DNA from: Rhodocyclales bacterium
Lineage (GTDB): Bacteria; Pseudomonadota; Gammaproteobacteria; Burkholderiales; Rhodocyclaceae
DNA: 42,564 nt
Direction: 5' to 3'
Assembly: GCA_016215645.1 (NCBI GenBank)
Contig: JACRIX010000001.1
Span: 1-42,564 of the forward strand
Positions 1 through 42,564 of this stretch are shown here, piece after piece. The first letter of the stretch is position 1. Each line of letters begins with the position of its first letter. Below the pieces are notes generated by a model. It did not search any database. It was not told the DNA's origin and saw nothing but the letters and a program-made list of their open reading frames with translations. The position numbers and the translations under genes are program-made.

Positions 1-22
1 GCACAGTTTGCTACACAGTCGC

Positions 23-39
23 AAAACACCGAAGTGGTT
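23..39 (-). terminator. weak terminator-like hairpin after tRNA-Arg
   Basis: On the minus strand, downstream of tRNA-Arg, a CAC-TTCG-GTG hairpin is followed by TTTT. The stem is only 3 bp with partial A-T extension, so it is weak. It resembles the hairpin downstream of tRNA-His in this window, which supports a terminator role. Confidence 0.35.
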
Positions 40-63
40 ACTATCTCTGCAACTGCCTGATAT

Positions 64-140
64 TGGTCCGCCCGACAGGACTCGAACCTGTTACCCCCGG
101 CTTAGAAGGCCGGTGCTCTATCCAGATGAGCTACGGGCGG
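64..140 (-). tRNA. tRNA-Arg (anticodon UCU)
   Basis: Read on the minus strand, this 77-nt stretch folds as a tRNA. It has a 7-bp acceptor stem (CCGCCCG pairing with CGGGCGG), a D-arm beginning TAGCTCATCTGG, an anticodon loop CTTCTAA with anticodon TCT, a T-arm with GTTCGAGTCC, discriminator A and an encoded CCA end. The anticodon reads AGA/AGG arginine codons, which are rare in GC-rich genomes such as this one. No integrase or attachment site is visible at its 3' side, although only 63 bases of that side are in the window. Confidence 0.95.
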
Positions 141-237
141 AAGCCTTGCGGCAGTGGCGGGTGAGTTTAGCTCAGGACGCAACAAACCGGGCCGGGAGAG
201 GCATAATTGCGGATGCAACGCTGATTCTGATCCTTTT

Positions 238-468
238 ATGTCGACCGAACCCACTTATTGCTATCACTGCCGTACTCATCATCCGCGCAACGAGATGCGC
301 CTGATGGTGACCAAGACCGGCAAACGTTGGCGCTGCATTCGCAGCATCGAAGCCACCCAGCAGGGACGCGAGGCGCGCGAAGCCTACGGGCGCCTGGTAT
401 CGGAAATCAATCGCGCCGAATCGAAGAGCCGCGCCCAACGCCTCAACAACCTGCTCCAGGAAAAGTAA
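238..468 (+). CDS. small Cys-rich putative zinc-binding protein upstream of yajD
   Basis: This 76-residue protein is not assigned to a named family. The N-terminus has a CYHC pair at about residues 8-11, several histidines, and a third cysteine in the segment KRWRCI, which looks like a small incomplete zinc-ribbon. The C-terminal half is charged and helical (Arg/Glu/Ala-rich). The ATG at 238 is chosen because conserved-looking sequence begins there. The in-frame GTG at 154 would add an unconvincing leader starting in the tRNA spacer. Its stop lies 4 nt before the yajD ATG, and the yajD ribosome-binding site lies inside its last codons, so the two genes are translationally close and probably co-transcribed. 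A nucleic-acid-related role is only inferred from the HNH neighbour. Confidence 0.7.
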   Translation: MSTEPTYCYHCRTHHPRNEMRLMVTKTGKRWRCIRSIEATQQGREAREAYGRLVSEINRAESKSRAQRLNNLLQEK

Positions 469-472
469 TTCC

Positions 473-838
473 ATGGCGGCCGATCCGGGGAAACTCGACC
501 GCATCGTCGCCGATGCACGCCGGGCCGCCGAGTCGCGCGAACAGGGTTACCGTGAAAAGGCGCTCAAGATCTACCCGTGGATCTGCGGCCGCTGCGCCCG
601 AGAATTTACGCGCACCAATCTGCGCGAACTGACGGTGCATCATCGTGATCACAACCACGACAACAACCCGCCGGATGGCAGCAACTGGGAGCTGCTGTGC
701 CTTTACTGCCACGACAACGAACACCAGCGGCATCTTGAGGCCGGCAGCGGCGCCTCCGCGGCAGGCACGACCCTGTCCGGCGCGGCAAGCCATTCGCCGT
801 TTGCCGACCTGCGCGCAATGCTCGGCAAGCGCGGCTAA
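473..838 (+). CDS. yajD: YajD family HNH nuclease
   Basis: This is a 121-aa HNH endonuclease-fold protein closely resembling E. coli YajD (about 115 aa). The diagnostic core is intact: REKALKIYPWICGRC supplies the first CxxC pair, LTVHHRDHNHDNN is the HNH catalytic segment, and ELLCLYCHDNEH holds the second CxxC pair and the terminal histidines. The C-terminus ends with the family-typical PFADLRAMLGK. Family knowledge predicts a zinc-stabilised beta-beta-alpha metal nuclease fold, and the biological substrate is not established. An AGGAAAAG ribosome-binding site lies about 7 nt before the ATG. The stop abuts the convergent histidine kinase gene with no spacer. Confidence 0.92.
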   Translation: MAADPGKLDRIVADARRAAESREQGYREKALKIYPWICGRCAREFTRTNLRELTVHHRDHNHDNNPPDGSNWELLCLYCHDNEHQRHLEAGSGASAAGTTLSGAASHSPFADLRAMLGKRG

Positions 839-1450
839 CTACCGCGGCAAGCGCAGGCAAAACACCGCCCCGCCCTCGTTTCTCAGTTCGACGCATCCTT
901 CCCGGCCACCGCTGTCGTGCAGTCGCGCCACACGGCGGGCGAGGTACAGCCCCAAACCCGTGCCTTCGCGGCTCAGCGCCTGCATGCCAAGCGACTGACC
1001 AAGCAGTTCCCCGGAAAATCCGGGGCCGTCGTCCAGCACAGCGAACTCCAGACAGTCGCCGGATAGGCGGGCCTGGAGCGTTACCGCCGACCTGGAATGG
1101 CGCATCGCGTTATATAGCGCATCGCGCATTACCAGGCGAACCAGCGCTTCGTCATAGAACCACAAGGTCGGCGCATCGCCGGCATTGAAGCGGAGGGCAA
1201 GGCTGGTTTCCCTGCCGGCCTCGGCCGCCAGCTCTTGCAGCAGGTCCGCCGGCACATGGGCATCGATGTCGGCCTGTAGTTGCCCCTTCTCTGACCTGTA
1301 GTAGACCAGCAAGCGGGTCAGGGTCAGCGCCGCCTCCATGGCGCCACGAACCGTTTCCGCGTCACCCTTTGCATCGGCCCGATTCGCCAGCAGGGCAAGT
1401 CGGTTCTTGACGTCGTGAATCGTTATCGCGGCAAGGTCGGCGAATTCCAT
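839..1450 (-). CDS. soluble sensor-less histidine kinase
   Basis: This 203-aa kinase has no sensor or membrane domain. A dimerisation/phosphoacceptor-like helix at the N-terminus contains IHDVKNRL, with His about residue 12 the probable phosphoacceptor. The ATPase part has an N-box (RDALYNAMRHS), a G1 box (DDGPGF) and a G2 box (GTGLGLYLA), so it should bind ATP. The ATG at 1450 overlaps the stop of the upstream receiver gene as TGATG, indicating translational coupling, and a GTG at 1453 is an alternative start. The partner is almost certainly the co-transcribed REC-TPR protein. The input signal must come from the TPR protein or from another partner. Confidence 0.85.
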   Translation of the reverse strand: MEFADLAAITIHDVKNRLALLANRADAKGDAETVRGAMEAALTLTRLLVYYRSEKGQLQADIDAHVPADLLQELAAEAGRETSLALRFNAGDAPTLWFYDEALVRLVMRDALYNAMRHSRSAVTLQARLSGDCLEFAVLDDGPGFSGELLGQSLGMQALSREGTGLGLYLARRVARLHDSGGREGCVELRNEGGAVFCLRLPR

Positions 1451-3072
1451 CACTTCCGGCCGACGATGAACGTGCTGCGAATCCGTCCCAGCAGATCCTC
1501 GATCTCGGCCAGCTTGGGATAGGCCGGATCCCTTGACTCCACGGCCTTCTGGAAGGCCTGGGCCTGGAGCACCTTCTCCGCATCCAGGCCATTGGTCAGG
1601 ACATCGAACAGCAAGGCCGACGCTGCGTTGGCCACAATCTGAATGTTTCCAGGCAGGCGCTGCGCGGCTCTGGTCAGCATTTCGGCGGCGAGGGTCAACT
1701 CACCGGCCTTGGCCTTGAGCACGGCCTCATTGTTGAGCTGGATGATCTCGCGAATGCTTTCGGCAACCAGTTTCTCGGCAACGCTGCCCGCCCCATGGGC
1801 TCGCAGGACAGTCGATACGCGATCGTGCAGAGCTTTGGCTTCCGGGTGGGTCTGCACCAGGGTCTTCAGTATTCCGTGAGCCTCGTCCCGCTTGCCGGCA
1901 GTGAGACAGGCCTTGGCCACCGCCATGGCCGCGCCGGCCGGCAGATGCGCGGTATCCGTCCGCAGCGCCCGCGTCAATGCCGCCTCGGCCTTGTCGCGAT
2001 TTCCTGCCTTCTGGTGCGCCATGGCCTCGACGGCCGCGAGGTGCGCATCCTCGGCATCGCTCTTGAAGTTTTTGCAGGCTTCCTCGATCAAGGCCACGGC
2101 TTTCACCGGCTCGCCGTTCTCGGTGAAGGCATTTCCCAGCCGGGCAATGTCCCCGGTTTCCCGTAGCGGCGTGTTCCGCGTTTTCTTGACCACCTTCTCC
2201 AGCGCCGCCTCGACCCGCTTGAAGTCGCCCTTGTCCTCGGCAACAGCCGCCACCGCACGATGCCGCGCCAGCGAATTCGGCGCAATGGCGCACGCGCTGT
2301 CGAGAATTCCCAGGGCCGCATCGGGATCCCCGGACGCGACATGGACCTTGCCGAGCAGATCGTAGGCGGCCATCAGTTGCGGTGACTCCCGGATCAGGCC
2401 AGCGAGCGACTCTTTGCACTCGTCGTCCCTGCCCAGTTGATGCAATGCGCGCGACAAGCCCAGCCTGGCCCAGGGCAAGGGACGCCGTGCAATCATCTGG
2501 CGATAGAACTCGAGCGCCTCCTCTGCCCGCCGCGATGCCAGCAAGGCATTGCCCTTGATGCGCATGGCATCGACCAGATAGCGATCGCGAGCGCCGATGA
2601 TGTCATCGCACACCTTGACCACGCCGGCCCAGTCGCCCTTGTCCTGCAATTTGTCGATGGTCGCCAGGCGCAGCTTCTTTTCCAGCAAACGCTCCAGCCT
2701 CAGCTTCAGCACGTCGGCCGTAAAGGGCTTGAGCAAGTAGTCGTCGGGCAGGCACTCCGCGGCGGTCACCACGCTTTCGTACCCTTTCTCTGCCGTCACC
2801 ATCACGAACAGCACCCCGCGACCGATGATCCGTCGCGTGCGCAGGTATTCGAGGAATTGCTGCCCGTCGGTGCCGCCGCCCAGATAGTAGTCGGCAAGAA
2901 TGACATCAAAGCGCTCGTTCTTGAACTGCTCGAGCGCATCCTTCACGGTGGCAGATACTGCGATGCGTTCGCAACCGAGACTGCCCAGTTGCGAACGCAG
3001 GGAGGTCCGCGCCTCGGGCATGTCGTCGAGGATCAGGACACTCTTGTTCTTGAATGGGGTGACTAGTGCCAT
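1450..3072 (-). CDS. response regulator with C-terminal TPR array
   Basis: This 540-aa protein starts with a CheY-like receiver. The acidic pair is in LILDD, the phosphoacceptor Asp is about residue 61 in VILADYY, and the conserved Lys is in LLKPF. The remaining ~400 residues are helical tetratricopeptide-type repeats with recurring A/L/G/Y/A/P spacing, continuing to the C-terminus without a DNA-binding or enzymatic output domain. The output is therefore probably protein-protein contact. A longer upstream in-frame extension runs back into the tRNA-His region and is rejected, because the ATG at 3072 precedes the receiver's first strand and has a GGAAA site. The downstream kinase gene is coupled by TGATG. 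The tRNA-His terminator lies just upstream, so an own promoter is needed, but none is obvious. Confidence 0.88.
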   Translation of the reverse strand: MALVTPFKNKSVLILDDMPEARTSLRSQLGSLGCERIAVSATVKDALEQFKNERFDVILADYYLGGGTDGQQFLEYLRTRRIIGRGVLFVMVTAEKGYESVVTAAECLPDDYLLKPFTADVLKLRLERLLEKKLRLATIDKLQDKGDWAGVVKVCDDIIGARDRYLVDAMRIKGNALLASRRAEEALEFYRQMIARRPLPWARLGLSRALHQLGRDDECKESLAGLIRESPQLMAAYDLLGKVHVASGDPDAALGILDSACAIAPNSLARHRAVAAVAEDKGDFKRVEAALEKVVKKTRNTPLRETGDIARLGNAFTENGEPVKAVALIEEACKNFKSDAEDAHLAAVEAMAHQKAGNRDKAEAALTRALRTDTAHLPAGAAMAVAKACLTAGKRDEAHGILKTLVQTHPEAKALHDRVSTVLRAHGAGSVAEKLVAESIREIIQLNNEAVLKAKAGELTLAAEMLTRAAQRLPGNIQIVANAASALLFDVLTNGLDAEKVLQAQAFQKAVESRDPAYPKLAEIEDLLGRIRSTFIVGRK

Positions 3073-3114
3073 CGGGTTTCCGTAGCCGGGCAGTTTACAC
3101 ACCCTTGACGGCCG

Positions 3115-3143
3115 CCAAAACGAAAACAGCCACCGAAGTGGCC
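3115..3143 (-). terminator. Rho-independent terminator of tRNA-His
   Basis: On the minus strand a GCCAC-TTCG-GTGGC hairpin with a stable UUCG tetraloop is followed by TGTTTTCGTTTT. It begins about 26 nt downstream of the tRNA-His CCA end and sits before the REC-TPR gene, so it should separate the two transcripts. Confidence 0.75.
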
Positions 3144-3168
3144 GTCCAGGCATTTTGCGCAAATTCGG

Positions 3169-3245
3169 TGGGGTGGCTGATGGGACTCGAACCCACGACA
3201 ACTGGAATCACAATCCAGGACTCTACCAACTGAGCTACAGCCACC
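3169..3245 (-). tRNA. tRNA-His (anticodon GUG)
   Basis: On the minus strand a full cloverleaf is visible. It has an encoded extra G at position -1 (histidine identity), acceptor GTGGCTG pairing with CAGCCAC, D-arm TAGCTCAGTTGG, anticodon loop ATTGTGATT with anticodon GTG, T-arm GGTTCGAGTCC, discriminator C opposite G-1, and an encoded CCA. The G-1:C73 pair is the known identity element for HisRS. Confidence 0.96.
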
Positions 3246-3288
3246 ACCGCTAACCCATCTGATGAGTGAGCCCTCAGACAGGCCGCGA

Positions 3289-3317
3289 ATTATCAAAGAA
3301 AGCGGCCAAAGAAGCAA
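3289..3317 (-). promoter_or_regulatory. sigma70-type promoter of tRNA-His
   Basis: On the minus strand, TTGCTT is followed after exactly 17 nt by GATAAT. The region after the -10 box is GC-rich (CGCGGCC), as in stringently controlled stable-RNA promoters. The predicted start lies about 37 nt before the mature tRNA. Confidence 0.65.
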
Positions 3318-3369
3318 GCGCCTGGGCCACCCCGGGCACTCCGGGCCGAGCGATTTTCTGTTGCGTTTG

Positions 3370-3399
3370 CTTGTCAGACAAGCCGAACTCGCGTACCAT
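3370..3399 (+). promoter_or_regulatory. promoter of the beta-oxidation operon with overlapping operator-like palindrome
   Basis: TTGTCA (3371-3376) and TACCAT (3394-3399) are separated by 17 nt, a plausible sigma70 promoter firing into the acyl-CoA dehydrogenase operon with a leader of about 70 nt. The -35 box sits inside a perfect palindrome, CTTGTC-A-GACAAG (3370-3382), which is well placed for a repressor. No regulator gene is adjacent, so the regulator is unknown. Confidence 0.5.
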
Positions 3400-3474
3400 T
3401 ATTGTGGAATCATGTTCTGCAATGCAGTCCATCAAAACCAGACAATCCCGAATTTCCCGGAGAACCCATCACCC

Positions 3475-4683
3475 ATGGATCTCGATTATTCCGTCGAAGA
3501 AAGCCAATTCCGCGCCGAAGTTCGCGCCTTCCTGCGCGACCAGCTCCCCAACGAAATCGCCCGCAAGGTGCACGGCGGCAAACGCCTGGCCAAGGACGAT
3601 TTCGTCCGCTGGCAGAAAATCCTCCACGCCAAAGGCTGGGGCGCCAGCAGTTGGCCCGTGGCCCACGGCGGCACCGGCTGGAGCCCGGTGCAGCAGCACA
3701 TCTTCGACGAGGAGTGCGCCGACGCCGGCGCGCCGATGCAACTGCCCTTCGGCCTCAAGATGGTGGCCCCGGTGATCATGGCCTTTGGCAACCCGGCACA
3801 GCAGGCGCGCTTCCTGCCGCGCATCGTCGACGGCAGCGACTGGTGGTGCCAGGGCTACTCCGAGCCGGGCTCGGGCTCCGACCTGGCGTCATTGAAGACC
3901 CGCGCCGTGCGGGATGGCGACCACTATGTGGTGAACGGCCAGAAGACCTGGAACACCCTGGGCCAATACGCCGACTGGATCTTCTGCCTGGTCCGCACCA
4001 GCAGCGAAGGCCGCCAGCAGGAGGGCATCTCCTTCCTCCTGATCGACATGAAGACGCCCGGCATCACCGTGCGCCCGATCATCATGATGGACGGCGAGCA
4101 CGAGATCAACGAGGTCTGGTTCGAGGACGTCAAAGTGCCGGTCGAGAACCGGGTGGGTGAAGAGAACAAGGGCTGGACCTACGCCAAGTTCCTGCTCGGC
4201 CACGAACGCACCGGCATCGCCGGCGTCGGCCGCTCCAAACGCGAGTTGAAGAAGTTGAAGGCCATCGCCTGCCGCGAAAGCAGCGCCGGCCGCCCGCTGA
4301 TCGAGGATGCGCGCTTCCGCGACCGCATCGCCCAGGTCGAGATGGAACTCATGGCGCTGGAAATCACCAACCTGCGCGTCATCTCGGCCGAGGGCGAGAA
4401 GAAGCGCGCCCCCGGGCCGGAAGCCTCGATCCTCAAGATCAAGGGCTCCGAGATCCAGCAACTGCTCACCGAATTGCAGATGCAGGCCCTGGGCCACTAT
4501 GCCCTGCCCTGGCTGCACGAATCGCTCGACCCGGCCTGGTCCGGCGACCCGGCGATGCCGGCGTATGAAGACGACGCCGGGCCGCTCTCGGGCCACTACT
4601 TCAATGTGCGCAAGACCACCATCTATGGCGGCTCCAACGAAATCCAAAAGAACATCATTTCGCAAATGATCCTTGGACTCTGA
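3475..4683 (+). CDS. acyl-CoA dehydrogenase, PimC-like large subunit
   Basis: This 402-aa flavoprotein of the acyl-CoA dehydrogenase family would introduce a 2,3-double bond into an acyl-CoA and pass electrons to ETF. The family signature is in GYSEPGSGSDLAS, followed by GQKTWNT. The C-terminus has IYGGSNEIQ, the usual end of the catalytic domain. The N-terminal helical domain and an extended LRDQLP segment match the large subunit of the pimeloyl-CoA dehydrogenase type (PimC). The next gene encodes the matching small subunit, so a heteromeric enzyme as in Pim or the actinobacterial FadE26/FadE27 pairs is inferred. The ATG at 3475 is used because sequence before it lacks the family fold. A GGAG site lies rather far (12 nt) upstream. 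First gene of the operon. Confidence 0.9.
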   Translation: MDLDYSVEESQFRAEVRAFLRDQLPNEIARKVHGGKRLAKDDFVRWQKILHAKGWGASSWPVAHGGTGWSPVQQHIFDEECADAGAPMQLPFGLKMVAPVIMAFGNPAQQARFLPRIVDGSDWWCQGYSEPGSGSDLASLKTRAVRDGDHYVVNGQKTWNTLGQYADWIFCLVRTSSEGRQQEGISFLLIDMKTPGITVRPIIMMDGEHEINEVWFEDVKVPVENRVGEENKGWTYAKFLLGHERTGIAGVGRSKRELKKLKAIACRESSAGRPLIEDARFRDRIAQVEMELMALEITNLRVISAEGEKKRAPGPEASILKIKGSEIQQLLTELQMQALGHYALPWLHESLDPAWSGDPAMPAYEDDAGPLSGHYFNVRKTTIYGGSNEIQKNIISQMILGL

Positions 4684-4687
4684 GACC

Positions 4688-5812
4688 ATGAACTTCGACT
4701 ACACGGAAGAACAGATCGCCCTGCAAGACACCCTGCGCCGCTTCTTTGCCCGCGACTACGGCTTCGAGCACCGTCGTGCCATGAGCAAGTCGGCGGATGG
4801 ATTCGACCGCGCCGCCTGGGCCACCTTCGCCGACTTCGGCATCCTCGCCCTGCCCTTCCCCGAGGACTTCGGCGGACTCAATGGCAACGCCGTCGATACC
4901 ATGCTGGTGATGGAAATGCTCGGTCGCGGCCTGGCGCTCGAACCCTACCTGCCCGGTGTCGTGCTCTGCGGTGGCCTGCTCCGCGATGCCGGCAGCACCG
5001 CGCAAAAGGAGGCGCTGCTGCCCGCCATCGCCGGCGGCGAACTGATGCTCGCCTTTGCCCACTTTGGAGCCGGCGGCCGCTACGCCCTCGACCACGTCGC
5101 GACGAAAGCCACGCCGGAGGGCGGCGGCTGGACGCTCGACGGTGCCAAAGCGGTCGTGCTGGCCGCGCCCTCCGCCGACAAGTTCATCGTCTCGGCGCGC
5201 GAAGGGCTCGGCCTCTCGCTGTTCCTGGTCGATGCCAAGGCGCCCGGCGTGAGCCTGCGCAGCTACCCGACCCAGGACGGCGCCCGCGCCGCGGATCTCC
5301 GCCTCGACGGAGTCCAGGTCAGTGCCGACGCCCTGATCGGCCCCGCCGGCGGCGCCCTGCCGCTGATCGAGCGCGCCGTCGATTACGCCAATGCCGCGCT
5401 TTGCGCCGAAGCCGTCGGCATCATGGCCGCACTCAACGAAGTCACGCTCGAATACCTGAAGACGCGCAAGCAGTTCGGCCAGCCGATCGGCAAGTTCCAG
5501 GCCCTGCAACACCGCATGGCCGACATGGTGATCGCCACCGAACAGGCCCGTTCCATGGCCACGCTGGCCGCCGTGCGCGCCGATTCGGACGACGCTGCCG
5601 AGCGCAGCCGCTGCATCGCCGCGGCCAAGGCCTACGTGTTGCAGTCGGCGCGCCTGGTCGGCCAGCAGGCAGTGCAACTGCATGGCGGCATGGGCGTCAC
5701 CGACGAGCTCAACGTCGGCCACTACTTCAAACGCCTGACCATGATCGGCCTCAGCTTCGGCGACGTCGATTACCACCTCGGCCGCTTTTCCGACAGCTTG
5801 CTGGCGGCATGA
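4688..5812 (+). CDS. acyl-CoA dehydrogenase, PimD-like small subunit
   Basis: This 374-aa acyl-CoA dehydrogenase family protein starts 4 nt after the stop of the large-subunit gene. The N-terminus MNFDYTEEQIALQ is the standard ACAD start, which favours the ATG at 4688 over the in-frame ATG at 4673 inside the previous gene. The middle flavin domain is less canonical than in the partner: the ACAD signature is degenerate around FAHFGAGGRYALD. The C-terminal domain keeps QLHGGMGVTDE. This fits a heteromeric ACAD in which the subunits divide FAD binding and catalysis. The substrate could be a dicarboxylyl-CoA, a ring-degradation intermediate or a branched acyl-CoA; the sequence does not decide. 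Confidence 0.88.
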   Translation: MNFDYTEEQIALQDTLRRFFARDYGFEHRRAMSKSADGFDRAAWATFADFGILALPFPEDFGGLNGNAVDTMLVMEMLGRGLALEPYLPGVVLCGGLLRDAGSTAQKEALLPAIAGGELMLAFAHFGAGGRYALDHVATKATPEGGGWTLDGAKAVVLAAPSADKFIVSAREGLGLSLFLVDAKAPGVSLRSYPTQDGARAADLRLDGVQVSADALIGPAGGALPLIERAVDYANAALCAEAVGIMAALNEVTLEYLKTRKQFGQPIGKFQALQHRMADMVIATEQARSMATLAAVRADSDDAAERSRCIAAAKAYVLQSARLVGQQAVQLHGGMGVTDELNVGHYFKRLTMIGLSFGDVDYHLGRFSDSLLAA

Positions 5813-7611
5813 CCGTGGCGGGGATCATCAACCGCCGCGACCTCGACTTCCAGCTCTTCGAAGTCCTCGATGCCGAAGCGCTGACGCAGCGTCCGCGCTA
5901 CGCCGAGCACAGCCGCGAGACCTTCGCCGCCGTGCTCGACACGGCGACCGCCATCGCCGAAGAAAAGTTCGCGCCGCACAACCGCAAGGCCGACGAGCAC
6001 GAACCGACTTTCGACGGCCAGCGCGTGAGCATGATCCCGGAAGTGGCGGAAGCGCTGAAGGCCTTCTGCGAGGCCGGCTTCATCGCCGCCGCCCATGATT
6101 TCGAACGCGGCGGCATGCAGTTGCCGGTGCTGCTGACCCAGGCGGCGTTTTCCCTGTTCAAGGGCGCCAACGTCGGTACCGCCGCCTACCCCTTCCTCAC
6201 CATCGCCAACGCCAACGTCATCCACCGCTTCGGCAGCGATGCACAACGGGCAAAGTATCTCGGCCCGCTGCTGGCCGGCCGCTTCTTCGGCACCATGGCA
6301 CTCACCGAGCCGCAGGCCGGCTCCAGCCTGTCCGACATCACCACCAGCGCCACGCCCAACCCGGACGGTACGTATTCCATCGTCGGCAACAAGATCTTCA
6401 TTTCCGCCGGCGACCATGAACTGTCGGAAAACATCGTGCACCTGGTGCTGGCCAGGATCCCCGGCGGCCCGCCAGGCGTCAAGGGCATTTCGCTGTTCAT
6501 CGTGCCCAAGTTCCACGTCGATGCCGACGGCAGCCTCGGCGCCCGCAACGATGTGGCGCTGGCGGGACTGATCCACAAGATGGGCTATCGCGGCACCACC
6601 TCGACCCTGTTGAGCTTCGGCGAAAAGGGCGCCTGCATCGGCGAACGGGTGGGTGAAGCGCACAAGGGCCTCGCCACCATGTTCCACATGATGAACGAAG
6701 CGCGCATCGGCGTCGGCATGGGCGCCGTCATGCTGGGCTACCGCGGCTACCTCGCCTCGCTGGCCTACGCACAAGAGCGCCCGCAAGGCCGCGCGCCGAC
6801 CAACAAGAACCCGAGCGAGCCGCAGCTCAAGCTCATCGAACATGCCGACATCCGCCGCATGCTGCTGGCGCAGAAAGCCTATGTCGAGGCCGGCTATGCG
6901 CTGTGCCTGTATTGCGCGCGACTGGTGGATGAAACGAAAGTCGGCGCTGATGAGACGGCGATTCAGGAGGCCGGCCTGCTGCTCGACCTGCTGACGCCGA
7001 TCGCCAAGTCCTGGCCTTCGCAGTGGTGCCTCGAAGCCAACAGCCTGGCGATCCAGATCCACGGCGGCTACGGCTACACCCGCGAATATCCGGTCGAGCA
7101 GTATTACCGCGACAACCGCCTCAACCCCATCCACGAAGGCACCCACGGCATCCAGGCGCTCGACCTGCTCGGGCGCAAGGCGGTGATGAACGGCGGCGCG
7201 GCGATGAAGCTGTTTGCCCGCGAAGCCGCCAAAACCATCGCAGAGGCGCAAAGTGATTCGGCACTGGCCGCCTACGCCCGCGAGCTGCAGGCCGCCTTGG
7301 ACGAAGTCGCCACCACGCTGCAGGCCCTGGCGCCGACGCTGACCGCCAACCCGACGCTGGCGCTGGCCAATGCCGTGCTCTTCCTCGAAGCCTTCGGCCA
7401 CACGGTGATCGCCTGGATCTGGCTGCGTCAGGCACTCGCCGCGCAGCGTGGGCTGCAAAACGGCATCGCCGCCGACGCCGACTTCTATCGTGGCAAACTG
7501 GCCACCTGCCGCTGGTTCTACCGCTGGGAACTGCCCAAGGTGCGCCAGTGGCACGAACTGCTGCGCAGCCTCGACGACACGACTCTAACGATGCCACCTG
7601 AAAGTTTCTAG
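5809..7611 (+). CDS. acyl-CoA dehydrogenase with C-terminal domain, DmdC-like
   Basis: This 600-aa protein is much longer than ordinary ACADs (about 380 aa). It belongs to the class with an extra N-terminal segment and a C-terminal helical extension, which includes 3-methylmercaptopropionyl-CoA dehydrogenase DmdC. Visible features are the ACAD signature ([12 protein letters not shown]), the loop [13 protein letters not shown], the [18 protein letters not shown] segment, and [17 protein letters not shown], which carries the family's catalytic glutamate region. Its ATG overlaps the preceding stop as ATGA. It carries one copy of the dispersed 26-bp repeat at 6937-6962, translated as KVGADETA. 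It would catalyse a second, distinct acyl-CoA oxidation in the same pathway. Confidence 0.9.
6937..6962 (+). repeat. dispersed 26-bp repeat, copy 1
   Basis: Core AAAGTCGGCGCTGATGAGAC then GGCGAT. It is inside the DmdC-like dehydrogenase gene and translated as K-V-G-A-D-E-T-A. Over about 34 nt it matches copy 2 with roughly six differences. It lies in a poorly conserved loop between helices. Confidence 0.6.
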
Positions 7612-7614
7612 GCG

Positions 7615-8391
7615 ATGAGCCACCCCAACATCCTGGTTGACAGCAAGGACGGCATCGTCACGATCGAGATCAGCCGCCGCGAGAAGAAGAACGCCATCAC
7701 CTCCGACATGTACCGCGCCATGAGCACGGCGCTGTCGCGGGCGAGGGACGACAGCCATGTCCGTGTGGTGCTGCTGCGCGGCCAGGAGGACATGTTCACC
7801 GCCGGCAACGACCTCGCCGACTTCCTCCAGCGCAAGGCGGGCGACCCCAGTGCCGCGATTCCCTTCCTGCACCTCATCGCCGCCTTTGAAAAACCCATCG
7901 TCGCCGCCGTCGCCGGCAACGCGGTGGGCATCGGCACCACCATGCTGCTGCATTGCGACCTGGTGTATGCCGCCGACAATGCCAAATTCCAGCTGCCCTT
8001 CGTCAATCTCGCGCTCTGCCCCGAGGGCGGCTCCAGCCTGCTGCTGCCGCGCGTCGCCGGCTACCAGCGCGCCGCCGAACTGCTGATGCTGGGCGAGCCC
8101 TTCGATGCCGCCACGGCCCGCGAGGCCGGCTTCGTCAATCGGGTGTTGCCGGCCAGCGAGCTGATGGCTGCCGCGATGGAGGCGGCGCGGAAGCTCGCCG
8201 CCCGCCCGGCCGGATCGCTCGCCGTCACCAAGGCGCTGCTGAAGCGCCCGCCGGACCGCAGCGCGATAGAAGCCATCGACGAGGAAGTGATCTTCTTCGG
8301 CGACCTCGTCGCCGCCCCGGCCGCCAAGGAAATCTTCGCTGCCTTCCTCGAAAAGCGCAGCCCCGACCCCGACAAGATCCACCAAAAATGA
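7615..8391 (+). CDS. enoyl-CoA hydratase/isomerase family protein, ECI2-like
   Basis: This 258-aa crotonase-fold enzyme has one oxyanion-hole strand at VAGNAVGIGTTMLLHCDL and substrate-binding AGNDLADF earlier. At the catalytic positions it has LPFVNLALCPEGGSS: the hydratase glutamate of the PEI motif is replaced by Phe, while the PEG glutamate is kept. This is the pattern of delta3,delta2-enoyl-CoA isomerases of the ECI2 type, so isomerisation of a 3-enoyl-CoA to 2-enoyl-CoA is more likely than hydration. It starts 3 nt after the upstream stop. With the dienoyl-CoA isomerase later in the operon it suggests an unsaturated substrate. The family call is firm; the reaction is inference from the residues. 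Confidence 0.85.
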   Translation: MSHPNILVDSKDGIVTIEISRREKKNAITSDMYRAMSTALSRARDDSHVRVVLLRGQEDMFTAGNDLADFLQRKAGDPSAAIPFLHLIAAFEKPIVAAVAGNAVGIGTTMLLHCDLVYAADNAKFQLPFVNLALCPEGGSSLLLPRVAGYQRAAELLMLGEPFDAATAREAGFVNRVLPASELMAAAMEAARKLAARPAGSLAVTKALLKRPPDRSAIEAIDEEVIFFGDLVAAPAAKEIFAAFLEKRSPDPDKIHQK

Positions 8392-8831
8392 TGAGCATCG
8401 ACATTCCCGAGGGCTACAAGCCGCTCAAGCGCAGCGGCGGCTTCCTTTCCAGCGTCGGCCCCTGGTACTACCGGCGCGACGAAAAGAAGCAGATGGCGCT
8501 GGCGATCCGCATCGAGGACCGCCACTGCAACATCCGCCACATCGCCCACGGCGGCTTTCTTGTCGCCATGCTGGACACGGCACTGGGCATCGTCATTTCG
8601 AATTCGCGCGAACCGCCGCAACCCCTCGTCACGGTAAGCCTGACCACCAATTTCGTCTCCAGTGCCGAACCCGGGGACTGGGTCGAGGCACGCGTCACCA
8701 TCGATCGCATGGGCAAGCGGCTGGCCTATGCCAGTTGCCAGCTGGTCTGCGGCGAGCGCGTGATCATGACCGGCACCGGCGTCTTCGCCCTGATGAAACC
8801 GGTCGAAACGCGCGAAAGCTCGGACGGTTGA
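8388..8831 (+). CDS. PaaI-type hotdog thioesterase
   Basis: This is a 147-aa single hotdog domain. The family motif HGGFLVAMLDTALG contains the catalytic-region HGG and Asp of the PaaI/YbgC acyl-CoA thioesterase group. It is followed by the strands VTVSLTTNFVSSAEPGDWVE and the conserved ACOT-like G.R..YA segment. It would hydrolyse an acyl-CoA, either releasing a product or rescuing CoA from dead-end esters. The ATG at 8388 overlaps the previous stop as ATGA, and a second ATG at 8391 follows directly. The position between the isomerase and the ComB-like gene supports a pathway-specific role. Confidence 0.85.
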   Translation: MMSIDIPEGYKPLKRSGGFLSSVGPWYYRRDEKKQMALAIRIEDRHCNIRHIAHGGFLVAMLDTALGIVISNSREPPQPLVTVSLTTNFVSSAEPGDWVEARVTIDRMGKRLAYASCQLVCGERVIMTGTGVFALMKPVETRESSDG

Positions 8832-8833
8832 AC

Positions 8834-9553
8834 ATGGCGAAGATCCACGTCCTCCTCAAGAAGGAAGAACTCGACGCCCAGCGCCTCGACGGCAAGGTGG
8901 TCGTCGTGCTCGACATCCTCTTCGCCACCTCCTCCATCGTCACCGCCCTGGCCCACGGCGCCAGCGAAGTCATCGCCACGCCCGACGGCCGCGCCGCGCA
9001 GGCCGCCGCCGCCAACTACCCGGCCGACTCCTACGTGCTCTCCGGCGAACTGAATGCCGACACCTTGCCCGGCTTCGTGCACCCGACGCCGAAGGCGTTG
9101 CTGGCCGAAGGCATCGCCGGCCGGCGCCTGATCTACTGCACCACCAACGGCACCGTGGCGCTGGCCAAGTCGCAGGGCGCCGCCCACGTCTACGCCGCGG
9201 CCCTGCTCAATGGCCGCGCCGTGGTCGAACGCATCGTTGCGCAGCACGCGGATGCCACCATCCTGATCGTCTGCTCCGGCTCGGCGGACAACTTCAACCT
9301 CGAAGATTTCTACGGCGCCGGCTACCTGGTTTCTTTGTTTCGTCGCCGTGTCACCAGCGCCGACTTCTCCGACGCCGCGCTCGCCGCCGAGTTGCTGCAC
9401 GACCACTGCGACGGCCTCGATGTCCTGCGCCGCGCCCGTGTCGGCCGCATGATGCTGGCGCGCCGCCTCGATGACGAGGTCGCCTTCGCCGCGCAGGAAA
9501 GCTGTTTCAACGTGGTCCCCAAACTGCAAAACGGCGCCCTGCGCCCCGTCTGA
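8834..9553 (+). CDS. ComB-like 2-phosphosulfolactate phosphatase family protein
   Basis: This 239-aa protein has the landmarks of the ComB family: VVVVLDILFATSSIVTAL (family VVIDVLRATT), a GEL motif in VLSGELNAD, then CTTNGTVALAKSQGA and IVCSGSADNFNLEDFYGAG. ComB hydrolyses 2-phosphosulfolactate in coenzyme M synthesis using Mg2+. No other coenzyme M gene is present, and the gene sits 2 nt after a thioesterase in a beta-oxidation operon, so its true substrate here is probably different. The family's DVLRAT arginine is replaced (DILFAT), which may alter specificity. The fold assignment is confident and the function is not. Confidence 0.8.
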   Translation: MAKIHVLLKKEELDAQRLDGKVVVVLDILFATSSIVTALAHGASEVIATPDGRAAQAAAANYPADSYVLSGELNADTLPGFVHPTPKALLAEGIAGRRLIYCTTNGTVALAKSQGAAHVYAAALLNGRAVVERIVAQHADATILIVCSGSADNFNLEDFYGAGYLVSLFRRRVTSADFSDAALAAELLHDHCDGLDVLRRARVGRMMLARRLDDEVAFAAQESCFNVVPKLQNGALRPV

Positions 9554-9562
9554 AGGAATCCG

Positions 9563-10048
9563 ATGAGCACCAGGACATACACGTACTACTGGGAAGATTT
9601 CCCGGTCGGCAAGATCCGCGAGTTCGGCAGCTATCACGTCACCGCCGAGGAGATCATGGACTTCGCCAGGAAGTTCGACCCGCAGCCCTTCCACCTGTCC
9701 GAAGAAGCCGGCAAGGCCAGCCTGTTCGGCGGGCTGTGCGCCAGCGGCTGGCATACCTGCGCCATGGCGATGCGCATGATGTGCGACGAATTCCTGCTCG
9801 ACACTGCCAGCCTCGGCTCACCCGGCCTGGAGAACATCCGCTGGCTGAAACCCGTGCGCCCCGGCGACACGCTGCATGTGCGTTCGGTGGTTCTGGAGGC
9901 GCGGCCGATGGAAAGCAAGCCGCATGTCGGCCTGGTCCTGGTGCGCTGGGAAGTGCTGAACCAGAACAACGAGGAAGTGGCGCAGATGGAAGGCTACGGC
10001 ATGTATCGCCGGCGCCATCCCGGCGCGCCAAAAGACAGCGAGAAATGA
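9563..10048 (+). CDS. MaoC family dehydratase (R-specific enoyl-CoA hydratase-like)
   Basis: This 161-aa hotdog hydratase has the hydratase-2 catalytic motif in the segment DPQPFHLSEEAG, giving an Asp and a His about five residues apart, followed by FGGLCASGWHT. It would hydrate a 2-enoyl-CoA, or dehydrate a 3-hydroxyacyl-CoA, with R stereochemistry. With two crotonase-fold isomerases in the operon, this may be the true hydratase of the pathway. An AAGGAATCC ribosome-binding site precedes the ATG, and the stop overlaps the ligase ATG as ATGA. Confidence 0.88.
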   Translation: MSTRTYTYYWEDFPVGKIREFGSYHVTAEEIMDFARKFDPQPFHLSEEAGKASLFGGLCASGWHTCAMAMRMMCDEFLLDTASLGSPGLENIRWLKPVRPGDTLHVRSVVLEARPMESKPHVGLVLVRWEVLNQNNEEVAQMEGYGMYRRRHPGAPKDSEK

Positions 10049-11613
10049 CTCCTGCCGAGCTGATCGAACAGCCTTTCGGCACCTATGCCGAACTGATCCG
10101 CGCCCAGGCAAAAGTCCGCCCACGGCACACGGCACTGATCCAGGACGATCGAGAGGTTTCATTCGCCACGCTGGACGCGATGATGGATCGCGTCGCCGCC
10201 ACCTTGCAACGCGATGGCATCCACCCCACCGAGTCGATCGCCATCTGTGCGGGCACTTCGCTCGAATATGCCGCCGTGTTCCTCGGCGCCCTGCGCGCCG
10301 GCGTCGCCGTCGCACCGCTGGCGCCGTCTTCGACGCCGCAGACCATCGCCGACATGGCGGCGAATTCGGAGGCGCGCCTGTTCCTTGTCGACGCCGAGGT
10401 CGCCGCCGAGCTGGCCCCGGTGCAAACGCAAATCGCCGTGCCCTGGATCGCGCTCGACGAGTCCGCCGCCGGCACGCCCTTCTCGCGCTGGCTGGCCCCG
10501 GCCGGCAGCGTCCCCGAACCGGTGGCGATCCGCCCCGAGTGGCCGTTCAACATCATTTATTCCTCGGGTACCACCGGCACGCCCAAGGGCATCGTCCAGC
10601 CCCATGGCATGCGCTGGTCCCATGCACAGCGAGCACGTCCGCAAGGCTACGGGCCGGATTCGGTCACGGTCATCGCCACGCCGCTGTATTCCAACACCAC
10701 GCTGGTCAGCTTCTTCCCCACCGTTACGCTGGGCGGTACGGTAGTACTGATGGGAAAGTTCGCCACCACCGCCTACCTCGCATTGGCTGAAAAACATCGG
10801 GCCACGCACACGATGTTGGTGCCCGTTCAATACCGGCGCTTGATGGCCCATGCCGATTTCGATCGCTACGACCTCGCCAGCTTCCGCATGAAGCTGTGCA
10901 CCAGTGCGCCGTTTGCGGCAGCCCTCAAGGCCGATATCCTGCGCCGCTGGCCGGGCGGACTGGTCGAGTATTACGGCATGACCGAAGGCGGTGGCACCTG
11001 CATCCTCGCGGCCCACGAGCATCCCGACAAACTTGCCACGGTCGGCAAAGCCGCCGAGGGCCACGACATCCGCCTGATCGACGAAGCCGGCAGGGAAATT
11101 GCGCCGGGCGAAATCGGCGAAGTGGTGGGCCATTCGCCGGCGATGATGCAGGGCTACCACCGCCAGCCGGAGAAAACCCGCGAGGCCGAGTGGTACGCGC
11201 CGGACGGCAAGCGCTTCATCCGCACCGGCGACGTCGGCCGCTTCGATGCCGAGGGCTTTTTGACGCTGATGGACCGGCGCAAGGACATGATCATCAGCGG
11301 CGGCTTCAACGTCTATCCCAGCGACCTCGAAGCCGTGCTGGCGCAGCACCCCGCCGTGGCCGAGGCCGCGGTGGTCGGCGTCGCCTCGCCGCGCTGGGGC
11401 GAAACGCCGGTGGCCTTCGTGGTGACAAGAGTCGGCGCTGGCGACACGGCGATTCCGGCCGCAAGCGAACTGCGCGACTGGGCCAATGCCCGCCTGGGCA
11501 AGACCCAGCGCCTCGCCGCCGTCGAAATCGTCGATACCCTGCCGCGCAGCGCCATCGGCAAGATCCTCAAGCGCGAGCTGCGCGATACTTTCGTGCCGCC
11601 CGCCGATATTTGA
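10045..11613 (+). CDS. AMP-forming acyl-CoA ligase
   Basis: This 522-aa ANL-superfamily ligase has the P-loop-like motif YSSGTTGTPKG at about residues 171-181, the A5 motif YYGMTEGG, the A7 motif RTGDVGRFD with the ribose-binding Asp, and the A10 motif SAIGKILKRELRD with the catalytic lysine. It would activate the pathway's carboxylic acid to its CoA thioester with ATP. It most resembles fatty-acid/aromatic acid ligases, but the acid cannot be read from sequence. Its start overlaps the MaoC stop as ATGA. It contains copy 2 of the dispersed repeat (RVGAGDTA) in the C-terminal domain, at a loop where homologues vary. Confidence 0.93.
   Translation: MTPAELIEQPFGTYAELIRAQAKVRPRHTALIQDDREVSFATLDAMMDRVAATLQRDGIHPTESIAICAGTSLEYAAVFLGALRAGVAVAPLAPSSTPQTIADMAANSEARLFLVDAEVAAELAPVQTQIAVPWIALDESAAGTPFSRWLAPAGSVPEPVAIRPEWPFNIIYSSGTTGTPKGIVQPHGMRWSHAQRARPQGYGPDSVTVIATPLYSNTTLVSFFPTVTLGGTVVLMGKFATTAYLALAEKHRATHTMLVPVQYRRLMAHADFDRYDLASFRMKLCTSAPFAAALKADILRRWPGGLVEYYGMTEGGGTCILAAHEHPDKLATVGKAAEGHDIRLIDEAGREIAPGEIGEVVGHSPAMMQGYHRQPEKTREAEWYAPDGKRFIRTGDVGRFDAEGFLTLMDRRKDMIISGGFNVYPSDLEAVLAQHPAVAEAAVVGVASPRWGETPVAFVVTRVGAGDTAIPAASELRDWANARLGKTQRLAAVEIVDTLPRSAIGKILKRELRDTFVPPADI
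11427..11452 (+). repeat. dispersed 26-bp repeat, copy 2
   Basis: Core AGAGTCGGCGCTGGCGACAC then GGCGAT. It is translated in the ligase as R-V-G-A-G-D-T-A, between the strand FVVT and the helix SELRDWANARL, a variable loop of ligase C-terminal domains. Confidence 0.6.
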
Positions 11614-11624
11614 AAGGAAGCCCC

Positions 11625-12437
11625 ATGGAATTCAGCACCCTCGACGTTTCCCTCGACGGCAACGTCGCCACCATCGCCCTCAACCGGCCGGACAAGGCCA
11701 ACGCCATGAGCGAGCCGATGTGGTACGAGATCGAGCAAGCCATGCAATGGCTGGACGAAACCCCGGAAGCCCGCGTCGGCGTGCTGGTCGGGCGCGGCAA
11801 GTACTTCACCTCCGGCATCGACCTCGCGCTGCTGATGGGCGTGCCCGCCAGGATCGAGGACGAGGACGAGGCCCGCAAGCGCGAGAAGCTGCGCCGCCTG
11901 ATCCTGCGCCTGCAGGACACGCTGACTTCGGTCGAACGCTGCCGCAAGCCGGTGCTGGCCGCCGTCCACGGCGCCTGCATCGGCGGCGGCATCGACCTCA
12001 TCACCGCCTGCGACATGCGCTACTGCTCGGCGGATGCCTGGTTTTCGGTGCGCGAGATCGATGTCGGCATGACGGCCGACGTCGGCACCCTGCAGCGCCT
12101 GCCCGGCCTGATCGGCGAAGGCATGGCGCGTGAACTGGCCTACACCGGGCGCCGCGTCGATGGCGCCGAAGCGAAAGAAATGCGCCTGGTCAACCGCTGC
12201 TACGAATCGGCCGAGGCGCTTCACGCCGGCGTCATGGAGACGGCGCGAAACATCGCCGCCAAGTCGCCGCTGGCCATCCGCGGCTGCAAGGAAATGATCA
12301 CCTACGCCCGCGACCACTCGGTGGCCGATGGCCTCAACTACATCGCCACCTGGAACTCGGCGATGCTGCTGTCCAAGGACTTGTTCGAGGCCGCCGGCGC
12401 CGCCATGCAAAAGCGCGAGCCGGTGTTCAAGGACTGA
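11625..12437 (+). CDS. delta3,5-delta2,4-dienoyl-CoA isomerase (ECH1-like)
   Basis: This 270-aa crotonase-fold enzyme strongly resembles mammalian ECH1. All three acidic residues of that enzyme are recognisable: the Asp in GGGIDLITACDMRYC, the Glu in VREIDVG, and the Asp in MTADVGTLQRLP. ECH1-like RDHSVADGLNYIATWN follows near the C-terminus. It would shift the conjugated double bonds of a 3,5-dienoyl-CoA to the 2,4 position, needed when unsaturated acyl-CoAs are degraded. GAAAGGAAG lies about 5 nt upstream of the ATG. The stop overlaps the hydrolase start as TGATG. The presence of this enzyme is the best clue that the operon's substrate is unsaturated. Confidence 0.9.
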   Translation: MEFSTLDVSLDGNVATIALNRPDKANAMSEPMWYEIEQAMQWLDETPEARVGVLVGRGKYFTSGIDLALLMGVPARIEDEDEARKREKLRRLILRLQDTLTSVERCRKPVLAAVHGACIGGGIDLITACDMRYCSADAWFSVREIDVGMTADVGTLQRLPGLIGEGMARELAYTGRRVDGAEAKEMRLVNRCYESAEALHAGVMETARNIAAKSPLAIRGCKEMITYARDHSVADGLNYIATWNSAMLLSKDLFEAAGAAMQKREPVFKD

Positions 12438-13330
12438 TGGACGAGTTCTACGCGCCGGCCAACGGCATCCGCCTGCATTGCGTCGCGCAAGGGGCGGCCG
12501 ACGCGCCACTGATGGTTTTCATGCATGGCTTTCCCGAGTTCTGGTACTGCTGGCACGCCCAGCTCGAGGAGTTCGGCAAGGACTACCGGGCCGTCGCCTT
12601 CGACCTGCGCGGTCACAATCTGTCGGACAAACCGGCGGGCGTCGAGGCCTACCGCATCAAGCCGTTGCTGGAAGACCTGCGCCAGCTGATCGAACACCTG
12701 CGGGCCGGCCGGGAAGACAAGTCCTGCGTGCTGGTGGCCCACGACTGGGGCGGCGCCATCGCCTGGACCTTCGCCGCCGCCTACCCGCAGTACGTGAACA
12801 GGCTCGTCATCATCAATGCGCCGCACAGCATCCCGTTCGCCCGTGCCCTCGCAAGCGATCCGGCACAGCAGGCAGCCAGCGCCTACATGAACTTCTTCCG
12901 CCTGGACAAGGCCGAGCGCGTGCTGAGCGAAAACGGCTACGAGCGCCTGCTGAAAATGTTCAACGCCACGGCTGACGGGCGCTGCGCACTGAAGGACGAG
13001 GACATCCCGCGCTATCGCGACGCCTGGTCGCAACCCGGCGCGCTCGCCTGCGCGCTCAATCTCTATCGCGCTTCGCCGCTCCATCCGCCCACGCCCGACG
13101 ACCCCGGTGCCGCCGCGCTGAAGCTAAACCCGGCGGCACTGACGGTGCGCGTGCCGACGCTGGTGATCTGGGGCGAGGCCGACACCGCCCTGGGCACGGT
13201 GCTGCTCGAAGGACTCGACGAACTGGTGCCCGACCTGCGCATCGAGCGCCTGCCCGGCGCCAGCCACTGGGTGATCCACGAACAGCCGCGCGCGGTCAGC
13301 GCGGCGATGCGCCGCTTCCTCGGTGGTTAG
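12437..13330 (+). CDS. alpha/beta hydrolase, epoxide hydrolase-like
   Basis: This 297-aa alpha/beta hydrolase has HGFPEFWYCWH, the oxyanion-hole motif typical of epoxide hydrolases. The nucleophile elbow is VAHDWGGAIAW with Asp, not Ser, as nucleophile. A late acid region is VIWGEAD and the catalytic His is in GASHWVIHEQP. An Asp nucleophile points to epoxide hydrolase or haloacid/haloalkane-type chemistry rather than esterase activity. DLRGHNLSDKP is also typical. It is the last gene of the operon, and its TAG overlaps the stop of the convergent hemerythrin gene, leaving no room for a terminator. Its role in the pathway is unknown; ring-opening or epoxide detoxification is possible. Confidence 0.87.
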   Translation: MDEFYAPANGIRLHCVAQGAADAPLMVFMHGFPEFWYCWHAQLEEFGKDYRAVAFDLRGHNLSDKPAGVEAYRIKPLLEDLRQLIEHLRAGREDKSCVLVAHDWGGAIAWTFAAAYPQYVNRLVIINAPHSIPFARALASDPAQQAASAYMNFFRLDKAERVLSENGYERLLKMFNATADGRCALKDEDIPRYRDAWSQPGALACALNLYRASPLHPPTPDDPGAAALKLNPAALTVRVPTLVIWGEADTALGTVLLEGLDELVPDLRIERLPGASHWVIHEQPRAVSAAMRRFLGG

Positions 13331-13968
13331 CCCTTTGCCGCCGCCAGTTCGGCCTTGAGAAGCCGAGTCTCGGCTCGCGCCGCATCGAGATCAGTCTGCA
13401 ACTGGCGATTGCTGTCGCGCAATTCGCGGGTGCGCACCTCGACCTGCCGTTCCAGTTCCTCGTTGGCACGGCGCAATTCGGCCAGCAGATGGCGCTCGGA
13501 CTCGGTCAGGTCGTCGGTCATTTCCTGCATCAGCGCAGCGGCGACGCGAGCCTTCAGCGCCGGTTCGGAAGCGTTGAGTTGATGTGCCATGGCACGATCC
13601 ACAACCACGATGTGGTGCAGCAGCCAATGCACCAGGTATTCGATCAGGGTCACGGTGATGCTGGTGCGGCCGTTGTCGAAATCCGCCGTCAGGTCGCGCA
13701 GCACGCTGCGGAAATAGGCGTGTTCGCCGCAATGCCGCGTCACCAGTTCCGGCGAGCAACCACCGCCGGCCATCAAGCGTTCCTCGAAGCCGAAATGGTC
13801 CCTGACGTAGGCATTCAGTTCATCAAGCAGGCGACGCATGTTCTCCACACTGTATTCCGCATGCGTGCTGGCATCGAGGGCATTGATCATGCCCACCAGC
13901 GCCTTGTGCTGTTCGTCGATCTCGTCTATGCCCAGCGCGAAGTCGCTGCTCCACTTGATGATATGCAA
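13327..13968 (-). CDS. bacteriohemerythrin with C-terminal coiled coil
   Basis: This 213-aa protein has a hemerythrin domain over residues 1-135: IDEIDEQHKALV, HFGFEERLM, TRHCGEHAYF and WLLHHIVVVD supply the histidines, Glu and Asp of a di-iron oxygen-binding site. Residues about 150-213 form a long heptad-rich coiled coil (LAELRRANEELERQVE onward), unusual for plain bacteriohemerythrin and resembling the linker upstream of kinase or cyclase domains, yet no output domain follows. The start is TTG, supported by a strong GGAGGAAGGGAG site about 6 nt upstream. It may sense or deliver O2 through dimerisation. The stop overlaps the convergent hydrolase stop (ttag). Confidence 0.85.
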   Translation of the reverse strand: MHIIKWSSDFALGIDEIDEQHKALVGMINALDASTHAEYSVENMRRLLDELNAYVRDHFGFEERLMAGGGCSPELVTRHCGEHAYFRSVLRDLTADFDNGRTSITVTLIEYLVHWLLHHIVVVDRAMAHQLNASEPALKARVAAALMQEMTDDLTESERHLLAELRRANEELERQVEVRTRELRDSNRQLQTDLDAARAETRLLKAELAAAKG

Positions 13969-14117
13969 TTTGACTCCCTTCCTCCGTTACCCGGTCCGCG
14001 TACGAGCGGCGGGCTGCTCTTGTGTGCGTTTCGCGGCAATCGGCCAGGCCGGCCCGTGAAGTGCCTGCGGAAGCCTACTACGAGGCGTCGCGCCGGTCAA
14101 AGCGGCGCGCCATGGCC

Positions 14118-14597
14118 TCACCCCATTCGCTCCACCCGGGGCTCGATGGCGATCGGAAAATTCACCGAATTGGCGATGTAGCAAAGCCGGTGCGCCTCCT
14201 CGTGCAAGGCCAGCGCCCGCGCCACATCCGCCTCCGGCGCCAGCGTAACCGCGGGGCGCAGCACCGCCGCCGTAAAGCGTCCGCCACCGCCCTCGTCCTC
14301 TTTCATGGTGGCTTCGGCCTCATCGCGGTAGGCCAGCACTACGATGCCGGCCGCGCTGCACAAGTGCAGGTACCACAGCATGTGACAGGAGGCGAGCGCG
14401 GCGACGAGCAGGTCTTCCGGGTTGTAGCGCGTTGCATCGCCGCGAAACGCCGGGTCCGACGAGCCTGCAAGCTCCGGCCGACCGGGGGCAACGATCCGGT
14501 GGTCGCGGGAATACGCGCGGTAGTCGGCCGTGCCTCGACCGAGGTTGCCGGTCCATTCGACGCAGGTCTGGTAGCGATGGGTCCGGTCGCGACTCAT
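14118..14597 (-). CDS. OsmC family peroxiredoxin-like protein
   Basis: This 159-aa OsmC/Ohr-fold protein carries the two redox cysteines of the family: NPEDLLVAALASCHMLWYL holds the first and RLCYIANSVNFPI the second. Such proteins reduce organic hydroperoxides with thiol partners. The ATG overlaps the stop of the upstream RDD gene (ATGA), so the two are co-expressed. A 149-bp spacer separates its stop from the hemerythrin start, and nothing recognisable is seen in that spacer. Confidence 0.88.
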   Translation of the reverse strand: MSRDRTHRYQTCVEWTGNLGRGTADYRAYSRDHRIVAPGRPELAGSSDPAFRGDATRYNPEDLLVAALASCHMLWYLHLCSAAGIVVLAYRDEAEATMKEDEGGGGRFTAAVLRPAVTLAPEADVARALALHEEAHRLCYIANSVNFPIAIEPRVERMG

Positions 14598-15055
14598 GAG
14601 GCCCGGCCCCCCTCGGCGTCACGTCGGGCGCGGATCACCACCGTATGCGCCAACTTGTCGTGCCAGCCCTGCTTGCGCTTGTCGAAGGCCACCCAGAGGA
14701 AGCCGAGACCCAGCGGTAGCGTCGACGCAAAATAGGCGAAATAGCGCCCGATGCCCTGATTCAGGCTCAGCGGGGCACCGCTGTCGGCATCCACCACTTT
14801 CAGCGACAGCAGCATCTTCCCCGGCGTGGCCTGGCGATGGCGCCAGAACAGGATCACCGCCAGCGAGGGCAGCACCCAGGAAATCAGGATATCCGCCGGC
14901 CCGGCGAACAGCCCGCTCATGCTGCCATCGAAATAGCGCGATCCGTAGATCCACCACAGCAACGGAAAGGTCACCAGCATCACCAGCAGGGTGTCGATGA
15001 TCGTCGCGGCGAAGCGTATCCAGAAGCCGGCGTAGTTCATGTCGTGTGTTTGCAT
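14594..15055 (-). CDS. RDD family membrane protein
   Basis: This 153-aa protein has the RDD domain. The N-terminal YAGFWIRFAATIIDTLLV carries the conserved Arg and Asp in the first membrane helix. A second hydrophobic segment is near ILISWVLPSLAVILFW, and a third is in FAYFASTLPLGLGFLWVAF. TPGKMLLSLKVVD and KRKQGWHDKLAHTVVI are typical. RDD proteins are small inner-membrane proteins, some proposed as ion antiporters. The start is set at the ATG at 15055 because an AGGGAGA site lies 6-7 nt before it and the RDD homology begins right after. The longer frame extends into a dispersed repeat copy upstream. Confidence 0.85.
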   Translation of the reverse strand: MQTHDMNYAGFWIRFAATIIDTLLVMLVTFPLLWWIYGSRYFDGSMSGLFAGPADILISWVLPSLAVILFWRHRQATPGKMLLSLKVVDADSGAPLSLNQGIGRYFAYFASTLPLGLGFLWVAFDKRKQGWHDKLAHTVVIRARRDAEGGRAS

Positions 15056-15114
15056 GTGGCATCTCCCTGGAACGTGGCGCAGCATAGCCATGATCGCTGC
15101 CGGGGACAAGGTGC

Positions 15115-15140
15115 TCGCCGTGTTGCCAGCGCCGACTTTT
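15115..15140 (-). repeat. dispersed 26-bp repeat, copy 3 (intergenic)
   Basis: On the minus strand the core is AAAAGTCGGCGCTGGCAACA then CGGCGA. It is the only intergenic copy, in the 103-bp spacer between a small exported-protein gene and the RDD gene. It is directly flanked by a perfect 7-bp-stem hairpin at 15141-15158. Confidence 0.6.
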
Positions 15141-15158
15141 GCCCGGCGCACGCCGGGC

Positions 15159-15533
15159 TCAGTGCGTGGTCAGGTAGCAGCGTGGCAGGCGCGGCCAGGC
15201 GGCATGGCCGGGGCGATGTTCGGGACCGCCGGCGAGCACGATGGTGACGCGCTCCGCATCGCCGTGTTTCGCACCCGGCGCAAAACCGATGCCGCGCCGC
15301 CATGGCGGAATGGCCCCGGGGGGCAAGTCGATACCGCCCGTGCCGGTGTCGACGCGAATCGGCAGCGGCGAGTTGCCATTGACTGCAATTTCACCTGGCG
15401 TCAGGTCAAACCAGGCCATCACCGCATAGGCCGGCGGCTGGTAACACCGGTAGCGGCCCGGCACCGGCGCCTGAGCCAGCGCACTGCCGGCGACCAGCGC
15501 AACCAGGATCGGCGCGATCGGCAGTATCGACAC
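15159..15533 (-). CDS. small exported protein of unknown function
   Basis: This 124-aa protein is not recognised as a known family. The N-terminus MSILPIAPILVALVAGSALAQ is a convincing signal peptide with cleavage expected after ALA. The mature part is about 100 residues, Pro/Gly-rich, with two cysteines (RYRCYQPP near the start and PRCYLTTH at the end) that could form a disulfide in the periplasm. The start is a GTG; no better ATG exists, since the frame upstream meets the DHH stop eight codons earlier. A strong GC hairpin with no T-tract follows the stop. It is a real gene if the signal peptide is taken as evidence; coding confidence is moderate. Confidence 0.6.
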   Translation of the reverse strand: MSILPIAPILVALVAGSALAQAPVPGRYRCYQPPAYAVMAWFDLTPGEIAVNGNSPLPIRVDTGTGGIDLPPGAIPPWRRGIGFAPGAKHGDAERVTIVLAGGPEHRPGHAAWPRLPRCYLTTH

Positions 15534-15557
15534 GTGCAGCGGGATTCCGAACGCGGA

Positions 15558-16490
15558 CTAGCCGTCCGAATTGATCGTCGCGATGAGCTTTTGCAGCACG
15601 CTGCCGGCCTTGTCGTTGGGGATCTGGCAGGTGCCGGCGTTCTCGTGGCCACCGCCGCCGTAGAACAGCATCAGTTCGCCAATGTTGGTATTCGAGGTGC
15701 GATTGACGATGGATTTGCCGGTGGCGAATACCGTGTTCTGCTTCTGGACGCCCCACAGCACATGGATGGAGATGTTGCAGTCGGGGAACAGCGCGTAGAT
15801 CATGAAGCGGTTGGTGGCGTAGATGGTCTCTTCCTCGCGCAGATCGAGCACCGCGAGGTTCTTGTACACCGTGGTGCAGCGCCGAATCTGCTCCTTGGCC
15901 TTTTCGGCGTGGTCGAAGTAGAGATCGACGCGCTCCTTGACGTCGGGCAGGGCCAGGATGTCGTCGATGCCGTGGTTCCGGCAGTAGGAGATCAGGTCCA
16001 TCATGAGCTGGTAGTTGCTGACGCGGAACTCGCGGAAGCGACCGAGGCCGGTGCGCGAATCCATCAGGTAGTTGAGCAGCACCCAGTCCTTGGGGTCGAG
16101 GATTTCCTGGCGCGTGAAGCTGGCGGAATCGCTCTTGTCCACCGCGATCATCATTTCGGTGAGCGACGTGGCAAAGCGGCCCTTGCCACCGAAGTGCTCA
16201 TACACGACGCGCGCCGCCGAAGGGGCATCAGGGTAGATGATGTGGTTGGGGCGCTCGCCGGGATTGCGGAAGGTTTCCGAAACGTGATGATCAAAGGCGA
16301 GGTGCACGCCGGGAACGAAGGGCAGATTGGTGGTGATGTCGTTCTCGGAAATTTCGACCTTGCCATCCTGCATGTCCTTGGGGTGCACGAACTTGATCTC
16401 GTCGATCATGCCGAGTTCGTTGAGCAAGACGGCACACGCCAGACCGTCGAAATCGCTGCGGGTCACGAGACGATATTTCTTGTCGGACAT
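15558..16490 (-). CDS. DHH family phosphoesterase
   Basis: This is a 310-aa protein of the DHH superfamily. The N-terminal metal motifs are RSDFDGLACAVLL and the signature FDHHVSE, followed by DAPSAARVVYEHFG. The C-terminal DHHA1-like part contains the nucleic-acid/substrate-binding glycine motif GGGGHENAGTC. These enzymes use Mn2+ and act as oligonucleotide or cyclic-dinucleotide phosphodiesterases or exopolyphosphatase-like enzymes. This copy lacks RecJ-specific extensions, so an exopolyphosphatase-related or nanoRNase-type role is inferred. The ATG at 16490 has a GGAAAGAA site directly upstream; the upstream in-frame extension crosses a repetitive GC palindrome and is not coding. Confidence 0.85.
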   Translation of the reverse strand: MSDKKYRLVTRSDFDGLACAVLLNELGMIDEIKFVHPKDMQDGKVEISENDITTNLPFVPGVHLAFDHHVSETFRNPGERPNHIIYPDAPSAARVVYEHFGGKGRFATSLTEMMIAVDKSDSASFTRQEILDPKDWVLLNYLMDSRTGLGRFREFRVSNYQLMMDLISYCRNHGIDDILALPDVKERVDLYFDHAEKAKEQIRRCTTVYKNLAVLDLREEETIYATNRFMIYALFPDCNISIHVLWGVQKQNTVFATGKSIVNRTSNTNIGELMLFYGGGGHENAGTCQIPNDKAGSVLQKLIATINSDG

Positions 16491-16581
16491 TTCTTTCCCC
16501 AGGAGTGGCGTCACTCGAAGTGATAAGGTGAAACAGCAGGTCGGTTCGCCGGTGATATCGAGCGCAGCGAGCCGTTTGGAA

Positions 16582-16598
16582 CCCCCCTCTGAGGGGGG
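16582..16598. repeat. 17-bp G/C palindrome in the DHH upstream spacer
   Basis: CCCCCCTCTGAGGGGGG is a perfect palindrome (8-bp arms, one central base), followed by another G-run (cgaaggggggcggg). It lies in the 198-bp spacer between the AddA-like gene and the DHH gene. The composition suggests an intergenic repeat element rather than a terminator, since no T-tract follows on the minus strand. Confidence 0.45.
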
Positions 16599-16688
16599 CG
16601 AAGGGGGGCGGGCCGAGCTTGGCTGCCCGTGCCGTGGCAAGGGTACTGGCGATTCATGATATGAGTGCGGCAGTCGGAGCCATGGGCG

Positions 16689-19600
16689 TCAATTGTATTC
16701 CAGACTGATCAGCTTGCCATGGGCCGCATAGAACACCGCCAGGCGTAGCGGCAGGCCTTCAGCGGCGAACAGCGCGGCATAGGATTCAAGCTGGGAACGG
16801 TAGCGCTCGGCATGCGCCTGCAAGCGCGCCGTATCGGCGTCCAGCCCGAGGTCGGCCGTCTTGAAATCCACGATCCAGCGCTCGCCTTCCTCGACGAAAC
16901 TGCGGTCGACGACACGGGTTTCCGCCGTGCCGCCAGCACCGACTTTCGCAATCGCCATTTCGGCACCGGAATCGGCACGCGGACGCAGTACCCACTGCCC
17001 GTCCTCGCTCGCCAGCGTGGTGAAGAGCAGGCGTGCGGCGCGCGCGGCGCCTTGCTGTGCCTCGGCCAGCGGCCAGCCCCGTCCTGCCAGCCAGCGCTCG
17101 AAGGCCGGCTGGCGTGCGGCGACTTGCGTGGGCAAGCACTCGCCGGGCTCCGCTGCCGCCATTTCCAGCAGCGCGTGCACCAGCGTACCGACATCTGCGG
17201 CCAGCGCATCGACGGTGTCTTCACGCACCAGGAGCGGTGTCGGCGGAGGCGGCGCCCGCCATGCCTCACGAAGGACCGGAGCGACAAGCCGCCGCAAGCG
17301 CGGTACAAAGTGGGCGAAATCGACTCCTTCATCTACGACAAGCGGCGTTGCAGGCGCAGCCGCAGCAAAGTCCGCCTCGACCAGCGGCCACAGCGTCGCC
17401 AGCAGCGAATTTACCGCCGGCGCGGCCAGGGTTCCGTCGTCCTTGCGGCCCGCCACCGCCACCAGATGCAGGCGGCGCACCGCGCGCGTAACCGCGACAT
17501 ACAGCACGCGTGCGGCCTCATTGCCGGCCCGTTCACGCTCCAGCCCCAGCAGGAAGTCATACGTCGTCGGCTCGCCCCGGGCGCGGCCCCGTCGCCGATT
17601 CACTGGCGCGACGACCAGGCGCTCGCCCTGCGCCAGCGGAAAGCTGTCCCAGGCCAGCAACGGGGCGTCCTGGGGCGGCGTCCCGCGATGCAGCCCGGGC
17701 AGGATCACGGTATCGAATTCCAGGCCCTTGGCCTTGTGGATGGTCATCAGTTGCAGGCTGCCGTCGGCCTGTGCATCGGGCACGGCAAACAGGCGCGCCA
17801 TGTCGGCTTCCAGGTTATCCAGCGCAAAGCGCCCCGCCGCATCGATCTCATCCAGGCGTTTGAAAAATGCCTGCGCGTCTGCCAGGGCCGCGGCGTCGCC
17901 GAGCACGGCCGGGCCGCCCAGCGTGGTCCATACATCCTCGACCCAGCGCCGTCGCGACTGCCGGCCCTGCCCCGCCAGGGCTTCGCCGATGACCACGCGC
18001 ACCTGCGCCAGGCGCCGCTGACCGTCGCCGGACAGCCGCGCGCTGCGCGCCTCGTCGTTGAGCAACGACCAGATCGTCGAATCATGGTCGTCGCCCGCCA
18101 GCGCGTGCAGGTCGGCCAACACCAGGCCGCACCAGGGCGCGCGCAGGATGGACAACCAATGCAGGCGGTCGCCGCGGTGATGCAGGGCGCGCGTCAGCGA
18201 AATCAGATCCTGTACCGCCTGACGGCCCGCCAGCGGCTCGATCTCAACCGCCGTATAGCGCCATCCGGCCGGATGGCGACGAATCGCCGCGACCAATGCC
18301 GCAAGATGGCTGCGCGCCCGCACCAGCACCGCAATCTGTCGCGCCGGATCGGCACGGCGCTCGGCCTCGATCAGGGACACCACATGTTCAGCCTCCAGCT
18401 GCTCGGCCGCCGCGCCATCCCCGCGCGCGGCCGTCAGCGCATGCACGGCGACCCCGGCATCGGCCAGATCTTCGCGGGTGGCGACGAACTCCCGGTAGGC
18501 GATTTCGCCACGCACGGGCTCATCCCGCGCCGGAAAGAGTTGCGGAAAGCCGTGATTGATCCATGCCACCACCGGCGCACAGGCGCGGTTGTTGCGCGAC
18601 AGGCGCAAGGCGTCGAGGCGCAGGCCGCCGATGCCCTGCGTCTTGGCGCGCAGGAACAGACCCACCTCGGCCTTGCGAAAGCGGTAGATCGACTGCATCG
18701 GATCGCCGACGCAGAACAGGGTTCGGCCATCACCCCGCTGCCAGCCGGCAGTGAGGCGTTCCAGCAGTTCGATCTGGGTCGGGCTGGTGTCCTGGAACTC
18801 GTCGACCAGCAGATGGCGAATGCGCCAATCCAGCCGCAGGCCAAGTTCCGTCGGGTCCATCTCATCGCCCAGCGCGGCGATGGCGCGTGCGGCCAACTCG
18901 CCGAAATCGACTTCGCCGGCCTCGCGGAACACCAGCCACAGCTCGGCCGCGGCAAGTTTCATCAGTCGCGCCAGGGCACGTACGATGTCGTCATTCTCAT
19001 GCGCCGGCGTCGGCAAGCGGCGCAGGCGCACCAGGGCGGCCACGGCCTGGTCGTCCAGCGACGCCAGCGCGGCCAGCATCGCCTCCTTTTGCGCCTTGAA
19101 TTCCTTGCCGGCGGGGAAACCGTTTTTAACGGTCACGGTCTTGCGCGGCGCGTCGTCCAGTGTCAGGAGGAAAGCGGCGAGTGCACGCCAGCGCGGCAGG
19201 ACGGCCATCTCTGGCGCCAGGGCCTGCGTCCAGTCGGCGAGCGGGTGTGGCGAACCGGCCGCCGCCAGCTGCGCGGCGGCAAAGCCTGCCAATGGCATCC
19301 ATGGCGCCTGCCAGGAGGCAGTGAGTGTCTGCGCCACATCGACAAGCTCCTCGACCAACATTTCCTCCAGCGCCGAGGCTATCGCCGACTCCGGATCATC
19401 GAGCGCGGCAATCGCGCGCCACTGCTCGCGCCGGGCCAGCATCGCCACCAGCAGGCCGATCAGGCGTTCGGCATCGTTGTCCATCCAGCCCAGGGCGGCC
19501 GCCACGGCGGCCGCGTGCTCCGCCCCCTCGGCGCCGTCCTCGAGATGGTCCAGTGCGCGCCGCGCGGCCTCACGATAATGTCGGCCGGCGTCATCGACGG

Positions 19601-20030
19601 CAGCCGGCTGGGCGCCGAAGCGCGACAGCAACGGCAGCTGCCGCGCCAGCCCGGCGCAGAGCGCATCGATGGTGGTCAGGCGCAGGCGTCCGGGCTGGGT
19701 CTCGATATGCCATTCGCATTCTGCCGAACGCGCCAGCGCCGCGCGTGCCAGATCGAAGGTGATGCGCTTGTGCGCAGCCTCGGGCGGAACTCCGCCACGC
19801 GCGCGTTCCAGGCTCTCGGCGATGCGTTGCCGCATCTCGCCGGCCGCCTTGTTGGTGAAGGTGATGGCGACGATTTCCTCGGGTTCCTCGGCGATTGCCA
19901 GCAGGCGCAGGTAGCGCTGGGTCAGCAACTCGGTTTTGCCGGCGCCGGCCGGAGCCTCGATGATGAAGGATTCAAGGTCCAGCGCGCGATGGCGGTTGGC
20001 GTCGTCTTCCGTGAGCAGGTCGTGTCTCAT
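16689..20030 (-). CDS. AddA-like UvrD-type helicase with C-terminal nuclease domain
   Basis: This 1113-aa superfamily 1A helicase-nuclease would unwind and resect broken DNA ends with the product of the overlapping upstream gene. Helicase motif I is APAGAGKT (residues 26-33) and motif Ia is in AITFTNKAAGEMRQRI. Motif II is VDEFQDTSPTQIELL. Later motifs include LMTIHKAKGLEFDTV and VLYVAVTRAVRRLHLV. A PD-(D/E)XK nuclease motif WIVDFKT lies about 60 residues from the C-terminus. The ATG at 20030 overlaps the AddB-like stop as ATGA and has a GGAGG site. It contains repeat copy 4 (KVGAGGTA) just before the nuclease core. Distinguishing true AddA from the betaproteobacterial AddA-like class needs alignment. 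Confidence 0.88.
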   Translation of the reverse strand: MRHDLLTEDDANRHRALDLESFIIEAPAGAGKTELLTQRYLRLLAIAEEPEEIVAITFTNKAAGEMRQRIAESLERARGGVPPEAAHKRITFDLARAALARSAECEWHIETQPGRLRLTTIDALCAGLARQLPLLSRFGAQPAAVDDAGRHYREAARRALDHLEDGAEGAEHAAAVAAALGWMDNDAERLIGLLVAMLARREQWRAIAALDDPESAIASALEEMLVEELVDVAQTLTASWQAPWMPLAGFAAAQLAAAGSPHPLADWTQALAPEMAVLPRWRALAAFLLTLDDAPRKTVTVKNGFPAGKEFKAQKEAMLAALASLDDQAVAALVRLRRLPTPAHENDDIVRALARLMKLAAAELWLVFREAGEVDFGELAARAIAALGDEMDPTELGLRLDWRIRHLLVDEFQDTSPTQIELLERLTAGWQRGDGRTLFCVGDPMQSIYRFRKAEVGLFLRAKTQGIGGLRLDALRLSRNNRACAPVVAWINHGFPQLFPARDEPVRGEIAYREFVATREDLADAGVAVHALTAARGDGAAAEQLEAEHVVSLIEAERRADPARQIAVLVRARSHLAALVAAIRRHPAGWRYTAVEIEPLAGRQAVQDLISLTRALHHRGDRLHWLSILRAPWCGLVLADLHALAGDDHDSTIWSLLNDEARSARLSGDGQRRLAQVRVVIGEALAGQGRQSRRRWVEDVWTTLGGPAVLGDAAALADAQAFFKRLDEIDAAGRFALDNLEADMARLFAVPDAQADGSLQLMTIHKAKGLEFDTVILPGLHRGTPPQDAPLLAWDSFPLAQGERLVVAPVNRRRGRARGEPTTYDFLLGLERERAGNEAARVLYVAVTRAVRRLHLVAVAGRKDDGTLAAPAVNSLLATLWPLVEADFAAAAPATPLVVDEGVDFAHFVPRLRRLVAPVLREAWRAPPPPTPLLVREDTVDALAADVGTLVHALLEMAAAEPGECLPTQVAARQPAFERWLAGRGWPLAEAQQGAARAARLLFTTLASEDGQWVLRPRADSGAEMAIAKVGAGGTAETRVVDRSFVEEGERWIVDFKTADLGLDADTARLQAHAERYRSQLESYAALFAAEGLPLRLAVFYAAHGKLISLEYN
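16922..16947 (-). repeat. dispersed 26-bp repeat, copy 4
   Basis: On the minus strand the core is GAAAGTCGGTGCTGGCGGCA then CGGCGG. It is translated in the AddA-like protein as K-V-G-A-G-G-T-A, about a dozen residues before the nuclease strand RWIVDFKT. Confidence 0.6.
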
Positions 20031-22744
20031 TCGCCCTCCGCCTCGCACTGTTGCCGGCGTTCGGCGAGGCGCAACAATGGCTTAACCTCACAGTACTGAA
20101 GATCGCCCTCCTGCTCGAACACCACGGCGGCCACGCCATCCTTCACCTCGCGTGCGACCTCGCGGATGCGCTCGGCCCATACGGCGCGCAGTGCTGCCCA
20201 ATCGGGGAAATCGTGTTCACCATAGCGGCGGCGTTGCTGGTCGAGCGCTTTGACATTCGGCAGCAAACCGTCAGCGTCGGCAACGCCGAGAAACGCGGGT
20301 TCCTCGCGGGTCACCCGCGCCAGGGCGACGGCCGCCACGGCACGATCGGGAAAGGCCAGTGCGGCGTAGATCGGCAATTGCGGTTCGACGATGCGCTCGG
20401 CACTCCAACTGCTGCTGCGGTCGCGGCGTCCGCTCTTGTAATCGATGATCGCCAGACGCCCGTCACCGAGTTCATCAACGCGGTCGATGACCACGGTCAC
20501 CGGCAGCCCCTCGATGTTCAGGCAATGGCGCTCCTCGCGCGCCAGCACGCGGAAGGGTGGCCGTGCCGCTTCCACCTCCAGCCAACCGGCCAGCAGTTCG
20601 GCCAGGCGCGTTGCCTCCAGCAGGCGCAGACGCGGCGGCAACGGATCGATGGCCGTGCGGTCGTGATCGTCCAGCGCGAGCGTGACCACACGCGCGATCT
20701 CCGCGGCGCGCCCGGCAGCGTCCATGGCCAGCAGTTCGGTCAGGCCACGGCCGGTCCAGAAGGCTTCCAGCGCGGCGTGCAACAAGGATCCACGCGCCAG
20801 GGCATCGAGGCCAAAAGTCGGCGCTGGCAGCACGGCGGCACCGAGCCGGTAGCGGTAAAAGGCCCAGGCCGGGCAGGCCGCCTGCGCCGCCAGCAGTCCC
20901 GTACCACCTCGAATCGCTTCGTCGGGACCGAGTTCGGGAGCCCGTGAATCGTCGATATATTCAATCTCGCCGGCAAGCGCAACCAGGGACGGCGTTGCCT
21001 CGTGGTGCGTGACCGCAATGCCGTTCAGCAGCGGGCTGGGACGCAAGGCCCTTTCGCCTTCCTTGCTTGGCCAGGAGAACAGCACCTCGGGCGCGCTGGC
21101 GCACCACAGCGCCTGCATCTTGCACGCCACCTCGGCAAGGCGGTCGGCGCGCGCCGCAGGAATGCCGGCGTGGCGCTGCAACTCGGCGGGCAGGATGGGA
21201 TTGGGCCGCGGTGCCGGCGGCCATGCTCCCTCATTGAGGCCGATCACCCACAGGCCATCGACCGCGCCCGCCAGCGCGTCGTCGAGACTGCAAACTTCGA
21301 CACGCGGCGCGCGGCGGCGGCGAGCACGAAAGGCGCGATCGCGGCATTGGCGACGCAACTGACGTAGCGCCTCACCACGATCGATGCGACCGAGAATGGC
21401 GTCCAGCGACGACAGGCCCAGGATCAGCGCGCGCAATTCATTGACTACCGCGGCTTCCACCGCGAGCAGGGGACGCTGACCGGGCCAACCGAGTGCTTCA
21501 AGCAGTTCGATGAACACCTTGCCCCAGGCCGACGGCGCCAGGCGGCGCGAGGCGTTGCGCGTGGTTTCCAGCAGCGCATCGAGCTGCGCCAGAAGTTGCG
21601 GCGCCGGCGCGCGCAGGGCGAGACGGCCTATCGCCGCACGCAAGCGCGCCAGGCTGGCCTCCGGTGGCAACAACTCACGCAACCCGGCTTCGATGCGCGC
21701 GCGCGCATCGGCCTCATCGACATCCGCCGACCAGCCCGGGGCACAGAGCAAGGCGCCGAAATTCGCCTGCGCGATGCGGCGCGGACTGGCAAGGATGTGC
21801 AGCAAGGACAAGGCGACATCGACCAGCACGTGCGCCGCCAGAGGCTCGCCACCGACAAATTCAAAATCGCGCTCTTGCGCCACCCAGGCGGCGCCGACGG
21901 CATCGCCATGCAAGGCCTTGGTCAGGGCAGACTCCAACTGGCGACGGCGTGCCGCCAGGTCCGCCACGGCAATGCGCAGGCGCAGCCGCCGGTCGCCCGC
22001 TGCATCGAGTCTCCGCCTGGCCCAGGCCGCGGCGGCCCGGCATTCGGCCTCGGCCTCGGCACATTCGACACCGCACGCCGCCGGCTCGCTACCGCAACCG
22101 AAATCGACGCGAAACAGTTCGACCCCGCGCGCTTCCAGCACCAGCAGCAGGCGCGACACCACCGGATCGGGGGCGACAAAGCCGGCGAGGCCGATGCGTG
22201 CCGGCAGGCCGCCCAGTCCGCGCTCGACGCAAGCGATGCGCCAGACCAGGATCTCGTCCATTCCCCGCCAGTTGCCTTCGCGGCAGGCGGATTCGACATC
22301 CTCGCGCCAGCGCAGCCAGGCCTGGTATTCGCCGGTGTGCAGGACTTCCGGAACCTCGACGCGCCAGGTGCGCTGCAGGCTCGCCGCTTCCAGTGCCGCC
22401 AGCGCCATGCCCTCGCGGTCAAAGAGGTCCGCTGCCGCACCGGCATCACGGGCGATCGCCAGCTCCCAGAGAGTGCGCTCCTGAACATGACCGAGAAAGC
22501 TGCCGGCCGCCGCTTCCGGCGGAATCTCGCCGCGCAGCAGCGCCCGCGACACCAGGGCATCGAGCCACAATGCGGCGGTCGAGCTCTGCAAGGCACGCCA
22601 GGTTGTGGCGCCGCGCGCCACCTGCAGATCGCCATGGGCACGGCGCAAATCCAGCGCCAGCCGCGCCGTGGCGCACAGCACCACCGGGTCAGGTCCGCCT
22701 GGCAGATCGACCAGCGGAACGACAGGCAGATCGGGACGGATCAT
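20027..22744 (-). CDS. AddB-like PD-(D/E)XK nuclease family DNA repair protein
   Basis: This 905-aa protein resembles the 'probable DNA repair protein' class that pairs with AddA-like helicases. The N-terminal two-thirds has a helicase-like fold without a Walker A motif. The nuclease core is at about residues 740-780, with VIDRVDELGDGRLAIIDYKSG supplying the catalytic Asp and D-x-K. QLPIYAALA follows, as in RecB-family nucleases. The C-terminal cysteine cluster that normally completes a 4Fe-4S site looks eroded: only the middle Cys remains in LQYCEVKPLLRLAE. The ATG at 22744 overlaps the stop of a 38-aa membrane protein (ATGA). Repeat copy 5 lies antisense within it. Confidence 0.83.
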   Translation of the reverse strand: MIRPDLPVVPLVDLPGGPDPVVLCATARLALDLRRAHGDLQVARGATTWRALQSSTAALWLDALVSRALLRGEIPPEAAAGSFLGHVQERTLWELAIARDAGAAADLFDREGMALAALEAASLQRTWRVEVPEVLHTGEYQAWLRWREDVESACREGNWRGMDEILVWRIACVERGLGGLPARIGLAGFVAPDPVVSRLLLVLEARGVELFRVDFGCGSEPAACGVECAEAEAECRAAAAWARRRLDAAGDRRLRLRIAVADLAARRRQLESALTKALHGDAVGAAWVAQERDFEFVGGEPLAAHVLVDVALSLLHILASPRRIAQANFGALLCAPGWSADVDEADARARIEAGLRELLPPEASLARLRAAIGRLALRAPAPQLLAQLDALLETTRNASRRLAPSAWGKVFIELLEALGWPGQRPLLAVEAAVVNELRALILGLSSLDAILGRIDRGEALRQLRRQCRDRAFRARRRRAPRVEVCSLDDALAGAVDGLWVIGLNEGAWPPAPRPNPILPAELQRHAGIPAARADRLAEVACKMQALWCASAPEVLFSWPSKEGERALRPSPLLNGIAVTHHEATPSLVALAGEIEYIDDSRAPELGPDEAIRGGTGLLAAQAACPAWAFYRYRLGAAVLPAPTFGLDALARGSLLHAALEAFWTGRGLTELLAMDAAGRAAEIARVVTLALDDHDRTAIDPLPPRLRLLEATRLAELLAGWLEVEAARPPFRVLAREERHCLNIEGLPVTVVIDRVDELGDGRLAIIDYKSGRRDRSSSWSAERIVEPQLPIYAALAFPDRAVAAVALARVTREEPAFLGVADADGLLPNVKALDQQRRRYGEHDFPDWAALRAVWAERIREVAREVKDGVAAVVFEQEGDLQYCEVKPLLRLAERRQQCEAEGE
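20813..20838 (+). repeat. dispersed 26-bp repeat, copy 5 (antisense in the AddB-like gene)
   Basis: Core AAAAGTCGGCGCTGGCAGCA then CGGCGG on the plus strand, opposite to transcription. The gene reads the reverse complement as V-L-P-A-P-T-F, in a variable linker between two helices. Confidence 0.6.
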
Positions 22745-22857
22745 CCGGCCAACGGCAGCATCAGCGCGCCCAGGGCGCACAGGGTCGTGGTGAGGATGAA
22801 CACGGCAACATCGGCGGGATGGGCGGCGTAGTGGGGGCTTGGGGTTTCGACAGACAT
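22741..22857 (-). CDS. 38-aa single-span membrane protein
   Basis: This small open frame encodes a 38-residue protein with a polar N-terminal half (MSVETPSPHYAAHPADV) and one hydrophobic helix (AVFILTTTLCALGALMLPLAG) reaching the C-terminus. It is preceded by a near-perfect ribosome-binding site (AAGGAGGAGGT, about 4 nt from the ATG), which is much stronger than its neighbours'. The stop overlaps the AddB-like start as ATGA, so its translation probably drives that of the repair gene. A longer in-frame upstream region is not supported. It may be a true microprotein or a translational leader for the nuclease gene. Confidence 0.65.
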   Translation of the reverse strand: MSVETPSPHYAAHPADVAVFILTTTLCALGALMLPLAG

Positions 22858-22903
22858 GTGACCTCCTCCTTGAACATGGAGAGCAGTCTGCCGGGAGCAA
22901 GGC

Positions 22904-24259
22904 TCATGGCGTGAGCCTGTCGGCCGGTGGTAGCGCATCCGGCGCCTGCAGCTCGGGAGCCTGCACCGCGCGCGGCACCACCTCGACCGGATTGAGGTCG
23001 CGGATTTCCTTGTCTTCGCTCGCCACCTTCAAGTCGCGGAATTTGCGCGCCGAAACCAGCACGCGCCGCTCCAGCGACGCCACCGAATCGTTGTAGGCAC
23101 CCACGGCCTCGCCGAGATTCTTGCCGACTCGCCCCCAGTGTTCGGCCACGGTGGCGATCCGGTCGTAAAGCTCGCGCCCCAGCACGCTGATGCGCTCGGC
23201 GTTCTCGGTCAGGGCCTGCTGGGTCCAGCCATAGGCCACGGCGCGCAACAGGGCAATCAGCGTGGTCGGCGTCGCCAGGATCACGCGGGCGTCGACGCCG
23301 GCTTCTATCAGCGAGGGATCGGCTTCCAGCGCCGCCGAATAAAACATCTCGCCCGGAAGGAACAGCACCACAAAATCCGGCGAGGGCTGGAATTGCTCCC
23401 AGTAGGATTTCTGGCCGAGCTTCTTCAAATGGTCGCGCACCTGACGGGCGTGGTCGGCCAGCTTGCGTTTCTTCGCGTCCTCGTCGGTCGCCTCCAGCGC
23501 GTCGAGGTAGGCCGCCAGCGGCGCCTTGGCATCGACCACGATGTTCTTGCCGCCGGGCAGGCGCACGATCAGATCGGGGCGCAGGCGGCCGTCCTCGGTA
23601 TTCACGTTTTCCTGCTCGAAAAAATCACAATGATCGAGCATGCCGGCCATTTCAACCACGCGCTTGAGTTGCAGTTCGCCCCAACGCCCTCGCGTCTGCG
23701 GCGCCCGCAGGGCCTTCACCAGATTGCCGGTTTCCTGGCGCAACTGGTCCTGCGCGCCGGCCAGTGAGCGCACCTGCTCGGTCAGCGTGGCATAGGCATC
23801 GACGCGGGCCTTCTCCAGGCCGGTGATCTGCAGTTCGAATTTCTCCAGCGAGGTCTTGACCGGGGCGACCAGTTCGCCGATGGCCTGCTGACGCTTTTCC
23901 AGTTCGCCTTTCGCTGCCGTCTGCTGGGCCTCCAGCGCGGCGCGGGCCAGTTCGAGAAAACTCTGGTTGTTCTTCACCAGGGCGTCGGCCGACAGGGACT
24001 TGAACGCGTCGGCGAAGCTGGACCGGGCAGCCTCCAGTGTCGCCTGACGCTCGGCATACAAGGCACGTTCGCTGTCGAGCGCGCTTTGCAATGTCGCGCA
24101 CCGTACCGCCAGCGCCGACTCTTTGTCGCGCAACACGGCAAGCTCGGCCTCACGTTGTGCCAGCGCCGTGCGCGCCTCTCGCACCCGGGCGGTGAACACA
24201 AAGGACACCAGTCCGCCCCCCAGCAGGAGGCCGGCCAACAAAGCAATGGTCATTTCCAT
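22904..24259 (-). CDS. rmuC: DNA recombination protein RmuC
   Basis: This 451-aa protein has an N-terminal membrane anchor ([20 protein letters not shown]), a long coiled coil to about residue 180, and then the RmuC nuclease-like domain. That domain begins at [19 protein letters not shown] and continues through [21 protein letters not shown] (restriction-endonuclease-type core), [15 protein letters not shown] and [17 protein letters not shown]. RmuC limits inversions at short repeats in E. coli; its biochemical activity is unproven. The start at 24259 is chosen ahead of the membrane segment, with a second ATG two codons later. It precedes the AddAB-like genes in the transcription direction, grouping DNA-repair functions. 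Confidence 0.92.
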
Positions 24260-24307
24260 GGGAGCAAGCCTATCACCATGACCGGCTCGCCACGCGAGAC
24301 CGAGCAA

Positions 24308-24700
24308 TCATTCGTTGAACCCCCGGATCAAGCGCCCCGACCTCTTGGTCGGCCGGCCCTTGAGTCCGGCACCGGGCATCGGTGCAATACGGCGTATCTC
24401 CTCCATGCGCTGGCGGCGCTCGGCACTCGCCGCGGTCTCTTCGTAGAGCAGGCGCGCTTCCGACGCCGGTCGGCGCTGGTGAGTGAGTCCGCGCACTATC
24501 ACGGTCCAGCGGATTTCACCGGCGGAAATATCGAGCTCGTCGCCGGGCTTGACCTCCCGCGCCGGTTTCACTGTCTGGCCGTTCCAGCGCACCTTGCCAC
24601 CGTCAATGGCATCCGCCGCCAGGCGGCGCGTCTTGTAGAAGCGCGCCGCCCAAAGCCATTTGTCGAGACGCTGCCGACCGCCGACCTCCGCCTCACTCAT
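24308..24700 (-). CDS. hslR: S4-domain RNA-binding protein Hsp15
   Basis: This 130-aa protein is close to the 133 aa of E. coli Hsp15. The S4 RNA-binding domain is at the N-terminus: RLDKWLWAARFYKTRRLAAD and GGKVRWNGQTVKPAREVKPGD. The conserved IRWTVIVRGLTHQRRPASEA and the C-terminal basic tail GLKGRPTKRSGRLIRGF follow. Hsp15 binds stalled 50S subunits carrying peptidyl-tRNA and helps recycle them. The ATG at 24700 overlaps the last codons of the nitroreductase gene by 8 nt. The longer frame by 7 residues is less likely. Confidence 0.92.
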   Translation of the reverse strand: MSEAEVGGRQRLDKWLWAARFYKTRRLAADAIDGGKVRWNGQTVKPAREVKPGDELDISAGEIRWTVIVRGLTHQRRPASEARLLYEETAASAERRQRMEEIRRIAPMPGAGLKGRPTKRSGRLIRGFNE

Positions 24701-25388
24701 GGAAGACGACAAACTCCCCAAGGGCCGCGCGCTCGGTCGCCAGCGTGTTCTCGATGGCGTCGGGATCGGCGTGTCCCAGGCTCATGCCGCACACCAGCAT
24801 CTCCTGCGCGCCAAAGCCAAGCACCTCGCCGATGATGCGGTGGTAATCGAGCCAGGCCACCTGCGGGCAGGTGTCGAGGCCCCGGGCGCGACTGGCGAGC
24901 ATCACGTTCTGAAGGAACATGCCGTAGTCGAGCCAGCCGCCCTGCCCCATGCGGCGGTCGATGCTGAAGATCAGTCCGACCGGCGCGCCGAAGAACTCGA
25001 AATTGCGCCGCATCTGTGCGCGCATTTTGATTGCATCGCCTTTTTCGATGCCGAGCAGGCCGTAGAGCCCCCAGCCGATCTTGCGCCGCCGCGCCAGGTA
25101 GGGCTCGAAGAACTCGGCGGGATAGTAGCTGTATTCCGCCCGGTGCCCGGGTTCGTCGGCATCGTAGGCGGCGCCGACGGCATCGACCAGGCGCTGGCGC
25201 ATCGCGCCACTCAGCACATGCACGCGCCAGGGTTGCAGATTGGTCCCCGACGGCGCGCGCCGGGCCACCGCGAGGATCGCGTCGATGGTCGCGCGCGGCA
25301 CCGGCGTCGGCAAAAAGGCGCGCACCGCATGGCGCCCGGCCATGACGGCATCGACCATGGCGGTGGCGGATTCGTGATCGGCAGTCAC
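24693..25388 (-). CDS. nitroreductase family protein
   Basis: This protein of about 231 aa is an FMN-dependent nitroreductase-fold oxidoreductase. FMN-binding elements are seen in GRHAVRAFLPTPVP, RRAPSGTNLQPWRVHVLSG and LDYGMFLQNVMLASRARGLDTCPQ, with ML.CGMSLG near the end. Such enzymes reduce nitro compounds, quinones or enones with NAD(P)H. The GTG at 25388 is proposed because it falls 16 nt after the upstream MaoC stop; an ATG at 25358 gives 221 aa and is an alternative. Longer frames run into the MaoC gene. Substrate unknown. Confidence 0.85.
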   Translation of the reverse strand: MTADHESATAMVDAVMAGRHAVRAFLPTPVPRATIDAILAVARRAPSGTNLQPWRVHVLSGAMRQRLVDAVGAAYDADEPGHRAEYSYYPAEFFEPYLARRRKIGWGLYGLLGIEKGDAIKMRAQMRRNFEFFGAPVGLIFSIDRRMGQGGWLDYGMFLQNVMLASRARGLDTCPQVAWLDYHRIIGEVLGFGAQEMLVCGMSLGHADPDAIENTLATERAALGEFVVFHE

Positions 25389-25404
25389 GATCCCGGCAAG
25401 AGGC

Positions 25405-25851
25405 TTACTTGCCGGCTTCGCGCCTGGCGCGCGAGGTGGCCATGACGGTCGCTTCACCATCGATGACGACCTTGCCGCCCACGGTACAGACCGTATCGAG
25501 CACCACGCGTGCCTTGTCGACGACCACCTCCTTGACCGTAACCTTGGCATGCACGGTGTCGCCGATGCGCACCGGCGCCTTGAAGCGCAGCGACTGGCCC
25601 AGATAAATCACGCCGGGGCCGGGCAGGCGCGTACCCAACACTGCCGACAGCAGGCTGGCCGACAACATGCCGTGGGCGATGCGGCTGCCGAACATCGTGG
25701 TCTTGCCGTACTCTTCGTCCAGATGCACGGCATTGGTATCCGTCGATACGGCGGAGAACAACAGAATGTCGGCTTCGCTGATCGTCTTTGCCGTCTCGGC
25801 ACTCATGCCCACCGAGATATCTTCGACGTCGTACCCGTTTTGCGGATTCAT
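25405..25851 (-). CDS. MaoC family dehydratase (PhaJ-like)
   Basis: This 148-aa hydratase-2 hotdog protein has the catalytic Asp/His pair in TDTNAVHLDEEYG followed by FGSRIAHGMLSASLLSAVLG, the (R)-specific enoyl-CoA hydratase signature. It would convert trans-2-enoyl-CoA to (R)-3-hydroxyacyl-CoA, a link from beta-oxidation to polyhydroxyalkanoate in many betaproteobacteria. AAGGGACA precedes the ATG. It is not part of the forward acyl-CoA operon and is more classical in sequence than the MaoC protein there. Confidence 0.9.
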   Translation of the reverse strand: MNPQNGYDVEDISVGMSAETAKTISEADILLFSAVSTDTNAVHLDEEYGKTTMFGSRIAHGMLSASLLSAVLGTRLPGPGVIYLGQSLRFKAPVRIGDTVHAKVTVKEVVVDKARVVLDTVCTVGGKVVIDGEATVMATSRARREAGK

Positions 25852-25890
25852 GGATTGTCCCTTTTATGGCAATGTGTCTGGCCCACCGCC

Positions 25891-26256
25891 TCACGCGGCA
25901 GGCTGGATTTCGTGCTTGAGTTTCAGCAACAGGCCTTCAATGCGCTCGGAGAGCTCAAGGTAGGCGCCGATCGCGGGATCGCTCATGTGCAAGATGTGCC
26001 CCTCGCGAATCGCATCGGCGATGGCCTTCGATTGCCGGTGGAACTCGTCGTGGACCGGCAGCAGGCTGGCCACGGCGGGCGAACCTGTCAGTTCGGCGGT
26101 GTTGGCCGTGAGCCAGCGACCGAGATCGCATTGCGTGGCATCGCCCAGGGGGCGCGTGTCGAAGTCCTCACCCTGGACACGGCCGAGCGCGATGTGGAAC
26201 TTCATCTTCCATGCACGGTGCATGGTCATGGCATTGTCGAAATCGAAATCCTGCAT
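25891..26256 (-). CDS. free-standing CZB (chemoreceptor zinc-binding) domain protein
   Basis: This 121-aa protein consists of little more than a CZB domain: AMTMHRAWKMKFHIALG gives the first His, CDLGRWLTAN the characteristic Cys of the CxLGxW motif, and LLPVHDEFHRQSKAI the remaining histidines. CZB domains bind zinc with high affinity and are usually attached to chemoreceptors or diguanylate cyclases, where zinc and hypochlorite are sensed. Here no output domain is present. A GAGGGATG site precedes the ATG. It lies between the MaoC gene and FeoB with short gaps. A role as a free zinc or redox sensor subunit is inference. Confidence 0.82.
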   Translation of the reverse strand: MQDFDFDNAMTMHRAWKMKFHIALGRVQGEDFDTRPLGDATQCDLGRWLTANTAELTGSPAVASLLPVHDEFHRQSKAIADAIREGHILHMSDPAIGAYLELSERIEGLLLKLKHEIQPAA

Positions 26257-26305
26257 GAGACATCCCTCGAGGTCAGTCTGGTTATTCTAAACCGGGCATC
26301 CGGCG

Positions 26306-28354
26306 TCACATTCCCGCTACGGCAAGCGCGGCGCCGGTGAAACGCAGCAGGCCCGCCACCAGCAGCGCGATGCCCACGGAAAGGGCCACCGAAAACGCCG
26401 CATCGCGCCGGCCAATGGTCTTCAGCATCACCGCAAAGGTGGACACGCAGGGCACGTAAAAGCTGATGAAGGCAAGCAGTACAAACATCTGCAAGGGTGC
26501 CAGCACCGTGCCAAGTTCCTGGGTACCCAGGGCCTGGTAGATCATCAACAGCGAGAGTTCCTTGCGCAGCACACCGAACAGGATCGGCACGCCCAGCGCC
26601 AGGGGCAAACCCAGCCACCAGACCGTAACCGGTGTCAGCAGCGTATTCACGATGGCATCGGCACCAAAATGGCCGAGCAACGCCAGTAGCACGCTGCCCC
26701 CCACCAGCAGGGGAGTGACGATGGTGATGATGTCGCTGGTGCGGTTCCAGGTCTCCACCAGCAAGCCGTGCCAGTCCGGCAACGCATAGGCCGGAATCTC
26801 CTGCACGCGTCCGGGTCCGAGATCCCGGGTCCCGCGGGAGAGAACATGCCCGGCAACGCCGATCACCACCAGGCTCAGGACGAACATGCCGACCACCCCG
26901 GCAACGCCGAGGTATTTGCCGGCGATGGCGAGGATGATGGCGGAGCGCGCGGAACAGGGAACGAAGGTGATCAGCACCGCCGCAATCACCCGCTCGCGCC
27001 CCGACGTCAGCCGCGCCGCGCCGGAAATTGCCGGCACGTTGCAGCCCAGGCCGAGCAGGAAGGGCAGCGCCACGCCGCCATGCAGGCCGATGCGATGGAA
27101 GCCGCGATCGACCACGAAGGCAATGCGCTGCATCAGGCCGGTCTGCTCCAGGCTGACCAGCAACATCACCAATGGAATCATGTAGGGCACAAAGATCCCC
27201 GTAAGCCCGATGATGCCGTCGAGCACCGCGCGCCCGACCACGCCGCCGGTGGAATCCGGCGTCCAGTCGGCGAAGGCCTCGGCGAGTCGCACCGTGGTCA
27301 TGGAGTCGATCCAGCCGCTGATCTCGAAGACGACGAAGAGCACGGCGGCAAACACCGCCAGGCTGCCGAGCAGGCCCCACTGCGGGTGGAGGAAGAGTTC
27401 GTCGAGCCAGTAGCGCCAGCCCTGCGCACCCGGCGTGCCCATGCGCATCGCCGACTCGACCAGGGTGGCGGCGCGGTGGTGCTGGTCGGCATGCAGTTCC
27501 TCGGCCAACGGCCGCGGCAGCACGGCGCCCGCCGCGTCGCGCAAGGTCAGAAGCTCCGCCAACAGATGCGGAAAATGCTCCCGCAGTTCGGCCTCGATGA
27601 ACCCGTCGGCACCGGCAAACTGCAACAGCAACCAGTCGTGCGGCACACGGAAGGCCGCATGCACATCCTCCCGATTCAGCGCCGCGGAAAGCGGCCCCAG
27701 GCTCTTTGCGATATGCGGGCTGGCCGGCTGCGGCAAGGGGCAACTGGCATTGCGTGCCGTGGTTGCCGCCCAGCCGAACAGTTGCGGCAATCCGTGCCCC
27801 ATCAGCGCCACCGTGGGAACCACGGGAATGCGCAGCGATACCTCAAGCGCCTTGACGTTGATCTGCAAGCCGGCCTTCAAGGCCTCGTCCATACGATTGA
27901 GCGCCATCACCACAGGCCGCCCCAGCCGACAAAGCTCCAGCGTCAATTCGAGGTGCGCCTGCAGGCGGCTGGCATCCACCACCTGGATAATGAGGTCGGG
28001 GGGCGAAAACGGCACCGGCGGCGCGGTCGGCTCGTGTCGGGACACCGGCGGACGCTCATCGCCCCACAACAGGTACTTGAGCGCAACCAGGTCATCACCC
28101 GCCAGATGCTGGAAGGATTGCACGTCGGGCAGTTCGACCAGGCTGGCTTCGTCGAGGCCGATCTGCACGGTACATTCGCGATAGACCCGGTTCGTACCGG
28201 TCAGTTCTCCGCGCTGGGGCGCGGCGCTGGACACGGCATCGAACAGGGTGGTCTTGCCGCCCCCGGGCAGCCCGACCAGGGCGATGCGCAACCGCCGCTC
28301 GCCGCGACACAGCGGCAAGCGCAGCGGGATGGATGCCTCAGAGCCGATATTCAA
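26306..28354 (-). CDS. FeoB-like GTPase-permease, no FeoA, degenerate G3
   Basis: This 682-aa protein has the FeoB layout: an N-terminal small GTPase and a C-terminal polytopic domain with two nucleoside-recognition/gate segments. G1 is GLPGGGKTTLFDAV, G4 is LNRMDEA and G5-like is VALMGHG. G3, normally DLPG, reads ELPD, so the residue that senses GTP gamma-phosphate is altered. The membrane part keeps FLLGLGCNVPAISGA, FVPCSARSAI and FVLLAFISFYVPCVSTF, which are FeoB hallmarks. The start is a TTG at 28354 overlapping the DUF294 stop by 17 nt; a TTG at 28291, just before the G1 strand, is an alternative. FeoA and FeoC are absent. Ferrous iron transport is the family role; the context hints at another ion or a signalling link. 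Confidence 0.83.
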   Translation of the reverse strand: MNIGSEASIPLRLPLCRGERRLRIALVGLPGGGKTTLFDAVSSAAPQRGELTGTNRVYRECTVQIGLDEASLVELPDVQSFQHLAGDDLVALKYLLWGDERPPVSRHEPTAPPVPFSPPDLIIQVVDASRLQAHLELTLELCRLGRPVVMALNRMDEALKAGLQINVKALEVSLRIPVVPTVALMGHGLPQLFGWAATTARNASCPLPQPASPHIAKSLGPLSAALNREDVHAAFRVPHDWLLLQFAGADGFIEAELREHFPHLLAELLTLRDAAGAVLPRPLAEELHADQHHRAATLVESAMRMGTPGAQGWRYWLDELFLHPQWGLLGSLAVFAAVLFVVFEISGWIDSMTTVRLAEAFADWTPDSTGGVVGRAVLDGIIGLTGIFVPYMIPLVMLLVSLEQTGLMQRIAFVVDRGFHRIGLHGGVALPFLLGLGCNVPAISGAARLTSGRERVIAAVLITFVPCSARSAIILAIAGKYLGVAGVVGMFVLSLVVIGVAGHVLSRGTRDLGPGRVQEIPAYALPDWHGLLVETWNRTSDIITIVTPLLVGGSVLLALLGHFGADAIVNTLLTPVTVWWLGLPLALGVPILFGVLRKELSLLMIYQALGTQELGTVLAPLQMFVLLAFISFYVPCVSTFAVMLKTIGRRDAAFSVALSVGIALLVAGLLRFTGAALAVAGM

Positions 28355-30227
28355 GCTGCAAGCGCGACTGCAGGCGTTTGGCCTGCTTGAAGGCTTCCTT
28401 CAACATTTGCCGGTCAAGCTCATTGAGCTTGTCCGGATCAATCCGGTTCTCGCCGCCGGGGGCGGTGCCGGCGCGCTGGTTGCGCAGGCGCAACTGCTGG
28501 ATGATGAAAAAGCCCTCGATCACCGCATTGATGTCATCGCCGCCCAGAAGCTGTTGCGCCGACGCGCTGCGCAAGCGTTCGACAGTGCTGCTGTGGGGAA
28601 TGTTGTGGGCCAGCGCGATGATGCGCGCGGCATCGACGAAAGGGCGCGCGCCGAAGGCCTTGAGGTCGAGCGTATGGGGAAAATCGGGATTGGCGTCGAA
28701 GACGAAGTCGCGGATCATGCCCAGCGGCGGCGTCGCCTTGACCGCGTTTTCGGCCATGAAGCGCAGGAACATTTTTGCATCCGCCGTGAGCGCGAGCAGC
28801 CATTGCCGCAGTTCGCGCGCCAGCGCGTCGTCTCCGAACAGGGGGCGGAAGTCGAAAAAGATCGTGGCATTCAGCAGCGCCTCGGGCTCGGGTGAGCGGA
28901 TCCACTTCGAGAAGCAGTCGCGCCACTCGTCCTGCGACAGGCACCATGAGGGATTGCTGGCCATGATGTTGCCCTTGCACAGGGGGAAGCCGCAGCGGGC
29001 GAGTCCTTCGTTGACGTCCTTGGCGAAGACAAGGAAGCGCTGGCGCAGGACGTCGAGTTCGGCACCGTCGGGACAGGTGAAAATGATCCCGTTGTCCTGG
29101 TCGGTGCTGAAGGTCTGTTCATCCCGCCCCTCGGAGCCGAAGGCCAGCCAGGACCAATGCAGGCCGTCGAGATTGTGGTGGTCCAGGCAAAGCTCGATGA
29201 CACGGCGGGTCAGGCTGTCGTTCAGCCCGGAAATGAACTGGGTCAGCTTCTCCGCATTGACGCCCTGGGCAAGCATGTTGAGGCACAGGCGACGCACGTC
29301 GCCGGCGGCGCGCGCCAGTTCGTCCATGTTCGCGGCGCCCTCGATCACCTTGCGCACGTTGCGCAGGCCGATGCGCTGCATGGCGAACAGGTCACGTTCG
29401 GAAACCACGCCGGCCACCTTGTCATCCGCATCGACGATGACCAGGTGGCGGATGCGATGCATGGCCATCGCCAGCATGGCGTCGTAGGCCGTGGCATGCG
29501 AGGAGATGGTGGCCGGCGGCGCCGTCATCACCTCGGAGATCGGCGCGGTGACCGCGTGCCCGGGTATCATCACGCGGCGCAGGGCATCGCTCTGGGTGAA
29601 GATCCCCGCCGGCTTGCCATCGGCATCGGCAATGATCACCGAACCGACCTTGGACTTGACCATGGTCGCCATGGCTTCGGCAATCGTCGTCGAGGGTGCA
29701 ATGCGGACCACGCTCGGGCGCACAAACACCGTGAGCGGCGCATTCATGGTCTGCTGGTCGGCATTGCGCTGGCCGAACTGGATCTCGATCTGGCGCCGGG
29801 CCTCGTGCAACAACCCGGCCACATGGTCGAGCACGAAACGGTTGAACTCGCAACTCGACAGCAGCAGCGCGGCAAAGTCGGCGCTGGCCAGACGCCAACA
29901 TTTGACCTCTCCGACCGCGCTATAGACATTGATGGCCGGCCGCCGCGCCGCCGTCGCCGCCAGCGGAAAGCTCTGCCCGACCTCAAGATCGTAAAGCGGC
30001 GGGTCGATCAGGGTGACATCGCCGACTTGGCGCACCTGCACCTTGCCCGATTCGATGATGAAAAGATCGGGCGGCATGTCGTCCGGCGTCAGGATATGAC
30101 CACCATCAACGACGGTGACGGGTTTCAGTGCGGTGGCCAGTGCGTCCAGGGCAAACGCCCCCATGTCCTTGTAGGGGGGGTGGCGGCGCAGGAAGGCGCG
30201 AAGTTCCGCGCGCGATTCGGTACTCAT
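28338..30227 (-). CDS. cNMP-binding/CBS/DUF294 nucleotidyltransferase
   Basis: This 629-aa multidomain protein has a cyclic-nucleotide-binding-like domain at about residues 15-130 (DLFIIESGKVQVRQVG). A pair of CBS domains follows at about 165-285 (VGSVIIADADGKPAGIFTQ and IRHLVIVDADDKVAGVVSE). A GlnD-like nucleotidyltransferase domain begins at GSEGRDEQTFSTDQDNG (residues 364-380) with the expected D-x-D metal ligands. The DUF294 C-terminal helical domain extends from about 480 to the end. Such proteins are thought to nucleotidylate a partner in response to adenylate or cyclic-nucleotide levels; the target is unknown. It lies 8 nt after its shorter paralogue and overlaps the FeoB-like gene. 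Confidence 0.88.
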   Translation of the reverse strand: MSTESRAELRAFLRRHPPYKDMGAFALDALATALKPVTVVDGGHILTPDDMPPDLFIIESGKVQVRQVGDVTLIDPPLYDLEVGQSFPLAATAARRPAINVYSAVGEVKCWRLASADFAALLLSSCEFNRFVLDHVAGLLHEARRQIEIQFGQRNADQQTMNAPLTVFVRPSVVRIAPSTTIAEAMATMVKSKVGSVIIADADGKPAGIFTQSDALRRVMIPGHAVTAPISEVMTAPPATISSHATAYDAMLAMAMHRIRHLVIVDADDKVAGVVSERDLFAMQRIGLRNVRKVIEGAANMDELARAAGDVRRLCLNMLAQGVNAEKLTQFISGLNDSLTRRVIELCLDHHNLDGLHWSWLAFGSEGRDEQTFSTDQDNGIIFTCPDGAELDVLRQRFLVFAKDVNEGLARCGFPLCKGNIMASNPSWCLSQDEWRDCFSKWIRSPEPEALLNATIFFDFRPLFGDDALARELRQWLLALTADAKMFLRFMAENAVKATPPLGMIRDFVFDANPDFPHTLDLKAFGARPFVDAARIIALAHNIPHSSTVERLRSASAQQLLGGDDINAVIEGFFIIQQLRLRNQRAGTAPGGENRIDPDKLNELDRQMLKEAFKQAKRLQSRLQLEYRL

Positions 30228-30235
30228 GGTGATTC

Positions 30236-31306
30236 CTAGCTATCGATATGGAAGCGGGTCTTCAGCCGCTGCTGCAGGCTGCGCGCCTGGCGCAGTGCTT
30301 CGAGCAGGAGGCGGCGATCAAATTCATTGAGGCTGTCGGGGTCGATCTGGTTGCCGGGTGCCCTGCCCGCCACCACGGCGTCGGCCTGCGCCGCCAGGCG
30401 CACGCCTTGCAGGGCGTGAAAGGCATGGACCGCCGCTTCGGCATCGGCAACCGGGAGTATCCCATCGCCAGCCGCCCGACGCAGCCGCGGCGCAGTGGCG
30501 GCCTCCGCGGAACCGCTGCCCAGGGCAAAGATGCGCGCCGCATCGACGAAGATGCGCGAGCCGAACTTCTTCAGATCCACGGTGCCACCCGACTCCGGCA
30601 GGGTGACGAAATCGCGCAGCCGACCCAGTGGCGGCGGCGCGGCCAGCGCGTTGGCCGTCATCATGCGCAGGAAGATCTCATTGCCCTGCGTCAGCGTGGC
30701 CAACACGCGGCGCAGGTCGGCCGCCAACGCGGCATCGCCCGCAATCGGCCGGAAATCAAAGAAGATCGATGCGTTCAGCAAGGCCTCCGGCTCGGGCGTG
30801 CGCACCCAGGTCGTGAAGTTTTCCAGCCACTCCGACTGCGAAAGGCACCAGCGCGGATTCCCGCCCATGATGTCGCCGTCGCACAACAGAAAGCCGCAAT
30901 CGGCCAGCCCCTGATTCACGGCACCGGCAAACGGCAGGAACAGCTCGCGCAAGTCACGGGCCTCGCCGTCATCGCTGGCGGAAAAGACCAGGCCATTGTC
31001 CTGGTCGGTGGCGAGCGTCTGCTCCAGCCGCCCCTCCGAGCCCAGCCCCAGCCAGCACCAGCGCGCCGGCGGCAGGCGATAGCGGGATTGCAGCACGCCC
31101 AGCATGCGCTCCGTGATCGCGTCATTGAGCCGCGACAGCACCCCCGTCACCAGTGCCGGCCCGGCCTCGGCGGCCTGCAAGGCCAGGCTCAGTTCACGTG
31201 CCTCGGCGGCACAGTGCGCCAGGGAAGCAACATCCGCCGCTGCGGCGATGTGCGCCGCACAGGCGGCGATGCTCGATGCCTGCGGCAGGATCTCGTGCTC
31301 GCTCAT
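30236..31306 (-). CDS. DUF294 nucleotidyltransferase without sensory domains
   Basis: This 356-aa paralogue of the next gene lacks cNMP and CBS domains. The nucleotidyltransferase motif is GLGSEGRLEQTLATDQDNG (residues 87-105), with both acidic ligands present. GDIMGGNPRWCLSQSEW, LLNASIFFDFRPI, KFGSRIFVDAARIFALG and NQIDPDSLNEFDRRLL match the paralogue segment by segment. The catalytic and C-terminal domains were therefore duplicated, and one copy lost (or never had) the sensors. It is 16 nt from the exonuclease gene. It may be constitutively active or form a heteromer with the sensory copy. Confidence 0.87.
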   Translation of the reverse strand: MSEHEILPQASSIAACAAHIAAAADVASLAHCAAEARELSLALQAAEAGPALVTGVLSRLNDAITERMLGVLQSRYRLPPARWCWLGLGSEGRLEQTLATDQDNGLVFSASDDGEARDLRELFLPFAGAVNQGLADCGFLLCDGDIMGGNPRWCLSQSEWLENFTTWVRTPEPEALLNASIFFDFRPIAGDAALAADLRRVLATLTQGNEIFLRMMTANALAAPPPLGRLRDFVTLPESGGTVDLKKFGSRIFVDAARIFALGSGSAEAATAPRLRRAAGDGILPVADAEAAVHAFHALQGVRLAAQADAVVAGRAPGNQIDPDSLNEFDRRLLLEALRQARSLQQRLKTRFHIDS

Positions 31307-31322
31307 GGCGAAGTGACCGGAA

Positions 31323-33533
31323 TCAATACTGGATGCGCGCGAAATAGGTCTTCTGCGCTGCTTCCAGAGCCTGGCGCAGCGTGACGATGCCCATGTCGGC
31401 CAGCAAGGGAATCATCTTGAGGAAGACCTCGCCGGTGACAAAGGCGTCACCCAGCGCCGTGTGGCGGCCGATGACGTTGATGCCCAGGCGTTCGGCGATG
31501 AGCTCCAGCTTGTGCGATTCCTGGTTGGGATGGATCACCGCCGACAGCAGCAGGGTATCGAGCACCGGCTGGGTGAATTTGACGCCCAGGCTGTCCTCCT
31601 TCAACTGGAAGAAGCGCATGTCGAAGGCGGCGTTGTGCGCCACCAGCACCGTCTCGTGGCAGAACTCGTGGAAGGCGGGCAGCACCACGTCGAGTTGCGG
31701 CTGGCCGGCGACCATGGCCTCGGTGATGCCATGAATCGGAATGCCCTCGGGCTTCAGCGGAATGCGCGGATCGACCAGTTGGTCGAAGATCTCCTGCCGC
31801 AGCAGGCGGTGGTTGACAATGCGCACGGCACCCATCTGGATGATCTCGTCGCCCTGCGAGGGTTGCAGGCCGGTGGTCTCGGTGTCGAACACCGAATAGG
31901 CGAGCTCCGAGAGCTTGCGATCGAGGTCGATGTTGGCGCCCTCGGCGTCGCGCGCGGCAAACAGATCGAAGTCGTAATACTCGGGACGGCTGTCGCTGTG
32001 CAGGTGCTGGGCCTGGTCCGCCACCGGCGCATCCGGCGTCGCCGCCGCCGGCAGCACGATGCGAAAAAAGGCCCGGTGCGCGGCTTTTTCGCGCTGATAC
32101 CAGATCTCGCCGCCATGGCGCTCGACGACATCGCGCAGGGTCAGCGGGCTGGTCTCGTTGCCGACGTTCATCGGTTCCAGCTCCCAGGTGTAGAGGGTTT
32201 CCGACGACACCGTGGTGCCCGACCAGATCAGGTCGACGAACACCATCTTGCCCTCGGCCGCGAGGCGCAGGCGCAGTTCGCGGATCTCGTAGTGGTCCTG
32301 CAGGCGCGAGGCGAGGAAGGTGATGGCCTGGATCAGCGAGAAGCTGTCGACGCGCATCCAGAGGCTGGCATCCTCCTCTTCGTGCTTGATCGGCAGCTTG
32401 AGTTTGTCTTCGATACGTCGCGCCGCCGCCGAGAGGATGTCGATGGCCAGCACGTCTTCCAGCGGCCAGCGCGTCTTCAGCGAATCGGCAAAGCGGTTCA
32501 TGGTCGCATCCAGGCGCGAACTCATGGCCGAGGCCTCGTCGGAAATTACGCGCATGAAGCGCTCGCGGATTTCCGCCTCCATTTCCGGCGAATCGAGCAG
32601 GGTTTCGACGGCGGCGCGGATATTGCCCAGCGCGGCGCGGTTGCCGTCGGTCAAGGTTTGCAAGGCCTGGTCGCGTTCGGCCTCGCGCTCGAAGTTGCGC
32701 GTGATGTTTTCGATGGTGAGGACATAGCCGGTGACCTGAGGTTCGGCGCCGATCGGGTTTGCAGCGCCCTCCTCGCCCGTGGTCTCGGCGCGCCCGAGAA
32801 CCGGTGCCATCTGCGCGCGCAGCAACTGCCCGCCCCGCGTCGCCGTGATGAAATTCGCTGTCGGTTCGGCGCTGCCGCGACGCAGGCGCTGCTGGATGTT
32901 CTCCAGCGAGTGCGTGATCTGGCCGCGCTCGAGGATGGAGAAAATCGAACGCCCCAGGCCGATCAGGGCACCGCCGCTCATCGATGTCGGCCCCTGGGCC
33001 AGCGCCTTGAATTGCAGGCGGGCGCGACTGTTGTAGAGCAGGATGCGACCGTCGAGATTGCAGACCACCACCCCCAGCGCCAGTTCCGACATCAGCGCCG
33101 CGAGACGGTTCTTTTCCTCCTCGACCGTGGCCTTGGCGACACGGATCTGCGCCTCGACGTCATCGAGCAGTTCGTTGCGCTGCCTGGCCAGGTCGTTGGC
33201 GGCGCGGGCCAGATCGCAGACTTCGGGCGGACCTTCGGGAGCAACACGGAAATTGCGGTTGGCGCCCAGCATCAGGCGCAGGGTTTCGGCCATGCGCGAC
33301 AGGGCGTGCACATACTGCTGGAACAGGCTGCGCAACAGGATCACGCCGCCAATGAAGCCGATCAGGGTCATGAAGCCGCCCAGGGGCAGGCGCGGCAGGA
33401 GGAACTGCGCGAAGGCTTCGCGCTCCGCATCTTTCGAATCGAGGAACAGCAGCAGCGCCGTAAGCCCGAAGGGGCCGACCATCAGCAGGCCGAGCACGCA
33501 GGCCGCGATGATGAACCTGACGTTCGCCTTCAT
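31323..33533 (-). CDS. membrane-anchored pseudo-kinase fused to DnaQ-type 3'-5' exonuclease
   Basis: This 736-aa fusion starts with two membrane helices (residues about 8-30 and 50-70), then a HAMP-like linker and coiled coil to about 155. A PAS-like domain follows (LAALMSELALGVVVCNLDGRIL), and then a kinase-like helical and ATPase-like region to about 515. That region lacks a phosphoacceptor His (NIRAAVETLLD where H-box would be) and recognisable N and G boxes, so it is probably inactive. Residues 548-736 are a complete exonuclease: VFDTETTG (Asp550/Glu552), AHNAAFD and HTALGDAF. The start overlaps the receiver stop (ATGA). A membrane-tethered nuclease with a sensor front end is the inferred design; the substrate could be DNA, RNA or a nucleotide. 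Confidence 0.86.
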   Translation of the reverse strand: MKANVRFIIAACVLGLLMVGPFGLTALLLFLDSKDAEREAFAQFLLPRLPLGGFMTLIGFIGGVILLRSLFQQYVHALSRMAETLRLMLGANRNFRVAPEGPPEVCDLARAANDLARQRNELLDDVEAQIRVAKATVEEEKNRLAALMSELALGVVVCNLDGRILLYNSRARLQFKALAQGPTSMSGGALIGLGRSIFSILERGQITHSLENIQQRLRRGSAEPTANFITATRGGQLLRAQMAPVLGRAETTGEEGAANPIGAEPQVTGYVLTIENITRNFEREAERDQALQTLTDGNRAALGNIRAAVETLLDSPEMEAEIRERFMRVISDEASAMSSRLDATMNRFADSLKTRWPLEDVLAIDILSAAARRIEDKLKLPIKHEEEDASLWMRVDSFSLIQAITFLASRLQDHYEIRELRLRLAAEGKMVFVDLIWSGTTVSSETLYTWELEPMNVGNETSPLTLRDVVERHGGEIWYQREKAAHRAFFRIVLPAAATPDAPVADQAQHLHSDSRPEYYDFDLFAARDAEGANIDLDRKLSELAYSVFDTETTGLQPSQGDEIIQMGAVRIVNHRLLRQEIFDQLVDPRIPLKPEGIPIHGITEAMVAGQPQLDVVLPAFHEFCHETVLVAHNAAFDMRFFQLKEDSLGVKFTQPVLDTLLLSAVIHPNQESHKLELIAERLGINVIGRHTALGDAFVTGEVFLKMIPLLADMGIVTLRQALEAAQKTYFARIQY

Positions 33534-33895
33534 GCCAGCAGCGTCTTGATCTGCGCGACCAGATCCTTGGTGGAAAACGGTTTGGTAATGTACGCGTTGG
33601 CCCCCAGTGCCAGGCCTTTCGTGACTTCGGTCTCGCGGCCTTTGGCGGTCAGCATGATGATCTTGAGGGCGGCCATTGTGGCATCCGCGCGCAAGGACTC
33701 GCAGACCTCGAAGCCCGACTTCTTCGGCATCATGACATCCAGCAGCATCAGCTGCGGACGGAACTCGGCGGCCTGGCGCAAGGCGGCATCGCCATCGGTG
33801 GCCACCATGACCTCGAAGCCTTCCTTCTTCAGCAGATACTCCAGCGATATGACGATATTGGGTTCGTCATCAACAATCAGGATGCGATGCGCCAC
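33530..33895 (-). CDS. single-domain CheY-like response regulator
   Basis: This 121-aa receiver domain has the acidic pair in LIVDDEPN, phosphoacceptor Asp53 in LLDVMMP, a conserved Thr/Ser in MLTAKG, and Lys in YITKPF. There is no output domain. It starts 11 nt after the symporter-kinase stop and overlaps the exonuclease fusion start, so it is the likely phospho-acceptor of that kinase. It may pass the signal by binding the fusion protein or the DUF294 enzymes. It differs from classical CbrB, which carries an NtrC-type output. Confidence 0.93.
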   Translation of the reverse strand: MAHRILIVDDEPNIVISLEYLLKKEGFEVMVATDGDAALRQAAEFRPQLMLLDVMMPKKSGFEVCESLRADATMAALKIIMLTAKGRETEVTKGLALGANAYITKPFSTKDLVAQIKTLLA

Positions 33896-33906
33896 TGGCT
33901 CCCCCC

Positions 33907-36657
33907 TCAGGAATTTTTCCCATTATCACCCGCCTGACGTGGCAGGGTAAACAGGAAACGCGCCCCGGCGCCGGGAGCGCTTTCGACCCACAGGCGGCCG
34001 TTGAAGTATTCGATGATCTGGCGGCTGATGGGCAGGCCCAGGCCGGTGCCCTGCGGCTTGTCGGTAAGCACGTCGGTGCCGCCCGAACCCTGGCGGAACT
34101 TGTCGAAAATCACCTCGTGGTCGGCGGCATGGATGCCCGGGCCGTTGTCGGCAACGCTGACGCGCACCTCGCTCGCCGTCCCTTCAGCGCCGACTCTTAC
34201 GCGGCCGCTGTCGGCCGGCGCGAATTTCAGCGCATTCGACAGCAGGTTCACCATCACCTGCATCAGGCGATCGCGGTCGGCCATCACCGTCAGCTCCGTG
34301 TGCAGACCGGCAAGATCCAGCGTAACCCGCTTTTCGGCGAACAGCGCGGTCAGCGAATCCGCCGCCTCGTGGATCACCTCGTCGACGTCGATCGCGGTCA
34401 CCGTCCATTCCGCGCGGCCGGATTCGAGCTTGGCGAGGTCGAGGATCTGGTTGATCAGGCGCGACAGGCGCACGGTTTCGCTGACGATGATGCCGAGGAA
34501 CCTGGTGCGCTGGTCCAGGTCGGTCTTCGGGTCCTCGTGCAGCATCTCGGAAAAGGCGCGGATCGAGGTCAGCGGCGTGCGCAGCTCGTGGGTCACCGTG
34601 GAGATGAAATCGTCCTTCATGCGGTCCAGCTCGCGCAGACGCTCGTTGGCCTGCCGCAGGTCCGCCGTGGCCCGCGTCAGTTCCTGCGACTTCTGTTCCA
34701 GTTCGCGCGAATAGGCGCGCACCTGCGAGGCCTCGTCGAGGATGTTCATCACCTCGTCGAGGCCCAGCGGCTCCTCGCTGACCACCGACGCCACCATGGC
34801 CCGCGCCGAGGCCGAACCGATGGCGCCGGCCAGCAGGTTCTCGGCAAAGTTCGCCAGCCGCGCGTCACCCGGCAGCTCATCGACCAGCCTCAGGCCGCGG
34901 CTGCGCGCATGGCGCAGGAAGGCCTCCTCGGCACGTTCGCGGCCGAGAAAGCGGGCGGCCAGCGGCAGCAGGTCGGCCACGCCGGCACTGCCGCCCCAGG
35001 CCGTGTGGCCGGCGAGGTCGGTGCCGCCGACGAACAGCGAGGCCTGGCGCGCCTCGCGCGCATTGGGCACGCGCAGCAGCGAAACACCGATGTAGGCGCC
35101 GAGGTTGACCAGCAGGCTCCAGACCAGGCAGTGGGTGATCTCATCCAGCCCGGTCAGGCCGAACAGGTGCTGCGGCCGCAGCAGCTCGATGCCGAACAGG
35201 CCGTGGGCGATGAAGCCTTCCGGCAGCCAGCCCGACTTGGCGAAGGACGGCAGCAGCAGCGTGTAGGCCCAGAGCACGAAGCCGAGGGCAAGCCCGGCGA
35301 CCGCGCCATCGCGCGTGCCGCCCTTCCAGAACAGGCCGCCGATCAGCACCGGCGCGAACTGGGCCACGGCAGCAAAGGAAATCAGGCCGATCGAGACCAG
35401 GGCGTAGGCCTCGCCGGCAACACGAAAATAAAGGTAGCCGAGGCCGAGGATGATGGCGATGGCCCAACGCCGGATCTCCAGCAGCAGGCCCGAGAGGTCG
35501 GCCTTCTCTGCCAGACCCAGCCAGCGCAGGCGCAGCAGCAGCGGCATCACCAGGTCATTGCAGACCATGGTCGACAGCGCGATGGTCTCGACGATGACCA
35601 TGCCGGTCGCCGCCGAGAGGCCGCCGATGAAGACGAACAGCGCCAGCGCCTCCTGCTGGTGGGCCATCGGCAGGGTGAGCACGAAGGTGTCGGCGTCCAC
35701 CGTACCCGCCGGGAAATGCAGCAGCCCGGCCAGCGCCACCGGCAGCACGAAGAGGTTGATCAGGAACAGGTAGAGCGGGAACATCCACACCGCGCGGTTG
35801 AGGTGCTTGACGTCGACGTTTTCCACGACCGCGATCTGGAACTGGCGCGGCAGCAGCAGGGCCGCGAACAAGGAAAGGAAGATCAGCGTGCCCCAGCTGC
35901 CGTAGGCCGCCGAGGTGTCGGCGCGGGTCAGGCGGCGCGCCACCTCCGGCACCTCGGCGGCGCGCGCGAAGACCTCGGCGACGCCGCCGTGCAAGCCCCA
36001 GACGACGAAGGCGCCGACCGCGAGGAAGGCCACCAGCTTGACGATGGACTCGACCGCGATCGCCGCCACCATGCCCTCGTGACGCTCGGTGGCGTCAAGG
36101 TGCCGCGTGCCGAAGAGGATGGTGAAGGCGGCGAGGATCATCGCCACGTAGAGTGCGCTGTCCTGAAACAGCGGCACCGCGCCGGCGCTGGCCGGCATCA
36201 CGATTTCGGGATAGCTGGTGAGGATGGTGAAGCTGTTCGACACCGCCTTCAGCTGCAGCGCGATGTAGGGAATCACCCCGACCACCGCGATCACCGTGAC
36301 CAGGCCGCCGAGCAGTTGGCTCTTGCCGTAGCGCGAGGCGACGAAGTCGGCGATCGAGGTGATGCGGTTGGCCTTGGCCACACGGATCATGCGGAAGAGG
36401 ATGAAACCGGCCAGCGCGAACAGCAGCGTCGGGCCGAGGTAGATCGGCAGAAAGCCGATGCCGTTGGCCGCGGCGCGGCCAACGCTGCCGTAGAAGGTCC
36501 AGGTGGTGCAATACACGCCCAGCGACAAGGAATACACCACCGGATTGGCGATCAGCGAGCGGCCGTGGTCGGCCCGATGATCGGCATACCAGGCGATGCC
36601 GAACAGCACCCCGAGGTAGAGGAAGGACGCGAGGACGATGACCCAGCCTTGCAGCAT
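33907..36657 (-). CDS. sodium/solute symporter-histidine kinase fusion (CbrA-like)
   Basis: This 916-aa protein joins a SLC5/SSS-type transporter to a histidine kinase. About residues 1-500 hold some 13 membrane helices, with CTTWTFYGSVGRAAANGIGF and the RITSIADFVASRYGKS motif of the family. A cytosolic STAC-like linker and coiled coil follow, then the H-box DFISTVTHELRTPLTS with His690. The ATPase domain has MVNLLSNALKFAP (N), VADNGPGI (G1) and GTGLGLPISRQI (G2). It is shorter than Pseudomonas CbrA, with no clear PAS domain. The ATG shares a base with the preceding small-protein stop (TGATG). It probably senses, and may import, an organic nutrient such as a carboxylate or amino acid. It contains repeat copy 6 (RVGAEGTA) in the ATPase domain. 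Confidence 0.92.
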   Translation of the reverse strand: MLQGWVIVLASFLYLGVLFGIAWYADHRADHGRSLIANPVVYSLSLGVYCTTWTFYGSVGRAAANGIGFLPIYLGPTLLFALAGFILFRMIRVAKANRITSIADFVASRYGKSQLLGGLVTVIAVVGVIPYIALQLKAVSNSFTILTSYPEIVMPASAGAVPLFQDSALYVAMILAAFTILFGTRHLDATERHEGMVAAIAVESIVKLVAFLAVGAFVVWGLHGGVAEVFARAAEVPEVARRLTRADTSAAYGSWGTLIFLSLFAALLLPRQFQIAVVENVDVKHLNRAVWMFPLYLFLINLFVLPVALAGLLHFPAGTVDADTFVLTLPMAHQQEALALFVFIGGLSAATGMVIVETIALSTMVCNDLVMPLLLRLRWLGLAEKADLSGLLLEIRRWAIAIILGLGYLYFRVAGEAYALVSIGLISFAAVAQFAPVLIGGLFWKGGTRDGAVAGLALGFVLWAYTLLLPSFAKSGWLPEGFIAHGLFGIELLRPQHLFGLTGLDEITHCLVWSLLVNLGAYIGVSLLRVPNAREARQASLFVGGTDLAGHTAWGGSAGVADLLPLAARFLGRERAEEAFLRHARSRGLRLVDELPGDARLANFAENLLAGAIGSASARAMVASVVSEEPLGLDEVMNILDEASQVRAYSRELEQKSQELTRATADLRQANERLRELDRMKDDFISTVTHELRTPLTSIRAFSEMLHEDPKTDLDQRTRFLGIIVSETVRLSRLINQILDLAKLESGRAEWTVTAIDVDEVIHEAADSLTALFAEKRVTLDLAGLHTELTVMADRDRLMQVMVNLLSNALKFAPADSGRVRVGAEGTASEVRVSVADNGPGIHAADHEVIFDKFRQGSGGTDVLTDKPQGTGLGLPISRQIIEYFNGRLWVESAPGAGARFLFTLPRQAGDNGKNS
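34173..34198 (-). repeat. dispersed 26-bp repeat, copy 6
   Basis: On the minus strand the core is AAGAGTCGGCGCTGAAGGGA then CGGCGA. It is translated as R-V-G-A-E-G-T-A in the turn between two strands of the kinase ATPase domain, before VRVSVADNGPG. Confidence 0.55.
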
Positions 36658-36857
36658 CAGTCGTGCTTCCGCTCGACCACCAGCGCCAGCAGCGCGATCA
36701 GGACCAGCCAGGAACCCATCAGCCAGGCATACAGGGGCGGCATGCCGAACAGGCTGCCACCCTGGTTGAAGATGGACAGCAGCGGGTAATTGAAAAAGAA
36801 GCAGCCGAGCAGGAACAGGAAAGCCAGTCGCTGGGCAACGAGGCGGGTACGGATCAT
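36657..36857 (-). CDS. small two-helix membrane protein of the symporter operon
   Basis: This 66-aa protein has two hydrophobic helices: RLAFLFLLGCFFFNYPLLSIF (about 10-30) and LYAWLMGSWLVLIALLALVV (about 42-62), ending in a charged tail ERKHD. Small membrane proteins preceding SSS transporters, for example the DUF485/DUF4212 type, are known accessory subunits, but I cannot place this one in a named family. A strong GGAGGTGA site lies 5 nt before the ATG. The stop and the symporter ATG share a base (TGATG). It is the first gene of the signalling operon. Confidence 0.8.
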   Translation of the reverse strand: MIRTRLVAQRLAFLFLLGCFFFNYPLLSIFNQGGSLFGMPPLYAWLMGSWLVLIALLALVVERKHD

Positions 36858-36923
36858 GGGGTCACCTCCGAAACCATGGTGGGTATGGGCCTATGGTACC
36901 CAAGGGCCGGTCCGGGGTACAGA

Positions 36924-36941
36924 ACTACGCGACCACGTAGT
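36924..36941. promoter_or_regulatory. inverted repeat upstream of the symporter-kinase operon
   Basis: ACTACG-N6-CGTAGT is a perfect 6-bp-arm dyad centred about 75 bp upstream of the small membrane protein start. Closer in, GGGTA...TACCC arms (36881-36901) flank a TATGG direct repeat. Position and form suit activator sites, such as LuxR/NarL-type regulators of carboxylate uptake genes. No clear -10/-35 pair was found. The 110-bp spacer holds no gene. Confidence 0.4.
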
Positions 36942-36967
36942 GCCCTGCTGTGACCCAGAGCGAAATC

Positions 36968-39631
36968 CTATATACCCCAGTCCGATACCAGCGGAGCTGG
37001 AATCAAGGGCGGATTGATGATCGGCGGCGGAGTGGTTGGCGGCGGAGTGGTTGGCGGTGCGGTTGGCATTTCAGGCGCACCAGGCTGCGGCGGAATAACC
37101 TGGTCTGCCAGGTACAACGGGTTCCACTGGATCATGCCGCCAGCAGCCATGTGCTGGAATGCCACATCGGTTTTTCCGTCACCACTATTGTCGACCGTAG
37201 ACCACCCCGTAAATGGCGAATGCATGGCGCTGGCGTCCCAGGTACTACCGGGATCGATCGTCCAAAGCCCGGTAACGCCAGCCCGGGTCATCCACGAAAT
37301 GTCCGTCCTGCCGTCGGCGTTGAAATCGGCCACCGTGTAGTACGCCAGCCAATTTGCCGGGTACTCAACATGCCCGATGCGCATGCCTGACTCGACGGCT
37401 ATACCAACCTCGGCATCGGAAAACTGGAAGCGTTCGATTCCCGTAAGCGTGTCGATTCCATCGTCACCGTTCGCCGAATCGATGTCGGTGACGGTATAGA
37501 CGCTGCCTGATTTGACGATGCTATAGCCGGCCCTTGCGCCGGAGAACACCGCCACATCGAGACCGAACCCACCATTGAGGTTGTCGTTGCCGACGCCACC
37601 GATCAGGGTGTCGTTGCCGAAACCGCCCACAATCGAATCATTTCCGGCAAACCCGGAAATTTCGTTGTTGCCGGAATTTCCGTCCATGTGGTTCGACAGT
37701 CCGTTGCCAAACCCGGAGACGTTGCCGGCCTGAGCTAGCATCAGGTTCTCGACATTGCCGGGAAGCTGGTAGTCAATTGACGAATTCACCGTATCGGTCC
37801 CCTGATCGGCCAGCTCCAGTACCACGTCACTGATCCGATGTGCGGCGGTACTGCCATACCCCACCGCCCCTCGAAGTTGGCCATGACTGGTCATAACGTC
37901 AAAAGTAGCAGCGAAACTGGTTAACGTTGGACCAGATGTCGACAGCTCGGTCACCGAAATCATGCCCGAACTCGCTCCCACCGAAGTCGATCCGATTGTG
38001 TAGTCAAAGCTCACAAAATAAGGATTGATACCCGATCCGATGGCATAGTCACCCAGCGCAACCTCTCCTGGAATCGTCATGAACACGGAACCCCAATCTT
38101 GTAGATTGGGATCGGAAAAGCTCAGATGTAGCCTCGAAGCCCAAGGGTAATGAAAGCTGTCGTTGCTCACCACGTCGGCAAGGGTGGAGTCGGTATAGAA
38201 ATTCGACGTCCAGGGGAATTGCGGGAATGCCTGGCCATTCGACATCCAAAGATACGTACCGGGACTCAGCTCGTCGACTACATATACGTCATCTCCGGCG
38301 CCGCCCTCCAGGAAATCAATTCCGCCCCCTCCTGCCAGCCGATTGCTCCCCGAGTTTCCCCGCAACTCCTCGCGCCCGGCACCTCCCGCAACGTCAATGT
38401 CTGAAGATCCAAGAAGCACCACACGCTCAATGTTGGCGGGCGGCGCCAGGATTGACACCGTGCTTTGAATCGTGTCCCGACCTTGGTCCGGTGATTCAAG
38501 TATCACGTCATCGAGATCATCAACCACGTATACGTCATCACCCGCTCCGCCATCCAGCGTGTCACCTCCAGCACCGCCTTCCAGCGTGTCGTTTCCGTAC
38601 CCGCCAACTACCGAATCGCTTCCAGCGCCGCCGGTTAGGCTGTCATTTCCGCCCCCTCCGTCGAGGGTGTTTCCGGAATCATTTCCGGTCAGGTAATCGT
38701 TGCCCAGACCGCCGATCGCGTTCTCGATACTGACGTTGTACGCAATCCCCAGCCGACCCTGTGAACCACTTATCTGGGAGTAGCTACCGGGCCGCAGATC
38801 GATCGTCACGCTGCTCAAGGCAGAGCCTGCGCTCAAGGTGTCGTTGCCGCCCGCATCCCACAGGGTCTGCACCACGGCGCCCGTATCCAGCACGTAGGTA
38901 TCGTTGCCCGTGTGGAAACTCGTGTTGGCGCCGTATATTTGTTGTATTGCCAGAATGTCCAGCGGCATCGGCGTCGACGCATTCCCCGAACTCAGACTGG
39001 TCCCGATTTGCGACCCGTTGGGATCCGTATAACTCATCACCGTATAAAGGTTCGAGTCGAGGTTCGCGATTCCCAGGCTACCGAAGCTCGGTCGTCCGTC
39101 GTAGGTGGAATTGGTGTGCTTGAGCCCAAGCGCGTGCCCGATCTCATGCAGCAGGATCGTCAGGCCCACGCCGCCGGGAGCGGTGTAACTGAAGCCGGAA
39201 TAGTAGTTGTCGAGGGCGATGTCACCCTCGGGCTGCGGATACACCGATCGATCGCCACCGCCCGCGGCCAACAAGCTGTTTGCAAACGAAGGGCTTGGCG
39301 CCAGCCCGAGTCCGACCACGCCGGGCACATTTGTCTGCAGTTCGTTTCCCGTCAGGATGAACGCCAGATCTGCCGCGCTTTGCGTATATACCGTGCCGCT
39401 GCCGGATTCGACGAAGGAGATATTGGCAACGTTCGACCAGGCTGCAAGCGCCGCCCGCACCGCGTTGGACATGGTGGCTGTCCACGCCCCGCCATTGGGG
39501 TTGTCGTTCAGGCTCAGCGAATAGGTCAACACCTGCGCGCCGCCGCCAAACTGCCAGGCGGCGCCCCAAGTCAGGCCGTCGATCAATGGATTGCCAGTGA
39601 GCGGGACTACATTGTCGGCAGCGGCGGTCAT
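36968..39631 (-). CDS. RTX serralysin-type metalloprotease with inserted domain and Pro-rich tail
   Basis: This 887-aa predicted secreted M10 peptidase has its zinc site at HEIGHALGLKH (residues 162-172) and the Met-turn VMSY at 198-201. Glycine-rich calcium repeats (GGAGNDTLxGG type) occur at about 305-370, 415-450 and 640-690. A unit normally read as one RTX linker is split at 455/600 by a non-repeat domain of about 144 residues. Residues 690-845 form a C-terminal module shared with the two neighbours, including calcium motifs DFNADGRTD and DNSGDGKTD. A Pro/Thr-rich linker (847-880) precedes the last residues SDWGI. There is no Sec signal, as expected for type I secretion. The start is an ATG with a GGAAA site and a good promoter upstream. 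Confidence 0.88.
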   Translation of the reverse strand: MTAAADNVVPLTGNPLIDGLTWGAAWQFGGGAQVLTYSLSLNDNPNGGAWTATMSNAVRAALAAWSNVANISFVESGSGTVYTQSAADLAFILTGNELQTNVPGVVGLGLAPSPSFANSLLAAGGGDRSVYPQPEGDIALDNYYSGFSYTAPGGVGLTILLHEIGHALGLKHTNSTYDGRPSFGSLGIANLDSNLYTVMSYTDPNGSQIGTSLSSGNASTPMPLDILAIQQIYGANTSFHTGNDTYVLDTGAVVQTLWDAGGNDTLSAGSALSSVTIDLRPGSYSQISGSQGRLGIAYNVSIENAIGGLGNDYLTGNDSGNTLDGGGGNDSLTGGAGSDSVVGGYGNDTLEGGAGGDTLDGGAGDDVYVVDDLDDVILESPDQGRDTIQSTVSILAPPANIERVVLLGSSDIDVAGGAGREELRGNSGSNRLAGGGGIDFLEGGAGDDVYVVDELSPGTYLWMSNGQAFPQFPWTSNFYTDSTLADVVSNDSFHYPWASRLHLSFSDPNLQDWGSVFMTIPGEVALGDYAIGSGINPYFVSFDYTIGSTSVGASSGMISVTELSTSGPTLTSFAATFDVMTSHGQLRGAVGYGSTAAHRISDVVLELADQGTDTVNSSIDYQLPGNVENLMLAQAGNVSGFGNGLSNHMDGNSGNNEISGFAGNDSIVGGFGNDTLIGGVGNDNLNGGFGLDVAVFSGARAGYSIVKSGSVYTVTDIDSANGDDGIDTLTGIERFQFSDAEVGIAVESGMRIGHVEYPANWLAYYTVADFNADGRTDISWMTRAGVTGLWTIDPGSTWDASAMHSPFTGWSTVDNSGDGKTDVAFQHMAAGGMIQWNPLYLADQVIPPQPGAPEMPTAPPTTPPPTTPPPIINPPLIPAPLVSDWGI
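37023..37064 (-). repeat. 15-bp tandem repeat encoding PPPTT units
   Basis: Two exact copies of ggcggcggagtggtt (plus strand) are followed by a decayed third (ggcggtgcggtt). Read on the minus strand they encode the proline/threonine linker near the protease C-terminus, a likely site of slippage length variation. Confidence 0.8.
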
Positions 39632-39733
39632 GAGATTTCCGATGGGGACTGGAGCGAACCTATGCCCTGGTCAGTTCGCGGCATGCCCGCGACCCGACAA
39701 ACGCATTCTGGGCTGCCCGAAATCAGCTACGGC

Positions 39734-39762
39734 ATTATCCATGATTCTGGCATTATTCGCAA
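39734..39762 (-). promoter_or_regulatory. sigma70-type promoter of the 887-aa RTX protease
   Basis: On the minus strand TTGCGA and GATAAT are separated by exactly 17 nt, giving a predicted start about 95 nt before the ATG at 39631. It shows that this protease can be expressed independently of the gene upstream. Confidence 0.6.
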
Positions 39763-39776
39763 TCGTCGAAAATGCC

Positions 39777-39793
39777 TGTCGCTGCCGGCGACA
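39777..39793 (-). terminator. possible weak terminator after the 553-aa RTX protease
   Basis: TGTCGC-CGGCA-GCGACA forms a 6-bp hairpin on the minus strand just downstream of the stop, followed by GGCATTTTCG. The T-tract is short and offset, so termination would be partial. Confidence 0.35.
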
Positions 39794-39806
39794 CACGCGA
39801 AGCGCC

Positions 39807-41468
39807 TTAAAACATTCCCCACCCCTGATCCACCCCGATGGAGGCAAGGGATAGGCTCTGCTCGGCGGTGTTCCACAGTATGGTACCGCCAGCCACCGTG
39901 TGCTCGAACGCCCTGTCCGCCTTGCCGTCACCGTTGTCGTCTTCGGTAGTCCAAGCAGTGAAGGGAGAGCGAATGTCGTTGGCATTCCAGGTATATCCAT
40001 TGGCGATTGACCAAACCCCGATCTCGCCGGAGCGCGTCTTCCACCACAGATCGGTCATGCCGTCGCCATTGAAGTCCCCGACGGTGTAATAGGCCAGCCA
40101 GTGTGCCGGGTACTCGACACGCCCGACTCGCATGCCCGGTTCGGCGGCGACGCCGATCTCGACACCGGCGAACTGAATCCGCTCCACCCCGACAAGGGTA
40201 TCGACGCCGTCATCACCGTTCGTCGCGTTGATGTCGCTTACGGTATACACGCCGCCGGACTTGACGATACTGTAACCCGCCTTCGCGCCCGAGAACACGG
40301 CCACATCAAGTCCGAAGCCGCCAGTGAGGCTGTCGTTGCCGGACCCGCCAGCCAGGGTATCGTCGCCGGCGCCGCCGATCAGGGTGTCGTTGCCTTCACC
40401 GCTGTCAACCTGGTTGTCGCGCTCATTGCCGATGACCTGGTCGGCACCGTGGCCGCCGACCACGTTCTCGATCCATGCGTCGAACGCAATCGCAAGGTTG
40501 TCGGTGCCATCGTAGGTCGGTTGCGTCCCCCCGGAATACCCGGGCGGCAGGGGATCCGAGGGAATTACCAGCCGGCTGAACGTACCGGGAACCAGACTGA
40601 TGCTGCTGCCATAGGTGAAGTCCGCAATGGAAAGCGTGTCGGTGCCGCCGCCATCCCACAGCGTCACGATCATGGGTGTGTCCGGGTCAAGCACGTAGGT
40701 GTCATTTCCCCCGTGGTACGCGGTATTTGCTCCGTACAGTTGCTGGATGGCGGCGATATCGTAGAGCATCGGCCCGAGCGGCGCGATGTCGGTATAACTG
40801 AAACTGTAGCTCCCATCGCCCAGGGGAGTGACCGTACGGAACAGCGAGTTCGGATGGCTGGTGTAGGACATCACTGTGTACTTCTCGCTATCGAATACGC
40901 CGGAGAGCGTTGCCGAATTGCCTGTTTCGGTTTCGAAGGAATGCTTCAGCCCCAGCGTATGGCCGATTTCATGCAACAGCGTGTCGAAAACGACTCCCCC
41001 GGGCTGCCACTCGCCCACCGCCATCGCGCCGGTTGATGCGACTCCCAGCCAGACGTCGCCCCCCGACGAATAGTAGTCGTCCGGGTAGTAGGCCCAGGCC
41101 AGGGTTGGCGATGAAATGGCCGAGGTCCAGCCAAAGCGAAGCGCTCCGACGTCCCCGGCGCCATCCGGCACTTCGACAAACGTCAGGTTTGCCACCGACG
41201 CCCATGCTTGCAGCGCCCCGCGCACAGCCGACTGCTGTGGCGCGGTCAGAGCGGAAAAGCCTGCAATCTCGTCACCGACAAATGCGTCGGCATCCCAGGT
41301 CGCACCAAGCGCCGGAAAGCTGTAGCCAAGCGTTGCGGCCGTCCCCAATGATCCACCCCACTTCATTCCGACTGCGAGGGGGAGTTCGTACGACGCCCAC
41401 GAAGCGAAGGTCGACGAAATATCCGTGACTTGCGGCTGTGAACCGAACCCGCTGACGGGGGAGACCAT
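39807..41468 (-). CDS. RTX serralysin-type metalloprotease
   Basis: This 553-aa predicted secreted zinc peptidase has HEIGHTLGLKH at residues 166-176 and the Met-turn VMSY near 200. A short RTX block follows at about 340-390 (GNDTLIGGAGDDTLAGGSGND), then the shared C-terminal module with calcium motifs DFNGDGMTD and DNGDGKAD, ending in DQGWGMF. No Sec signal is visible; type I secretion is inferred. The ATG at 41468 is preferred over the GTG at 41474 because GGAG lies 7 nt before it. The RTX block is unusually small for a serralysin. It may act as an extracellular protease for nutrient acquisition together with the paralogue downstream. Confidence 0.88.
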   Translation of the reverse strand: MVSPVSGFGSQPQVTDISSTFASWASYELPLAVGMKWGGSLGTAATLGYSFPALGATWDADAFVGDEIAGFSALTAPQQSAVRGALQAWASVANLTFVEVPDGAGDVGALRFGWTSAISSPTLAWAYYPDDYYSSGGDVWLGVASTGAMAVGEWQPGGVVFDTLLHEIGHTLGLKHSFETETGNSATLSGVFDSEKYTVMSYTSHPNSLFRTVTPLGDGSYSFSYTDIAPLGPMLYDIAAIQQLYGANTAYHGGNDTYVLDPDTPMIVTLWDGGGTDTLSIADFTYGSSISLVPGTFSRLVIPSDPLPPGYSGGTQPTYDGTDNLAIAFDAWIENVVGGHGADQVIGNERDNQVDSGEGNDTLIGGAGDDTLAGGSGNDSLTGGFGLDVAVFSGAKAGYSIVKSGGVYTVSDINATNGDDGVDTLVGVERIQFAGVEIGVAAEPGMRVGRVEYPAHWLAYYTVGDFNGDGMTDLWWKTRSGEIGVWSIANGYTWNANDIRSPFTAWTTEDDNGDGKADRAFEHTVAGGTILWNTAEQSLSLASIGVDQGWGMF

Positions 41469-41779
41469 CTCCACGCTCCAATCTCGCCGGGAAGCAAATG
41501 AAATTGAGGCAGACCTCCAAAGAAGTCTATGTCAAGTGCGGCACCATTGTCACACTCTCCGGTGGTGAGGTGTCCGACGCGGCATTCTCACCCTTGGGCA
41601 GGACACGCAACAGGCGACGCGGATCTTGTCCGACCCAGGCCTCGGTCGATCTTCTTTGACAGTGTCCCGAATCGTTACAACCGAAACAGGGGCCGTCGCC
41701 CCCACGTGGGCCGCTGCACCTATCCACTTCCGCGGTATGTGCCGCGCCGACCCAGTCCCACGGTCGGTGGGCAGCCGGA
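41469..41779. other. 311-bp intergenic region between RTX genes
   Basis: No gene is supported here. On the minus strand a TTGACA (41530-41535) is well placed as a -35 box for the 553-aa protease, but the hexamer 17 nt later (CTGCCT) is a poor -10, so an activator would be needed. Small GC hairpins occur at about 41682-41695 and downstream of the partial RTX gene, without T-tracts. Confidence 0.5.
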
Positions 41780-42564
41780 TCAGAACATTGCCCAGCCGTG
41801 ATCCAGACCGAGTTGCCCGGCAGTTATCTCCGCGCTCGCGTCCGACCATTGGATCGATGCCCCGTTGGCAAGATGCTGCCGGGCGATTTCTGCGATTCCA
41901 TCCCCGTTCTGGTCCACGGTACTCCAGTCATGGAACACGTCGCGCATCGCATCGCCCTGCCAGACGCTGGCAGCGTCAGTGGTCCAGACTCCGACAACGC
42001 CCGCCTTGGTCTTCCACCACAAATCGGTCTTCCCGTCACCATTGAAATCGGCAACGGTGTAGTAGTCCAGCCAGTTGGCCGGATACTCGGGATCCCCGAC
42101 GCCCATGGATGGCGGAATTGCCAGCCCCACCTCGGCATCGGCAAATTGGAGTCGTTCGACGTAGAACAGCGTATCGATGCCGTCATCACCATTGGCGACA
42201 TTGGTATCGGTGACGGTGAATTGGGTATCCGATTTCACGATCGTGTAACCGGACAGCACGCCACCGAACAGCGCGGTATCGTGACCCAAACCACCGGACA
42301 ATACGTCGTTGCCCGCTCCCCCTTCCAGCGTATCGCTGGAGAAACTGCCATTCAGGCTGTCGTTGCCCGCCCTGCCATCGAGAACCATGCGGGTCGTTCC
42401 CGACCACGTCAGCGTGTTGGCACTGCCATCGCCGGCCAGCACGCTGGCATTGCCATCGGCGTCGTAGCGCTGGCTATAGATGCCCAAGCCGCTGCCATCC
42501 TGCCCCAGGGCCGCCCAGGTCACCCTGTAGCCGCCGTCGGACAGCGCCGTCACGGTGGCATCGA
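41780..42564 (-). CDS. RTX protein, C-terminal part (gene continues beyond the window)
   Basis: The frame is open to the window edge, so the 5' part is missing and the GTG at 42553 is not a real start. The visible ~260 residues begin in a segment VTALSDGGYRVTWAALGQDG followed by GIYSQRYDADG, a repeat type common in large RTX adhesins and exoproteins. A short RTX block (GNDSLNGSFSSDTLEGGAGND) follows. The rest is the shared C-terminal module with DFNGDGKTD and DQNGDGIAE, ending DHGWAMF. Whether a protease domain lies upstream cannot be seen. It is the first gene of the tandem RTX trio in the direction of transcription. Confidence 0.85.
   Translation of the reverse strand, partial: DATVTALSDGGYRVTWAALGQDGSGLGIYSQRYDADGNASVLAGDGSANTLTWSGTTRMVLDGRAGNDSLNGSFSSDTLEGGAGNDVLSGGLGHDTALFGGVLSGYTIVKSDTQFTVTDTNVANGDDGIDTLFYVERLQFADAEVGLAIPPSMGVGDPEYPANWLDYYTVADFNGDGKTDLWWKTKAGVVGVWTTDAASVWQGDAMRDVFHDWSTVDQNGDGIAEIARQHLANGASIQWSDASAEITAGQLGLDHGWAMF

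Follow-up and report, generated by a model that had tools for sequence, protein, structure and literature searches.

A 26-bp word that occurs in hundreds of copies in the genome of a Rhodocyclales bacterium (NCBI GenBank assembly GCA_016215645.1) and in genomes of related Rhodocyclaceae is probably a DNA uptake sequence, similar to the DUS of Neisseriaceae and the USS of Pasteurellaceae, a function which is predicted here from sequence and which had not been described in this family. What was observed is a genome-wide excess of the word, its presence or absence without indels, its retention across species, its lack of significant polarity, its scarcity in DNA of low GC content, its restriction to part of the family and its occurrence in dialects. 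Searches of the published literature for competence in these bacteria, for uptake sequences in Rhodocyclaceae and for natural transformation in Sulfuritalea found none, and searching the core letters of the motif as text returned only works unrelated by title. The stretch of 42,564 nucleotides that was analysed (contig JACRIX010000001.1, positions 1 to 42,564) is hereafter called the window; genomes, genera and fetched stretches are referred to by numbers preceded by G, g and L, respectively. The dispersed repeat which an earlier note had reported in the window is real, and the interpretation given there is partly supported.

Alignment of 266 distinct copies, collected in the window and in the fetched loci, gave the consensus AAAAGTCGGCGCTGGCGRNACGGCGA, with information content nearly nil beyond approximately 26 bp. 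The bit content is inflated, as the copies had been collected with the motif pattern itself, but both edges fall outside this pattern, and scanning the stretches of the bacterium's own genome with the 26-letter consensus, allowing up to six mismatches, gave the same picture. The window contains seven exact copies of RAGTCGGYGCTGNNNNNACGGCG and two near copies (two mismatches to the 24-letter pattern):

6936-6961 (+), exact copy, sense in the acyl-CoA dehydrogenase-like CDS 5809-7611 (+), read K-V-G-A-D-E-T-A
9343-9368 (-), exact copy, antisense in the CDS 8834-9553 (+), Pfam 2-ph_phosp
11427-11452 (+), exact copy, sense in the AMP-binding ligase CDS 10045-11613 (+)
15115-15140 (-), exact copy, at the 5' end of an RDD-family gene or just upstream of it (ORF 14594-15151 (-), predicted start 15040), tallied as intergenic
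16922-16947 (-), exact copy, sense in the AddA-like CDS 16689-20030 (-)
20813-20838 (+), exact copy, antisense in the AddB-like CDS 20027-22744 (-)
24098-24123 (-), near copy with two mismatches, in the RmuC CDS 22904-24259 (-)
29873-29898 (+), near copy with two mismatches, antisense in the DUF294/CBS CDS 28338-30227 (-)
34173-34198 (-), exact copy, sense in the histidine kinase CDS 33907-36657 (-)

All six copies of the earlier note are present and fit one consensus, the first being shifted one base to the left (6936-6961). Its list was incomplete, having missed the exact copy at 9343-9368 (-) and the two-mismatch copies at 24098-24123 (-) and 29873-29898 (+). The reading directions given there were confirmed for the copies at 6936, 11427, 16922 and 34173 (sense) and at 20813 (antisense); for the copy at 15115, not counted there among the coding ones, the choice of start codon decides whether it falls in the RDD-family gene at its 5' end or just before it. 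At 36968-42562 (-) the window contains large CDSs with repeats spaced by 27 nt, which we take to resemble those of RTX-type calcium-binding proteins, and no motif copy with two or fewer mismatches was found there.

The bacterium's own genome (3.41 Mb in 106 contigs) contained 576 copies with two or fewer mismatches (275 and 301 on the two strands), compared with 6 (1 and 5) for the reversed pattern. In the CDS of the window 6 exact copies were found, whereas 500 synonymous-codon permutations gave a mean of 0.018 (maximum 1), and in 392 kb of predicted CDS 43 exact copies were found against a mean of 0.10 (maximum 1) in 100 such permutations. Chance enrichment or codon use, an alternative which the earlier note had kept, was ruled out by the reversed-pattern and permutation controls, and the codon-preserving control proposed there did not refute the repeat.

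The position of the copies relative to genes was determined in a 433-kb sample consisting of the window and 20 stretches of the same genome (378 predicted genes, 90 % coding according to a simple gene finder), the density of which (91 copies in 433 kb) is somewhat higher than that of the genome (576 in 3.41 Mb) as the stretches were picked from copy-bearing contigs. Thirty-five of the 91 copies were sense in the K/R-V-G-A-x-x-T-A frame and 4 were sense in other frames, 32 (17 + 13 + 2) were antisense, 19 were intergenic and 1 was at a gene edge. Intergenic copies were in excess (19/91 copies, 9.6 % non-coding DNA, p = 0.001). The preference for one reading frame that had been noticed in the window is thus real (35 of 39 sense copies). 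We infer that it reflects which frames yield harmless or acceptable peptides, the motif itself being a feature of the DNA.

All 30 congeners searched carried the motif, in 63 to 775 copies, whereas counts in the same sample were 0 to 12, similar to controls, for six further genera of Rhodocyclaceae and for 24 genera from outside it. Among 395 genomes of the family, from 68 genera, at least 100 copies were found in 56 genomes belonging to seven genera: 22 of 23 genomes of the window's genus (g1), 18 of 19 of g43, all 4 of g70, all 9 of g88 and single members of g32, g62 and g69. Counts in between were observed in G017 of g1 (63 copies), g38 (49), one of two genomes of g47 (54), g80 (26) and g34 (3 to 28), and a few further genomes of the family had 12 to 19 copies. 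Named records contained exact copies in at least 116 stretches; among the matches listed, 61 of 80 were assigned to Sulfuritalea, Rugosibacter, Rhodocyclaceae or Rhodocyclales. Lone low-copy genomes occur within bearer genera, namely G017 (g1), G205 (g34) and G293 (g43), the last having only 2 copies. These are apparent natural cases of loss of the motif, and the ComEC frame is open in both G017 and G293.

How individual sites come and go was examined in the AddA-like and AddB-like genes of the window, which were aligned with those of 14 and 15 congeners, respectively (G010 was dropped from the addA alignment as too short). The addB site was kept, with two or fewer mismatches, in 13 of 16 sequences including the window, and none of them had an indel at the site; a second addB site was present in G014 alone, with gene length unchanged. 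The addA site was present at the same alignment column in 9 of 15 sequences including the window (two or fewer mismatches), in a linker of variable length, so that the evidence on its origin is ambiguous. Identical codons were in moderate excess at both sites (addB 87/124, rest of the gene 5050/9009; addA 15/20, rest of the gene 6734/10976), figures which are free of the two-mismatch selection.

For a larger comparison, all fetched DNA was searched by tblastn with 206 copies that lie within open frames of the genomes G000 and G002. Of the 221 pairs obtained, 44 represented duplicate addB loci and were removed; the remaining 177 cover 50 copies and are tblastn matches of at least 50 % identity with orthology unproven. 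The motif was retained in 91 pairs, absent without a gap in 52 and gapped in 34, and a clean absence of the repeat as a block of 18 to 33 nt was found in 0 of the 177. Fixed columns were conserved at 94.8 % and flanks at 72.2 %, a difference which is partly circular as pairs were selected at two or fewer mismatches. In the low-copy genome G017, 2 of 14 pairs retained the motif, 7 had decayed by 3 to 5 substitutions, 4 had decayed further and 1 was gapped. When conservation of the segment was checked in two genera that do not bear the motif (G034 and G110), as the earlier note had advised, it was kept in 0 of 8 pairs. Because 52 of 177 pairs had lost the motif without a gap, no clean block absence occurred and addB was without indels, we conclude from these alignments that sites arise and vanish by point mutation in place.

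The earlier note had preferred the idea that small repeats had become inserted, in frame, within genes, as known in Rickettsia. The sharp edges at approximately 26 bp and the in-frame preference agree with this, as do the copies in linkers of variable length (addA), the 34 of 177 pairs with some gap nearby and a copy interrupted by a 21-nt insert (L052 compared with L105). However, 52 of the 86 non-retaining pairs were ungapped, the addB sites are of equal length among congeners, the copies are not palindromic and the dialects described below alter many copies in situ. As relatives had no empty sites in the 177 pairs, an insertion element was rejected, and we regard it as extremely unlikely. 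For L302 8864-8886 (G002), the gapped matches in other comEC loci had intact or degenerate copies nearby.

Strand and composition were examined in the single-contig congener G002, sampled as 40 stretches of 20 kb at nearly even spacing (800 kb). Its 150 copies were divided between the G-rich strand (69) and the C-rich strand (81) without significant bias (p = 0.37), and the one-strand appearance of the matches listed for congeners was not borne out by this sampling. A polar chromosome motif of the KOPS (FtsK) or Chi (AddAB/RecBCD) type would agree with the abundance of the word and with the AddAB-like gene pair within the window, but because strand bias along the chromosome of G002 was not significant, the word is not of this type; the chance that it is one is close to nil. 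KOPS and Chi motifs, of approximately 8 bp, are also far shorter than 26 bp. Inverted pairs, which in DUS and USS systems commonly but not obligatorily serve as terminators, were rare (2/181 adjacent spacings under 120 bp). Six stretches below 60 % GC (120 of the 800 kb), a limit picked after the data had been seen, held only 8 of the 150 copies (p = 0.0003). This scarcity fits depletion in recently acquired DNA, and composition alone could contribute to it.

The spelling of the word differs between lineages. When words were counted without a preset pattern in 200 kb of G063, from genus g34, where the standard form is almost absent, the top word was GACTGACTTT, the reverse complement of AAAGTCAGTC. 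The g34 dialect, AAAAGTCAGTCCCSGCRGNACGGCG, keeps the standard spacing to ACGGCG, and in one pair of G063 and G002 genes (59-62 % protein identity) the g34 form stood opposite the standard form without a gap. A skeleton pattern that leaves the middle unspecified (AAAAGTC-N7-GC-N3-ACGGC, at most one mismatch) matched, apart from the known bearers, 132 to 401 times in 13 of 16 g34 genomes, 40 to 112 times in 4 of 6 g90 genomes and 77 times in G076 (g47), while controls had 15 or fewer copies. In g90, G119 and G252 had 0 exact skeleton matches with the flank filter despite 103 and 112 one-mismatch matches.

Smaller differences were observed as well. G001 had 521 loose matches but 15 exact standard ones (flank filter), and among the matches listed AGTTGG occurred in 63 of 89 one-mismatch rows compared with 11 exact standard copies; in G028 all 6 one-mismatch rows listed had AGTTGG, beside 18 exact copies, and the G016 locus L183 had two AGTTGG copies and one standard copy. 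GCGGCG was found in 23 of 26 rows among the matches listed for G305, GTCGACG in 12 of 12 rows of G098 and the ending GGCA in 97 % of 33 copies of G132 (g43), and G061 had a mixture of GGTGCTG and GGCGCTG. At the addB site, G016 had the T form where others had C, through a synonymous change of a proline codon from CCG to CCA. No clear over-abundant word that could represent a new dialect was found in the small samples of G017 (120 kb) and G293 (42 kb). Hundreds of dispersed sites that share the spelling of their lineage suggest a genome-wide process which is tied to a recogniser.

ComEC was found in all 79 genomes searched (77 over the cut-off), the bacterium's own genome, a MAG of 80 % completeness, giving only a weak match. 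A pilin of the ComP_DUS family was found in 75 and GspH/FimT in 74 of the 79 genomes, and G002 has a pilin cluster with ComP_DUS-like, FimT/GspH, PilW and PilY1 genes and a PilX-like gene below the cut-off. The PF16732 and PF12019 pilins are candidates for the receptor. As ComP_DUS, ComEC and GspH/FimT occur in bearers and non-bearers, they fail as discriminators between the two; ComEC and minor pilins are present in the motif-loss genomes G017 and G293 too, and presence of the machinery does not track the motif. Stand-alone ComEA (TIGR00426) exceeded the cut-off in only 13 of 64 genomes. Three of five g88 bearers were over it, but none of the 19 genomes of the window's genus was, single-contig G002 included. 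By similarity, a ComEA-like frame was found in none of the fetched stretches, which cover part of any genome. Weaker ComEA matches were mostly in frames of approximately 800 codons, presumably DNA ligase.

An uptake function would require that the tag on the cell's own DNA is recognised outside the cell by a receptor linked to type IV pili, most likely a minor pilin, and that tagged DNA from relatives is imported preferentially. Biased uptake followed by recombination, i.e. molecular drive, could then spread and maintain the copies, and dialects would follow changes in the receptor. A molecular-drive account of uptake sequences is given in PMC1939737. A recogniser favouring tagged DNA of kin explains abundance, birth by mutation, retention, non-polarity and dialects together. 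The uptake or binding motif that the earlier note had listed as an alternative is therefore the favoured reading, on account of the over-abundance, the in-place origin and the dialects. We nevertheless call it probable rather than firm because of the gap at ComEA, which means either that a diverged ComEA was missed or that import differs. Other points that count against uptake are the machinery genes shared by bearers and non-bearers, the scarcity of inverted pairs, a length greater than that of DUS, the copies in IMG/VR contigs and the merely moderate excess of identical codons at the addB and addA sites.

The word could instead be a non-polar chromosomal site that is recognised by a conserved DNA-binding protein of the cytoplasm, involved in nucleoid organisation, segregation or division, with which it co-evolves and hence forms dialects. 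The spread over both strands of the sampled chromosome, the conserved positions and the restriction to a clade would fit the genome-wide site of any co-evolving protein, and ComEA was not over the cut-off in the genus. The sites of matS, SlmA, Noc and ParB are palindromic and far fewer, however, whereas this motif is asymmetric, numbers hundreds of copies and is mostly intragenic, and repeated dialect changes over hundreds of sites would fit an uptake-driven process more easily; such a site appears unlikely. Alternatively, the tag might serve DNA exchange without competence of the ComEA type, by a phage-like or vesicle-borne carrier or another import system, as the absence of stand-alone ComEA over the cut-off in the window's genus and the copies in integron cassettes and IMG/VR contigs could suggest. 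Since ComEC and the minor-pilin cluster are present, and a diverged or fused ComEA could have escaped the search, this route is considered very unlikely.

One named record, L065 144-5803 (JALHPU010000019.1), is read from its attC-like repeats as a putative integron cassette array. Of its 11 cassette segments, five together account for eight of the nine motif copies; these eight share one orientation, and three of the five segments have two copies each. In four of the five no ATG/GTG reading frame exceeds 92 codons, the fifth having a frame of 181 codons, while four of the six copy-free segments have frames of 149 to 174 codons and two of 91 to 96. Should the tag be an uptake signal, tagged cassettes would make the integron array attractive cargo. 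Among the IMG/VR contigs (L363-L442), exact copies were found in at least 120 stretches, so that the tag may also occur in phages or proviruses of these hosts. In G339 (g42), at least ten identical copies of AAAAGGCACTGAACGCGAAACGGC were seen across contigs among the matches listed; they probably represent a mobile element present in several copies.

Several papers (PMC1626085, PMC7811141, PMC12616744, PMC3630211, PMC1939737) describe DNA uptake sequences specific to self in Neisseriaceae and Pasteurellaceae. If environmental Rhodocyclaceae have a third such system, of unrelated sequence, this would suggest that systems of this kind evolve repeatedly. The dozens of genomes in varied dialect states, apparent losses included, could be used to test molecular drive against selection. 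If the reading is true, the tag would predict which species exchange genes, and Sulfuritalea-like type strains could become genetically tractable, as efficient transformation can depend on a tag. A more specific proposal, that this is a third and independently evolved exchange of tagged DNA at the level of a family, with a bipartite 26-bp tag, at least six dialects, a receptor other than ComP, perhaps ComEA-free import and a cassette-borne tag in some members, is tentative and, on balance, doubtful.

Of the known systems, Rickettsia palindromic elements are longer, palindromic repeats inserted in frame inside unrelated genes. The 26-bp word resembles them in forming in-frame repeats in unrelated genes and differs from them in that its sites arise by substitution. 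Stretches L341-L350 of G034, the genus of which is at control level for the 26-bp motif, contain a different over-abundant word, TGTGGGAGCGGC, which presumably resembles REP-type repeats; this too is an over-abundant short repeat in the same family, but it is a different word in another genus. DUS are approximately 12 bp long, USS have A/T-rich flanks, and the sequences of both are unrelated to the 26-bp word. In the Rhodocyclaceae the word is bipartite and has 26 bp, with receptor and uptake inferred from sequence, and its inverted pairs are rare (2/181), unlike those of the DUS in Neisseria.

DUS occur in Neisseriaceae in dialects with a common core, according to Frye et al. (2013, PMC3630211); like the DUS as presented there, the word is restricted to a clade of betaproteobacteria, hugely over-abundant, with many intragenic copies, and has lineage dialects with a conserved part and single-base switches. 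The USS of Pasteurellaceae (PMC1626085, PMC7811141, PMC12616744) is a composite word dispersed genome-wide, in which a strong core is accompanied by other conserved positions, as observed here, and the receptor proposed for it is a minor pilin of the FimT/GspH type, which is also a candidate here. The Pasteurellaceae, however, are Gammaproteobacteria with another sequence, and the word described here has a second conserved half, ACGGCG. The traits of DUS and USS that were found in the word are over-representation, dispersal on both strands, a mostly genic yet intergenic-enriched location, in-place origin and dialects; on all sequence features tested, with the exception of inverted pairs, the 26-bp word matches the DUS and USS.
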